A stretch of 51,148 bases of DNA, taken from Bacteroidota bacterium. GTDB lineage: Bacteria > Bacteroidota > Bacteroidia > Bacteroidales > Prolixibacteraceae. Position numbers and translations under genes: made by a program. The stretch is taken from positions 1 through 51,148 of the forward strand of contig JAHEYU010000041.1 in assembly GCA_023251435.1 (NCBI GenBank), in the 5' to 3' direction. Positions 1-51,148 of the stretch are shown here, in pieces (position 1 is the first letter of the stretch; the number at the start of each line of letters is the position of its first letter). A model generated the notes under the pieces. The model was not told where the DNA came from, ran no database searches, and worked only from the letters and a program-made list of their open reading frames with translations.

Positions 1-520
1 ACTATATTTTCATTTCTTTTTGTGCCGCCTCCTTTAAAATTATTCCCGCGGCATGTTCGTTTCATCGGGTTATGAATAGCTCTGGGCTTTAGCCCGGAGG
101 CAAAGAAGAAGGGGAAAAACCGTCCGCGCGAAAGTGTCGTTCAATGTAAAAACCTCCTTTCGGACGAAACAGAGGTGACCTGAAAAACAAAGTAGTTACA
201 TAAAAGAAAAGTTGCACATTTGATTTTTACCTCATTACCTTATATTTTGCTGTTTTGATCCCTGTCCGCGGCAGCAGGCGGGCGCCAGATTATATTTATT
301 CCGCGTTCCATTGTTTTTTATTTTGTTTTAATGCCCCAGCCAAAAAGGTGTCCAATTAATGTATAAAGGGTAACTTACAGTTCAAATATAACCTACTAAT
401 TGTTTGCAGCAGAATTCCCCGAAAGAAGAATTCGCAGATGAAACAGATTTAATTAATTTTATCCTTTTGTAATGAAATAGTAATGTTGTTGGTGTATTGT
501 TAATTTCTGAAACAGGGTAT
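1..520. other. Non-coding region upstream of the regulator gene
   Basis: No convincing coding region is present on either strand. The first ~290 bases are noticeably more GC-rich than the rest and hold short dyads: CTCTGGGCT at 80-88 faces AGCCCGGAG at 91-99 (one wobble), and GTCCG..AAAG near 122-134 faces CTTTCGGAC at 157-165. This could be a dispersed intergenic repeat or the remnant of the boundary of the locus, but nothing identifies it. Bases 300-520 are AT-rich and should contain the promoter of the regulator gene; no clear TAnnTTTG element with the spacing seen at the other promoters was found. Confidence 0.5.
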
Positions 521-3500
521 ATGTGGAGCAAGCTAAGTTTAGTTTTTATTGCGTTGTTATTAAGTCTGATCGTTGAGTCGAAAGATTATCGATTTGCGCA
601 TTTGACTACTGCAAATGGTATTTCGCAGAGCGAAGTATATACATTTCTTGAAGATAGCAATGGATTTATGTGGTTTGGTACGGTCGATGGGCTTAATCGG
701 TACGATGGCTATTCATTCAAAATATTCAATACAGATAAAACTATTCCCCATGCTCTAAGCAACAATACAGTAAGAAGTCTTGCCGAAGACAAGAATGAAC
801 GTATCTGGATAGGTACCGACGATGGATTGAATTTTTACGACCAGCGTAAAGAGTTGATTTATAAAGTGAAAATTAACAAAACATCAGAGAAATTGTCGGT
901 TTGGAGTATGCTTATTTATGAAGATTATATATTTATTGGAACAAACAATGGATTATGGAGAGGCTCTGTTAAAAGCTTTGATTTAGACGATATTGAAAAA
1001 AGTTTTCAAAAACTTAGCAAATTCAGCAGTAAATCGAATACAAACGATATAATTTTCAAATTGATACCAAGTAAACATGGCGGAATTTGGGTGCAGACAA
1101 ATTATAGCATTTCAAGAATTATCTTTCAATCTGATAAAATTGATCCGGTGATCATTGAAGATTTGGCAATTGATGAATATAAGTCGATAGTTAGTATGGT
1201 AGAAGATACATCCGGTAATATTTGGATGATATCTAATGGTGGAAAAGGAATAATCAGGTATAATCCTGAAAAAAAGAGTTTTAGGAATATAATGCAGGAT
1301 AGTGATTTTCTGGGAAAATTTTCGAAAAAATATGGGACCTTAACATTCGACCATGACCAGAAATTATGGATTGGAACAATTGATAAAGGATTGCTGTGCA
1401 TTAATTATGATTTCGGAAAAGAGGAGATTGTGAATATAGAAAGCCTGCAAAATGATCCGAATAATGCGGCAGGCTTAAATTCGAACCTTATATATTCTCT
1501 CTATGTTTCAAGTACCAACACGCTTTGGGTTGGAACCATTGGTTCTGGCGTAAATATCTTAGATCCGGAATTAAAAAAAATCCAGTATTACCGCATCAAA
1601 TCTACAAGTAGCGATTTATCCAATGTTAATTTTATCAGGGCGGTGATGGTTGATAAACAAAACCGCATTTTGGCTGGGACTCACAACAATGGCCTATACT
1701 TAATTGACAGGGAAACAAAGCAATCGAGCAAACTTGGATTCGATACTGACCCAATTTATTATATAAGTGAATACCGCGATAATCTCTATTTAGTTTGTTC
1801 GGGTAATGGCATCTCTTTAATTGAACTTAATGGTTCATCTTTTAGAATTTTGGATACTTACGAAGAGTTTAATCTGGCTGTTTTTTTTGTGACACATTGC
1901 CGAAACGACCAGTATTGGTGTGCGACATTGAATGGGCTTAGACATATTAAAATAAATAACAATCGAATTGAGATTATTGCAAAGATTGACAAAACGACTC
2001 AGCCCGCGATCTCGGCAAATAATTGCCGGGTGTTATATTTCGACGATATCTATAACCAGTTGATTGTTGGCACCGAAGGCGGGGGCCTGAATGTCGTTCA
2101 GCTCGACAAGCAATGCAATCCTGTTGATATCGAGGTATATAAAATGAGCGAAAACGATCACTCCTTAAGTAATAATTATGTTCGCTCTATTATTCAGGAC
2201 AAAAATAAAAATCTTTGGATTGGAACTTACGAAGGGTTAAACAAGGTGATATATAATTCGGCGACCGGTGAGCGTACTTTTAAGAATTATACTAAAAAAG
2301 ATGGCCTGCCAAATAATATGATCGAATTTATAGTCGAAGATGATAAGAATTTCTTGTGGTTGGGCACCAATGGCGGATTGTCGAAATTTTCGCCCGAACA
2401 GGAATCTTTTATGAATTACAATATGGACGATGGGTTGCAAAGCAACGAGTTTTCTGAACATACTGTATTTAAGACAAAAAACGGGGAAGTAGTGATGGGA
2501 GGCATAAACGGTATAAATGCTTTTTATCCGGCTGACTTTCAGGAAAGTAAATTGAAACCAAGAACTTTGATTACCGACTTTTTTCTCAATAACGAACTAA
2601 TTAAATCTGGTCAGGAAATAGGAAGGTATGTTCCGCTCAAAAATAGCATATTGCATACCCAGCTACTCGAACTTTCGCCAAGACATAAAAATTTGGGGTT
2701 TAAATTCTCTGCAATGTTATATCCCAATGCCGGAAAGGTTAAGTATGCCTATATGCTCGAAGGATTTGACAAGGAATGGAAGTACACCGATGCGCTTAAC
2801 CGAAACGTAAATTACACCAATTTAAGTCATGGTAAGTATATTTTTAAAGTAAAGGCAACCAATACCGATGGCGTTTGGGACGAAAATCCAACAACGCTTG
2901 AGATACGCATAAAAACACCCTTTTTCTTTACATGGATTGCAATTATCCTCTATCTGCTATTTGTTGTTTTGCTGTTTATCTATTTTTCGCATTACACAGT
3001 AATTGGTTTAACAACCAAACGAAATCTTTTACTCGAAAAAGAGCACAACGAGAAACTGCTTAAACTCGATGAAATGCGTGCAAGGTTTTTTATCAATATT
3101 TCTCACGACCTTAGAACCCCTTTAACACTGATAAGCGGGCCATTAAATAATATTATTGCCAATAAATGTTCAGTAGAATTAAATGAAGATTTACAACTGA
3201 TAAAACGAAATGTAAAGCGCCTTGCCGATCTGGTGGAGCAGTTACTTGATTTCAGAAAAGCTGAAAGAAGTATTCTGACACCCAAATTAGAATCAGTTGA
3301 TTTTATCTCTTTTTCAAACAACGAAATTTCACATTTTTCTTATGCAGCTAAAAAGAAGGGATTGGAACTCTGTTTGGAAAATCAGGGAGAGCAAATGATC
3401 GTTGAAATTGATCTTGGATTGTTTGCCAAGGTCTATTTTAATATACTCTCCAATGCTATAAAGTACACTTCATCGGGGAGTATTAAAATAAAGATTCAAC

Positions 3501-4639
3501 GCGTGTTTAAGTTAATTCCCGGATTGTCGCACGACCTTTCCAACAATCGGTATATTCAGGTGGAGGTAACTGATACCGGAATAGGCATTACCAAAGAACA
3601 GGAAAAACTAATCTTCGATCGTTTTTACCAGGGAACCCCGCAGGATGGAAATGGTTATGGTATCGGATTGTCGCATACCAAAGATATTATCGAAGTTCAT
3701 AACGGGATAGTTGAAGCGGAAAGCAACCCCAATGGAGGCACCATTATCCGCTTTTTTATACCCGATTTGGTGTTGAAAAATGCAACCGCTGCCGGTGCAT
3801 TTAGTACTGAAGATATTTATATGAATGAAGATATTAATGATGAACAAACTGATAATGAGGCGGATAATACCAGTTTTAAGGGTATTCTTGTTATAGAAGA
3901 TAATTTTGACATGCTGAATTATATCAGGAATGGGTTGAAAAATAACTACAACGTTTTTACTGCCAACAATGGTGCCGACGGGTTAAAGATTGCGCTCAGG
4001 AAAATGCCCGACCTTATTGTAAGCGATGTGATGATGCCCGGTATGGATGGCATTGAGTTTTGTAAAGCCATTAAGTCAAACATTATTACAAGTCATATTC
4101 CGGTTATCTTGTTGACGGCCAAAGTCGATTTAAAAACAAAATATGAAGGAATTGAAATTGGCGCCGATGATTTTATTCCCAAGCCATTTGAAATGGAATA
4201 TCTGCTTTTAAGAATTAACAATTTACTGCAATCGAGAGAAAATCTGAGAAAATTATTTCAGCGAAGTGTGGTTTTAGAGCCATCTGAAATCACAGTTACA
4301 TCAGTCGATGAAAAATTTCTGGCAACATTAATGAAGGCTATAGAAGAGAGCATGTCGGATGAAGAGTTCACGATTAATTCGTTGGAATCGCAACTTGGCC
4401 TAAGCCATTCTACTTTTTATCGAAAGATTAAAACATTAACAGGACAATCCGGACAAGAATTTTTACTCAATGTCAGAATAAAAAGAGCCCATCAGATATT
4501 ATCCGAAAAGAAAGGCGTGCGTGTTTCTGAAGTGGCTTACATGGTCGGGTTCTCAAGTCCAAAATATTTCACCAAATGCTTTAAAGAATACTTTGGTTAT
4601 TCTCCATCCGAAATGGGAAGTACCCAGGATATCTCTTAA
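521..4639 (+). CDS. Hybrid two-component system sensor kinase/AraC-type regulator (HTCS)
   Basis: One protein (1372 aa) joins a periplasmic sensor, histidine kinase, receiver and DNA-binding domain. Order: N-terminal signal/anchor; two-bladed beta-propeller sensor of Reg_prop repeats (about 20-690, recurring motifs such as WFGTVDGLNRYD and LWIGTYEGLNK); Y_Y_Y domain (about 700-790); membrane helix (about 802-824); HisKA with phospho-His H862 in NISHDLRTPL; HATPase with LSNAIKYT and DTGIGI; receiver with phospho-Asp D1169 in SDVMMPGMDG; C-terminal AraC HTH (last ~100 residues, ending near FGYSPSEM). The ATG at 521 is preferred over an in-frame TTG at 497 because the hydrophobic leader begins there. 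Family knowledge: such proteins bind a PUL-derived oligosaccharide in the periplasm and activate their PUL. It is the only regulator in the window and is likely to control the promoters described at 4739, 10592, 26269 and 26498 (inference). Confidence 0.96.
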   Translation: MWSKLSLVFIALLLSLIVESKDYRFAHLTTANGISQSEVYTFLEDSNGFMWFGTVDGLNRYDGYSFKIFNTDKTIPHALSNNTVRSLAEDKNERIWIGTDDGLNFYDQRKELIYKVKINKTSEKLSVWSMLIYEDYIFIGTNNGLWRGSVKSFDLDDIEKSFQKLSKFSSKSNTNDIIFKLIPSKHGGIWVQTNYSISRIIFQSDKIDPVIIEDLAIDEYKSIVSMVEDTSGNIWMISNGGKGIIRYNPEKKSFRNIMQDSDFLGKFSKKYGTLTFDHDQKLWIGTIDKGLLCINYDFGKEEIVNIESLQNDPNNAAGLNSNLIYSLYVSSTNTLWVGTIGSGVNILDPELKKIQYYRIKSTSSDLSNVNFIRAVMVDKQNRILAGTHNNGLYLIDRETKQSSKLGFDTDPIYYISEYRDNLYLVCSGNGISLIELNGSSFRILDTYEEFNLAVFFVTHCRNDQYWCATLNGLRHIKINNNRIEIIAKIDKTTQPAISANNCRVLYFDDIYNQLIVGTEGGGLNVVQLDKQCNPVDIEVYKMSENDHSLSNNYVRSIIQDKNKNLWIGTYEGLNKVIYNSATGERTFKNYTKKDGLPNNMIEFIVEDDKNFLWLGTNGGLSKFSPEQESFMNYNMDDGLQSNEFSEHTVFKTKNGEVVMGGINGINAFYPADFQESKLKPRTLITDFFLNNELIKSGQEIGRYVPLKNSILHTQLLELSPRHKNLGFKFSAMLYPNAGKVKYAYMLEGFDKEWKYTDALNRNVNYTNLSHGKYIFKVKATNTDGVWDENPTTLEIRIKTPFFFTWIAIILYLLFVVLLFIYFSHYTVIGLTTKRNLLLEKEHNEKLLKLDEMRARFFINISHDLRTPLTLISGPLNNIIANKCSVELNEDLQLIKRNVKRLADLVEQLLDFRKAERSILTPKLESVDFISFSNNEISHFSYAAKKKGLELCLENQGEQMIVEIDLGLFAKVYFNILSNAIKYTSSGSIKIKIQRVFKLIPGLSHDLSNNRYIQVEVTDTGIGITKEQEKLIFDRFYQGTPQDGNGYGIGLSHTKDIIEVHNGIVEAESNPNGGTIIRFFIPDLVLKNATAAGAFSTEDIYMNEDINDEQTDNEADNTSFKGILVIEDNFDMLNYIRNGLKNNYNVFTANNGADGLKIALRKMPDLIVSDVMMPGMDGIEFCKAIKSNIITSHIPVILLTAKVDLKTKYEGIEIGADDFIPKPFEMEYLLLRINNLLQSRENLRKLFQRSVVLEPSEITVTSVDEKFLATLMKAIEESMSDEEFTINSLESQLGLSHSTFYRKIKTLTGQSGQEFLLNVRIKRAHQILSEKKGVRVSEVAYMVGFSSPKYFTKCFKEYFGYSPSEMGSTQDIS

Positions 4640-4738
4640 ACCGGGTTTATCTCATCGTTTATAATCAATGTGTTATGGTTTTTTCGCTTTGGGTTGTTGC
4701 ACAATTGCCCTTTCATTCTTAGCGAGAAAATAGCTACA

Positions 4739-4805
4739 TGAACAATTGATGTCCCACATTTGAACAATCGATGCGGTCTGTTTTAGGTATTTTACACCAA
4801 ATTTG
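4739..4805 (+). promoter_or_regulatory. Operator half-site pair plus -7 element before the 4900 gene (unit P1)
   Basis: Two near-identical direct repeats lie 22 bp apart: TGAACAATTGATG at 4739-4751 and TGAACAATCGATG at 4761-4773 (one difference). A -7 candidate CAAATTTG (one mismatch to TAnnTTTG) follows at 4798-4805. The distance from the C of the proximal CAAT core (4765) to the -7 element is 33 bp. No TTG -33 element is present at the expected place, as expected for an activator-dependent promoter. Three other places in the window share this geometry. Assignment to the HTCS is inference. Confidence 0.6.
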
Positions 4806-4899
4806 CAAGAATCTTTAAAATAAAAAGAATCGAAAATATTCTTTTACAACATTGAAATTAGAAGTTGTTTTAACCATTGTTAAACTAAAAAACTAAATT

Positions 4900-7800
4900 A
4901 TGAAGTCATTTTTACTACTTTTCTTGCTAATGGTATTTGGGCAGGCAATGTTTGCTCAGGATACCATTAAAACGTTTCTTATTACCGAAGCGAGGTTGCA
5001 CGATACCCACCGCGCTTACGTTGAATTCACAAACATGGGTACAGAAGCTATTGACCTGAAAAAGTTCAAAGTTGGTCAGATTTTGAGCAATGCCATTATT
5101 AATGGAAAGTCTACAGGGCAGGCATGGGCTATATTCCCTGATAAAATGTTGCAGCCGGGCGAATCATTTGTATTTGCTACCGTTAGCGACTACGACGCCA
5201 ATATGTATAAATTGGGTAACTACAAGTTTAGTGAAAGATCTACTCCGGAAAACTTGTTAAGCGAAGTCGATATCCAGATGCATATACCTAATATGCCTGG
5301 TAATAAAGTGTCAAATGCTCTTGACAGTATTTCTAAGAAATACAGCATTTTCAATGAGATGTGGGGCGGACAGACCGGAATATTTCTTCAACAACAATTG
5401 AATAATGGCGACTCTTGCGTGGTCGATCAGGTGGGTGGTATGTTTTTAGATACTGGCGGAAAACAACATGGACGTGGACCATATTCCGAAGGATATGATG
5501 TTGCTGGTTTTACAGGTGCCACAAAATACGCATATCTTATTAGAAAATATAGTGTTAAAAAAGGCAATCTGAATTTTGAAAAAGCCAGAGGTGTTGGTCT
5601 GGAAGATTCAGAATGGATTCCAATTCCACAGATTGGCGGCGCTACTGGTTGGAGAATGGTTCCGTGGACTGTTGGAAATCATGGAAACTATCAATTAAAT
5701 GCAAATACGCTGAAATCGGATGTTATTACGGTTGATTTAGCCAATAAAAAAATGGTTGTACCATGGGGCGTGGGTCGCAGGGATGCATTTATCAGCCATT
5801 TTAAGAAGGCTCCAGGAGTTGGATGGGAATATATTTTTACTGAAGATTCTACTTCAACAGCCGCACACACCGGCGACAAACTCGTAATTTATGTCTGTGG
5901 TGATCAGCTTACCCGTGAAACTTTCGATATCGAAGTTAAAGCTCCTGCTGGTACTGCCAACATGCTTCTGCCCAAATATAACGGACAACCCGATGGCGGT
6001 TATATTGATGCAGGATATCAACCATGGCCAAGGGTAACAGCCAATGCTTCTGGAATCGATTCAATTTGGGGTCCAAATGGCGGAGTACCTTACGCTACAC
6101 GTGTGGATAGTTTATTGGAATTACTTGAAAAGCCATCGAACGCAACCCTGGAAGTGGTATTTGCCAATGGAGTAAAAAAACCAGACCTTACAGATGGCGA
6201 CAAAATTAGAGTAACTTCTCAAAATGGCTTAAAAAAGGATTATGTGATTTCTATTGGCGCTTATATTCCAAGCGACAATGTCGATTTACGATCAATTACA
6301 TGGCCCGAAATTCCTGAATATTACAAAGGACTCTTTGGATGGAAAGGTGATACTATTCCATCGTTTGGACAGAAAACACTCAATTATAATTTGGAAGTTC
6401 CACTTGTATACGAAGGTATTCCTGCATTAATCGGAAAAACAAACGATACCAAAGCCACTATCGAAGTTACCCGTGCAAAGAGTTTATCAGGCTCGATGGC
6501 CGACAGAACCACCTCTTTCAAAGTAGTAGCCGAGGATAATAAAACCACAGCAACTTACAACGTTGTTTTAAACAAAGAGGTATCATACGATAACATACAA
6601 CCTTATGCTGCCGAACCTTTCTTTTCTGAAGTGGTTAAAAACTGGAACTGGAATGGAACAAGTGTTTTAGAGATTACCAATCCGGGAAATCAACCACTCG
6701 ATTTAAGTGATTATATGATTATAAATTATGGTGGTAGTGCGCTTGCTACATCAATACAAAATAATCAGACTGAAGCTTACAACATGCGTTACGAGAAGTA
6801 TATTCCGGGTTATAAGTGGACAGCGTCAGAGGGCATCTGGAAAGCCAGCCCATACCTTGCAGAGAAGGATCTTTCGGTAAATACCATCGTTCAGCCAGGC
6901 GGTGTATTTACATTGGCACGCACCAATACCAATGGAGGTATTATTTGCGACAACGCCTGGAAAGATCTATCATCTGGAAACCCTTTAATATCGCAAGTTG
7001 ATGTTGAGTTTAACACAATTGCAGCACCATGTCATAATTTTATAAATCAATGGGGCGAGACTACACTTGTTGAAAATGGAACACCGCTTGGGAAACCTCA
7101 TCAATATGCTACTATTGCCTTACTTAAAATTTTGAACGACTCTGTTAAGCAAGGTTTAAAACCGGCAACAGACCCGGACGATTTTCGTGCAATAGATTTT
7201 ATTGGAGGTGATGGAAAATCATGGATTTTACGTGGTGGAGATCTCAGCCAAGGTAGTCCGTTTGCATACCAGCGTAAACCACACATCACAAAAGGTAACC
7301 CAGAACCTGTTGTTTCTTTTGGGCTTAAAGGAGTTCCTGACAGCGAAGAATGGAATGTAGTTGATGGTGATCGTTTAGGTGCAGCAGGGTATGGCTGGCC
7401 ACGCACAATGTTATTTGTATTAAAAGATGTTGGCAAACATTACATGATTCCTGCAACAAGTTATAAATCAACAGTTACTTCTGTCGTTTATAAAGTAAGC
7501 GAAGGCTTCACAATGAAAGAAACTATCAGAGGTGTGAAACAAGGAACAACTGTTGCCGATTTTTATAACAATATTATAAAAGCGGATACAGCCCAAAGCC
7601 TCAAAGTATTGTCGGGTGCGGTTGAGTTACTTGCTACAGATATGCCAAAAAGTGGTGATATTCTGAAGGTAATGTCTGCCGATAGCGCCAATGTGACACA
7701 ATATGTATTAAATGTAACTGCCATTGGTTTAAGTTCAGATGCAATCATAAAATCAACATTCTATACTGTTAAAACAACAGTGAATCCTGATGGTTCTAAT

Positions 7801-8838
7801 TTTGGCAAGGGTGTCATCGACGTTGTAGCCACTGGAACATTGCTGAAAGACGCTATCACGAAATTAGTGATGCCTAATTATTCCTCTGTTAATATTATTA
7901 ATGAGAAAGGTGCCTTTGTTGCCTTAAAAACATTGAATTACACTGATAGTTATGTAGATGTATTGGTTAATCAGAATATTTTTATCGAAGTTATTGCCGA
8001 AAACGGTGTAACCGGTATGGTATATCAATTCATGCCTGTTGCCAATGCTTCTGATGCCTATATTACATCAAATATTTTCAGTGTCGATCAAACAGCAAAG
8101 GTTGTTTCGCTGGTTCCTTATGGCATCAATGTATCTAACTTTATGTACAACATTATTCCATCTTTAAATGCAACCTATAAAATTGTTGATAAATTGGGAT
8201 TTGAGCGTCAAAAGGGCTTTGTTGCACATGATGACAGGGTAATTGTAACCTCTCCGGATAAAACAAAAACTGTAACTTATTTTATTTCCAGAGTCGGACG
8301 TGACGAACTTAACCAAATAGAAACAACAAACTACTTTGCATATATTCTTTCTGAAGTGTATCATGTTGATCAGGTTACCAATACGGTTCATGGATTGGTA
8401 AAAGGCAAGAGTGTAAGCGAATTTATGAATAACGTATTCGTATCTACAGGAGCCACAGCTTCGGTTTACTCCAAGAGCGGAGTTTTAAAAGGAGCTGGCA
8501 GCATGCTGGAATCGACTGATGTGATTAAAGTAGCCCTGATTACCGGTACTTTAGAAGTAAATTATACGTTTAGTACTTTTGTTGGCGTAAACCAAACTGA
8601 AGCTGGTCACCAGTACTTAGTGTATCCTAATCCAACCAATAGCAACATTAATGTAATTGGTTTGATGAAGGGACAAAAGCTGAGTGTTTATAATTTTGCA
8701 GGAGAAAAAATCAAGATGCTAAATGTTGATGCAAATCACGCACAAATTTCGCTTGACGGTAAACCAGCTGGAATCTATATGATAGTGATATCAGAAAATG
8801 ATAAAGTTGTTGCATCGTTTAAAACTCAAAAACTTTAA
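4900..8838 (+). CDS. Large T9SS-secreted protein with lamin-tail-like domains and tandem repeats
   Basis: A 1312-aa secreted protein. A signal peptide (about 1-20, ending GQAMFAQD) is followed by a lamin-tail-domain-like beta-sandwich (about 25-120; YVEFTNMGTEAIDLKKF, then LQPGESFVFA) and a second copy near 565-680 (VLEITNPGNQPLDLSDY, VQPGGVFTLA). Cadherin-like beta-sandwich stretches end in phrases such as KDYVISIGAY. From about 860 to 1235 there are four diverged tandem repeats of 80-100 residues with a pattern like Y.VD....I.G...GT.V.DF..NI....A...V....G........D.I.V. The C-terminus (YLVYPNPTNSNINVIG to the end) is a type-A T9SS sorting domain. No catalytic motif is recognised. Its own operator-type promoter and terminator, and its place beside the regulator, suggest a surface-exposed binding or scaffolding protein of the PUL; function is not known. 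Confidence 0.8.
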   Translation: MKSFLLLFLLMVFGQAMFAQDTIKTFLITEARLHDTHRAYVEFTNMGTEAIDLKKFKVGQILSNAIINGKSTGQAWAIFPDKMLQPGESFVFATVSDYDANMYKLGNYKFSERSTPENLLSEVDIQMHIPNMPGNKVSNALDSISKKYSIFNEMWGGQTGIFLQQQLNNGDSCVVDQVGGMFLDTGGKQHGRGPYSEGYDVAGFTGATKYAYLIRKYSVKKGNLNFEKARGVGLEDSEWIPIPQIGGATGWRMVPWTVGNHGNYQLNANTLKSDVITVDLANKKMVVPWGVGRRDAFISHFKKAPGVGWEYIFTEDSTSTAAHTGDKLVIYVCGDQLTRETFDIEVKAPAGTANMLLPKYNGQPDGGYIDAGYQPWPRVTANASGIDSIWGPNGGVPYATRVDSLLELLEKPSNATLEVVFANGVKKPDLTDGDKIRVTSQNGLKKDYVISIGAYIPSDNVDLRSITWPEIPEYYKGLFGWKGDTIPSFGQKTLNYNLEVPLVYEGIPALIGKTNDTKATIEVTRAKSLSGSMADRTTSFKVVAEDNKTTATYNVVLNKEVSYDNIQPYAAEPFFSEVVKNWNWNGTSVLEITNPGNQPLDLSDYMIINYGGSALATSIQNNQTEAYNMRYEKYIPGYKWTASEGIWKASPYLAEKDLSVNTIVQPGGVFTLARTNTNGGIICDNAWKDLSSGNPLISQVDVEFNTIAAPCHNFINQWGETTLVENGTPLGKPHQYATIALLKILNDSVKQGLKPATDPDDFRAIDFIGGDGKSWILRGGDLSQGSPFAYQRKPHITKGNPEPVVSFGLKGVPDSEEWNVVDGDRLGAAGYGWPRTMLFVLKDVGKHYMIPATSYKSTVTSVVYKVSEGFTMKETIRGVKQGTTVADFYNNIIKADTAQSLKVLSGAVELLATDMPKSGDILKVMSADSANVTQYVLNVTAIGLSSDAIIKSTFYTVKTTVNPDGSNFGKGVIDVVATGTLLKDAITKLVMPNYSSVNIINEKGAFVALKTLNYTDSYVDVLVNQNIFIEVIAENGVTGMVYQFMPVANASDAYITSNIFSVDQTAKVVSLVPYGINVSNFMYNIIPSLNATYKIVDKLGFERQKGFVAHDDRVIVTSPDKTKTVTYFISRVGRDELNQIETTNYFAYILSEVYHVDQVTNTVHGLVKGKSVSEFMNNVFVSTGATASVYSKSGVLKGAGSMLESTDVIKVALITGTLEVNYTFSTFVGVNQTEAGHQYLVYPNPTNSNINVIGLMKGQKLSVYNFAGEKIKMLNVDANHAQISLDGKPAGIYMIVISENDKVVASFKTQKL

Positions 8839-8854
8839 TTGACATAAATTATCT

Positions 8855-8889
8855 GATAAGGCTGTCGGACATCGACAGCCTTATCTTTT
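8855..8889 (+). terminator. Intrinsic terminator after the 4900 gene
   Basis: A perfect 13-bp stem, GATAAGGCTGTCG (8855-8867) with CGACAGCCTTATC (8873-8885), encloses the 5-nt loop GACAT and is followed by TTTT. It lies 16 nt after the stop codon of the lamin-tail protein. The next gene starts only 26 nt beyond it. Confidence 0.85.
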
Positions 8890-8915
8890 GTATTTACCAT
8901 ACTTTGTATTTTTAA

Positions 8916-10529
8916 ATGAAGGCAGGAAAATTAATATTAGTGCTCACTCTTTTATTGTCAATATCCGATCTTAAGGGTAGTGATAAGGTAGTTATTTCCA
9001 TAGAAAAAGGAGAGTATTGGTGGAGTGGACTTAGTTCCAAAGGTTATGAAATGCCATATTCGATTGATACGAATGTAAAGTTCGATTTATGGGGCGACAA
9101 CAACGGAAATCAGGCTCAGCCGTTATTGATTTCGAGCAAAGGACGTTATGTGTGGAGCGAAGAACCAATTAGCTTTGAGTTCAACAACGGCCAAATAACA
9201 GTTTCAACAAGAAATGGGGAGATTATTCATGGCAAAAGTGGCAACAATTTAAACTCTGCCTATAAGTATATTAGCGAAAAGTTTTTTCCTTCGAACGGTA
9301 TAATACCTGCGGAGCTGTTTTTTACTCATCCTCAGTATAACACCTGGATAGAGTTAATGTATGATCAGAACGAAAATGATATTTTAAAATATGCCAATGC
9401 AATCATCGACAATGGGTTCCCTCCGGGAGTAATAATGATTGACGATAATTGGCAAATCGATTATGGGAACTGGGATTTTTCGCCCAGTAAATTTAAAGAC
9501 CCCAAAGGATTAATCAAAAAATTGCACGATAAAGGATTTAAAGTAATGGTATGGGTTTGTCCCTTTATAAGTGCTGATTCAGAAATTTTTAGAAAGCTGG
9601 CCAAAGAAGGCTTACTTCTTCTCGATAAAGATAAAGAACAAAATATTTTGTGGGCTAATACCCAAAACAAGGCAGCAATTATACGCTGGTGGAATGGTGC
9701 AAGTGCCTGTCTCGATTTAAGTAATCCAAAGGCAAAAGAATGGTTTAAAAGCAAATTGGACTATCTCGTTGACACTTATGGTGTTGATGGATTTAAGTTT
9801 GATGCAGGCGATGCCGATTTTTATACCAAAGGTGTTGTATCGTTCAACGAGAGTAATCCAAACGAACATACCATGTATTTTGCTGAAATGGGCTTGTATT
9901 ATCCACTAAACGAGTACAGAGCTTCATGGAAAATGGCAGGTTTGCCATTGGTCCAACGACTTAGAGACAAAGGTCATAACTGGGAAGATTTGAAAAAACT
10001 CATTCCCGATCAAATGTCTCAAAGTATAATGGGATATAATTACACCTGCCCCGATATGATTGGAGGAGGTGAATATCAATCATTTTTAAACTCATCCACC
10101 ATCGATGAAGAGTTAATAGTGCGATCGGCTCAGGTACATACCTTAATGCCTATGATGCAGTTCTCGGTTGGTCCATGGCGGGTTTTATCGAAAGAAAACA
10201 TGAAAATATGCCTTGACATGGCTAATCTTCATACTAAAATGGGAGAATCTATTCTCCAGTTGGCCAAAGAATCATCAAAAACCGGTGAGCCGATAGTTAA
10301 ACCAATGGCACTGGCTTTTCCCGATAATGGTTACGAATTGATTAAAGATCAGTTTATGCTGGGAAATGATATACTTGTAGCCCCAGTTGTTGAAAAAGGT
10401 GTTAGGTCACGTAAAGTGGTTTTACCCGAAGGAAAATGGAAATCGGATGAAGGTTTTATTGTTAAAGGTGGCAAAACAATTGACATTAATGTACCATTAG
10501 AAAGGTTGCCATACTTTGTTAAGCAATAA
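8916..10529 (+). CDS. GH31 family glycosidase, probable alpha-galactosidase-type
   Basis: A 537-aa secreted enzyme with a short signal peptide (about 1-21), a small N-terminal beta domain and a GH31 (beta/alpha)8 barrel. Visible features: VIMIDDNWQIDYGNW on an early strand; VDGFKFDAGD with the expected nucleophile D296; and TCPDMIGGG with the expected acid/base D380. It is shorter than classical GH31 alpha-glucosidases because distal C-terminal domains are lacking. The GFKFDAGD form of the nucleophile motif, rather than the usual W.DMNE, recalls the MYORG/bacterial alpha-galactosidase branch of GH31, so alpha-galactosidase is the favoured but unproven activity. It starts just after a strong terminator and no good promoter is seen, so expression may depend on read-through. 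The two GH27 genes later in the locus fit a galactose-containing substrate. Confidence 0.88.
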   Translation: MKAGKLILVLTLLLSISDLKGSDKVVISIEKGEYWWSGLSSKGYEMPYSIDTNVKFDLWGDNNGNQAQPLLISSKGRYVWSEEPISFEFNNGQITVSTRNGEIIHGKSGNNLNSAYKYISEKFFPSNGIIPAELFFTHPQYNTWIELMYDQNENDILKYANAIIDNGFPPGVIMIDDNWQIDYGNWDFSPSKFKDPKGLIKKLHDKGFKVMVWVCPFISADSEIFRKLAKEGLLLLDKDKEQNILWANTQNKAAIIRWWNGASACLDLSNPKAKEWFKSKLDYLVDTYGVDGFKFDAGDADFYTKGVVSFNESNPNEHTMYFAEMGLYYPLNEYRASWKMAGLPLVQRLRDKGHNWEDLKKLIPDQMSQSIMGYNYTCPDMIGGGEYQSFLNSSTIDEELIVRSAQVHTLMPMMQFSVGPWRVLSKENMKICLDMANLHTKMGESILQLAKESSKTGEPIVKPMALAFPDNGYELIKDQFMLGNDILVAPVVEKGVRSRKVVLPEGKWKSDEGFIVKGGKTIDINVPLERLPYFVKQ

Positions 10530-10591
10530 ATATTTCACTCAATAGTAACCAATTTTATAATAGTCAGTCAATTGATATTTGGTAGTCATTA

Positions 10592-10660
10592 AGTTGCAAT
10601 AGAATGACAACAGATTGACAATAAATGACCACAACTGACTGATGCAAAATGCCAAATTTG
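10592..10660 (+). promoter_or_regulatory. Operator half-sites plus -7 element before the SusCD operon (unit P2)
   Basis: A proximal half-site TTGACAATAAATG (C of the CAAT core at 10619) and a weaker distal one, GTTGCAATAGAATG (C at 10597), are 22 bp apart, as in the unit at 4739. The -7 candidate CAAATTTG at 10653-10660 starts 34 bp after the proximal core C and is set in the same ten bases, CCAAATTTGC, as the 4797-4806 element. The start codon of the first operon gene is 46 nt downstream. The same stretch also carries TGAC at 10605, 10616, 10626 and 10636. Confidence 0.5.
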
Positions 10661-10706
10661 CTAACAATTAATAAAAAACAGTAAAAAATAAACTCGAATA
10701 AGAAAG

Positions 10707-13016
10707 ATGATAAAGCTAAAAAATGCACATGTTCTTTTACTTTTTCTAATAACAATCATCTTTTATGCCTGTAAAGATGAAGTTATTGAAAAGTACCAGA
10801 GACCCGATTGGTTGGCAGGAAAGGTTTACACACAGGTTGCAGACAATGAAACATTATCAACCTTTGCAAAATGCCTGAGATTGGTCGGATATGATACTAT
10901 CATAAATGTTTCTGGTAGTTATTCGGTTTTGGCTCCAAACAACGAGGCATTTTCAGCCTGGTTAAAGTCAAAACAGTATGCAAATGTTGAGTCTGTGCCA
11001 AAGAATGAACTGGCCCGATTGGTTAAATACCACATCATACAAAACCCGTGGTCAAAAAGTCAGCTTCGGTCGCTCGACATTTATGGCTGGATTGACACTT
11101 TGGATATTAACAATAATGCTCCAAGGGGTAATAAAAGGCAAACCTTATTATTAGAAAAAAACCAGAAGTATGGTGTTGTAGTCAACACCCGAAACGAGGG
11201 TTTCGCAATTGTTGATACCTTAAATTCGAACTGGTACCGAAGAGTATTAACCGACTCAAGAAAGTATGCACCATTTTTTTACAGTGAATTTTTTTCGATC
11301 AATAATCTGAAAAGCAGTGATTACGAATATTATTTCAACCGGCCATTTGTTGGTGGCAATGATATCTATTTTAGTAGCGCCAAAACAGTTGGAAACGAAA
11401 TTTTTGCTGAAAACGGGTTTGTTCATATAATCGACAAGGTGGTTGACCCGGGGTTGAATGCCTATCAATTACTTTCCAGGAAAGATCAACCCAATAATTA
11501 TTCAGATTACCTTAAGCTGGTAAACAAATTTCCTGTTTTTACCTATAATTCGCGTGCAACCAAGGCACAGCCGGGCGCCAATTTAGGATTAAAAGTTGAT
11601 TCGCTTTTTGATGTTTCGTACCCTGAACTGGCATTTGATATTTTGAACGAAAAAGCTGATCCACCCAAAGGGGTGACGGGCTTACCCGAAAATGTTACTA
11701 TTCGGTATCACAATGGGATTTTTGCACCAACAAACGCGGCTTTATCTGATTTGATAAAGAAATACATAAGTGTGCCGAATGGATGGGGTAGTCTCGATCT
11801 TGCCCCAAAACATATTAAAAGAATCATTGCCAATTCCCACATGTCGTATCAGGCAGTTTATCCATCCGATCTTATCAGAGGCATTAATAACGGGGAACAG
11901 GATTTTTTGACCCTGAATGAGTCATCAGTTGTTGAGAGGCAGTATGGAAGCAATTGCACATTTATTGGATTGAACACAGCGGTAGTTCCAAGGGCATTTA
12001 GCAGTGTTACAGGTCCTGTTTATCTCAGGCCCGGGTACTCCACCAATATGTATGCTATCGAAAAGGTCGCACTTCTTCCTGCATTAAAAAGGAAGGGAAA
12101 AGATTACATGCTGTTTGTCCTGAATGATGATAAACTTCTGGCAGATTCCTCGTTGTCTTATAATCCGATCAGAAAAGAATTTTATGTATATCGAAAAACA
12201 GGTTCAAAGGCCGAAAGGTATGTGCTTTCAACCAACGATATCAGAACTCTTCTGATGAACCATGTGGGCGTTGAACAACCCAAAGGATTGGCCCGTAAGG
12301 AGTTTATATCGAATATGGCTGGTAGTTATATTATTGTGAATAATACAACCAATGAAGTATCGGGTACTGCTAAAACTACCGAAGGGTTTCAGGGGTATAA
12401 TGAAGCACCTAACTATCCACGAAAAGTTAGTGAGAATGCAGACAATGGTACTACTTATGAAATTAATAACTGGTTTAATTTTAGTACTGTTAACATTTAT
12501 AACAATGTTAAAACCAGGTTTCCGCTTTTCTTTAAATTAATTGAACAGGCAGGTCTCGCAAAAGCTACTACCCAAACCATCACTTTTCTTTCAGACAACG
12601 ATATTTATACCATATTTGCCCCAAGCGACGAGGCAATGAAGGCCTTTAGCAGTGCCGGATACACCAAAGAAGAGTTGGAAAATTTTATTAAGTTACATTT
12701 TGTGCAGGGAAGAATCATTTTTACCGACGGAAACAAACCATCAGGGTATTATGAAACAATGAAGGTTGATAAACGATCTACTGAATTCTCCAAGTTTTAC
12801 ACACAAATTTACATCGAAACCAGACCCGATTATATCAGAATAAAAGATAAAAGCGGAGTTCCATTTGCAATTATCGAAGAGTCTGAATACACCAATATAT
12901 TATGTGGCAAAGATGTATCTGCCACAACGACTGCAATATTTAAAAATATTTTCGATAATGCTGTAATACATAAGATTGACCGGGTTTTAATCGCGGATCA
13001 ACTGGATACTAAATAG
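10707..13016 (+). CDS. FAS1 (fasciclin) domain outer-membrane lipoprotein, multi-domain
   Basis: A 769-aa lipoprotein (lipobox IFYAC, Cys22) and the first gene of the uptake operon. It holds at least three fasciclin-like units. The first spans about 38-250, with the FAS1 signatures YSVLAPNNEAFSAWL, LVKYHII and GFVHIIDKVVDP. A second, more diverged, spans about 250-445 (GIFAPTNAALSDLI, HIKRIIANSHMS). A third follows a linker, about 610-765 (YTIFAPSDEAMKAF, FIKLHFVQG, NAVIHKIDRVL). The region about 450-600 resembles a decayed FAS1. Fasciclin lipoproteins are known companions of SusC/SusD pairs in environmental Bacteroidota; a role as surface glycan-binding protein is inferred. The next gene, susC-like, starts 44 nt after the stop. 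Confidence 0.85.
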   Translation: MIKLKNAHVLLLFLITIIFYACKDEVIEKYQRPDWLAGKVYTQVADNETLSTFAKCLRLVGYDTIINVSGSYSVLAPNNEAFSAWLKSKQYANVESVPKNELARLVKYHIIQNPWSKSQLRSLDIYGWIDTLDINNNAPRGNKRQTLLLEKNQKYGVVVNTRNEGFAIVDTLNSNWYRRVLTDSRKYAPFFYSEFFSINNLKSSDYEYYFNRPFVGGNDIYFSSAKTVGNEIFAENGFVHIIDKVVDPGLNAYQLLSRKDQPNNYSDYLKLVNKFPVFTYNSRATKAQPGANLGLKVDSLFDVSYPELAFDILNEKADPPKGVTGLPENVTIRYHNGIFAPTNAALSDLIKKYISVPNGWGSLDLAPKHIKRIIANSHMSYQAVYPSDLIRGINNGEQDFLTLNESSVVERQYGSNCTFIGLNTAVVPRAFSSVTGPVYLRPGYSTNMYAIEKVALLPALKRKGKDYMLFVLNDDKLLADSSLSYNPIRKEFYVYRKTGSKAERYVLSTNDIRTLLMNHVGVEQPKGLARKEFISNMAGSYIIVNNTTNEVSGTAKTTEGFQGYNEAPNYPRKVSENADNGTTYEINNWFNFSTVNIYNNVKTRFPLFFKLIEQAGLAKATTQTITFLSDNDIYTIFAPSDEAMKAFSSAGYTKEELENFIKLHFVQGRIIFTDGNKPSGYYETMKVDKRSTEFSKFYTQIYIETRPDYIRIKDKSGVPFAIIEESEYTNILCGKDVSATTTAIFKNIFDNAVIHKIDRVLIADQLDTK

Positions 13017-13060
13017 TTTTTAATAGAGAATGATGAATCATCCAAAGGTTTGAAAACGAA

Positions 13061-16000
13061 ATGAAAAACATCAAAGCAACTATATTATTACTGACGATAC
13101 TTATCAGTTTTTTTTCAGTGCATGCTCAGCAAAAGTCTGTAATCAGGGGCAGGGTAATTGATAAAACCGATAAGCAGGGCATTCCTGGCGTGAATGTTAT
13201 TGAGTACGACCGTGCAGATAGAACTGTGAATGGAACCATTACGAATGTTGATGGCGACTTCGTATATCAATTGTCTAATCCATCCAATAAAATCGTTATA
13301 AAGAATATTGGATATAAACCTTATGAACTGAAGCTTGATTTTACTAAATCAATCATAGTTGAACTTGTTTCAGATAATATCGATTTGGACGAAGTGGTTG
13401 TAAAGGGCGAGTTAAGATCAACAGCAGGACTAACCAATGTTGAAGAACGTGATAAAGCTACCTCCTCTGTAAAATTAGATTTGTTGGAATCGTATGATGG
13501 AGGAATAACTTCGGCCGAAGATGCTCTGCAGGGCAAAATCGCAGGTCTGGATATTATTTCAGCCTCAGGTGACCCAGGGTCGGGATCTCAAATTGTTATC
13601 AGAGGACTAAGTTCAATGGGAAATAGCAAACCTTTGATTGTGATCGACGGAATTCCGCAATTTAAGGTAGGTGGTTCTATAGACCTTAGTGCTGCTGATC
13701 AGGAGGATATCAGTAACCTGATAAACATACCGTTACAGGATATAAAATCAATTGAGGTGTTGAAAGATGCCGGCTCGACTGCTATTTATGGATCGCAGGG
13801 AGCAGATGGTGTTTTGCTGATTGAAACCAAGAAAGGGCGAATGGGTAAAGTTCAATTCGACTACCAGTACAAAAGAAGTGCAACCATTCAACCACCTGCG
13901 GTTCCTCTGCTCAATGGCGACGAGTATATCATGCTTCAGTTGGAAGAATGGCACAATAGCCGAGGCGTTTTCGAGGTACCTCTCGAGATTGCCTACGATA
14001 AGGATTACAAAGATTTTTATAATTATTCGGCCAATACCGATTGGCTTCGGGAAATTACCCAAAATGGGTTGGTTAACGATCATTACTTTAGTATCAGTGG
14101 CGGGGGCGAGAAAACGCGTTTTTTTAATTCGTACAGTTATGTCGATGACGTTGGGACTACCGTGAATACGCGCGGAAGAAAATTCTCAACCCGCATAAAT
14201 CTCGATTATTTCCTTTCGAAAAATATTCTATTTCAAATTAAATTTGATTATTTCAACAATATTAACGACGGAAACTTAAAAATAAATAATAAAAATATTC
14301 GCGAAATGGCTTATATCAAAGCCCCCAATATGAGTATTTGGGAGCACGATGCCAATGGGAATTTAACAGGCGAATATTTCAATCCGATTACCAGTTACCA
14401 GGGGGCCGGGACTTCCTATTTCAACCCGGTGGCAGTTGCAAATCTTGCTACAAACAATAAGGTGGATAATGATGTGAAAAACACTTTCATGTTACAGGTC
14501 AGGTTTAATAGCTGGTTATTATTAAGAGAAACAGTTTCATTTCAATATTCCGGAAGTAAACAAAAATCCTTCCTGCCATACAATGCCATTGGTGCCGACT
14601 GGACCGACTGGAATGTCAACAAGGGAGCGGAAAACAATTACCTGGGTAATTCAATCCGCACCGAAACGCAATTAACCTTTTCATCACCTTTTAAGTCCAA
14701 AGACCATCAGTTATCAGGGGCATTATCATGGATAACCGACCAATCGAGAACAGAGGGAATAGCAACTGAAATTAATCGTTCTGCCAGCATCAATCTGATT
14801 GATCCGGCCGGAAATGCCCAGGTTGGATGGATTGCCAATGGCTCTGATGAAAAACGGATGATTAGTGGGGTGGGTAACATTAATTACAAGTTCAAAGACA
14901 GGTATATGATTACATCGAATACCAGAGCCGATGCTTCATCAGTTTTTGGCCGCAATAAGAGAATGGGTGTATTTGCCGGAATTTCAGGAGCTTGGCGATT
15001 CTCGGACGAACCCTTTTTAGACGCATTGTATTGGTTGGATGATAGTAAATTACGATTAAGCTGGGGGGTTGTTGGTCGTCAACCTGACAATACCTATGCA
15101 CGTTTTTCAAATTATGTTACTACAAGAAATGGCGCTTACATCGATCATACCGCTATCGCACCAAATTCAATGGAGCTGAGTAATTTAAGTTGGGAGAACA
15201 CGACGACAACAAACTTAGGTCTGGATATTAGTTTGTTTAAAGGACGGTTTAACATCACTGGCGAAATTTACGATAAACTTACGACCAATATATTATTCAA
15301 GGATTACGATATACCCGGTATTTCAGGATACGACAGACTTCGCTACTTTAATGGGGGAGAACTGTCTAACAGGGGTTGGGAGGTCATGCTTGATTCGAGA
15401 ATCATTCAACAGAAAGATTTTTCATTGTCTGTCAACTTTAATACCAACCAAAATCGAAATGCATTTACGAAACTTCCTTTAAATTTTAATCCTGAAAAAT
15501 CAACTACCATCGGAAATGGCCAATATCCTTTGTTGGTTCAGGAGGGTAAACCCATCGGGTCATTCTTCGGGTTCAGGTATTTGGGTGTATTTGCTTCAGA
15601 CGCAGATGCGGTTGCCCGCGATGCCGATGGAAATATAATGTATCACAGTAACGGGTCACCTATTCCGTTCAGATATTTAAATTCATACACCTTTAAAGGT
15701 GGAGATCCGATATACAAGGATTTGAACAATGACGGAAAAATTGACCTGAATGATGTGGAAAAAATCGGTGACTCGAATCCGGATTTTATTGGCGGTTTCG
15801 GAGCCAATATAAAATACAAAGATTTCAGTATTTCGGCCAGCTTCCAGTATCGTGTCGGTTTCGATATTATTAACGGTATTGCAATACAAACCGAGGGGAT
15901 GAATAACCGGAATAACCAAAGTAAGGCTGTATTGAACAGATGGAGACTTCAGGGCCACAGCGAACCGGGGTTATTACCCAAAGCCTATATGAATCACCCT

Positions 16001-16282
16001 GCAAATAACCTAGGCTCAGATAAATACGTTGAAAGGGGCGATTTTCTGCGGTTCAACGATATAAAATTCTCCTATAAGTTAAATACCGGGCTATGTTCAA
16101 AGTTAGGCATACGCCAGGGCAGTGTTACCTTTAGTGCAAGAAAGTTCCTGACTATAACAAACTATACAGGACAGGATCCGGAAGTTGGGCAGGATGCGTC
16201 TAACCCTTTCTGGATTGGTGAAGACAAAGCCCAGACACCTCCCCCGCGAGTATTTACATTAACATTAGGAGTTGGACTTTAA
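13061..16282 (+). CDS. SusC-like TonB-dependent outer-membrane transporter (first copy)
   Basis: A 1073-aa receptor. Signal peptide about 1-23 (cleavage after VHA); carboxypeptidase-regulatory-like domain about 27-110 (VIRGRVIDKTDKQGIPGVNV, VDGDFVYQL); plug domain about 120-235 with the SusC signatures ALQGKIAGLDI, IVIRGLSSMGNSKPLIVIDG and IEVLKDAGSTAIYGSQGADG; then the 22-strand barrel to the C-terminus (TLTLGVGL). It imports oligosaccharides across the outer membrane with TonB energy, with the SusD-like protein 11 nt downstream as its lid. Part of the 10707-26001 operon. Confidence 0.97.
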   Translation: MKNIKATILLLTILISFFSVHAQQKSVIRGRVIDKTDKQGIPGVNVIEYDRADRTVNGTITNVDGDFVYQLSNPSNKIVIKNIGYKPYELKLDFTKSIIVELVSDNIDLDEVVVKGELRSTAGLTNVEERDKATSSVKLDLLESYDGGITSAEDALQGKIAGLDIISASGDPGSGSQIVIRGLSSMGNSKPLIVIDGIPQFKVGGSIDLSAADQEDISNLINIPLQDIKSIEVLKDAGSTAIYGSQGADGVLLIETKKGRMGKVQFDYQYKRSATIQPPAVPLLNGDEYIMLQLEEWHNSRGVFEVPLEIAYDKDYKDFYNYSANTDWLREITQNGLVNDHYFSISGGGEKTRFFNSYSYVDDVGTTVNTRGRKFSTRINLDYFLSKNILFQIKFDYFNNINDGNLKINNKNIREMAYIKAPNMSIWEHDANGNLTGEYFNPITSYQGAGTSYFNPVAVANLATNNKVDNDVKNTFMLQVRFNSWLLLRETVSFQYSGSKQKSFLPYNAIGADWTDWNVNKGAENNYLGNSIRTETQLTFSSPFKSKDHQLSGALSWITDQSRTEGIATEINRSASINLIDPAGNAQVGWIANGSDEKRMISGVGNINYKFKDRYMITSNTRADASSVFGRNKRMGVFAGISGAWRFSDEPFLDALYWLDDSKLRLSWGVVGRQPDNTYARFSNYVTTRNGAYIDHTAIAPNSMELSNLSWENTTTTNLGLDISLFKGRFNITGEIYDKLTTNILFKDYDIPGISGYDRLRYFNGGELSNRGWEVMLDSRIIQQKDFSLSVNFNTNQNRNAFTKLPLNFNPEKSTTIGNGQYPLLVQEGKPIGSFFGFRYLGVFASDADAVARDADGNIMYHSNGSPIPFRYLNSYTFKGGDPIYKDLNNDGKIDLNDVEKIGDSNPDFIGGFGANIKYKDFSISASFQYRVGFDIINGIAIQTEGMNNRNNQSKAVLNRWRLQGHSEPGLLPKAYMNHPANNLGSDKYVERGDFLRFNDIKFSYKLNTGLCSKLGIRQGSVTFSARKFLTITNYTGQDPEVGQDASNPFWIGEDKAQTPPPRVFTLTLGVGL

Positions 16283-16293
16283 AAATTTAAATT

Positions 16294-17763
16294 ATGAAAT
16301 CATTCTTGAAATATATTTTTATTGCCGTATTTATCTTTTTTCAAACTTCGTGCAATAGTTGGTTAGATATTTATCCTCCAAATGGATTGATACGTGATGA
16401 GTTTTGGAAAGAAAAAGAGGATGTGGAAGCGGTATTAATGGCTGCTTACGAATCATTCGCAGAGATTGACGAAAAGCTTTGGTTAAACGGCGAGTTGCGG
16501 GCCGATATGCTCTTAGCTGGTACAAACCAGGCACCTGATGAAGAGAAAATAATGGAGAGCAATATTTATCCCGATAATGCATTCTGCAACTGGAAATCGT
16601 ATTATATAATTATTAATTACTGTAATGAGGTTATTAAAAATGCTCCGGCAGTTAAAGAGTTGGATAATACTTTTACCGAATATCATTTAAAAAGCCTAAT
16701 GGCTGAAGCCTACTTTCTGCGAAGTTTGACCTATTTCTATTTGGTGCGTATTTACAACGAAGTGCCTTTGATGTTAGAACCTGCCGAAAATGATGCTGTT
16801 GACTTTTACCTTCCAAAATCTACTGAAGAGGTAATTCTGAATCAACTAGTTAAAGATTTAAAAGAAAACAGGGAATTTGCGCCTTCCGGTTCATTCGTTA
16901 ATTTGGAGGATACAAAAGGCAGAGCATCGAAAGTTGCTTATGATGCCTTGTTGGCCGATATTGAACTTTGGCGTTTTAATTATGAAGAAGTGTTGGTTAA
17001 TATAGCTAAAATTGAAGAAAGAATTGATATTGGACTATTGACAAGCGCCCGCTGGTTCGAAATTTTCTATCCGGGCAATTCGTTCGAAAGTATTTTTGAA
17101 ATTCAGTTTGATGGCAAACTCGGACAAAACAATTCGCTGGCCAGCTATACAAGTAGATCGAGTAATAGATACTTTTCGAGTCAAAAGGCAATTGATCTGC
17201 TTTCATTAGAAACATCGTTTGAGATTGTCAGAGGTGAGAATGCGAGTATAGCCAGGTATGGTGAAAGTTCATATTATATTTATAAGTTCCTGGGACAATC
17301 GGCCGACGGGGTTACTGTAAGGACGGGTTTCGACGGGAATAGTGCAAATTTTATAGTTTATCGCCTGGCCGATGTATTGTTGATGAAAGCCGAAGCCCTG
17401 GCGATGCTCGAAAGATATCCACAATCACTGGAGATATTAAATAAAATTCGTGAAAGGGCAAATTTATCGCCGGTATCACTTGCCGATAATAGAGTTGCAT
17501 TCGAGGATGCGATAATGTATGAGCGGTCGATTGAACTGGCCTTTGAAGGCAAGCGTTGGTTCGACCTTTTACGATTGGGTCGCAGAAATAATTTTGCAAG
17601 AAAAGATAAACTCATCGAGATAATTATCAGCAATGTACCCTCTATACAAAAACGTATACTGGCAGCCCGGCTTACCAATCCATTGGGATGGTATTTACCG
17701 ATTTATGATTCTGAAATAGAACGGAATGTAAACCTGGAGCAAAATTCATTCTATGTTAATTAA
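16294..17763 (+). CDS. SusD-like outer-membrane glycan-binding lipoprotein (first copy)
   Basis: A 489-aa lipoprotein with lipobox FQTSC (Cys20) and the RagB/SusD fold. The N-terminal part SWLDIYPPNGLIRDEFW, the helical TPR-type stretch with AEAYFLRSLTYFYLVRIY, and the C-terminal SusD signature YERSIELAFEGKRWFDLLR are all present. It pairs with the SusC-like protein 11 nt upstream to capture oligosaccharide at the cell surface. It overlaps only an unlikely earlier start of the next gene; that gene's probable ATG is 19 nt after this stop. Confidence 0.97.
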   Translation: MKSFLKYIFIAVFIFFQTSCNSWLDIYPPNGLIRDEFWKEKEDVEAVLMAAYESFAEIDEKLWLNGELRADMLLAGTNQAPDEEKIMESNIYPDNAFCNWKSYYIIINYCNEVIKNAPAVKELDNTFTEYHLKSLMAEAYFLRSLTYFYLVRIYNEVPLMLEPAENDAVDFYLPKSTEEVILNQLVKDLKENREFAPSGSFVNLEDTKGRASKVAYDALLADIELWRFNYEEVLVNIAKIEERIDIGLLTSARWFEIFYPGNSFESIFEIQFDGKLGQNNSLASYTSRSSNRYFSSQKAIDLLSLETSFEIVRGENASIARYGESSYYIYKFLGQSADGVTVRTGFDGNSANFIVYRLADVLLMKAEALAMLERYPQSLEILNKIRERANLSPVSLADNRVAFEDAIMYERSIELAFEGKRWFDLLRLGRRNNFARKDKLIEIIISNVPSIQKRILAARLTNPLGWYLPIYDSEIERNVNLEQNSFYVN

Positions 17764-17782
17764 AAGCGAAAAGGAATTCATT

Positions 17783-19345
17783 ATGAAAGCATTTATATAC
17801 ATATTTATAGGCATATCGGCCCTGTTTTTGACGGCCTGTAATGATGGATCTATTGAAGGTGAAGGTCGCTTTGAAGATATGCGTGGCAAATCGATTTACG
17901 GCTATTTGACAGATAACAAGGAGGAATATTCTAAATTTATTGAGATCGTCGAAAAAAGTGGTTTGAAATCATCATTGAGTGCATACAATCCTTACGAGAA
18001 CGGTTATACCTTATTCCTACCCACAAATAAAGCGATTGACAACTATTTGGCAAACAGTACGCGGTTTAAAACGCTGGAACAACTTACCGGCGATTTGGAA
18101 TTCGCAAAAACATTGTGCGAGTATCATATTGTAAATGCCGAAATAGAGTCGAAAAGCTTTCCTTTTGGCGCTTTACCAAAATCAACAGTTTCAGGAGACT
18201 ACCTTACCATAAGCTTTGTGAAGGAAGGTAATACTTCTTACTTTAAGTTGAATAATAAAGCAGTTGTAACCAAGACGGATATTGATGCCTCAAACGGCTA
18301 TATTCACCAGATTGACGCTGTTTTAGATCCGGTAGTTTATACTACCTATCAATGGCTGTCGCAAAACCCTGATTATTCAATCTTTAAACAAGCAGTTGAT
18401 CTTACCGGAACACGTTCTTTAATCGACTTTAATTTGAAAAAAGATATTTCGGTTTTGCCTGTTACCATGTTAATTGAGCCTAATTCAGTTTATAAAAAAA
18501 TGGGAGTAAACAACATTCAGGATTTAATTTTGTATGTTAAAGCAACCGATCAGAACTATACAGATAAATACAATGCTTTGTATAATTTTGTTGCATACCA
18601 TTTTTTGATCAACAACTACTTTTTAGACCAGTTTGTGAATAAGAGTTCTGTTTATAACACTTATGCAGAAGTACCTCTAAATATAAATGGCTTAGGTTTA
18701 GATATTGCCATTAATAAGGGTAAGCAAATATTTGAAACTATCATTTACCAATCAGATACGACTTATATTGATTTCATAAAGTTTGATTACGATGCCAGTA
18801 ATTTGGCAACACAAAGTGGCACAGTGCATTTTATCGACCGGATAATGACCCCAAAGTCGCCCGCCCGCACAAATCAAACTTTTCAATTCAATGAAGAACC
18901 ATCGCTGGTTCCCCTTCGCAAGGCAGGTGGTACTTATCTGATGATTCCAAATTCATTGAAAACAATTCAATGGACAGGTAACGATTTGTTTTTTGTACAC
19001 TCAGGTGGTGTAAATAATGGTGCGAATAATAATGATTACATGAAAATAGAAGGTGATTTTACCATTTCGTATAATTTACCTAAAATCGTTCAGGGAAAGT
19101 ACGATGTTTATCTCAGAGCAGATAGATTTTCCACTCAAAATGCTTTTGTAGAAGTATTTATCGACAATAAGAAAATTGGAACAATAGTTAGTTTGATTTC
19201 CGGAGGGTCTGCAACAAATCCTTTCCAATATTTTAAAATTGGATCAACCGATTTTAGTCGGTACACTGAACATACTATTGAAATCCGGGCATTGATACCT
19301 GGTATATTTAAATGGGATATAATTGAATTTAGAGCAATTAATTAA
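17783..19345 (+). CDS. FAS1 domain lipoprotein with C-terminal carbohydrate-binding-like domain
   Basis: A 520-aa lipoprotein (FLTAC, Cys19). The ATG at 17783 is chosen because the signal peptide MKAFIYIFIG begins there; an upstream ATG at 17753 would overlap susD. First FAS1 domain about 28-190 (YTLFLPTNKAIDNYL, CEYHIVNAE, GYIHQIDAVLDP); second, diverged FAS1 about 190-365 (VAYHFLINNYF, GTVHFIDRIMTP). The last ~150 residues form a beta-rich domain (KYDVYLRADRFSTQNAFVEV, WDIIEFRAIN) resembling carbohydrate-binding modules, which supports a role as surface glycan-binding protein. It sits directly after the first SusCD pair and is paralogous to the next gene, which starts 7 nt downstream. Confidence 0.82.
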   Translation: MKAFIYIFIGISALFLTACNDGSIEGEGRFEDMRGKSIYGYLTDNKEEYSKFIEIVEKSGLKSSLSAYNPYENGYTLFLPTNKAIDNYLANSTRFKTLEQLTGDLEFAKTLCEYHIVNAEIESKSFPFGALPKSTVSGDYLTISFVKEGNTSYFKLNNKAVVTKTDIDASNGYIHQIDAVLDPVVYTTYQWLSQNPDYSIFKQAVDLTGTRSLIDFNLKKDISVLPVTMLIEPNSVYKKMGVNNIQDLILYVKATDQNYTDKYNALYNFVAYHFLINNYFLDQFVNKSSVYNTYAEVPLNINGLGLDIAINKGKQIFETIIYQSDTTYIDFIKFDYDASNLATQSGTVHFIDRIMTPKSPARTNQTFQFNEEPSLVPLRKAGGTYLMIPNSLKTIQWTGNDLFFVHSGGVNNGANNNDYMKIEGDFTISYNLPKIVQGKYDVYLRADRFSTQNAFVEVFIDNKKIGTIVSLISGGSATNPFQYFKIGSTDFSRYTEHTIEIRALIPGIFKWDIIEFRAIN

Positions 19346-19352
19346 GAGACAC

Positions 19353-20885
19353 ATGAAATCGACAATCATATTATTTTTCGCAATCATTGTTTTTTCCATA
19401 ACATCTTGTACAAACAGATGGGAAGAACATTTTAACGTAACTCCCGACACTGTTGAAAAAAATGTTTGGGATGCGATGAAAGAAGATGCCCAGATATCAA
19501 AATTTGTTGAATTGCTGGAAGCCAATAAGTTGGATACTCTTTTTAAATCGGATATTGCGTACACCGTATTTGCTCCCAGCAATAAATCTTTCGAAACAAT
19601 CAATTTTTCAGTCATTGATACTTCAATTTTATTGGGCTATCATATCGTTAGTCACTTTATTCAATCAGAGAGCATTGGAAAATCACGACAGGTAATGACT
19701 CTCTCCAAGAAGTATGCAATAATTACTAAAAATGGAACTGCGCTTAGTATTGATGGAGTACCTGTGAGTTTTGAAAGTTCGTTGTACCGGAATGGTAAAT
19801 ATTTTGTGGTTGACAAAGTGGTGACACCATTGCCCAGTCTATACGAATTCTTTGAAAAAAATAATCATGTATTAAGCGAATACATTGATAGTCATGATTC
19901 AATTGTACTGGATCTCGCCAATAGTAAACCTATAGGGTTTAATACGGCTGGAAATACAGTGTTCGATTCGGTAACTGTTGTTTACAATCGTTTTGAAGAA
20001 CAGGTCTTTCCGGTAAGAAAGGAATTTCGCAACAAAACTGCCACTTTTGTATTTCCGCTGGCAAATGACTACAATTCAGCCCTTGATAAAATGGCCGTCA
20101 AAATGGGTTATACCGATCGTAACAATATTCCTTCATTATGGCAACAAAAGGTATTGGTTCCTTATCTTATTGGTAATGGAACTTTTGAAAACATGCTTGA
20201 ACCTGAAGATTTTGTCATTTCAACTCCGCTGGTTAAAAAGAAAATGAAAAATATAGTTGGCGATAGCGTGGTAATTTCATATAGACCAGTCGCCAAACAA
20301 TTGCTCAGTAATGGCTATGCCTATAACTACGAAAATTTCGAAATCCCTGATTCATTATATAATAAAGGAACAAGGTTTGAGTTTGAAGACCTTTTGGTAG
20401 TAACAGGTATAAATAAATTTGCGTGGGGCGAGTTGGTTAAAGTAAATAGCTCAATAACTGTTTCTCCATTTCGTGAATTCGTACCCAAATCATCAAATGA
20501 CAGTATTGTCAGGGTTTTGTTCCCGCCCTCGTTTACTGGTAGCTATTCAATGGAATTTGAAACACCGTATCTGTTTCCGCGAAAGTATATTTTGGTTCTT
20601 CGTACACTTATGGATATTGGAGGTATATACAATATTTATGTAAATGGCAAATTGGTAAGAAAGTTCGACTATTACGATTTTGTGATTTATAAAACAATAC
20701 TACCAAGTGTTGTTCCGGGACAAAGGTATATTCCGGTTGGTCGCTATAATAGCTTTGATATGTATGTCGACAATATTGCTGATTATTCGAAAGCTAAAAT
20801 AAAGATTGAATATGCGGGACCCGGAAGAATCACTTCCTTAGGATTTGTTATGGACTATATAGAATTTATCCCGGTTAAAAATTAA
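19353..20885 (+). CDS. FAS1 domain lipoprotein with C-terminal beta-sandwich domain
   Basis: A 510-aa lipoprotein (SITSC, Cys19). The start is set at 19353, where the signal peptide MKSTIILFF begins, not at the in-frame ATG at 19323 inside the previous gene. One clear FAS1 domain spans about 28-165 (YTVFAPSNKSFETI, LGYHIVSHFI, GKYFVVDKVVTP); a weaker second FAS1-like stretch spans about 166-370. The C-terminal ~125 residues are a beta-sandwich (YILVLRTLMDIGGIYNIYVN, VMDYIEFIPVKN) like the end of the preceding protein. Together they look like a duplicated pair of surface glycan-binding proteins between the two SusCD pairs (inference). The next gene, susC-like, starts 31 nt downstream. Confidence 0.82.
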   Translation: MKSTIILFFAIIVFSITSCTNRWEEHFNVTPDTVEKNVWDAMKEDAQISKFVELLEANKLDTLFKSDIAYTVFAPSNKSFETINFSVIDTSILLGYHIVSHFIQSESIGKSRQVMTLSKKYAIITKNGTALSIDGVPVSFESSLYRNGKYFVVDKVVTPLPSLYEFFEKNNHVLSEYIDSHDSIVLDLANSKPIGFNTAGNTVFDSVTVVYNRFEEQVFPVRKEFRNKTATFVFPLANDYNSALDKMAVKMGYTDRNNIPSLWQQKVLVPYLIGNGTFENMLEPEDFVISTPLVKKKMKNIVGDSVVISYRPVAKQLLSNGYAYNYENFEIPDSLYNKGTRFEFEDLLVVTGINKFAWGELVKVNSSITVSPFREFVPKSSNDSIVRVLFPPSFTGSYSMEFETPYLFPRKYILVLRTLMDIGGIYNIYVNGKLVRKFDYYDFVIYKTILPSVVPGQRYIPVGRYNSFDMYVDNIADYSKAKIKIEYAGPGRITSLGFVMDYIEFIPVKN

Positions 20886-20916
20886 AATGACTCATTAACA
20901 AGAAACAATTTTACGA

Positions 20917-23900
20917 ATGAGAAATCATAATTACTTCATGAAAAAAGAATTGCTCAGTCATATTCAAATGAATATCAAGATACTGTTGGTTTGGTCAATT
21001 TCATGCTTAACTGGAATTGGTATAGCGAATGCTCAGGATGCAAAAATAATAAAGGGGGTGGTTTTAAATTCATTGAATGAACCTGTTGCAGGGGTCTCGG
21101 TGGGGATTGAAAAATCATCGGAATTACCGACAGTGACTAATCAGATGGGTGAGTTTACGGTGACAGCAATTTCTGGAGATGATTGGCTGAATATAGAGCC
21201 TGAGTCCAGTTATAAATCCAAAAGGATAAACCTTAACAACAGGTCAAGTTTGAAAGTATATTTATCCAGAAATAATTCTCCATCGGGGAACGACCCGTTA
21301 AATATTTTATCGAACACTGTACTAGGGCGTAATTTGGCCGTCTCTAATACCGTTTTAAACCTGAAATATACAGACGAGTCTCCAGCGTTATCGATCGATC
21401 AGTATATGCAGGGGATCGTACCCGGCGTAAATGTAACAGGCCGTACCGGCGATCCGGGCGGAGGTACCAATACCCTTACCAGGGGGATTAATTCAATCAA
21501 TGCGAGTAATACTCCTCTTTATGTGATCGATGGACAACCGATTTCATCGTTCAATGTCCTTCAATCCAATCTTAAAGGTTATAGTTATAATCCGCTTCTT
21601 TCAATCTCCCTTATGGATATATCGGAGCTGACCTTCATTAAAGATCCTGCTTATACTGCTGCTTTTGGCTCAAAAGCATCGAACGGACTGGTACTCATCA
21701 GTACACTCGACCCAAGTGCCACTAAAACAGTAATTGAGCTTGATGTGCGTACCGGCTATTCATTAACCCCTCAAAAAAGAATGACGCAATTGACTGCCAA
21801 TCAGCACAAAACACTTGTTAGTGAAGTGCTTTTTTCATCAGGCAAGCAAGAAGAAATCATCAAAAAAGAGTATCCAAATCTTTTTCTGACTTCTGGAGAT
21901 GATCGTTATATCGACTATCAGCACGAAACAGATTGGCAAAGCTTAATTTTTGATGAAGCCTTTTTCAAGAACATGAATGTAAACATAAAAGGTGGAGACG
22001 AAATTGCGAAATATGGTTTGTCGGTTGGTTATGTCGACGCCGAAGGAATTGTAAAAACCACTTCTTTCAAAGGATATAATCTCAGGTTTGTGAGTATGGC
22101 CAATATTTATAAATGGTTAAAAATGAACTCTGGCGTTTCAATGTCCTACAATATTTCCGAGTTAAAAGAGTCGGCAGAAATGGCTCAAACCAGCCCTGTT
22201 TTAACTGCCCTGGCAAAGGCTCCTATGTTGAATCCTTTTTCGTACGACGAAGAAGGGCGTGAATTAAAAACGCTTTCTCCGGTCGATGAGCTTGGTGTTA
22301 GTAATCCTTTGGCAATAATAAACAAGTATGATGCAAAGAATACCAGTTTTAATTTCAGCTCAAATTTTGGTGCAAATGCCAAAATAAACAAAGATCTCGT
22401 TTTTAACACAAATTTTGGGTTAGGCTATAATGTATTAAGGGAGATAATCTTTATGCCCAGTGAAGGGATGGAGCTCTACTACAACAAAGAAGCCTACAAT
22501 GTATCGAAAGGCAATAACAATAGTTTAATCACTTTCTTTAATAACTCCTACTTTTTGTACAATAAAACCATTGGAAACCATAAGTTAAGTTTCAATACGG
22601 GTACAAATATGCTAATCAACAGATACGAATTTGATTGGGGCTTATCTAAGAATGCTGCAAAAAATGATGAGTACCGCACATTGGGCGATGGAGTTAGTAT
22701 TCTTAGGGAGCTTGGAGGCGATAATCAAAACTGGAACTGGTTGTCTGTTTACGAAAGTGTGAATTACAGTTTCCTTGATAAGTATTTGTTAAATGCATCA
22801 TTATCTATTGATGGATCATCGCGAATTGGCGAAAATGCCAGAAATACAATCAAAATCGGGAACATTCCTTTGGGGGTTTTCTATGGGATTGGTGCCGGTT
22901 GGCGTTTGTCAAGCGAAAATTTCATGAGTAATATAAACTGGTTGGAAGAGCTTAAATTAAGGGTATCTTATGGTAAAACCGGTAACGACGACATAGGAGA
23001 ATCCAATGCCAACAACTACTACAATTCGGTTAAGTTCCGACAAATAACCGGACTCTTTAAAGCATTGATCCCCAATGATGAACTTACTTATGAAACAGTA
23101 AGTCAGCTTAATGCCGGCCTTGATTTGTCAATCTGGGGCGATCGTTTTTCCACAACCATTGATTTGTATTCTTCAACAACGAATGATATGTTGTTGTACA
23201 AGCCAATCGAAGCTTATTTCGGTTATGATTTCAGACCTGAAAATGGGGGGCAAATGAGGAATACAGGAGTTGATTTGGGCTTTTATTTGCGTATTTTCGA
23301 CAGGCCTACGTTTAGTTGGGATATCGAAGGCAGTTGGTCTTTGGTGAAAAATGAAATAACCGAACAGTCCGGATCTGGAATTGTTACAGAGGTTCACGGC
23401 GCACAAATCATTAACGAAAAAGGTTCTACTGCCAATAGTTTCTATGGATATGTTTTCGAAGGTGTTTACACTACAACCGAAGAGGCAGTAAAAGCCAATC
23501 TTGTTGATAAACGTTTCCTTCCATACCAGGCTGGTGACGCAAAATTCAAAGATCTTTCAGGCCCCAAAGGCAATCCTGATGGTGTGATCAATACTTATGA
23601 CAAAACAGCGATCGGATCATCGTTGCCCGAACATTTTGGAGGGCTGCGAAATACTTTTAATTACAAGCAATGGTCGTTGAGTGCTTATTTGCAATATGTT
23701 TCAGGTAATGAAGTTTACAACTATGTTCGGTTCGAAAATGAAAGTATGTCGGGCCTCGAAAATCAGAGTGCAAATGTATTAAACCGTTGGCAACATCAGG
23801 GGCAGATAACAAATGTGCCTCGTGCCAGATGGGATGACCCTCAGGGTAACGCCGCTTTTTCGAGCCGATGGATAGAAGATGGTTCATACCTGAAAGTTAG

Positions 23901-24114
23901 AACTATATCACTCAATTACACGCTGGATAAAGAGTTCTGGGCATTTAAAAAAGCTAAATTCTATGTCTCGGCAAGCAATCTCTTTACGTTTACCAACTAT
24001 CTTGGCTATGATCCCGAGGTAAGTTATTCGCGCAGGCAATTCGATCAGGGTATCGATTACGGCCTTACTCCCCAGCCAAGGCAATTTATTTTTGGTGCTA
24101 AATTTGGTTTCTAA
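20917..24114 (+). CDS. SusC-like TonB-dependent outer-membrane transporter (second copy)
   Basis: A 1065-aa receptor. The ATG at 20917 is used; 20938 is an equally possible start that gives a tighter leader. Signal segment ends near IANAQD; regulatory-like domain about 45-115 (IIKGVVLNSLNEPVAGVSV, NQMGEFTV); plug about 130-265 (MQGIVPGVNVTGRTGDPGGG, TPLYVIDGQPISS, ELTFIKDPAYTAAFGSKASN); barrel ending FIFGAKFGF. It diverges strongly from the SusC at 13061, so the two pairs are not a recent duplication and may take up different oligosaccharides. It lies 18 nt upstream of its SusD-like partner. Confidence 0.97.
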   Translation: MRNHNYFMKKELLSHIQMNIKILLVWSISCLTGIGIANAQDAKIIKGVVLNSLNEPVAGVSVGIEKSSELPTVTNQMGEFTVTAISGDDWLNIEPESSYKSKRINLNNRSSLKVYLSRNNSPSGNDPLNILSNTVLGRNLAVSNTVLNLKYTDESPALSIDQYMQGIVPGVNVTGRTGDPGGGTNTLTRGINSINASNTPLYVIDGQPISSFNVLQSNLKGYSYNPLLSISLMDISELTFIKDPAYTAAFGSKASNGLVLISTLDPSATKTVIELDVRTGYSLTPQKRMTQLTANQHKTLVSEVLFSSGKQEEIIKKEYPNLFLTSGDDRYIDYQHETDWQSLIFDEAFFKNMNVNIKGGDEIAKYGLSVGYVDAEGIVKTTSFKGYNLRFVSMANIYKWLKMNSGVSMSYNISELKESAEMAQTSPVLTALAKAPMLNPFSYDEEGRELKTLSPVDELGVSNPLAIINKYDAKNTSFNFSSNFGANAKINKDLVFNTNFGLGYNVLREIIFMPSEGMELYYNKEAYNVSKGNNNSLITFFNNSYFLYNKTIGNHKLSFNTGTNMLINRYEFDWGLSKNAAKNDEYRTLGDGVSILRELGGDNQNWNWLSVYESVNYSFLDKYLLNASLSIDGSSRIGENARNTIKIGNIPLGVFYGIGAGWRLSSENFMSNINWLEELKLRVSYGKTGNDDIGESNANNYYNSVKFRQITGLFKALIPNDELTYETVSQLNAGLDLSIWGDRFSTTIDLYSSTTNDMLLYKPIEAYFGYDFRPENGGQMRNTGVDLGFYLRIFDRPTFSWDIEGSWSLVKNEITEQSGSGIVTEVHGAQIINEKGSTANSFYGYVFEGVYTTTEEAVKANLVDKRFLPYQAGDAKFKDLSGPKGNPDGVINTYDKTAIGSSLPEHFGGLRNTFNYKQWSLSAYLQYVSGNEVYNYVRFENESMSGLENQSANVLNRWQHQGQITNVPRARWDDPQGNAAFSSRWIEDGSYLKVRTISLNYTLDKEFWAFKKAKFYVSASNLFTFTNYLGYDPEVSYSRRQFDQGIDYGLTPQPRQFIFGAKFGF

Positions 24115-24132
24115 CATTTTATTTTAAAACAA

Positions 24133-26001
24133 ATGATACGATTTAAAAATCAAAAAAATCTTCTATACATCATTGCTCTGATGTTTGCAATGGTTCCGGT
24201 TTCGTGCACTGAGTTTTTTAATCCTGAACAAGAAATAGACATTACAGAAGACAAACTTTACAAAGACTGGTATGAGTACCGGGCGGTGGGGATGGGGATG
24301 TATGCCCTGCAGCAGGATTTGGCTGAGCAGCTTTTGGTCTTGGGCGAATTACGTGGTGATTTGCTAACTACTACCGACAATGCCGATGCCGACCTTATTG
24401 AGATACAAAATTTTAATGTGTCCAAAGGGAATAAATATGCCTCACCTACCAAATTCTTTAAACTCATTGCTTCATGTAATAATATCATTAAAATCTTAAG
24501 AGAAAATCATCCTGAAGTAATCGATCCAAATGTTGAAATAACCAATTACGACCGGCTTTATGGCGAAGCTTTGTGCATGAGGGCATGGGCTTATTTTTAT
24601 GCAGTTCGCATTTATGGAAAAGTTCCATTCATTCACGAATCGTTAACCTCGATAGAAGAAATCAACGGCTATTTGGCTTCACCATCAGTTTATGTCGATA
24701 GTGTTGATATTGTTTACGGCAGTGATGGTTTCGACAATGATACCATTTACAATAATAAAATCGAGTTGACAAAACAATATTGGGATACTAAATTGATTGT
24801 TGATTATTTCAGCAACGACCTGATTGAAAATATTAAGGCAGTGGGAGTTGATCATGCTATCAATAACCAGGACGGTTCATGGGAAGTGATTGTTTGGAGT
24901 GATTTTGCCAAGAACACCCTGTTAGGGCAGATGTACCTCACCATTGGAGATTTGGTAAAGGCTTCGGTTTATTTCGAAAAGATCGTTAACTTCAGTTCTA
25001 CTAACTATAGATTTCAGCTCGATAGAACATTTTCCAACACAAACTGGAAGAGTATTTTTACCACGATCGATTCCCGCGAGCATATTTATACCCTCTGGTT
25101 TGGTAAATCGAGTCAGCAGCAAAACGATTTTCAAAATATGTTCGATTCCCGTGCTCCACATAAATACATGCTTAAACCAACAAATTTTGCTGTTTCAAAA
25201 TGGGAAACGATATGGAACGATTTTAAACTTACCAGTTTAAATGGAAAAACTATTTTAGATCCACTCAATCCAGGTCGCCCCGGCGATTCCTGCAGAGGAT
25301 ATAACGTTTCTTATGCTTATATGAAAAATGGAATTCCTCTTGAAAATAAGCAAATTAAAAAAATGTTATACCTGAGGTCTGTTGGAGAAACGAGTAGTGC
25401 CCGCTTAATTACCGAAGATGTAGATACTGTTGTTTGGAAATACAGTTTGAATAAAAATGTATTCGACCAGGATGCTAACTTAATAGTATATCGTGCTGCC
25501 GGCGTGCATTTGTGGTTAGCCGAAGCGTTTGTATGGTGGGCTCCCAATCAGGGAGGGATAGGAAGTCCGGCCTCAAGTGCCAAAGGTTTAGTCAACGATG
25601 GAGCGTATTACAATACAAGTGCTTCGAGGCTGCAGTTGGGTGTGAGAGGTCGTGTAGGTTTTGGTGGCACCAGCGGTACTTCGTTTGAACATATTGATGT
25701 AGTTGATATTAACTATTTACGGGATCCTTATACCAACAAGGTTATTGGCCAAATCGATCTTAGATCAGAACCCTTCGAAGCCAGGAAAAAGTTTCTCGAA
25801 GACCAGATTATGGATGAAAAAATCCGTGAATTGGCCTGGGAAGGAGAACGTTATTACGATTTGATGCGTGTAGCAAAACGCAGAAACGATCCATCATATC
25901 TTGCAGCAAAAGTAGCCCGAAAATTTCCTGCCGATCAAAAGGGTCGGGTTTATAATCTTTTGCTCGATGAAAAGAATTGGTACATTAATTACTTTGAATA
26001 G
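24133..26001 (+). CDS. SusD-like outer-membrane glycan-binding lipoprotein (second copy)
   Basis: A 622-aa lipoprotein with lipobox VPVSC (Cys25) and RagB/SusD features: LGELRGDLLTTTDNAD, ALCMRAWAYFYAVRIYGKVP, and the C-terminal signature DEKIRELAWEGERYYDLMRV. It is longer than the first SusD here (489 aa); extra length lies in the middle (about 190-260 and 330-470). Partner of the SusC-like protein immediately upstream and the last large gene of the operon. Confidence 0.96.
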   Translation: MIRFKNQKNLLYIIALMFAMVPVSCTEFFNPEQEIDITEDKLYKDWYEYRAVGMGMYALQQDLAEQLLVLGELRGDLLTTTDNADADLIEIQNFNVSKGNKYASPTKFFKLIASCNNIIKILRENHPEVIDPNVEITNYDRLYGEALCMRAWAYFYAVRIYGKVPFIHESLTSIEEINGYLASPSVYVDSVDIVYGSDGFDNDTIYNNKIELTKQYWDTKLIVDYFSNDLIENIKAVGVDHAINNQDGSWEVIVWSDFAKNTLLGQMYLTIGDLVKASVYFEKIVNFSSTNYRFQLDRTFSNTNWKSIFTTIDSREHIYTLWFGKSSQQQNDFQNMFDSRAPHKYMLKPTNFAVSKWETIWNDFKLTSLNGKTILDPLNPGRPGDSCRGYNVSYAYMKNGIPLENKQIKKMLYLRSVGETSSARLITEDVDTVVWKYSLNKNVFDQDANLIVYRAAGVHLWLAEAFVWWAPNQGGIGSPASSAKGLVNDGAYYNTSASRLQLGVRGRVGFGGTSGTSFEHIDVVDINYLRDPYTNKVIGQIDLRSEPFEARKKFLEDQIMDEKIRELAWEGERYYDLMRVAKRRNDPSYLAAKVARKFPADQKGRVYNLLLDEKNWYINYFE

Positions 26002-26068
26002 TAATAGTGATTAATGTTTTTCAAATAGAACAGGTTATTTTGTTTAGTAACTAAAAGCGACTGAAATC

Positions 26069-26176
26069 ATGCAGATGGAAAAGAGAATTAAAAGGATCCC
26101 TTATATTTTACTGATTATTATTTTGGGATTCTTTGTGATGATGGTTTTATACAATCTTTTTATCCTAAAAGTATAG
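26069..26176 (+). CDS. Small single-helix membrane peptide (35 aa), candidate
   Basis: ATG at 26069 (or 26075) to TAG at 26174-26176 encodes 35 residues beginning MQMEKRIKRIPY. The N-terminus has six basic residues in the first eleven, followed by a continuous hydrophobic run (YILLIIILGFFVMMVLYNLF) and a short basic end. This is the layout of a one-helix inner-membrane peptide with its N-terminus inside. It lies 67 nt after the second susD and before the dyad at 26215, so it would be the last cistron of the operon. No homologue is claimed; the support is reading frame, composition and location only. Confidence 0.5.
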   Translation: MQMEKRIKRIPYILLIIILGFFVMMVLYNLFILKV

Positions 26177-26214
26177 TTAACAGTTGTTTAACTTCTGTAG
26201 CTAATACTACCGGC

Positions 26215-26243
26215 TTTTAGAATCGCCAACGGCGATTCTAAAA
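26215..26243. repeat. Perfect 13-bp dyad at the end of the SusCD operon
   Basis: TTTTAGAATCGCC (26215-26227) and GGCGATTCTAAAA (26231-26243) form a perfect inverted repeat around AAC. The T-run is on the 5' arm and the A-run on the 3' arm for both strands, so it is not a standard U-tract terminator. It may form a stable mRNA 3' end or a protein-binding dyad. Confidence 0.7.
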
Positions 26244-26268
26244 ATCAACATCAGTAATGGTTCATATC

Positions 26269-26335
26269 TGAACTGATTGTTATCTAATTTGGACAATAAT
26301 TATTACCTGAATTTTTATTACATAGCTTAATTTTG
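26269..26335 (+). promoter_or_regulatory. Operator half-sites plus perfect -7 element before the putative small RNA (unit P3)
   Basis: A distal TGAACTGATTG (C at 26273) and a proximal TTTGGACAATAAT (C at 26294) are 21 bp apart. A perfect TAnnTTTG -7 element, TAATTTTG, is at 26328-26335, 34 bp past the proximal core C. Spacing matches the units at 4739, 10592 and 26498. Transcription would start near 26341, only about 100 nt before a strong terminator. Confidence 0.5.
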
Positions 26336-26340
26336 ACTTT

Positions 26341-26438
26341 CAATAAATGGAAAGGTAAAAGTTCATAATTGTTTGGTTTAGGTGTATTATTCATCGGTTC
26401 CTTCACTAATCATTTGATTTTGTGAAGGAACCTTTTTT
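26341..26438 (+). ncRNA. Putative PUL-encoded small RNA (about 98 nt)
   Basis: A promoter-like unit (-7 at 26328-26335) and an intrinsic terminator (26396-26438) bracket about 98 nt that contain no credible reading frame; the ATG at 26346 is followed by a stop after three codons. The 3' half is the terminator hairpin and the 5' half is AT-rich and single-stranded in appearance. Small RNAs encoded inside PULs are known in Bacteroides. The alternative is that this is the attenuated 5' leader of the 26677 gene. The start is estimated from the -7 element and is uncertain by a few bases. Confidence 0.42.
26396..26438 (+). terminator. Intrinsic terminator
   Basis: GGTTCCTTCAC (26396-26406) pairs perfectly over 11 bp with GTGAAGGAACC (26422-26432) around a 15-nt loop, followed by six T residues (26433-26438). 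It ends either the putative small RNA or read-through from the SusCD operon. Confidence 0.88.
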
Positions 26439-26497
26439 ATGAAGCAGTTAGTATTATTGAATGCAGGGAAAATTTAATTTTCAGATAGCATATAATT

Positions 26498-26584
26498 GAG
26501 AACAATAACCAACCTATTTGGACAGTGAATTGACGTTTATGAACAATTAGTAATACTTCTTTTTTTTTTGCAATGTTAATTTTG
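26498..26584 (+). promoter_or_regulatory. Phased half-sites plus perfect -7 element before the enzyme block (unit P4)
   Basis: Half-sites GAGAACAATAACC (C at 26503), TTTGGACAGTGAAT (C at 26523) and ATGAACAATTAGTA (C at 26544) are spaced 20 and 21 bp. The perfect -7 element TAATTTTG is at 26577-26584, 33 bp from the proximal core C, the same distance as at 4739. The stretch ATGAACAATT is shared exactly with the distal repeat at 4738. The first enzyme gene starts 92 nt past the -7 element. A TATAAT at 26631 was noted but is less likely in this phylum. Confidence 0.55.
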
Positions 26585-26676
26585 ATTTTGAAATAATTCT
26601 CTGTTCATTTTTCAAAGAACGTTTCCTGGATATAATGAACTTGTTGGATTAATAACTCTTAAAGTGATTTTCAAAA

Positions 26677-28161
26677 ATGAAAAAAGTATTGTTTTATCTG
26701 ATAGCCGCACTTCTGTGTATTGTTTTCACAAATAGAAATCTGGTTGCCCAAAAAACCGATTTGATAAACAAATTGGATACCATCCGTCCACTGGTTAATC
26801 CCGACAAAGGCTGGTACCATCATATGTTAGACAATGGCATCCATAAATACCTGATTCAGGATGAAAAGGATTTAAAAGGTTTTCCTGGTATGGATCACCT
26901 GTACCTGCGTTTGGCATGGGCTTTTTTGGAACCCGAAGAAGGCAAGTTTGATTGGTCGTATATTGATAAGGTGGTAGATAAATATGTACCAATGGGTTAC
27001 AAAATTTCATTCCGTATTTCGTGCAAAGAAACGGGTAAAGTTGGAGAAGCTGTTCCTGAAGAAATAGACGGAATCCGCTATGCTACACCTTATTGGGTTG
27101 TAAAAGCAGGAGCCAAAGGCATTGAGCGACCTGAATTTGGCAGTGCATCCTGGACTCCCGACTGGGATGATCCGGTTTTTCTTCAAAAGTTAGATAATTT
27201 TCATAAAGCATTTGCTGCCAGATACGATGGAAAATCCTGGGCGCGTTATGTCGATGTGGGCAGCATTGGTGATTGGGGAGAAGGCCATACCTGGAGTTCA
27301 ACCCGTATTCCGCCTACATTTAATGAGGTTAAAACTCACATTGACTTATATTTAAAGCATTATAAAAAAACACTGTTAATCGTCACCGACGATTTGTTGC
27401 GTTCAACAGGATCAGAAAGTGAAAAAATGGAATTGTACAATTATGCAGTGAAAAATGGCATATCGTTGCGGGATGATAGTCCTATGGTTCTTGGATTAAT
27501 GCAGAATGACCTGAAAACCTGGTGTGTAAAACATCCCTATTTTTTCGAAGGCGTGTACAAAAGCAGACCTACGGTTTTTGAACTGGAACATTATGGAAAA
27601 GTAAAAAATCAAGGACATTGGTTGGGTAAAAACGGAAAAGATACAATTCCTGAATTGAAAGTTACCGGGGCTGATGTGTTTCGGAATTCGATAAAATTAA
27701 TTCGCCCAACCTATATAGGTTTTCACGGTTATCTTGGCGAATGGCTAACCGACAACCCCAATTTAACCAATGAACTCCTAAACCTTTGCGGATACTGGTA
27801 TTTTCCAAAATCGATCAATGTAACTCAAAATAAAAAAGGAAAATTGTCATTCGAAATGGAGTGGCTTAATAAAGGCATAGCACCAGCTTACACAACTTAT
27901 CAGTTAAAAGGAAAACTTATTTCTGCAGAAAGCAATTCGGAATCAATCGAATTTTTAATTGAAGATTCAGGCAATAAAAACTGGATGCCTGGCCAGACTT
28001 CAGCCGAAAAATATGCGGTTAAACTCTCCGGAAAACCCAAAGGTGAATACTGGCTTTCCATTCAGCTTTTCGACACAAAATCGCAAAAACCGGTCGAGAT
28101 CGGATTAACCGAAAATTTGAAAAATAACGAATATTTTTTGCTGCAAAAAATAACATTTTAA
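26677..28161 (+). CDS. DUF4832-type putative glycoside hydrolase (TIM barrel + beta-sandwich)
   Basis: A 494-aa secreted protein with signal peptide about 1-24 (NLVAQK). A TIM-barrel-like N-domain begins at LVNPDKGWYHHM and carries YLRLAWAFLEPEEGKFDWSY, typical of clan GH-A-like folds. The motif SIGDWGEGHTW (E202) and the later FELEHYG (E302/E304) are candidate catalytic acids by comparison with the four relatives in this locus. A C-terminal beta-sandwich (about 375-494; MEWLNKGIAPAY) matches the DUF4832 type. It is the first gene of the enzyme block, downstream of promoter unit P4; the next relative starts 9 nt after its stop. Biochemical activity is unknown. Confidence 0.72.
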   Translation: MKKVLFYLIAALLCIVFTNRNLVAQKTDLINKLDTIRPLVNPDKGWYHHMLDNGIHKYLIQDEKDLKGFPGMDHLYLRLAWAFLEPEEGKFDWSYIDKVVDKYVPMGYKISFRISCKETGKVGEAVPEEIDGIRYATPYWVVKAGAKGIERPEFGSASWTPDWDDPVFLQKLDNFHKAFAARYDGKSWARYVDVGSIGDWGEGHTWSSTRIPPTFNEVKTHIDLYLKHYKKTLLIVTDDLLRSTGSESEKMELYNYAVKNGISLRDDSPMVLGLMQNDLKTWCVKHPYFFEGVYKSRPTVFELEHYGKVKNQGHWLGKNGKDTIPELKVTGADVFRNSIKLIRPTYIGFHGYLGEWLTDNPNLTNELLNLCGYWYFPKSINVTQNKKGKLSFEMEWLNKGIAPAYTTYQLKGKLISAESNSESIEFLIEDSGNKNWMPGQTSAEKYAVKLSGKPKGEYWLSIQLFDTKSQKPVEIGLTENLKNNEYFLLQKITF

Positions 28162-28170
28162 AACTTCGAT

Positions 28171-29616
28171 ATGAAAAAATATATAATTCTTACACTGTTG
28201 GTTATGAGTATTTTTACTCAATTAGTTTATGCCAAATGGCCTAAATCAACCGTCGGTGAAATCCCAATTGGCACAACTTCCGTTCGCTACATCCCCGACT
28301 TTACAAGCGTGTTCCCCAACCCGGAACGTGGCTGGCACAATCGCCGTGATGTTGATGGCCGCGGTAAACAAGATGACCGCGACTTTTCAGACGTAAGAGC
28401 GGCAGGACACACACTTGTTCACAGCTATTTGCGCCTCGACGATTTCAAAGAAACAGACATTATCCCGCAGTCGTACCTCGATGATTTGCAGGAAGCACTG
28501 GATGCTATTCGCGCAGATGGACTAAAGATAATCCTACGCCCCACCCATGTATGGAGCGAAAAGCCTACCGTTCCTGAATCCCGCATTTTGAAGCACATCG
28601 AACAACTCAATGCGGTTATTTCGAAAAACGTTGATGTGGTCAATCACCTCGAGGTAGGTTATCTGGGTAAGTGGGGCGAATGGCACTCTGGCCTGTACAC
28701 CGACCTAAGCAGCCGCGCCGATGGTGATACCCGTTACCGGATCATTGAACGAATTCTGAATACAACACCTAATTCGCTCCCAATTGCCATGCGCTATCCG
28801 ATGCATATTCGCGAAATACTGGATGAACTCCCCGTACCTGAAGGTAGCCAGCCACTGACTCAAATTCAGAGGGATCGCATAGGCCACCATGGCGACTGTT
28901 TTCTTTATGACGAACACGATCGCGGCACCTACGCCAGATTGGATATCTGGTTTGGCAATCAAACACTGGAGCAGCAGAAACAGTACACGTTTGACATGAG
29001 CACATCTTACGGTGGAAACAAGATTGTGGGTGGTGAAACCTGTTCAGAAAAAATTGAACGAATTGACGATACTCAAAACGATATGGCAATGACAAACTGG
29101 ACTGAAATAAATATCAATTTTTGGAAGGATGCCATTGAAATGTGGAAAAAAAGATTGCTGCCGGCGAGTGGCAATGATCCGGCCGAGAGTGAATTTATAC
29201 GCATCTCACGCAAACTGGGGTATCGCCTGCGTCTGGTTGACGCCACCTTCCAAAAGTCGGCTAATGCAGGGAAAAGCTTTACGATTGCCGCGAAACTGAA
29301 TAACGACGGATTTGCCAGTATTATAAAATCGCGTCCCATTTTTCTGGTGTTCGACAACGGAACCAATCGCTACAATATTGAATTGACCGGCATTGATGTG
29401 CGTAAATGGGTGAGCGGCTCCATTACGCTAAAACAGCAAACGGTAACATTGCCTTCGAACATGTCGCCAGGTACTTACAAGCTCGCTTTGTGGCTGCCCG
29501 ATGCTTCTGCCAGCCTGCAATCACGACCTGAATACGCTGTCCGTTTCGCCAACAATAATGTTTGGGATGCCACCAAGGGGTACAACTTGTTGTCTGATAA
29601 GTTGATTATCAGATGA
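28171..29616 (+). CDS. DUF4874/DUF4832 protein, putative glycoside hydrolase, GC-rich
   Basis: A 481-aa secreted protein, signal peptide about 1-21 (LVYAKW). The DUF4874 barrel shows FPNPERGWHNR, SYLRLDDF, LGKWGEWHSG (E170), IAMRYPMHIRE, GHHGDCFLYDEHDRGTY and GGETCSE (E289); the DUF4832 sandwich follows from about 350 with ending DKLIIR. This is the most family-typical of the five relatives. Base composition is out of line: sampled 60-nt blocks at 28321 and 29161 contain 36 and 34 G+C, against 22 at 27361 and 17 at 30421, and GCC/CGC-type codons are common. That points to acquisition from a different genome. Activity unknown; glycosidase inferred from fold and context. Confidence 0.82.
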   Translation: MKKYIILTLLVMSIFTQLVYAKWPKSTVGEIPIGTTSVRYIPDFTSVFPNPERGWHNRRDVDGRGKQDDRDFSDVRAAGHTLVHSYLRLDDFKETDIIPQSYLDDLQEALDAIRADGLKIILRPTHVWSEKPTVPESRILKHIEQLNAVISKNVDVVNHLEVGYLGKWGEWHSGLYTDLSSRADGDTRYRIIERILNTTPNSLPIAMRYPMHIREILDELPVPEGSQPLTQIQRDRIGHHGDCFLYDEHDRGTYARLDIWFGNQTLEQQKQYTFDMSTSYGGNKIVGGETCSEKIERIDDTQNDMAMTNWTEININFWKDAIEMWKKRLLPASGNDPAESEFIRISRKLGYRLRLVDATFQKSANAGKSFTIAAKLNNDGFASIIKSRPIFLVFDNGTNRYNIELTGIDVRKWVSGSITLKQQTVTLPSNMSPGTYKLALWLPDASASLQSRPEYAVRFANNNVWDATKGYNLLSDKLIIR

Positions 29617-29671
29617 TTTAAAAGACAATGGATATTTTTTATTACAAAAACTTACATTTATAAATTTTGAT

Positions 29672-30724
29672 ATGAAGGGATTAAGTATTTTTTTAGTCAT
29701 TACTTTATTGGCAATGAGCGCATTTTCACAGATGAAGTATCCAAAAGTTCCGAAATCAACAAACGATGCAACAATAAAAGGGAAACTTGTGTATCCATAT
29801 CACTTTAAATACGAGGGAAATCCATTGAGCCGCATGCACAGTGCAGCCGATCCCTCGGTACATGTTTGGGATGATGAAGTGTGGGTTATTACTTCGCAAG
29901 ACCGTAACATGGACTCAACAAAACACCGTTTTCATTATGCAGCTATGGATGGCTATCACGCATTCTCTACAAAAGATATGATTAACTGGACTGATCACGG
30001 CGAAATTTTTCATTCATCTGATTTGAACCAAATCGCATGGGGGTCTACGCCCGAAAATTATATGTGGGCACCCGGTGCTGCCCGCAAGCAGGATAAGAAC
30101 GGAGTGTGGACCTATTATCTCTATTATCCGCATAACGCTAAATTTGGCGGAGAAAAATGGGTTACTGGTGTAGCTACAGCGCCAACACCAATTGGCCCCT
30201 ATACCGATCAAGGGCCACTGAAAGGTGAGACAATGCGCATGGATCCTATGACTTTTATTGATGATGATGGGGAAGCGTATGTTTATTCCAATGGGATGAT
30301 TGTTGCAAAACTAAAACCTGATATGATTTCGTTGGCCGAAACCCCTCGCCCAATAGTGTATGCTACCGATTCTATTTTAAAGAATGATCTGTTACGCTTT
30401 TGCGAAGGATTATACATGCATAAAAGGAACGGAATCTACTACTTATCTTACTCGAACTTTAAAAATAAAGAGTATCAAAGTTTTTATGCAATGGGAAAAA
30501 GCCCTTACGGACCATTCGAATGGAAAGGCGCTATGGCTCCAGCTCCCCAGGGTGCACAAGACCATCACTCTATTATTGAATTTAAAGGAGAGTGGTATTA
30601 CTTTTATCATATTGCCCTTAAAGAACTTCCGAAATATAAGGAATCGCAAGGAAGAATTGTATGTTTCGATAAGTTGTATTACAACGAAGATGGAACCATA
30701 CAAATGATAAAACACACGAAATAA
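29672..30724 (+). CDS. GH43 family glycosidase (tandem copy 1)
   Basis: A 350-aa secreted enzyme, signal peptide 1-19 (SAFSQ). It has the five-bladed propeller of GH43 with the expected triad: base D60 in HSAADPSVHVWDD, pKa modulator D191 in RMDPMTFIDDDGEAY and acid E245 in FCEGLYMHKRNGIYYLSY. The end GAQDHHSIIEFKGEWYYFYH is shared with its two neighbours. GH43 enzymes remove alpha-L-arabinofuranosyl, beta-D-xylosyl or beta-D-galactosyl/galactofuranosyl units; the subfamily cannot be fixed by eye. It is soluble and periplasmic or exported, with no T9SS domain. Confidence 0.9.
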   Translation: MKGLSIFLVITLLAMSAFSQMKYPKVPKSTNDATIKGKLVYPYHFKYEGNPLSRMHSAADPSVHVWDDEVWVITSQDRNMDSTKHRFHYAAMDGYHAFSTKDMINWTDHGEIFHSSDLNQIAWGSTPENYMWAPGAARKQDKNGVWTYYLYYPHNAKFGGEKWVTGVATAPTPIGPYTDQGPLKGETMRMDPMTFIDDDGEAYVYSNGMIVAKLKPDMISLAETPRPIVYATDSILKNDLLRFCEGLYMHKRNGIYYLSYSNFKNKEYQSFYAMGKSPYGPFEWKGAMAPAPQGAQDHHSIIEFKGEWYYFYHIALKELPKYKESQGRIVCFDKLYYNEDGTIQMIKHTK

Positions 30725-30813
30725 TAAGGTGGTGATGTTTGCAGAATAGAACATCACAAATTGCAGTAAACGAGTGTATTAATAAAAATATAATTCATAA
30801 TTAATTTTGAATA

Positions 30814-31836
30814 ATGAAAAAGTTCGCTTTTCTTTTGGTTGTTGCTGTAATAGCAATTTTCGGTTGTTCTCAACCGCCAAAAACCAAAGTTCCCAAATCG
30901 ACAAACGATGCTACCGTAATAGGTAAACTGCAGTATCCTTACGAGTTTAAATTCGAAGGAAATCCATTGAGCCGTATGCACAGTGCCACCGATCCCGATG
31001 TACAGGTGTGGGACGATGTGGTTTGGATGTATTGCGGTCAGGACAGAAATGTAGATTCGACAAAACACAAACACCACTACGATGCCATGGATGGCTATCA
31101 TGCATTCTCATCAAAAGATATGGTAAACTGGACCGATCATGGTGAGGTTTTTCATTCAAGCGATGTGCCCTGGGCATGGGAAAAAGGTGGCTTTTTATGG
31201 GCTCCAGGTTCAGCGCGAAAGGATGGCAAATATTATTTGTATTATCCTATTAAAAACAAAGAGGGCGAATGGCGTGTCGGGGTTGCTATTGGCGATACTC
31301 CAACCGGACCTTTCAAAGATACAGGCAAACCACTCGAAGGATTGACAGGAATTGACCCCAAGATATTAATCGACGATGACGGGGAAGCTTATATCTACAA
31401 CAATCCCGGTGTTGTGGCTAAATTGAAACCCAACATGATAGAAATGGCAGAAGAGCCACGGGTAATTAATTATGCCCCGGATGAGATCATGACAAATGAT
31501 ACTTTAAAGTTTCTGGAAGGCGCTTATATGCACAAAAAAGATGGTGTTTATTACTTCTCGTACACCAACTGGAAAAACAAAACCTATCAGGGCTATTATG
31601 CTACAGGCAATAATCCCTACGGACCATTTGAGTGGAAAGGTGCTATGGCACCAAGACCAGAAGGCGCTCAGGATCATCATTCCATTATTGAGTTTAAAGG
31701 TCAGTGGTACTATTTTTATCACATTTCGCTGAAGGATCTTCCAAAATACAAAGAATCTCAGGGTAGAATAGCCTGTTACGACAAGCTTTTTTACAACGAA
31801 GATGGAACCATACAAATGGTTAAGCATACGAGATAA
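30814..31836 (+). CDS. GH43 family glycosidase, lipoprotein (tandem copy 2)
   Basis: A 340-aa protein with a lipoprotein signal (AIFGC, Cys18), so membrane-anchored unlike copies 1 and 3. The triad is intact: D60 in HSATDPDVQVWDD, D181 in GIDPKILIDDDGEAY, E235 in LEGAYMHKKDGVYYFSY. From KVPKSTNDAT onward it aligns closely with copy 1 and ends with nearly the same codons (EDGTIQMVKHT). The 89-nt gap before it contains no visible terminator. Substrate specificity unknown; the copies may differ in location or linkage preference. Confidence 0.9.
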   Translation: MKKFAFLLVVAVIAIFGCSQPPKTKVPKSTNDATVIGKLQYPYEFKFEGNPLSRMHSATDPDVQVWDDVVWMYCGQDRNVDSTKHKHHYDAMDGYHAFSSKDMVNWTDHGEVFHSSDVPWAWEKGGFLWAPGSARKDGKYYLYYPIKNKEGEWRVGVAIGDTPTGPFKDTGKPLEGLTGIDPKILIDDDGEAYIYNNPGVVAKLKPNMIEMAEEPRVINYAPDEIMTNDTLKFLEGAYMHKKDGVYYFSYTNWKNKTYQGYYATGNNPYGPFEWKGAMAPRPEGAQDHHSIIEFKGQWYYFYHISLKDLPKYKESQGRIACYDKLFYNEDGTIQMVKHTR

Positions 31837-31853
31837 TACATTTAAATTCAAGC

Positions 31854-34559
31854 ATGAATAAAATAGGTTTTTTTGCAGTTTTAATGGCATTGGCAATGAG
31901 TGGTTTTGCTCAGGTGGTTGACCCGAATGTCTCAAAATCGGTAGAGGTAGCAACTATTTCAGGGCAATTAGAATATCCATATTATTTTAAATATGATGGA
32001 AATCCATTGGCAAGAAATCATGGTGCGTCTGATCCGTCAGTTCATGTATGGGATGGCACAGTCTGGATGTATACTTCATTAGATCATTCTCCGGGGTATT
32101 CTGCGATGGACGGCTACCATGCCTGGTCCACAACCGACATGGTGAACTGGACAGATCATGGCGACGTGTTTAACTCGTCAATGCTGAAGGCAAGCAGTTG
32201 GGGATCGACGACTCAGCGCGGCTGGATGTGGGCGCCCGGTGCGGCCCGTAAGCAGGATGCCAAAGGCGTCTGGACGTATTACCTGTACTATCCGCATAAC
32301 AAGGCGGCTGTTGGAGCTGGTGAGGATTGGGTAACCGGGGTAGCCACTGCCCCCAACCCTTGGGGACCATTCACTGATCAAGGTATTCTGGGAGGCTACC
32401 CAAGCTGGAAAGCCGCAATGGATCCCATGGTCTTTATCGACGATGATGGGCAGGCTTATATCTATGCCAACAGTGCCAAAGTCGCAAAGCTAAACGCGAA
32501 CATGGTTTCATTAGCGGAAGCGCCGAAAAATATTGACTATGCCCCGGCATCGGTGAAGAATGATAAGACGCTGCACTTTGGTGAAGGATCGTACATGCAC
32601 AAAAAAGACGGCATCTATTACTATTCTTACAGCAACTTTAACAACAACACATATCAGTCTTTTTATGCGACTGGCAAGAGTCCGTATGGTCCGTTTGAAT
32701 GGAAAGGCCCGATGGCTCCTAATCCAACAGGTGCCCAGGATCATCATTCAGTCATCGAATTTAAAAGCCAGTGGTATTATTTTTACCACATTGCTGTTGG
32801 TAATTATCCTGTAGTCAGAGATGGGCAATCACGCATTGCTTGTTTTGACAGACTCTATTATAATAAAGATGGTTCAATACAGATGGTTGTTCATACCACC
32901 GGACCAACAAAAATTCTTAAACCCAACGCCCCAAATGGTTCTGTTATTCTCGCCCCTCCGGGAGGTGCTTATGCTCCCGGAACATCTGTTAAGGCAACTG
33001 TAAAAAGCGATCTTGGTTATGCATTCAATGGTTGGAGTGGAGACCTAAGCGGCTCGCTTAATCCTGTAACAATTGTAATGGATACTGATAAAACAATTTC
33101 CGCGGGCTTTGTTCCAACGCCAACATATACACTTACTGCAACCTCTGGCAAAGGTTCTGTAATACTTAACCCTGCAGGCGGGGTGTATAATTCCGGCGAT
33201 GAAGTGTTATTAACTCCAGACAAAGTATTTGGCTATAAATTCATCTCCTGGAGTGGCGATCTCACTGGTTCGGTTGTACCGGGAAAAATAACCATGAATT
33301 CGAACAAGAGCGTTGTTGCGAACTATGTTGCATTACCGACCTATAAATTAACAAGTAGTTCCACAAATGGAATCATAGAATTTAATCCGACAGGAGTTGC
33401 TTTCGAAGAGGGGACAGTGGTTACGATAAATGCTAAAAAAGACTATGGATATGAATTCAACGGGTGGAGTGGCGACATCACTGATACAAAAAGCACAACT
33501 ACTTTGGTAATTAATTCGGATAAAAACATAACCGCGAACTTTTTTTATGTTGGAGATGGAAAAATTGCCTTTGCAACAAACTGTGGAGGCAATGATGTTA
33601 GATCTGACGATGGCGTTTACTACAAGGCCGACAACAAATTCAGCAACGGATCAACTTACTCAAGCTCAAGTGCTATTGCTGGAACAAAGGATGGTGCTTT
33701 GTACCAGACTAACCGTTTTTCAAATAGTTTCAATTACAAAATCCCGCTTCCTAATAAAGCGTATAAAGTAACCCTTATGTTTGCCGAAATCTTTCATTCT
33801 TCTGTAAACAGCCGGGTGTTTGATGTATCTATTGAAGGGGTAAAAGTTTCGGGTAACCTCGATGTATTTGCGAAGGTTGGTAAGAATGTCGCTTATAACG
33901 AAACCTATAATGTAACCGTAACCGATGGGGAATTAAACATTGCCTTAACTACCATAAAAGACAATGCCAATATCTCGGCCATAAAAGTGGTGGAAGTAGA
34001 TAATACACCAACCTATAAGCTTGAAACCACTGCAATTAACGGATCGGTAACACTTAGTCTTTTAGGTGGTTTTTATAAGGAAGGAACAAAAGTTGCGATA
34101 AAAGCCAATCCTAATTTCCGCTTCGTATTTAAAGGTTGGAGTGGCGATATGTCAGGTTCATTGAATCCTGATACTATTTCAATGGATGGAAATAAAAAAG
34201 TGATCGCCTATTTCTCTGTGGATACAGGTGTGGACGATCTCACATACAATTCTTCGGAAAACAGCAAGATAGGGCAGAATTATCCGAATCCATTTTCAAC
34301 AGGAACAACCATTCCTTATTCTTTATCTGAAGCATCTTATGTTAGAATATCCATATTTAACTATCTGGGGCAACAGGTCGCAAATTTGGTAAATGAATAT
34401 AAGAATGCAGGGAAATATGAAGTTTATTGGGATGCAAAAAACAAACAGGGAAAACAGTTGAAAAGTGGCGTGTACTCTTATCGGCTGGAAACTGAAAAAG
34501 ACACGCTATCGGCTGGAAAGTTGTTGATTTATAATAGAAACGCTGTTTCAAATCAATAG
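31854..34559 (+). CDS. GH43 glycosidase with InlB-like repeats, malectin domain and T9SS sorting domain (tandem copy 3)
   Basis: A 901-aa secreted enzyme; signal peptide 1-20 (SGFAQ). GH43 domain about 25-348 with D60 (HGASDPSVHVWD), D190 (AMDPMVFIDDDGQAY) and E244 (FGEGSYMHKKDGIYYY). Three InlB-B/Flg_new-type repeats follow (about 352-420, 424-491, 495-563; each with GW/SWSGDL and a V.ANY-like end), then a malectin-like carbohydrate-binding domain (about 569-713, FATNCGGND, VTLMFAEIFHS), a fourth repeat (about 716-787) and a FlgD-like T9SS domain (NYPNPFSTGTTIPYSL). The T9SS end implies export across the outer membrane, probably to the surface. Bases ~32090-32520 are GC-rich (39/60 at 32221) unlike flanks (22/60 at 32581). 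Confidence 0.9.
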   Translation: MNKIGFFAVLMALAMSGFAQVVDPNVSKSVEVATISGQLEYPYYFKYDGNPLARNHGASDPSVHVWDGTVWMYTSLDHSPGYSAMDGYHAWSTTDMVNWTDHGDVFNSSMLKASSWGSTTQRGWMWAPGAARKQDAKGVWTYYLYYPHNKAAVGAGEDWVTGVATAPNPWGPFTDQGILGGYPSWKAAMDPMVFIDDDGQAYIYANSAKVAKLNANMVSLAEAPKNIDYAPASVKNDKTLHFGEGSYMHKKDGIYYYSYSNFNNNTYQSFYATGKSPYGPFEWKGPMAPNPTGAQDHHSVIEFKSQWYYFYHIAVGNYPVVRDGQSRIACFDRLYYNKDGSIQMVVHTTGPTKILKPNAPNGSVILAPPGGAYAPGTSVKATVKSDLGYAFNGWSGDLSGSLNPVTIVMDTDKTISAGFVPTPTYTLTATSGKGSVILNPAGGVYNSGDEVLLTPDKVFGYKFISWSGDLTGSVVPGKITMNSNKSVVANYVALPTYKLTSSSTNGIIEFNPTGVAFEEGTVVTINAKKDYGYEFNGWSGDITDTKSTTTLVINSDKNITANFFYVGDGKIAFATNCGGNDVRSDDGVYYKADNKFSNGSTYSSSSAIAGTKDGALYQTNRFSNSFNYKIPLPNKAYKVTLMFAEIFHSSVNSRVFDVSIEGVKVSGNLDVFAKVGKNVAYNETYNVTVTDGELNIALTTIKDNANISAIKVVEVDNTPTYKLETTAINGSVTLSLLGGFYKEGTKVAIKANPNFRFVFKGWSGDMSGSLNPDTISMDGNKKVIAYFSVDTGVDDLTYNSSENSKIGQNYPNPFSTGTTIPYSLSEASYVRISIFNYLGQQVANLVNEYKNAGKYEVYWDAKNKQGKQLKSGVYSYRLETEKDTLSAGKLLIYNRNAVSNQ
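34275..34492 (+). repeat. T9SS-domain DNA repeat, copy A
   Basis: These 218 nt, coding for the T9SS domain of the GH43 protein, align without a gap to 37218-37435 in the next gene. Several runs of 20 or more bases are identical, including one spanning AAATATGAAGTTTATTGGG. Confidence 0.85.
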
Positions 34560-34586
34560 AAAACAGTCTTATTCAAATTTAATTTC

Positions 34587-37493
34587 ATGAAACAAGCAAA
34601 AAATATTATTCTTATTTTACTCTTATTTATTACTGAATTGTCGGTAATTCAGGCACAGGATTTAATTAGTGTGTATCCACAGGAGTATCCAAAAGCCTTG
34701 AAAAATCCCCTCAAAGGTTTCCGGCCAGATCCGAATTTCACTCCGAGTACAGGCTATCCATATCCAACAATTGTAAGGCAATATATAAAATGGAGTGAAA
34801 TTGAAAAAGATTCGACTGACGGAGTTCAGAAAATCATTGATTTTTGCAATGTAAAATGGAAAGATTTTGAAAAGAGAAATATTAAAGTTATTCCAAGGGT
34901 TTATATTCAATGGGATGACAAGGATACTAAGGGAAATTGGCCATCTGATTTAAAATATGGCGATTGGTCGAGCCAAAAATTCAAAGATCGGGTTGTAAAG
35001 CTTATTTACAAATTAGGTCAGGCCTGGGACAACGATCCACGTGTAGCCTGGGTTCAAACAGGCATAATTGGATATTGGGGCGAACAGGAAAACCCTGTTG
35101 GTGTAGATGACGATGGATGGGCAAAACGACTTGGCGATGCTTTTGACGGTGCATTCAAAAATAAAAAATTTATTGTGCGTAATCAAAAAGTTTGGGAAAG
35201 TTCTGGATATGAGCTTGGAACCTATTGGGACTCTTATGGTCATCCATCCCAATCGGGTGTTCATAGCGCAATCAAGGAAAGAAATGCGCAAGGGCGATAT
35301 TTAACCGAAATTATTGAAGGCGAAACAGCCTACAACTGGGGCAATGATACATGGAATCCAAAATATGGAGCAAGTCCGACAATTACCTGTAACAATTACA
35401 AATACACCAATAACCTGATAGACGCAATCAGGGATTTGCATTGTACGGGATTGGGATGGATAGCGAGCTACAAAGTTGACGGCACAAACGGTTCAAATAT
35501 CGACACTGTTAAAGCCAATGCTGCCCGCATACAAGAAGCTTTTGGCTACAACTATGTGATTCCTGAATTTTCATGTTCACCCAGGGCCGATCAGGGAACT
35601 CCTATCAAAATCAAATTCAAAGTAAAAAATGTTGGTTCTGCTCCTTTTTATCAGAACTGGCCTTTGGCATTTGTACTTATTGATGAAACTACCCAGGCCA
35701 TTGTCTGGAAAGAACAATTGAATAGTGTTGACATTCGTAAATGGCATCCAGGCGATAATTACAGCTACACAACAAGACGCTACCTGACGTCGGCAAAAGA
35801 GTATTCCATAGATACCACAATAACAATTCCGGCAACTATTGCGACAGGGCAATATATGGCAGCCATTTCCATACTTGAACCTTACTCGCAAACTCCGGGA
35901 ATCTTCTTCGACATTAAAAACTTTCTAAGCAAAAGCCAGACACAACCTTTGTGCCGGATAGGAATAGGAAGAGATTTGATGGGTAGTTATGAGGTTAATC
36001 CGACTTTATTTGGTGATCCGTTAACCAACGACACCCGCAGTTATACTTTGGTTCCAAAGGGATTAATTTATAGCTTGTCAACTACCAACGTCACAAACGG
36101 ATCAGTTACAATATATCCTGCTGGTGGAAAATACCTTCCGGGTACTGTGGTTACAATAATCGCAAAAGCTAATTTGGGTTACAGGTTAAAATCATGGAGT
36201 GGAGACCTTTCCGGTTTAAACACAGTTATGACAATAACCATGGATGGCAATAAGAGCATTTCGGCCGAATTCGAGAAGGTGATCATTTACGGGCTTACAA
36301 AAAGTGCAATAAACGGGAATATAATTACAACACCATCAGGTAGCACATTTGAAGCAGATACGAAAGTTACAGTAACGGCCAACGCCATTAGTGGATATAA
36401 ATTCACGGGTTGGAATGGGGATCTTTCGGGACTGTCGAATCCAACTTCTATTGTTATGGACGCGAATAAGAGTATTACCGCCAACTTCGAAAAGTCCATC
36501 CTGTTTGAGCTTGACAAAAGTGCGGTAAACGGGTCGATAAGCACCAAGCCATCAGGCAGTACATTAGAAGAAGGAGCAAATGTTACCGTAAAGGCGATTG
36601 CCGATTTTGGATATAAATTCACGGGCTGGGATGGCGATCTTTCGGGGTTGTCTAATCCAGCTTCTATTGTTATGGATGCGAATAAGAATATTACTGCAAA
36701 TTTTACAAAGGTTGAAGGGACTGTTGTTTTCGCAACGAATTGTGGAGGGCCCGAGTTTACGGCAAGTGATGGAGTCAAATATTCAGCTGATGCCAGGTTT
36801 ATCTCGGGTACTGCTTATTCTGTCACTACTCCGATTAATGGTACAACCGACGATCTTTTATACCAAAGTGAGCGTTGGGGAGCAAGTATTAACTACAATA
36901 TTCCACTTTTCAGAGGCACCTATCAGGTAATGCTCATGTTTGCCGAAATTAATTACAGCGCACCCAATAAAAGAGTGTTTAATGTATATATAGAAGACAC
37001 CAGGGTAATTCCGGATCTTGATATCTGTGCCGAAGTATCATCAAATAATGCATACAATGAGACCTTTTTTGTTGACGTAAACGATGGGTACTTAAATATT
37101 TCATTGACAGGAGTTAAAGAAAATGCCAAAATATCTGCAATTAAGGTCTTGCAGATTAATTCGGCTACAGGAATTAATGATTTATCAAACCCTGGCCAGG
37201 AGCAAACGAAACTTGGACAGAATTATCCGAATCCATTTCAAACCGGAACCACCATCCCTTATTTGTTATCTGAAGCATCTCATGTTAGGATACCCATATA
37301 TAACTACCTTGGACAACAGGTGGCTAATTTGGTAAATGAATTTCAGAATGCCGGAAAATATGAAGTTTATTGGGATGCAAAAAACAGCATGGGAAAGCAG
37401 TTGGAAAGTGGCTTGTACACTTATCGCCTCGAAACCCAAAATAAAACAATTATTGGTGGAAAGTTATTGATTATAAATGCCTTTGTTAATTAA
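34587..37493 (+). CDS. DUF4832-type putative glycoside hydrolase with InlB-like repeats, malectin domain and T9SS sorting domain
   Basis: A 968-aa secreted protein; signal peptide about 1-23 (VIQAQD). The barrel (about 30-320) starts with LKNPLKGFRP and carries GIIGYWGEQENP (E166) and IIEGETAYNWGN (E246), the proposed catalytic pair. A DUF4832-like beta-sandwich spans about 325-480 (VGSAPFYQNWPLAFVLI). Three InlB-like repeats (about 490-705), a malectin-like domain (about 710-858, FATNCGGPEF, VMLMFAEINYS) and a T9SS domain (NYPNPFQTGTTIPYLL) complete it. The C-terminal half is a close copy of that on the upstream GH43 enzyme, so the same carrier cassette is attached to two catalytic types. 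Activity is unproven; surface or extracellular location is likely. Confidence 0.78.
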   Translation: MKQAKNIILILLLFITELSVIQAQDLISVYPQEYPKALKNPLKGFRPDPNFTPSTGYPYPTIVRQYIKWSEIEKDSTDGVQKIIDFCNVKWKDFEKRNIKVIPRVYIQWDDKDTKGNWPSDLKYGDWSSQKFKDRVVKLIYKLGQAWDNDPRVAWVQTGIIGYWGEQENPVGVDDDGWAKRLGDAFDGAFKNKKFIVRNQKVWESSGYELGTYWDSYGHPSQSGVHSAIKERNAQGRYLTEIIEGETAYNWGNDTWNPKYGASPTITCNNYKYTNNLIDAIRDLHCTGLGWIASYKVDGTNGSNIDTVKANAARIQEAFGYNYVIPEFSCSPRADQGTPIKIKFKVKNVGSAPFYQNWPLAFVLIDETTQAIVWKEQLNSVDIRKWHPGDNYSYTTRRYLTSAKEYSIDTTITIPATIATGQYMAAISILEPYSQTPGIFFDIKNFLSKSQTQPLCRIGIGRDLMGSYEVNPTLFGDPLTNDTRSYTLVPKGLIYSLSTTNVTNGSVTIYPAGGKYLPGTVVTIIAKANLGYRLKSWSGDLSGLNTVMTITMDGNKSISAEFEKVIIYGLTKSAINGNIITTPSGSTFEADTKVTVTANAISGYKFTGWNGDLSGLSNPTSIVMDANKSITANFEKSILFELDKSAVNGSISTKPSGSTLEEGANVTVKAIADFGYKFTGWDGDLSGLSNPASIVMDANKNITANFTKVEGTVVFATNCGGPEFTASDGVKYSADARFISGTAYSVTTPINGTTDDLLYQSERWGASINYNIPLFRGTYQVMLMFAEINYSAPNKRVFNVYIEDTRVIPDLDICAEVSSNNAYNETFFVDVNDGYLNISLTGVKENAKISAIKVLQINSATGINDLSNPGQEQTKLGQNYPNPFQTGTTIPYLLSEASHVRIPIYNYLGQQVANLVNEFQNAGKYEVYWDAKNSMGKQLESGLYTYRLETQNKTIIGGKLLIINAFVN
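37218..37435 (+). repeat. T9SS-domain DNA repeat, copy B
   Basis: Gap-free counterpart of 34275-34492, in the last 80 codons of the DUF4832-InlB-malectin gene. It marks the end of a C-terminal cassette shared with the upstream GH43 gene. Confidence 0.85.
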
Positions 37494-37529
37494 CGAACAC
37501 CAATTAACCGATAATTCCGTATTTAGAAA

Positions 37530-37561
37530 TTGATTCGTAAAACAAAAAGCAAGTTCGTTTG
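37530..37561 (+). promoter_or_regulatory. Weak internal promoter candidate
   Basis: TTG at 37530-37532 and TTCGTTTG at 37554-37561 (one mismatch to TAnnTTTG) are 21 bp apart, in the 108-nt gap before the 37602 gene. No CAAT half-sites are seen here. It could be an internal promoter or chance. Confidence 0.22.
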
Positions 37562-37601
37562 TGCCCATATAGCAATTCTTTAGAATCATAATATAAAAAG
37601 C

Positions 37602-40373
37602 ATGAAGCAATTTCAAAAAGCGTATTCAAAATACTTTAGAAATTCCTCTAAAATTATCTGGTCTGTTGTATTTTCTTTGATGGTTTTCTTATCAGCAAAT
37701 GGACAGCCCACAACAACAAAAACATTTGAAACAGATACTACCAGTGTTCTTCGAAATCCATGTGTAGGTTGGGCCATCTATTGCGAAGGGTGGGAATTCG
37801 AAAATACCTGGCGCTCAATTTATCCACAGGTAAATGGGGAGAATTTCTGGAAACAAATGGATAGTATCTCGGCCCATAAATATGCGACTCATATTTATAT
37901 CCGAATACTTTGGTCGGCTCTTGAGCCGGAAGAGGGTAAATATGCCTGGATTTATAACAAGGAGTTTATTCAGTTTATTGAAGAGGCTAAGAAACGTGAT
38001 TTAAAGTTGAGTTTCAGGGTTTATTGTTCTACCAAGAGTAGAACCGAAGAAGGCACTCCAAAATATGTATTTGATGCCGGTGCAAAGTATAGCTGGGATT
38101 ATGGCAAAAGATTCGGCAAAGAATACCAGATTAGAGATGCTTATATGGACGATCCTGTCTTTCTTGAAAAGTTCGAAAAGTTTGTTGAAGCCTTTGCCAA
38201 TAAGTTCGATGATCCCGATGTAACAGATTACGTAGATGGGTTTGGTGCAGGATGGTGGGGTGAAGGTCATCATAACAACATCAGGGACAAAGACAATTTA
38301 CCCATGCTTATTGATAAGATAACAGGGTTTTACTACAAGAATTTTAAGAATATTATTACGGTCTATAATCTTGCACATGGACATCCTGACCCAACAGTGG
38401 TAAGTGATTTTGAGTTGGCTAAGGAACTGGTTTATGAGCAGCGCGGTTTTATTCCACGGCGCGACGGATTGGGCAGCCATTGGTTTTCGCGTGGCGACCG
38501 CGACATGATGCAATACTACTTTTTCCCCAATGCACCGCTCATTGGCGAGGGATGTTACTGGCTAAGTAATCCGGTCGAAAATTTAGACCCAAAATCTTCC
38601 CTCGACACCCGTTTTGCTATGAAAGATTGGCCTGTGACGCTTAAAAAAGGTCTCGACGATGCCCTAAATTTTCATTCCAATACTTTTGATTTAAGAGTGC
38701 CAAAAGAGGCGAAAATATGGATAGAAGAGATGCCCGATCAGGTGCAACGCTTTATAACCCATGGAGGATACCGTTTTATTCCGGAAAGTATTACCTTCTC
38801 GAATAGCGCCAATGCTGGTGGAAAAATTTCGGTAAGCCATACATGGAAAAACAGTGGCATTGGACTACTTCCCAACAACCATCCCAATTGGAACAAAAAA
38901 TACAAAGTGGCATTTGCCTTGTTCGATCCTAAAGATAAACACATTGTTTCCCAAACAATTATTGAAAATTCAAATCCGGGCACATGGATCAAAGGCAGGT
39001 TTTATACTTATCGCAATGAAATTGAAGTAGGTTCAGGAAAAGACTCGTTACTATTGGCAGTAACTATTATCGATACTAAAAAGAATCAACCCGGACTGGA
39101 GTTAAGTGTCAAAGAAAAACCGATCAACAATTGGTATCCTGTGGGAATGGTCTCGTTAAAATCCGATGCAAAAATTGAAACAACAAAAAATAGTATTGCC
39201 GAAACCAAAATTTTGGAAAAAAACAGCGATGGAGCTATAATAACATTCGATCCAACTATTCCCGATGAATTGCGCATGCGTGGCGGATTACCAAACTTTT
39301 TTGCCAAGTTGAAATCGAACGATACGGTTCGAATTGCCTATCTAGGTGGCACTATTTCAGAAGCAAACGGTTGGCGGATAAATAGTTTTGAATGGCTTAA
39401 GTCGCAATATCCAAAGGTTAATTTCGTAGCAATAAATGCCGCGATTGCCGAAACAGGATCCGATTTTGCTGCTTGCAGAATAGCTGATGATGTGTTGGCT
39501 CACCATCCCGACCTCGTATTTCTCGAACACAAAATTGATGTCGGAGGTGGATTCGAAGCGCAATCGGTCGAAGGTATTATTCGTCAGATCTGGAAACAGA
39601 ATCCCTGCACCGATATCTGTTTTATTCATCCTGTTACGCTCAATATGCTTCCTGCGATGCAGACCGGACGAAATACCACATTCGGTGCGATAATGGAATC
39701 AATTGCAAATAAATACAATATTCCGTCAATCGACCTGGGTGTTGAGATTTCAAGGCTCGAAATGGCCGCCGAACTGGCCATGAAAAACGACTTGCCCTTA
39801 GCCGGACAAATTTGGTTCTCGATGGATGGCGTTCGTCCGGGAGAAGCTGGTCACGATCTTTATACCCAAATATTTGTTCGCTCCTTCTCACAAATGAAGA
39901 ATTTTACCGAAGCAATAGATCATCAATTACCTGTAGCCATGAATCAAAACAATTGGGAGAAGACTACTTTGCTTCCAATTACTGAAGCTAAATTAAGCAA
40001 AGGCTGGAAAATTGTTGATAGCCAAAAAGATACATTGTATTGCGAAGGTTATAAACGTACTGACGGGATGTTGCGCGGAGCTGTAAAATGCAACAAAGCC
40101 GGAGAATCAGTCAAAATTAAATGGACGGGGACAACCCTCGGTTTTAGCGATATCCCTTGCAGAAATGCTTGCAAAATTGAGATCACAATCGACAAGAGAA
40201 AACCTTTTACAATTGAACGCATGCAAGCAGACAAAAAGAACAAGGCTGACATTTTCTACCTGCCCGAACAGACTCCCGGAGAACATACCGCAACAATAAG
40301 AATATTGGAATTGCCCGCCGGAACTGAGTATTATATGGGTCAGATTCTTGTTGTTGGTTCTGTTTTAAAATGA
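37602..40373 (+). CDS. DUF4832-type putative glycosidase fused to an SGNH-like domain with altered catalytic residues
   Basis: A 923-aa secreted protein; signal peptide about 1-34 (SANGQ). Barrel about 40-385: LRNPCVGWAIYCEGWEF, IRILWSALEPEEGKYAW, GAGWWGEGHHNN (E221) and IGEGCYWLSN (E316); beta-sandwich about 390-525. From about 570 to 760 an SGNH/GDSL-type fold follows: AYLGGTISEANGWR, INAAIAETGSDFAACR, PDLVFLEHKID, DGVRPGEAGHDLY. The usual nucleophile Ser is Thr584, the block-III Asn is Ile645 and the usual catalytic His is Arg745, while Asp742 remains, so ordinary esterase chemistry is doubtful. A C-terminal beta-sandwich (about 780-923) resembles a domain often appended to SGNH proteins. 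It may act as a binding module; a sequence-divergent active esterase is the alternative. Confidence 0.75.
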   Translation: MKQFQKAYSKYFRNSSKIIWSVVFSLMVFLSANGQPTTTKTFETDTTSVLRNPCVGWAIYCEGWEFENTWRSIYPQVNGENFWKQMDSISAHKYATHIYIRILWSALEPEEGKYAWIYNKEFIQFIEEAKKRDLKLSFRVYCSTKSRTEEGTPKYVFDAGAKYSWDYGKRFGKEYQIRDAYMDDPVFLEKFEKFVEAFANKFDDPDVTDYVDGFGAGWWGEGHHNNIRDKDNLPMLIDKITGFYYKNFKNIITVYNLAHGHPDPTVVSDFELAKELVYEQRGFIPRRDGLGSHWFSRGDRDMMQYYFFPNAPLIGEGCYWLSNPVENLDPKSSLDTRFAMKDWPVTLKKGLDDALNFHSNTFDLRVPKEAKIWIEEMPDQVQRFITHGGYRFIPESITFSNSANAGGKISVSHTWKNSGIGLLPNNHPNWNKKYKVAFALFDPKDKHIVSQTIIENSNPGTWIKGRFYTYRNEIEVGSGKDSLLLAVTIIDTKKNQPGLELSVKEKPINNWYPVGMVSLKSDAKIETTKNSIAETKILEKNSDGAIITFDPTIPDELRMRGGLPNFFAKLKSNDTVRIAYLGGTISEANGWRINSFEWLKSQYPKVNFVAINAAIAETGSDFAACRIADDVLAHHPDLVFLEHKIDVGGGFEAQSVEGIIRQIWKQNPCTDICFIHPVTLNMLPAMQTGRNTTFGAIMESIANKYNIPSIDLGVEISRLEMAAELAMKNDLPLAGQIWFSMDGVRPGEAGHDLYTQIFVRSFSQMKNFTEAIDHQLPVAMNQNNWEKTTLLPITEAKLSKGWKIVDSQKDTLYCEGYKRTDGMLRGAVKCNKAGESVKIKWTGTTLGFSDIPCRNACKIEITIDKRKPFTIERMQADKKNKADIFYLPEQTPGEHTATIRILELPAGTEYYMGQILVVGSVLK

Positions 40374-40421
40374 TAATTGAAAGTATTAGAAATTGAAAAT
40401 AAATATTTAAAAGAAAATTAT

Positions 40422-41672
40422 ATGAAGAATCTAAAATCACAATTTGGAAGTAACTCCACGCCTAACTCGTTTTTTAAGTTGGTACTGGCTGTTGCATTTT
40501 GCTTTCTTTTATCGAACAATGGCGTAAGCCAAAACTCAAAAGCAGCAAATAAAAAGGAAAATGTTCCAGCAATGGCAGCCCCTGCGCATAAAAAACTGGC
40601 CCAATTACCTCCAATGGGCTGGAATTCATGGAATACTTTTAAAAAGGATATTAATGAGCAATTATTTATTGAATCTGCCGAAGTGCTCATTAGCTCCGGT
40701 TTAGCCGATGCCGGATATGTATATGTTAATATAGACGATGGTTGGAGCGGTGAAGAAGCTAACTTGGCTATTGCTGAAAGATTTCCAAATGGAATTGGGT
40801 ATTTGGCAGATTATATGCATAAGCGAAATCTTAAACTTGGGCTGTACACCAATTGGAGATCATTGGGCAAGGTGGAAAGAGATGTGAAACAGTGGGCCGA
40901 ATGGAATATTGATCTGATTAAAAATGATGCATGGAAAACGCCCTCTACCGATCCCCATTGGGCACAGATGCAAGTAGCCATTATCGCAACAGGAAAACCG
41001 ATAGTTCACAGCGTACATTTTAGCGATGAAGATTCGAACCCGACAAATATATGTGAGATTTCAAATATGTGGCGGATTACCAATGATATTCAGGATTATT
41101 ACAATCACGAATCAATTCCTGAGGATAAGAAAAGCTGGGCCTATTCGACCCTTGATATCATTGACCGAATGGCAGAGGTTTCCCACATGATTAAGCCAGG
41201 ATGCTGGGCGGATGCTGATATGTTTGAAATCGGCAATGGTAACCAGACGGTTGATGAATACAAAACGCAATTTACCATGTGGTGCCTTCTGCCTGCGCCG
41301 CTAATTATGGGCAACGACATCCGAAAGATGAACGATGAGATTAAAGCAATTCTGATGAACAGGGAGGCAATTGCCGTTAATCAGGATCCGGCGGTTATTC
41401 CCGCAAAAAGAGTTCGCAAAGATGCTAACACCGAACTTTGGAGCAGAACGCTTGCTGATGGTTCACTATGCGTTGTGGTTTTAAATAAAACAACAACAAA
41501 TCAAAAGCTTGAATTTACATGGGAAGAAATCGGTCTGAAACCATCTAAGTCAGCCAGTGTTCGAGATTTGTGGCAGCACAAAAAGCTTGGAGTGTTTAAA
41601 AAACGTTTCTCGATAGATGTAAATACACACGGCTGTGCTATGTTAAAGATTACTCAAGATAAATCAAAATGA
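40422..41672 (+). CDS. GH27 family alpha-galactosidase-like enzyme
   Basis: A 416-aa secreted enzyme. The ATG at 40422 is chosen; the reading frame extends upstream only to a TTG at 40377. Signal peptide about 1-38 (NNGVSQ). GH27 features: PPMGWNSWNTF, YVNIDDGWSG, LGLYTNW, nucleophile D169 in DLIKNDAWK, acid/base D222 in WRITNDIQDYY, WADADMFEIGN and WCLLPAPLIMGNDIRKM, then a C-terminal beta domain. GH27 includes alpha-galactosidases, alpha-N-acetylgalactosaminidases and beta-L-arabinopyranosidases. The nucleophile motif reads IKND, not the more usual LKYD, so the precise specificity is open. The stop overlaps the next start by four bases (ATGA), so the two are translationally coupled. Confidence 0.9.
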   Translation: MKNLKSQFGSNSTPNSFFKLVLAVAFCFLLSNNGVSQNSKAANKKENVPAMAAPAHKKLAQLPPMGWNSWNTFKKDINEQLFIESAEVLISSGLADAGYVYVNIDDGWSGEEANLAIAERFPNGIGYLADYMHKRNLKLGLYTNWRSLGKVERDVKQWAEWNIDLIKNDAWKTPSTDPHWAQMQVAIIATGKPIVHSVHFSDEDSNPTNICEISNMWRITNDIQDYYNHESIPEDKKSWAYSTLDIIDRMAEVSHMIKPGCWADADMFEIGNGNQTVDEYKTQFTMWCLLPAPLIMGNDIRKMNDEIKAILMNREAIAVNQDPAVIPAKRVRKDANTELWSRTLADGSLCVVVLNKTTTNQKLEFTWEEIGLKPSKSASVRDLWQHKKLGVFKKRFSIDVNTHGCAMLKITQDKSK

Positions 41673-43501
41673 AAAGAAATTGGATAAGAAAATCAAGGGT
41701 CAATTATGTGTTTCTGATAGCATTATTCGTTTTTGTTTCACTGAACATTGCATTTGCAGCCGAAAAGCGTGTTCAGGCAGAACTTATGAAGCTAACAAAC
41801 TATCAGGTCGGCAGCAGTGAAAATACAACTTTTATAAAGCTGACTGGTTCAACCGGTACTGCTACGTTTAACTTTAATTTGCCTTCCGGAAGATATGATA
41901 TTGATGCCCGCTATTTGGCTGAAAAAATTGGGCAAAATACATACACCATGTATTTGAACGGTGTTCAAATTATCTCGTGGTTAGGAAAAAACAGGGATGA
42001 GCAATGGCACTTTTTGAGCGAACAGAAATGGCATTCTCCGAAGAATATTGGTATCAATAGTGGTGATGAAATCAGGATCGAAACACTTTCAGGAACAGGC
42101 TCATTGGCGATACTTGATTACATAGAATTCACCGAAACCAACAAAGCCAATTCCACAACCAGGCAAAACGTAATTACAGTTTATCCTGAAGAATATGACC
42201 ATGCTATTCGTAATCCGTTGATGGGGTTCAGGGCATCTCTTGTTAAAGGCCATGAATATAGCACCTTAAGCAAAACCTACATTGCATGGAATGAACTTGA
42301 AAATTCAGTAAGTGACGGAGTGGATAAAATCATGAAGGTTTGTGATGCCAAATGGCTTGGCATTGAGAAGCAGAACACCAAGTTCATACCCCGTGTATAT
42401 CTGTCTTATCCGCGCAAAGCAAGCGGCTGGCCGGCTGATATGACGGATGGAGATTTTACGAGTGATCAGTTTAAGTTACGAGTGATTGCATTAATTAAGA
42501 AATTAGGTAAAGCATGGGACAATGATTCTCGTGTAGCTTTTGTAGAAATGGGGCTTATTGGAGAATGGGGCGAAATGGAGTTCCCAAACACCAGAGACGA
42601 TATTAAAGAGGCCATTGCTGCTCAGTTTGCTGCATCGTTTCAAAATAAGCTGGTGATGATACGGTGGCCCAATACATACAATGACGATATTTATAACTTC
42701 GGATATTACTGGGATTCCTGGGGACATCATGATCAGCAGTATTATGGATTTCAACTGAAAAATGTTTCGCCCAAGTGGAAAACCACAGTGATTGGCGGAG
42801 AAACTGCTTATGACTGGGGGAACCGGTTAATTCAACCGGGCAAAGGTCCTGACGAAACATTGTTAAAGCCAGTTCACAGAGATTTTATGGTTGATCAAAT
42901 CAGAAGTTTGCATGGGAACCATATCGGCTGGATTGCCAATTACGATCACAACAACGAAAGTGTTAGGGCAGGGGCCGAAATTATTCAAAAAGCAATGGGG
43001 TATCAGTTCGTTATTTCAGAAGTTACCTATCCCAAAAGAATAGAGTCCGACACTGAATTTATGGTTTCATTTAAAGTTAAAAATACAGGATCAACTCCAT
43101 TCTATTATAACTGGCCGGTTGAGGTAAGTCTTCTCGATCCCAAAACCAAACAACCGGTCTGGAAACAAACCTGCAATAATCTGGATATCAGAACCTGGAT
43201 GCCCGGCGATAAATGGGTTGATTCAACCGACACATACACAATTCCTGCAGAAATAAATTCGGTTAATCAGTTATTTCTTTTATCCGGCGTCCCTTCAGGA
43301 GAGTACATACTTGCATTTGCAATTTTAGATCCTGCCGGTAATCGACCATGCGCAAGGTTTGCCATCAAAAACTATTACAACGGCGGAAGGCATCCGATAG
43401 GTAAAGTTGGCGTAAATCAAAAGATCGAATCATTCGCTGTTTCAGGATTTGATGACATTCAAAGTGATAAATCGTTATATTATGACAAGGTGGTTAAATA
43501 A
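41669..43501 (+). CDS. CBM6-like module plus DUF4832-type putative glycoside hydrolase
   Basis: A 610-aa secreted protein; signal peptide about 1-30 (NIAFAA). A CBM6/CBM35-like beta-sandwich covers about 31-155 (VQAELMKLTNY, FNLPSGRYDIDARYL, LAILDYIEFTE). The barrel (about 165-455) has AIRNPLMGFRA, YIAWNELEN, GLIGEWGEMEFP (E302) and IGGETAYDWGN (E378); the DUF4832 sandwich (about 458-600) has VKNTGSTPFYYNWPVEVSLL. It is closest to the barrel of the 34587 protein (both have YPEEY/YPQEY...NPL.GFR and GETAY.WGN). The ATG overlaps the GH27 stop, implying joint function. Its last 83 bases recur, damaged, at 49983-50066. Confidence 0.8.
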   Translation: MKRNWIRKSRVNYVFLIALFVFVSLNIAFAAEKRVQAELMKLTNYQVGSSENTTFIKLTGSTGTATFNFNLPSGRYDIDARYLAEKIGQNTYTMYLNGVQIISWLGKNRDEQWHFLSEQKWHSPKNIGINSGDEIRIETLSGTGSLAILDYIEFTETNKANSTTRQNVITVYPEEYDHAIRNPLMGFRASLVKGHEYSTLSKTYIAWNELENSVSDGVDKIMKVCDAKWLGIEKQNTKFIPRVYLSYPRKASGWPADMTDGDFTSDQFKLRVIALIKKLGKAWDNDSRVAFVEMGLIGEWGEMEFPNTRDDIKEAIAAQFAASFQNKLVMIRWPNTYNDDIYNFGYYWDSWGHHDQQYYGFQLKNVSPKWKTTVIGGETAYDWGNRLIQPGKGPDETLLKPVHRDFMVDQIRSLHGNHIGWIANYDHNNESVRAGAEIIQKAMGYQFVISEVTYPKRIESDTEFMVSFKVKNTGSTPFYYNWPVEVSLLDPKTKQPVWKQTCNNLDIRTWMPGDKWVDSTDTYTIPAEINSVNQLFLLSGVPSGEYILAFAILDPAGNRPCARFAIKNYYNGGRHPIGKVGVNQKIESFAVSGFDDIQSDKSLYYDKVVK

Positions 43502-43503
43502 AT
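43421..43503 (+). repeat. Source copy of the duplicated gene tail
   Basis: The last codons and stop of the 41669 gene. They match 49983-50066 with five substitutions and one inserted base. Confidence 0.85.
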
Positions 43504-43556
43504 AGATCCGGTAGAAGATAAATTAATTCAGATTCAGAATTCATTAGTTTTAAAAT

Positions 43557-45562
43557 ATGTACAAAGTTCAATCATTCGTATTGGCTGTAATTACAACGGC
43601 AGTTTTTGCCTGTAGCCCCCAATGGCTATACAGCAATAACCCAATTATACCAGGACTGGGGGTTTGTGATCCGCACATTCGTATTTTTAATGGCAAAGCT
43701 TACTTGTTTGCAACTCATGACGAAAAGCCAGGCAACACTTCGTATACAATGAATGATTGGTGGTTATGGTCATCCTCTGATTTGATAAATTGGAAGAAGG
43801 AATTTACTTTAGATCCGGCAAATACTTACGTTGGAACTTGGAATAAATGTTACGCAGCTGATGGAGCAACCCGAAACGGCAAGTATTACTTTTATTTCTC
43901 AAAACACAGTCTGAATACTGGCGTTGCGGTCAGTACTGCTGGACCCGCAGGCCCTTATACAGATGCGCTTGGGAAACCATTAACTAGTGGCTGGGACCCT
44001 ACAGTATATATTGATGATGACGCAAATAAAACCCCATATATTATTTATGGCGGTTATCCCTACAAAATTGCAAAGCTCAACGAAGATATGATATCCTTTG
44101 CCGAGACTCCTAAAACGGTTACCTACGACCCGGGTACTATTAGTGGTTGGACGACTAGCTCTGATGGAAATTTTATACATAAACATAACGGTTTCTACTA
44201 TTTGAATCAGCACGGCCAGAAATATGGAACATCAACCAATATTTATGGTCCATATACGTATAGAGGTAAATATTTTCCAACCTGGAACGACCACGGTACT
44301 TTTTTTGTCTGGAATAATCAGGATTATCTCGCTTATGGGTTGGGAGATACTGATGGTTTTTTTCGTAAGACTAATTTAACCTACGTCTATTACAAAGACA
44401 ATGGCGATTTGGTAGCCGACACAGAAATTGCAAATTCAGCATTAGGTGTTGGACAATACGATTCAAAAAGACAATACAGGCAGAATGGTATTTTGCGGCG
44501 TCGGATGGTACAAGCAAAAAGGAGATTGCAACTGGATTTGAATTGAGGAATTTGGGAAATAACTCCTATCTGTATTTTCCAAATTTGAGAAAAGTTGCGG
44601 AAAACGCACTTTTAAGTTTCATGGTATCATCAGCCAATGCCGGTGGTGGAACCATTGAAGTTCGCGAAGGTAGTGCCACAGGGACTTTATTGGGGTCTTG
44701 CGCAGTATCTAATACAGGAAGCTGGACAAACTACCAAACTGTATCGTGCACACTCACAAATAGTGCTGGTGATAAAAACATATACCTCGTATTCAAGGGT
44801 ACAGGAACCGAATTGATGAGATTAGACTATTTTACTGCCCAGAATGCCGGTGGTAATATTGATGCTTTCTCACAGATCGAGGCTGAGGAATACACCACCA
44901 TGTCGGGCATACAAAAAGCAACATGCAACGAGGGTGGAGAGAAGGTTGGATATATTGAAAACGGGGACTATATTGTTTTCAATAATGTAGATTTCGGTGC
45001 TGGAGCAGTAAGCTTTGAAGCGCGTGTGGCAAGTGCAACAAGCGGTGGTTCAATCGAAGTTCGATTGGATGGACTGTCGGGTAAGTTGGTAGGCACGTGT
45101 GCGGTTGCAGGCACTAACGGCTGGACAACCTGGACCACCAAGAGCTGTGCAATCAGCGGCGCCACGGGAATACACAATCTCTACCTGAAGTTCACCGGCG
45201 CTTCGGGCTACTTATTCGATATCAATTGGTTTAAATTTTCTTTATCAACAAGCACAAATAATTTATTGAATACCTTACCCGGACATACTAAGTTAAAGGA
45301 TAACTTTCCGAACCCATTTTCTACAAAAACTACCATTCATTACCAATTGAGTGAAGCTACACCTGTAAAGCTAAATATCTATAATTTACTTGGAGAAAAG
45401 GTGGCAACGCTGGTAAATGAATATCAGGCTGTAGGATATTATTCAGTTGAATGGAATGCGAAAGATAATAATGGAAACCACTTAGAAAATGGTTTATACC
45501 TCACCAGACTCGAAACCGGCAATAATTGTATTCAAACCACGAAGCCCATTTTATTAAGATGA
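43557..45562 (+). pseudogene. Frameshifted GH43 + two CBM6 + T9SS domain gene
   Basis: Two frames together encode one enzyme. Frame 1 (43557-44546): signal/lipobox-like leader (VFAC, Cys19) and a GH43 propeller with base Asp in GVCDPHIRIFNGKAYLF and modulator in WDPTVYIDDD. Frame 2, read from about 44465, begins KTIQAEWYFAASDGTSKKE, a CBM6 start, and carries CBM6 no. 1 (NNSYLYFPNLRKVAENALL), CBM6 no. 2 (QIEAEEYTTMSG to WFKFS) and a FlgD-like T9SS domain (NFPNPFSTKTTIHYQL). The break is at the run of five A at 44465-44469; one more A restores a single product of about 668 aa. The expected acid Glu is Asp203 (SSDGNFIHKHNGFYYL). A sequencing or assembly error is a real alternative to a true mutation. 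Confidence 0.82.
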
Positions 45563-45631
45563 ACACATTTTTTATAATCAACATGAGATTAACTATTTGC
45601 TTAAATGTCTACGAATATGAACGATACAACA

Positions 45632-47851
45632 ATGAAGAATAAAAATGCGACCAAGGTATATATTGTATCACTCTTCATAGTAACCTTTCTGTTAAGCTAT
45701 TGCGAAATAACAGCTAATGATTCCGTTAGTGTATTTTTTAATCCGCTTACGCCGCAACATGAATTCGCCGCCAACGATATCAAAACTGCTTTGGAGGCAA
45801 GGAATTATAATGTGAAAATCAAAGCTCTTTCTACCTTAACCAACAGTTACAAAGGTAAGAAAGTGGTTATAGGGCTGGCAGGCGATGCCCGCATTACTGC
45901 ATTATTGAAAAGGCAAGGCGGAAGTACAGTCAACAGTCTGGGAGAACAGGCATATCTTTTGCGCACCACTACCGCTCCGGGTTTGAGCTATTGGATACTG
46001 GGCGGTGATAATAATGGTGCCATGTATGGCGCATTACAGATCGCTGAAAATATCAACTTTAATGGATTCGACAGATCGTACAACGAAGAGGAATCACCGT
46101 ATCTTAAAAACCGCGGTATTAAATTTAATATCCCTTTCGATAGAAAGTCGCCCACCTATTATTACAGTACCGAGGGCACCTCGCACAAAATCGCGATAAA
46201 ACATGTTTGGGACATGAGCTTCTGGCAGACTTGGTTCGACGAAATGGCCCGTAACCGATACAATGTATTATCCCTTTGGTCGCCTCACCCATTTACTTCA
46301 ATGCTCAACATGGAAGATGAGTATCCCGGTATTGCCATTCAGGGAGTTAGGGGTTATGGAGTGAAAGAGGAGGAAGTGCAAATAAACAACATGACCATTG
46401 ATGAAAAAATCGAATTTTGGCAAAAGATAATGAAATATGGCAAAGGCAGAGGTTTTGATATTTATTTCTGTACCTGGAATATATTTTTGTCAACAGCCGA
46501 GGGCAAACATGGAATTACCAATAAACCTGATAACCAGCAAACCAAATTATATTTAAAAAAATGTACAAAAAAATTTCTGGAGACTTACCCTGATCTTACA
46601 GGATTTGGTATTACCGTTGGCGAGAATATGGGTGGGATTAACACTAAAGAGAAGGAGGAATGGGCATGGGATACGTATGGCATGGGTATAATGGAATATG
46701 CAAAGGCCAATCCCCAAAGAAAATTGGTATTCATACACCGTCAGCATGATGGCGGATTGGATGATATTATTAAGTATTTTAAACCGCTTGGTGAATTAGC
46801 CAATGTTCAGTTCGATCTTTCATTCAAATATTCAGAGGCACATGCTCATACAACCGTTACGCCAGGCCGATGGCACAGAACGAAAATGGCAGATGGCTTG
46901 GGTAGGAATAATCTGAAGTCGTGGCTCACTGTGCGCAATGACGATTGGTATTTTCTTCACTGGGCCGATCCCGCATATGTGCGTGACTATATCAATCACT
47001 TTCCTGATATTGATAAGTTTGTGAGTGGTTTCTATATTGGGTCCGATGGTTGGGTTTTTACAAATGAATTTACCAGCAAAGACCCATACTATGAGAATAA
47101 GAATGCCCTGAGTATACAGAGAACATGGTATATGCAAAAACTGTGGGGCAGAATATCATACAATCCTTCTGTTTCTGATGAACTATTCAAAAACCATCTT
47201 TCTTTTAAATTCCCAGAAGTACCATCTGATGAATTATTTGAAGCCTGGAGCAATGCTTCAGCATCAATCCGGCTGGCCAATGAACAAGTAACCGGCGATT
47301 GGGATCTGGACATGGACTGGTGGCCCGAAGGATGGACCGGTGACCACTGGAAAGGTAAGGGTCGTTTTTTCTCGGTTGAGGAAACAAGGAAAACCACCCC
47401 TTTTAGTGGATCTAAGCTTTGTAGCCTTTCTCAAACGGCAAAAGGGGAGTGCGGTGAAAAGATATCGGCCTTGACAACTGTGAATAAAATTGACGAAATG
47501 GCAAGTAATGCTTTAGAGATCCTTTCAACTTTAAATTATGGAAGAAATACCGAATTGAAGCTTACATTAAAAGATCTTAAAGCACAGGCAAATCTTGGAC
47601 TTTATAACGCCTGGAAGTTTCGTGCGGTAATGTATCTAGAGCAGGAAAACCGGGAGAAAGCGAAAGATGCAATTGGTAAGGCCTATTGCTATTGGAAAAA
47701 TTATACCAACATGATGGATGAACTTTATCGTGGTGTAAGTTTGCAGCGAAACCTCGATTTTTCGAGCTGGCACGACCATGATGCGGATGCCTTAAAGGAT
47801 TATTTGGATTTGGGTGGTAACGGGGAACCCAATTGCACAGGAGAAAAGTAA
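45632..47851 (+). CDS. GH67/GH115-like putative glycosidase (copy 1)
   Basis: A 739-aa secreted protein; the ATG at 45632 gives a normal leader (MKNKNATKVYIVSLF), although 45605 is possible. An N-terminal alpha/beta domain (about 40-150) ends YWILGGDNNGAMYGALQIAE, the pattern of the accessory domain before the barrel in GH67, GH20, GH84 and GH115. The barrel follows: KNRGIKFNIPFDRKSP, MARNRYNVLSLWSPHPF, GRGFDIYFCTWNIF, and LTGFGITVGENMGG with a candidate acid Glu. KYSEAHAHTTVTPGR, WLTVRNDDWYFLHW and GFYIGSDGWVFTNEF are shared with the next protein. A helical C-terminal part (about 560-739) resembles the GH67-type tail. I cannot assign a family; alpha-glucuronidase-like is the nearest guess. 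Confidence 0.7.
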   Translation: MKNKNATKVYIVSLFIVTFLLSYCEITANDSVSVFFNPLTPQHEFAANDIKTALEARNYNVKIKALSTLTNSYKGKKVVIGLAGDARITALLKRQGGSTVNSLGEQAYLLRTTTAPGLSYWILGGDNNGAMYGALQIAENINFNGFDRSYNEEESPYLKNRGIKFNIPFDRKSPTYYYSTEGTSHKIAIKHVWDMSFWQTWFDEMARNRYNVLSLWSPHPFTSMLNMEDEYPGIAIQGVRGYGVKEEEVQINNMTIDEKIEFWQKIMKYGKGRGFDIYFCTWNIFLSTAEGKHGITNKPDNQQTKLYLKKCTKKFLETYPDLTGFGITVGENMGGINTKEKEEWAWDTYGMGIMEYAKANPQRKLVFIHRQHDGGLDDIIKYFKPLGELANVQFDLSFKYSEAHAHTTVTPGRWHRTKMADGLGRNNLKSWLTVRNDDWYFLHWADPAYVRDYINHFPDIDKFVSGFYIGSDGWVFTNEFTSKDPYYENKNALSIQRTWYMQKLWGRISYNPSVSDELFKNHLSFKFPEVPSDELFEAWSNASASIRLANEQVTGDWDLDMDWWPEGWTGDHWKGKGRFFSVEETRKTTPFSGSKLCSLSQTAKGECGEKISALTTVNKIDEMASNALEILSTLNYGRNTELKLTLKDLKAQANLGLYNAWKFRAVMYLEQENREKAKDAIGKAYCYWKNYTNMMDELYRGVSLQRNLDFSSWHDHDADALKDYLDLGGNGEPNCTGEK

Positions 47852-47873
47852 ATAAAAATTAAAATGGTATAAA

Positions 47874-49961
47874 ATGATAAATAAAATTAGAGTAGGTATA
47901 TTTTTACTGTGTTGTCTTACTTTCGGTCAGATCAATACAATACTTGCCAAGTCAGACAAATATACTGGTAATAAAAAGGTTTCCATTGCGATTGACAAAA
48001 GTTCACCAATGGAGGTTTTTGGTGCTTCAAAAATTGAAGCAGCTCTGAAAAAATTAAATATAACCAGCCAGATAATTGATAAATCAGTTGCTAAAGGCAA
48101 AGAACAAATTCAGTTGAAAATTGTGAGCCAAAACAGTGATTCGGAACTCAAAAAAGAGGGATATCGAATTGGTAAATCTGGCGATTCGTTTCTAATTACC
48201 GCAATAGACCAATCTGGTGCCATGTATGGGCTTATGGATTTTGCTGAACAAATTGAAATGCAGAAGGGATTTAAAACTATTTCAGAAAAACTTGTCAATC
48301 CACGTTTTGCATTCCGGGCAGTCAAATACAACCTGCCCTGGCATTCATACCGGGAAAACGAATCACTTCAGGCGAATGATGAATTGAGCAAAGATCTCAA
48401 TATGTGGAGAGACTTTCTCGACATGATGGCAGAGGACAGACTTAATGTGCTTACCTTGTGGGGTCTGCATCCATTTCCATATATGATAAAAGCCAAAAAC
48501 TTCCCAAAGGCGACCCCATTTTCGGATGCTGAACTGGCAGAGTGGAAAACTTTTTGGACTTCGTTGTTTAAAATGGCAAAAGAAAGGGGCATTGAAACGT
48601 ACATGATCAATTGGAATATTATTGTTTCCAAAAGCTTTATCGAAAACTACGGAGAAGGCAATTCAGGATTGTGGGCTGATGGTAAAACATCGCCAAAAAT
48701 TGAGCAATACACACGCGAATCGGTTACACAGGTTATAAACGAATATCCCGACCTTACCGGACTTGGTATTACCCTGGGTGAAGCCATGCAAAAATGGAAT
48801 GGCGTACAGATGACCGATTGGGTTGATAAAACTATTTTTGACGGAATAAGAGCGGCTGATCGTAAAATTAAGTTCATCTATCGCGCTGCGCTTTCCGGAA
48901 ACCATCAACCGCATCGCGATTTAATTGACAGCTCAGGTATCGATACGCCTGAAAATCCCATTATTGTTGAGCTAAAATTCAATTGGTCGCATGCTCACTC
49001 CACTACTACTCTTATAAAAGCTCATGGTGGCGGTACTGGTAGCCAGTATTGGGAAAATCCTGCACCAACACACCATAAAATGGCCTGGATGATCCGAAAC
49101 GAGGATTTCTTCCGCCTTCGATGGGGAGAACCCGATTTCATCAGAGAACATATAAAAGTTAATGGTCAGGATTATGTTGGTGGCTACTTTATTGGTTCGG
49201 AATGTTTAATCCCTGCCAAAGACATTTACCACAAGCCAAATCACACCCACCTAAACTGGAAGTATGAATTTGAAAAACAGTGGTTGTATTACCAACAATG
49301 GGGCAGGTTGTTATATGATCCTTCCACCAGCGATGCTGTATTTGCCAATGCGTTTAACCAACGATTTTCAGGAAATATCGGCAGCCAAATGGTTGAAGCC
49401 TACAAATTATCAACCCGTACCACTCAGCGCATTGCACAATCTTTTAATTTCACCTGGGATCACTCATTTTATACTGAAGGATTTATTGGCAACAAACGCA
49501 CTTTTATTAAATTGGATGAACTAATAGAAGCAAAACCCATTGAACCGAATTTTATCAGCATTAAAGAATTTGGTGATGGCAGCAAAAGCTTTAGATCAAA
49601 GGTAACACCGCTGCAACTGGCCGCTGCACTTGAAAAAGATAATCAACAGGCTCTAAATATTGTAAACAGTATTTCAACATCCGACGAAACCTTAAAATGC
49701 GAAATTGAAGATGTGAAAGCCTGGGCTTATCTCGGCCTCTATTTTGCAAAAAAGATTCGTACAGGTGTTGCATTGAACCAGAATAAAAAAGCCGATGCGC
49801 TTACTTATATTACCGGGGCGCAGCAGCATTGGAGAGCTTTAGTGAAAGTAACTGATGAGCACATTCAACCCAGTCATTTGGCAATAACAGATGGTAATTG
49901 GCATTGGAAAGATTTTCAGGATGAAGTGGATGCCGAGATAGAATGGGTAAAGAATCAATAA
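47874..49961 (+). CDS. GH67/GH115-like putative glycosidase (copy 2)
   Basis: A 695-aa secreted protein, signal peptide about 1-25 (NTILAK), paralogous to the gene 22 nt upstream. N-domain with FLITAIDQSGAMYGLMDFAE; barrel with FRAVKYNLPWHSYR, MAEDRLNVLTLWGLHPFPYM, ERGIETYMINWNI, LTGLGITLGEAMQKW (candidate acid Glu), LKFNWSHAHSTTT, MIRNEDFFRLRWGEPDF and GGYFIGSEC. The helical tail includes WAYLGLYFAKKIRTG. The GIT.GE and AH.[HT]T motifs are conserved between the two copies, but the position after YIGS is Asp in copy 1 and Glu here. Two diverged copies side by side suggest related linkages or sequential steps. Activity unknown. Confidence 0.7.
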   Translation: MINKIRVGIFLLCCLTFGQINTILAKSDKYTGNKKVSIAIDKSSPMEVFGASKIEAALKKLNITSQIIDKSVAKGKEQIQLKIVSQNSDSELKKEGYRIGKSGDSFLITAIDQSGAMYGLMDFAEQIEMQKGFKTISEKLVNPRFAFRAVKYNLPWHSYRENESLQANDELSKDLNMWRDFLDMMAEDRLNVLTLWGLHPFPYMIKAKNFPKATPFSDAELAEWKTFWTSLFKMAKERGIETYMINWNIIVSKSFIENYGEGNSGLWADGKTSPKIEQYTRESVTQVINEYPDLTGLGITLGEAMQKWNGVQMTDWVDKTIFDGIRAADRKIKFIYRAALSGNHQPHRDLIDSSGIDTPENPIIVELKFNWSHAHSTTTLIKAHGGGTGSQYWENPAPTHHKMAWMIRNEDFFRLRWGEPDFIREHIKVNGQDYVGGYFIGSECLIPAKDIYHKPNHTHLNWKYEFEKQWLYYQQWGRLLYDPSTSDAVFANAFNQRFSGNIGSQMVEAYKLSTRTTQRIAQSFNFTWDHSFYTEGFIGNKRTFIKLDELIEAKPIEPNFISIKEFGDGSKSFRSKVTPLQLAAALEKDNQQALNIVNSISTSDETLKCEIEDVKAWAYLGLYFAKKIRTGVALNQNKKADALTYITGAQQHWRALVKVTDEHIQPSHLAITDGNWHWKDFQDEVDAEIEWVKNQ

Positions 49962-49982
49962 GTTAAATATAGCAAAGTGAGA

Positions 49983-50066
49983 AAGATCGATTCATTCGCT
50001 GTTTTAGGATTTGATGGGCATTCAAAGTGATAAATCGTAATCTTATGACAAGGTGGTAAAATAAAT
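49983..50066 (+). pseudogene. Duplicated, decayed tail of a DUF4832 gene
   Basis: These 84 bases repeat 43421-43503, the end of the 41669 gene, with five substitutions and one extra base (GATGGGCATTC for GATGACATTC) that breaks the frame. No other part of that gene is present. The copy ends 8 nt before the following GH27 start codon, so it now forms that gene's leader. Confidence 0.85.
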
Positions 50067-50074
50067 AAAATTGT

Positions 50075-51148
50075 ATGAAAACAAAACAAATGATCTTATC
50101 AATGATGGTGACCTTGATTTTTCTGGTTGCCTCTCCGGCGATTTATTCCCAAACAAGTATTCAGAATTTTGCACCTAAACCTCCTTTAGGGTGGAATAGT
50201 TTCGATAGTTACCGTTCCAATCTCACAGCTGATCAGGCTTTCCCAATGATAGATATAATGGCGAAAGAATATCTTCCTTATGGATACGATTACTTTGTAA
50301 TGGATGCCGGCTGGTACGTAACGAGGAATCCGGCAAAACACAAAGGATTAGAATCATTTGGCATGTGTGTGGTTAATCCAGAGCGTTTCCCTAAAGGAAT
50401 TAAAGTTCTTACCAGTTACGCTCATAAAAAAGGTTTGAAGTTTGGCGTATGGATGATGCGAGGTATCTCGAAAGAGGCTGTTAAGCAAAACCTTCCGATT
50501 CCGGGCACAAAATATTTTAGCCGCGATATTGCTGATACAACCAATATTTGTGTGTGGAGCAACATGAACTATGGCGTTGACATGACAAAGCCCGGCGCAC
50601 AGGAATATTACAATGTCATAATTGACACACTTGCAAACTGGGGAATTGACTTTATTAAAGTCGATGATGTAGTGCCTAATCCCCTGGAGATTATCGCGAT
50701 TGCAAACGCCATCGAAAATGGCAATCACAAAATGATTTACAGCCTTTCACCCGGAGATGTGCATCATCAGGCACACTTACAATATTACAAGCGTGCAAAT
50801 ATGTTGCGAATAACCCGCGATATATGGGATAATCCGTTGAGCCTTGAAAAAGGGTTTTTTGCATGGGAAAAATTTCAAAACTTATCTGGTCCCGGATTCT
50901 GGCCCGATTTAGACATGATCCCCTTCGGTCGCCTGGATGTGATCAATAAAGATGCCCGCCAAAGCAATTTTGATGAAAATCAAATGAAAACTTTCATTAC
51001 TCAGCGGGCCATGGCTGCTTCGCCTTTAATCATTGGAGGGGATTTACTTACGATGGACGATTATTCTAAATCATTGCTTACCAACAGAGAGATGCTTGCC
51101 TGTAACCATAATGGCGTGATGGGGGTTAATGTTTATCGTGCTGGGAAC
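50075..51148 (+). CDS. GH27-like glycosidase, cut off by the window end
   Basis: 358 codons from the ATG at 50075 run open to the last base, so the 3' end is missing. Signal peptide about 1-26 (AIYSQ). The barrel shows KPPLGWNSFDSY, YFVMDAGWYV, GLKFGVWMMRG, nucleophile-type D197 in GIDFIKVDDV, acid-type D249 in MLRITRDIWD, FWPDLDMIPFG and AASPLIIGGDLLTMDD. It is clearly different from the GH27 at 40422 (no CxN-like motif after the nucleophile and a longer loop after GVWMMRG), so it belongs to another branch, possibly alpha-galactosidase or beta-L-arabinopyranosidase. It follows the decayed DUF4832 tail directly. Confidence 0.9.
   Translation, partial: MKTKQMILSMMVTLIFLVASPAIYSQTSIQNFAPKPPLGWNSFDSYRSNLTADQAFPMIDIMAKEYLPYGYDYFVMDAGWYVTRNPAKHKGLESFGMCVVNPERFPKGIKVLTSYAHKKGLKFGVWMMRGISKEAVKQNLPIPGTKYFSRDIADTTNICVWSNMNYGVDMTKPGAQEYYNVIIDTLANWGIDFIKVDDVVPNPLEIIAIANAIENGNHKMIYSLSPGDVHHQAHLQYYKRANMLRITRDIWDNPLSLEKGFFAWEKFQNLSGPGFWPDLDMIPFGRLDVINKDARQSNFDENQMKTFITQRAMAASPLIIGGDLLTMDDYSKSLLTNREMLACNHNGVMGVNVYRAGN

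Follow-up and report, generated by a model that had tools for sequence, protein, structure and literature searches.

Paired direct half-sites as probable HTCS operators at the promoters of a polysaccharide utilization locus in a Prolixibacteraceae-like genome

Are the separate promoters of a polysaccharide utilization locus (PUL) controlled together by the sensor encoded at its head? The question is raised by a 51,148-nucleotide stretch of DNA (the window, meaning the whole stretch analyzed), which is the entire contig C135 of a source genome of 5.73 Mb in 148 contigs. The window carries a PUL headed by an HTCS gene, followed by genes for an LTD/T9SS-tail protein, a GH31 protein, and fasciclin-domain proteins with two SusC/SusD pairs; its later genes encode DUF4832, GH43, GH27, CBM6, and GH20b-domain proteins. 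A SusC-based search (29 loci) gave named relatives that include Mariniphaga, Draconibacterium, Tangfeifania, and other Prolixibacteraceae, and the genome probably belongs to this family. A preliminary description had proposed that one operator architecture, a pair of direct half-sites set at a fixed distance from a −7 element, recurs at four promoters (P1–P4). We find that the paired sites are very probably operators for the locus's own HTCS, encoded at 521, which would switch the promoters on together.

Results

The product of the gene at 521 has the full HTCS domain set in one chain (Pfam): a Reg_prop and Y_Y_Y sensor, HisKA, HATPase_c, a receiver, and an AraC-type HTH. Its receiver carries TSHIPVILLTA, with TSHIP at residue 1191 of the 1372-aa frame. 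In PMC11253607, the S/CHIP motif is found in the receiver of most HTCSs, and the SHIP motif is linked to inhibition of the DNA-binding domain. The domain set and the motif together identify the protein as an HTCS.

The core positions, core-to-core spacings, and distances to the −7 element previously given for P1–P4 were all confirmed in the sequence (Table 1). At P1, P3, and P4, direct half-sites share a TGRAC core and lie 21 to 22 bp apart. Counting three further promoters found elsewhere in the genome (P5–P7, below), TAnnTTTG is matched at six of six letters in P3–P7 (TAATTTTG in P3 and P4) and at five of six in P1 and P2 (CAAATTTG). TTG is absent from the 32 nt before the −7 element at P1–P3; the single TTG at P4 stands 9 nt before the −7 element, too close for a −33 element, and P5 has a TTG 19 nt before its own. 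By the usual spacing of a −33 element to the −7 element, none of the seven promoters has TTG or TTTG in the −33 position, and the earlier claim that a −33 TTG is missing holds.

Table 1. Coordinates of the genes, half-site pairs, and promoter elements in the window
Feature	Position	Strand	Remarks
HTCS gene	521..4639	+	ATG at 521; longer TTG frame from 497
Inverted operator-like site	367..408	-	core 380 (TTTGAACTGTAAGTTACCC); weak partner core 402, 22 bp away
P1 operator	4737..4778	+	cores 4743/4765, lag 22
P1 −7 element	4798..4805	+	CAAATTTG; 33 bp past proximal core
LTD/T9SS-tail gene	4900		downstream of P1
GH31 gene	8916		probably also served by P1
P2 candidate operator	10591..10632	+	cores 10597/10619, lag 22; proximal good, distal poor
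P2 −7 element	10653..10660	+	CAAATTTG; 34 bp past proximal core
Fasciclin-SusC-SusD-fasciclin-fasciclin-SusC-SusD genes	10707-26001		downstream of P2
P3 operator	26267..26307	+	cores 26273/26294, lag 21
P3 −7 element	26328..26335	+	TAATTTTG; 34 bp past proximal core
P3 predicted short transcript/leader	26336..26440	+	hairpin 26396-26432 then T6, terminator-like
P4 operator	26517..26557	+	cores 26523/26544, lag 21
P4 −7 element	26577..26584	+	TAATTTTG; 33 bp past proximal core
DUF4832, GH43, GH27 genes	from 26677		downstream of P4

To avoid the bias of hand-picked sites, we searched all intergenic DNA of the window de novo for seeds, using the same geometry and a −7 term, and compared the outcome with 100 dinucleotide shuffles. 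The search chose the P4 proximal half-site as its seed and reached a score of 107, against a shuffle maximum of 106 (mean 99.9, SD 1.8; n = 100). The fourth-best region was 49962–50400 (score 23), and the P2 region, at 22, fell outside the top four. Omitting the −7 term left the window at 88 against a shuffle mean of 87.4, which is not significant. Single half-sites were also ranked among the 102264 window positions on both strands, using matrices built with one promoter left out; proximal and distal ranks were 52 and 24 for P1, 32 and 26754 for P2, 15 and 3148 for P3, and 10 and 15 for P4. The distal half-sites of P2 and P3 had both been called weak. The former is as weak as claimed; the latter has counterparts of the same GAACTGA type in P5 and P6. 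Within one promoter, half-sites resemble each other at lag 21 in the six promoters other than P2 (p = 0.002; 0.03 over 21 lags).

The proposal of one operator at four promoters stands for P1, P3, and P4 but not for P2, whose distal half-site is unsupported and which the profiles described below (R1 and R3) leave unlisted at E ≤ 10. The best local profile match in P2 amounts to 3.8 bits and covers the proximal half only; the own-genome matrix scan placed P2 below its listing limit, and 484th with the −7 term. P2 is only half supported, and its standing as a full operator is not supported. That P2 is not an operator of this HTCS at all, with the SusC operon read through from P1 or served by another regulator and the P2 alignment partly due to chance, is a quite possible reading. 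It would account for the absence from both profile lists and for the rank of the distal half-site, and it draws on the fasciclin–SusC block elsewhere: in 10 of 20 fetched loci (nine in relatives, one an own paralogue) a different HTCS, 26 to 29% identical to the one at 521, lies directly upstream, and the promoters there look different. It sits poorly with the proximal half-site, which ranks 32nd of 102264 and has the correct −7 distance. We considered the relatives' promoters of this block as confirmation of P2 and discarded them, as they are dissimilar and the HTCS there, where seen, is a different one. TGAC recurs in P2 at 10608, 10619, 10629, and 10639, forming a one-turn ladder. Shifting P2 into another register along this ladder, as drawn by MAFFT, was rejected by inspection, since no TAnnTTTG then lies at 33 to 34 bp.

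A strict, exact operator-pair pattern had no match in the source genome. When the P3/P4 intergenic DNA was searched against 140 family genomes, one further own-genome place was found, P5 (contig C84, 19466–19644; E = 4.4e-8), which is 68% identical to window 26263–26440; the match to P3 spans operator, −7 element, and leader (~178 bp). A sequence-only profile built from P1, P3, P4, and P5 (R1) then detected the held-out P6 (C84, 5784–5851) at E = 8.6e-8, the next match standing at 0.006. A matrix scan of 429663 own-genome bases, including five stretches fetched for weak R1 matches, gave P7 on contig C120 a score of 31.3 with the −7 term; the next different place scored 18.9. R1 does not list P7 (4.0 bits, E = 0.99), and the P7 half-site pair alone, at 21.8, is no better than the best pairs of relatives (21.9 and 19.5). 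When left out in turn from the own-genome matrix scans, P3, P5, and P6 each ranked first, P4 ranked 9 (2 with the −7 term), and P1 ranked 73 (11 with the −7 term).

A further profile, R3, trained on P1, P3, P4, P5, P6, and P7, returned from the whole genome its six training sites at E = 2.4e-9 or better and 39.5 bits or more, with the next match at 9.2e-4. Of these strong sites, the window has three, C84 two, and C120 one. As a control, R3 was also run on the complete genomes of five relatives, where the best match had an E of 0.0034 and 20 bits. The preliminary description had held that a motif occurring at background rate elsewhere in the genome would speak against an operator; searched genome-wide, the motif is not background, with six strong sites and then a gap to E = 9e-4. 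In all six promoters the lag is 21 or 22 and the distance from core to −7 element is 33 or 34 bp. Strong matches to the motif are thus few, and they fall within the proposed regulon. Because the genome scans scored 150 of 2262 (R1) and 150 of 2438 (R3) first-look candidates, weak sites may be missed. Two weaker matches were taken as chance. The one on C53 (E = 9e-4) falls within a coding frame of the opposite strand, and the one on C46 (E = 0.003–0.006) adjoins what we take to be a recombinase-like frame and a tRNA-like stretch. Likewise rejected was a pair at L037 18968, which is internal to a fasciclin gene.

Both C84 and C120 have enzyme genes of PUL type. The genes on C84 encode GH43, DUF4832, two sulfatases, and T9SS-tail proteins, and no SusC/SusD was seen on this contig. 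On C120, an 856-aa protein matches residues 565–952 of the window protein encoded at 34587–37493 at 33% identity, and the contig presumably carries a GH3-like C-terminal part. At its end, C120 agrees with window 1–166 at 98.8% up to both contig ends, and no other place gives a match of that full length; C120 is therefore the probable left-hand neighbor of the window, and P7 would then lie ~3 kb upstream of the first window nucleotide.

We searched for the whole HTCS in the 140 family genomes at E ≤ 1e-200 and found matches in four genomes besides its own, at 49 to 50% identity in G054 and G052 and 34 to 36% in G116 and G121. The HTCSs of G054 and G052 share 62% identity with the one at 521 in the DNA-binding domain, and their genes are divergent from susC. 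An initial scan of the orthologous HTCS loci, with a −7 element demanded at 33 to 34 bp, yielded nothing strong; a refined matrix without that demand revealed three half-sites between HTCS and susC in both genomes, pointing at susC and away from HTCS (cores at L069 17159, 17181, and 17201; scores 10.9, 9.0, and 8.1; lags 22 and 20). The two genomes are nearly identical at this run and count as one observation. The run scores 28.0; the second-best run, in 1074614 bases of pooled own and relative stretches that leave out the window and C84, reaches 18.6. None of 2000 column-permuted matrices reached 28.0, and other lag ranges gave at most 12.7. The third core is followed at 55 bp by a TAnnTTTG, a distance longer by one repeat than the 33 bp of the window, and the position 33 bp before this −7 element scores −3.7, which is no match.

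Orthologous SusC and DUF4832 loci are mostly without the motif; in G063 a pair precedes the DUF4832/GH27 genes, but it is inverted and lacks a proper −7 element. Sixteen promoters beside other HTCSs (fasciclin–SusC block; 15 from relatives and one own, after dropping loci that offered no usable upstream region or −7 element) gave their best self-match at lag 21, with p = 0.002 at that lag and 0.044 over 21 lags for sequences that are related to one another. This would agree with a general two-turn rule, but the motif is a different one. At other HTCS loci of the own genome, lag 21 was found in 2 of 31 promoter candidates, compared with 1 of 58 in other stretches.

The HTCS gene itself is preceded by an inverted operator-like site. 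Its half-site at 380, which was unused in building the matrix, is the top single half-site in 610086 sampled own-genome bases (19.6; best outside the set, 16.0), the sample leaving out stretches fetched for weak profile matches. The C46 half-site, outside that sample and taken as chance, scores 19.8, so such scores do arise by chance somewhere in the genome. R3 matches the site in part (363–389; E = 0.005 in 76 kb, 0.37 genome-wide). Because the partner is weak and no −7 element lies at 33 to 34 bp, the arrangement suggests an autoregulatory site of the HTCS gene rather than a promoter of the same type.

A hairpin is predicted in the region between P3 and P4. Nucleotides 26336–26440 fold at −27.1 kcal/mol (z = −3.81; none of 200 shuffles as good), and the GC-rich hairpin with its T run at 26396–26438 has the form expected of a terminator-type small RNA. 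A terminator scan listed no terminator in the P3 leader, probably because the scan allows loops of 3 to 8 and the P3 loop has 9. Rfam likewise had nothing at gathering score for this leader, the only match being PyrR at 21.9 bits (cut-off 54; E = 0.91). The P5 leader also folds well (z = −3.09; 1 of 200 shuffles as good), retaining the P3 stem, in which one pair is changed on both sides (A-U to C-G) and one on a single side; its tail, TATTGTATTATT, has no good T run, and the gene downstream of P5 matches none of the window proteins at E = 1e-8. The same P3/P5 alignment model also pairs bases across the operator, seven times in all and once with a change on both sides, and a single such change in two sequences is therefore weak evidence. 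In the other 139 of the 140 family genomes, the model, under stricter filters, gave no more than two matches, both marginal (E = 0.28 and 0.35). The predicted fold suggests that P3 may make a short RNA (~100 nt) or an attenuated leader.

Discussion

The half-sites, their geometry, their specificity within the genome, the regulator, and the related sites beside the orthologous HTCS are established here. We infer binding and activation by the HTCS encoded at 521, together with autoregulation through the 380 site. The periplasmic sensor would bind its oligosaccharide, and, by analogy with the HTCS family, phosphotransfer to the receiver would then release the AraC-type DNA-binding domain. A pair of these domains could occupy the direct half-sites, two turns apart, as neighbors on the same face of the helix. 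Because the proximal half-site ends just upstream of the −33 position, the activator placed there most likely substitutes for the missing −33 contact; it would recruit primary-sigma polymerase to the TAnnTTTG element, the distance being held at 33 to 34 bp.

In its arrangement, this model follows known systems. Ravcheev et al. (2013; PMC3878776) predicted direct-repeat operators for 16 HTCSs of Bacteroides, the sites lying 21 bp apart on average, and already proposed an HTCS dimer on one DNA face; the reading of the two-turn repeat as an AraC-family dimer site, offered in the preliminary description, matches that arrangement. There as here, two conserved direct half-sites precede PUL operons near an HTCS gene. 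The likeness drawn here is one of arrangement; the present genome is Prolixibacteraceae-like rather than Bacteroides, and the −7 distance is measured here. In PMC7366714, the Bacteroidota primary-sigma promoter consists of a TAnnTTTG −7 element and a TTTG around −33. All seven promoters studied here have TAnnTTTG or a sequence one letter off, whereas the −33 TTG is missing from each, as expected of activator-dependent promoters. The literature searched, with subscription papers mostly outside its scope, holds no report of this operator set or of the fixed −7 distance. The kind of operator is already known (PMC3878776); the set described for this locus is new, real, and regulon-specific, and ordinary in kind.

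Could the sites be read by something other than the HTCS at 521? A different, unlinked regulator, of AraC type or another HTCS, might bind them while the HTCS at 521 controls something else, and candidates exist, as at E ≤ 1e-8 the genome encodes at least 12 other AraC-type DNA-binding domains. None of the 12 is more than 42% identical to that of the HTCS at 521, strong matches to the motif are confined to this locus, C84, and C120, and half-sites are present in front of the HTCS gene as well as next to the orthologue in two genomes, which together make an unlinked regulator very unlikely. Still less probable, in our estimate remotely so, is that the promoters resemble one another through recent duplication of promoter segments that have no operator function. 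P3 and P5 do share operator and leader together over ~178 bp, as noted above, and P3 and P4 have 37 nt at 70% identity in common around the −7 element. By inspection, however, P1, P6, and P7 share little besides half-sites and −7 element; moreover, duplication of segments does not account for the likeness at lag 21 of half-sites inside one promoter, nor for the recurrence of the motif beside an orthologous HTCS. Two observations weigh against control by the locus's own HTCS, namely the poor fit of P2, which is the main SusCD promoter, and the different −7 spacing at the orthologous loci. What emerges for this HTCS, from outside Bacteroides, is a set of operators open to testing, checked for specificity across the genome and accompanied by a related site at an orthologue. 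The geometry, 21 to 22 bp between half-sites and then 33 to 34 bp to a −7 element without a −33 element, could help to predict HTCS regulons from sequence.

A bolder reading concerns P3 and P5, which might represent one regulatory cassette (HTCS operator, −7 element, and leader hairpin) placed before unrelated genes, with P3 making a stand-alone ~100-nt RNA that is switched by the glycan sensor together with the enzymes, as an HTCS-controlled small RNA or an attenuator within the regulon. We regard this as rather unlikely. Short RNAs associated with PULs are described in PMC7366714, namely DonS-like antisense RNAs and GibS. As with these, P3 is predicted to give a short, terminator-ended transcript within a PUL; unlike them, the P3 transcript would be in sense orientation and driven by an HTCS-type promoter. 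Such a transcript, if made, would tie a small RNA or an attenuator to the HTCS regulon.

Results

The genes at 10707-26001 of the window are arranged fasciclin-SusC-SusD-fasciclin-fasciclin-SusC-SusD. We compared this order in the four relatives whose fetched stretches are long enough to cover the block and found it conserved in all of them (L030, L031, L022 with L070, and L028 with L074), whereas the adjoining hybrid two-component regulator (HTCS), wherever one was seen in these relatives, was not the same. Because block order is constant while the adjoining HTCS varies, the arrangement looks as if the regulator had been swapped beside a conserved block.

Further elements of the locus and of related loci are collected in the table. 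No -7 element lies at the usual distance, 33-34 bp past the core, from the inverted half-site near the HTCS gene. In the orthologous HTCS loci of G054 and G052 (L069, L071), the -7 element lies one repeat farther along than in the window. At the weak P2 site (10600-10642), TGAC recurs at 10608, 10619, 10629 and 10639, a spacing of approximately one helical turn.

Half-sites and repeats in the window and in relatives' loci (lag, distance in bp between half-site cores)
Feature	Position	Orientation	Context
Operator half-site, very strong	window 367-408	minus strand, inverted	upstream of HTCS gene
Perfect inverted repeat, TTTTAGAATCGCC AAC GGCGATTCTAAAA	window 26215-26243		downstream of second SusD gene; without T run
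Array of three half-sites, lag 22 then 20	L069 17159-17263; L071 8176-8280	facing susC	adjoins orthologous HTCS
Half-site pair, good, lag 21	L072 12279-12345	strand opposite to genes	upstream of orthologous DUF4832/GH27 genes, G063

The P3 leader (26336-26440) and its copy on own-genome contig C84 (L068 10539-10648) share a hairpin. At P3, this hairpin looks like an intrinsic terminator, and the promoter may thus give an RNA of ∼100 nt. The gene after P5 is interrupted at the C84 terminus (L068 11580-11640), which we take to resemble the end of an insertion element, IS21-like in appearance.

Window positions 1-166 match the end of contig C120, which carries the seventh promoter of the set, at 98.8%; since the match runs to both contig ends, the two contigs probably adjoin. 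Positions 1-65 are a short repeat with 12 more copies genome-wide besides that on C120, 80-93% identical.
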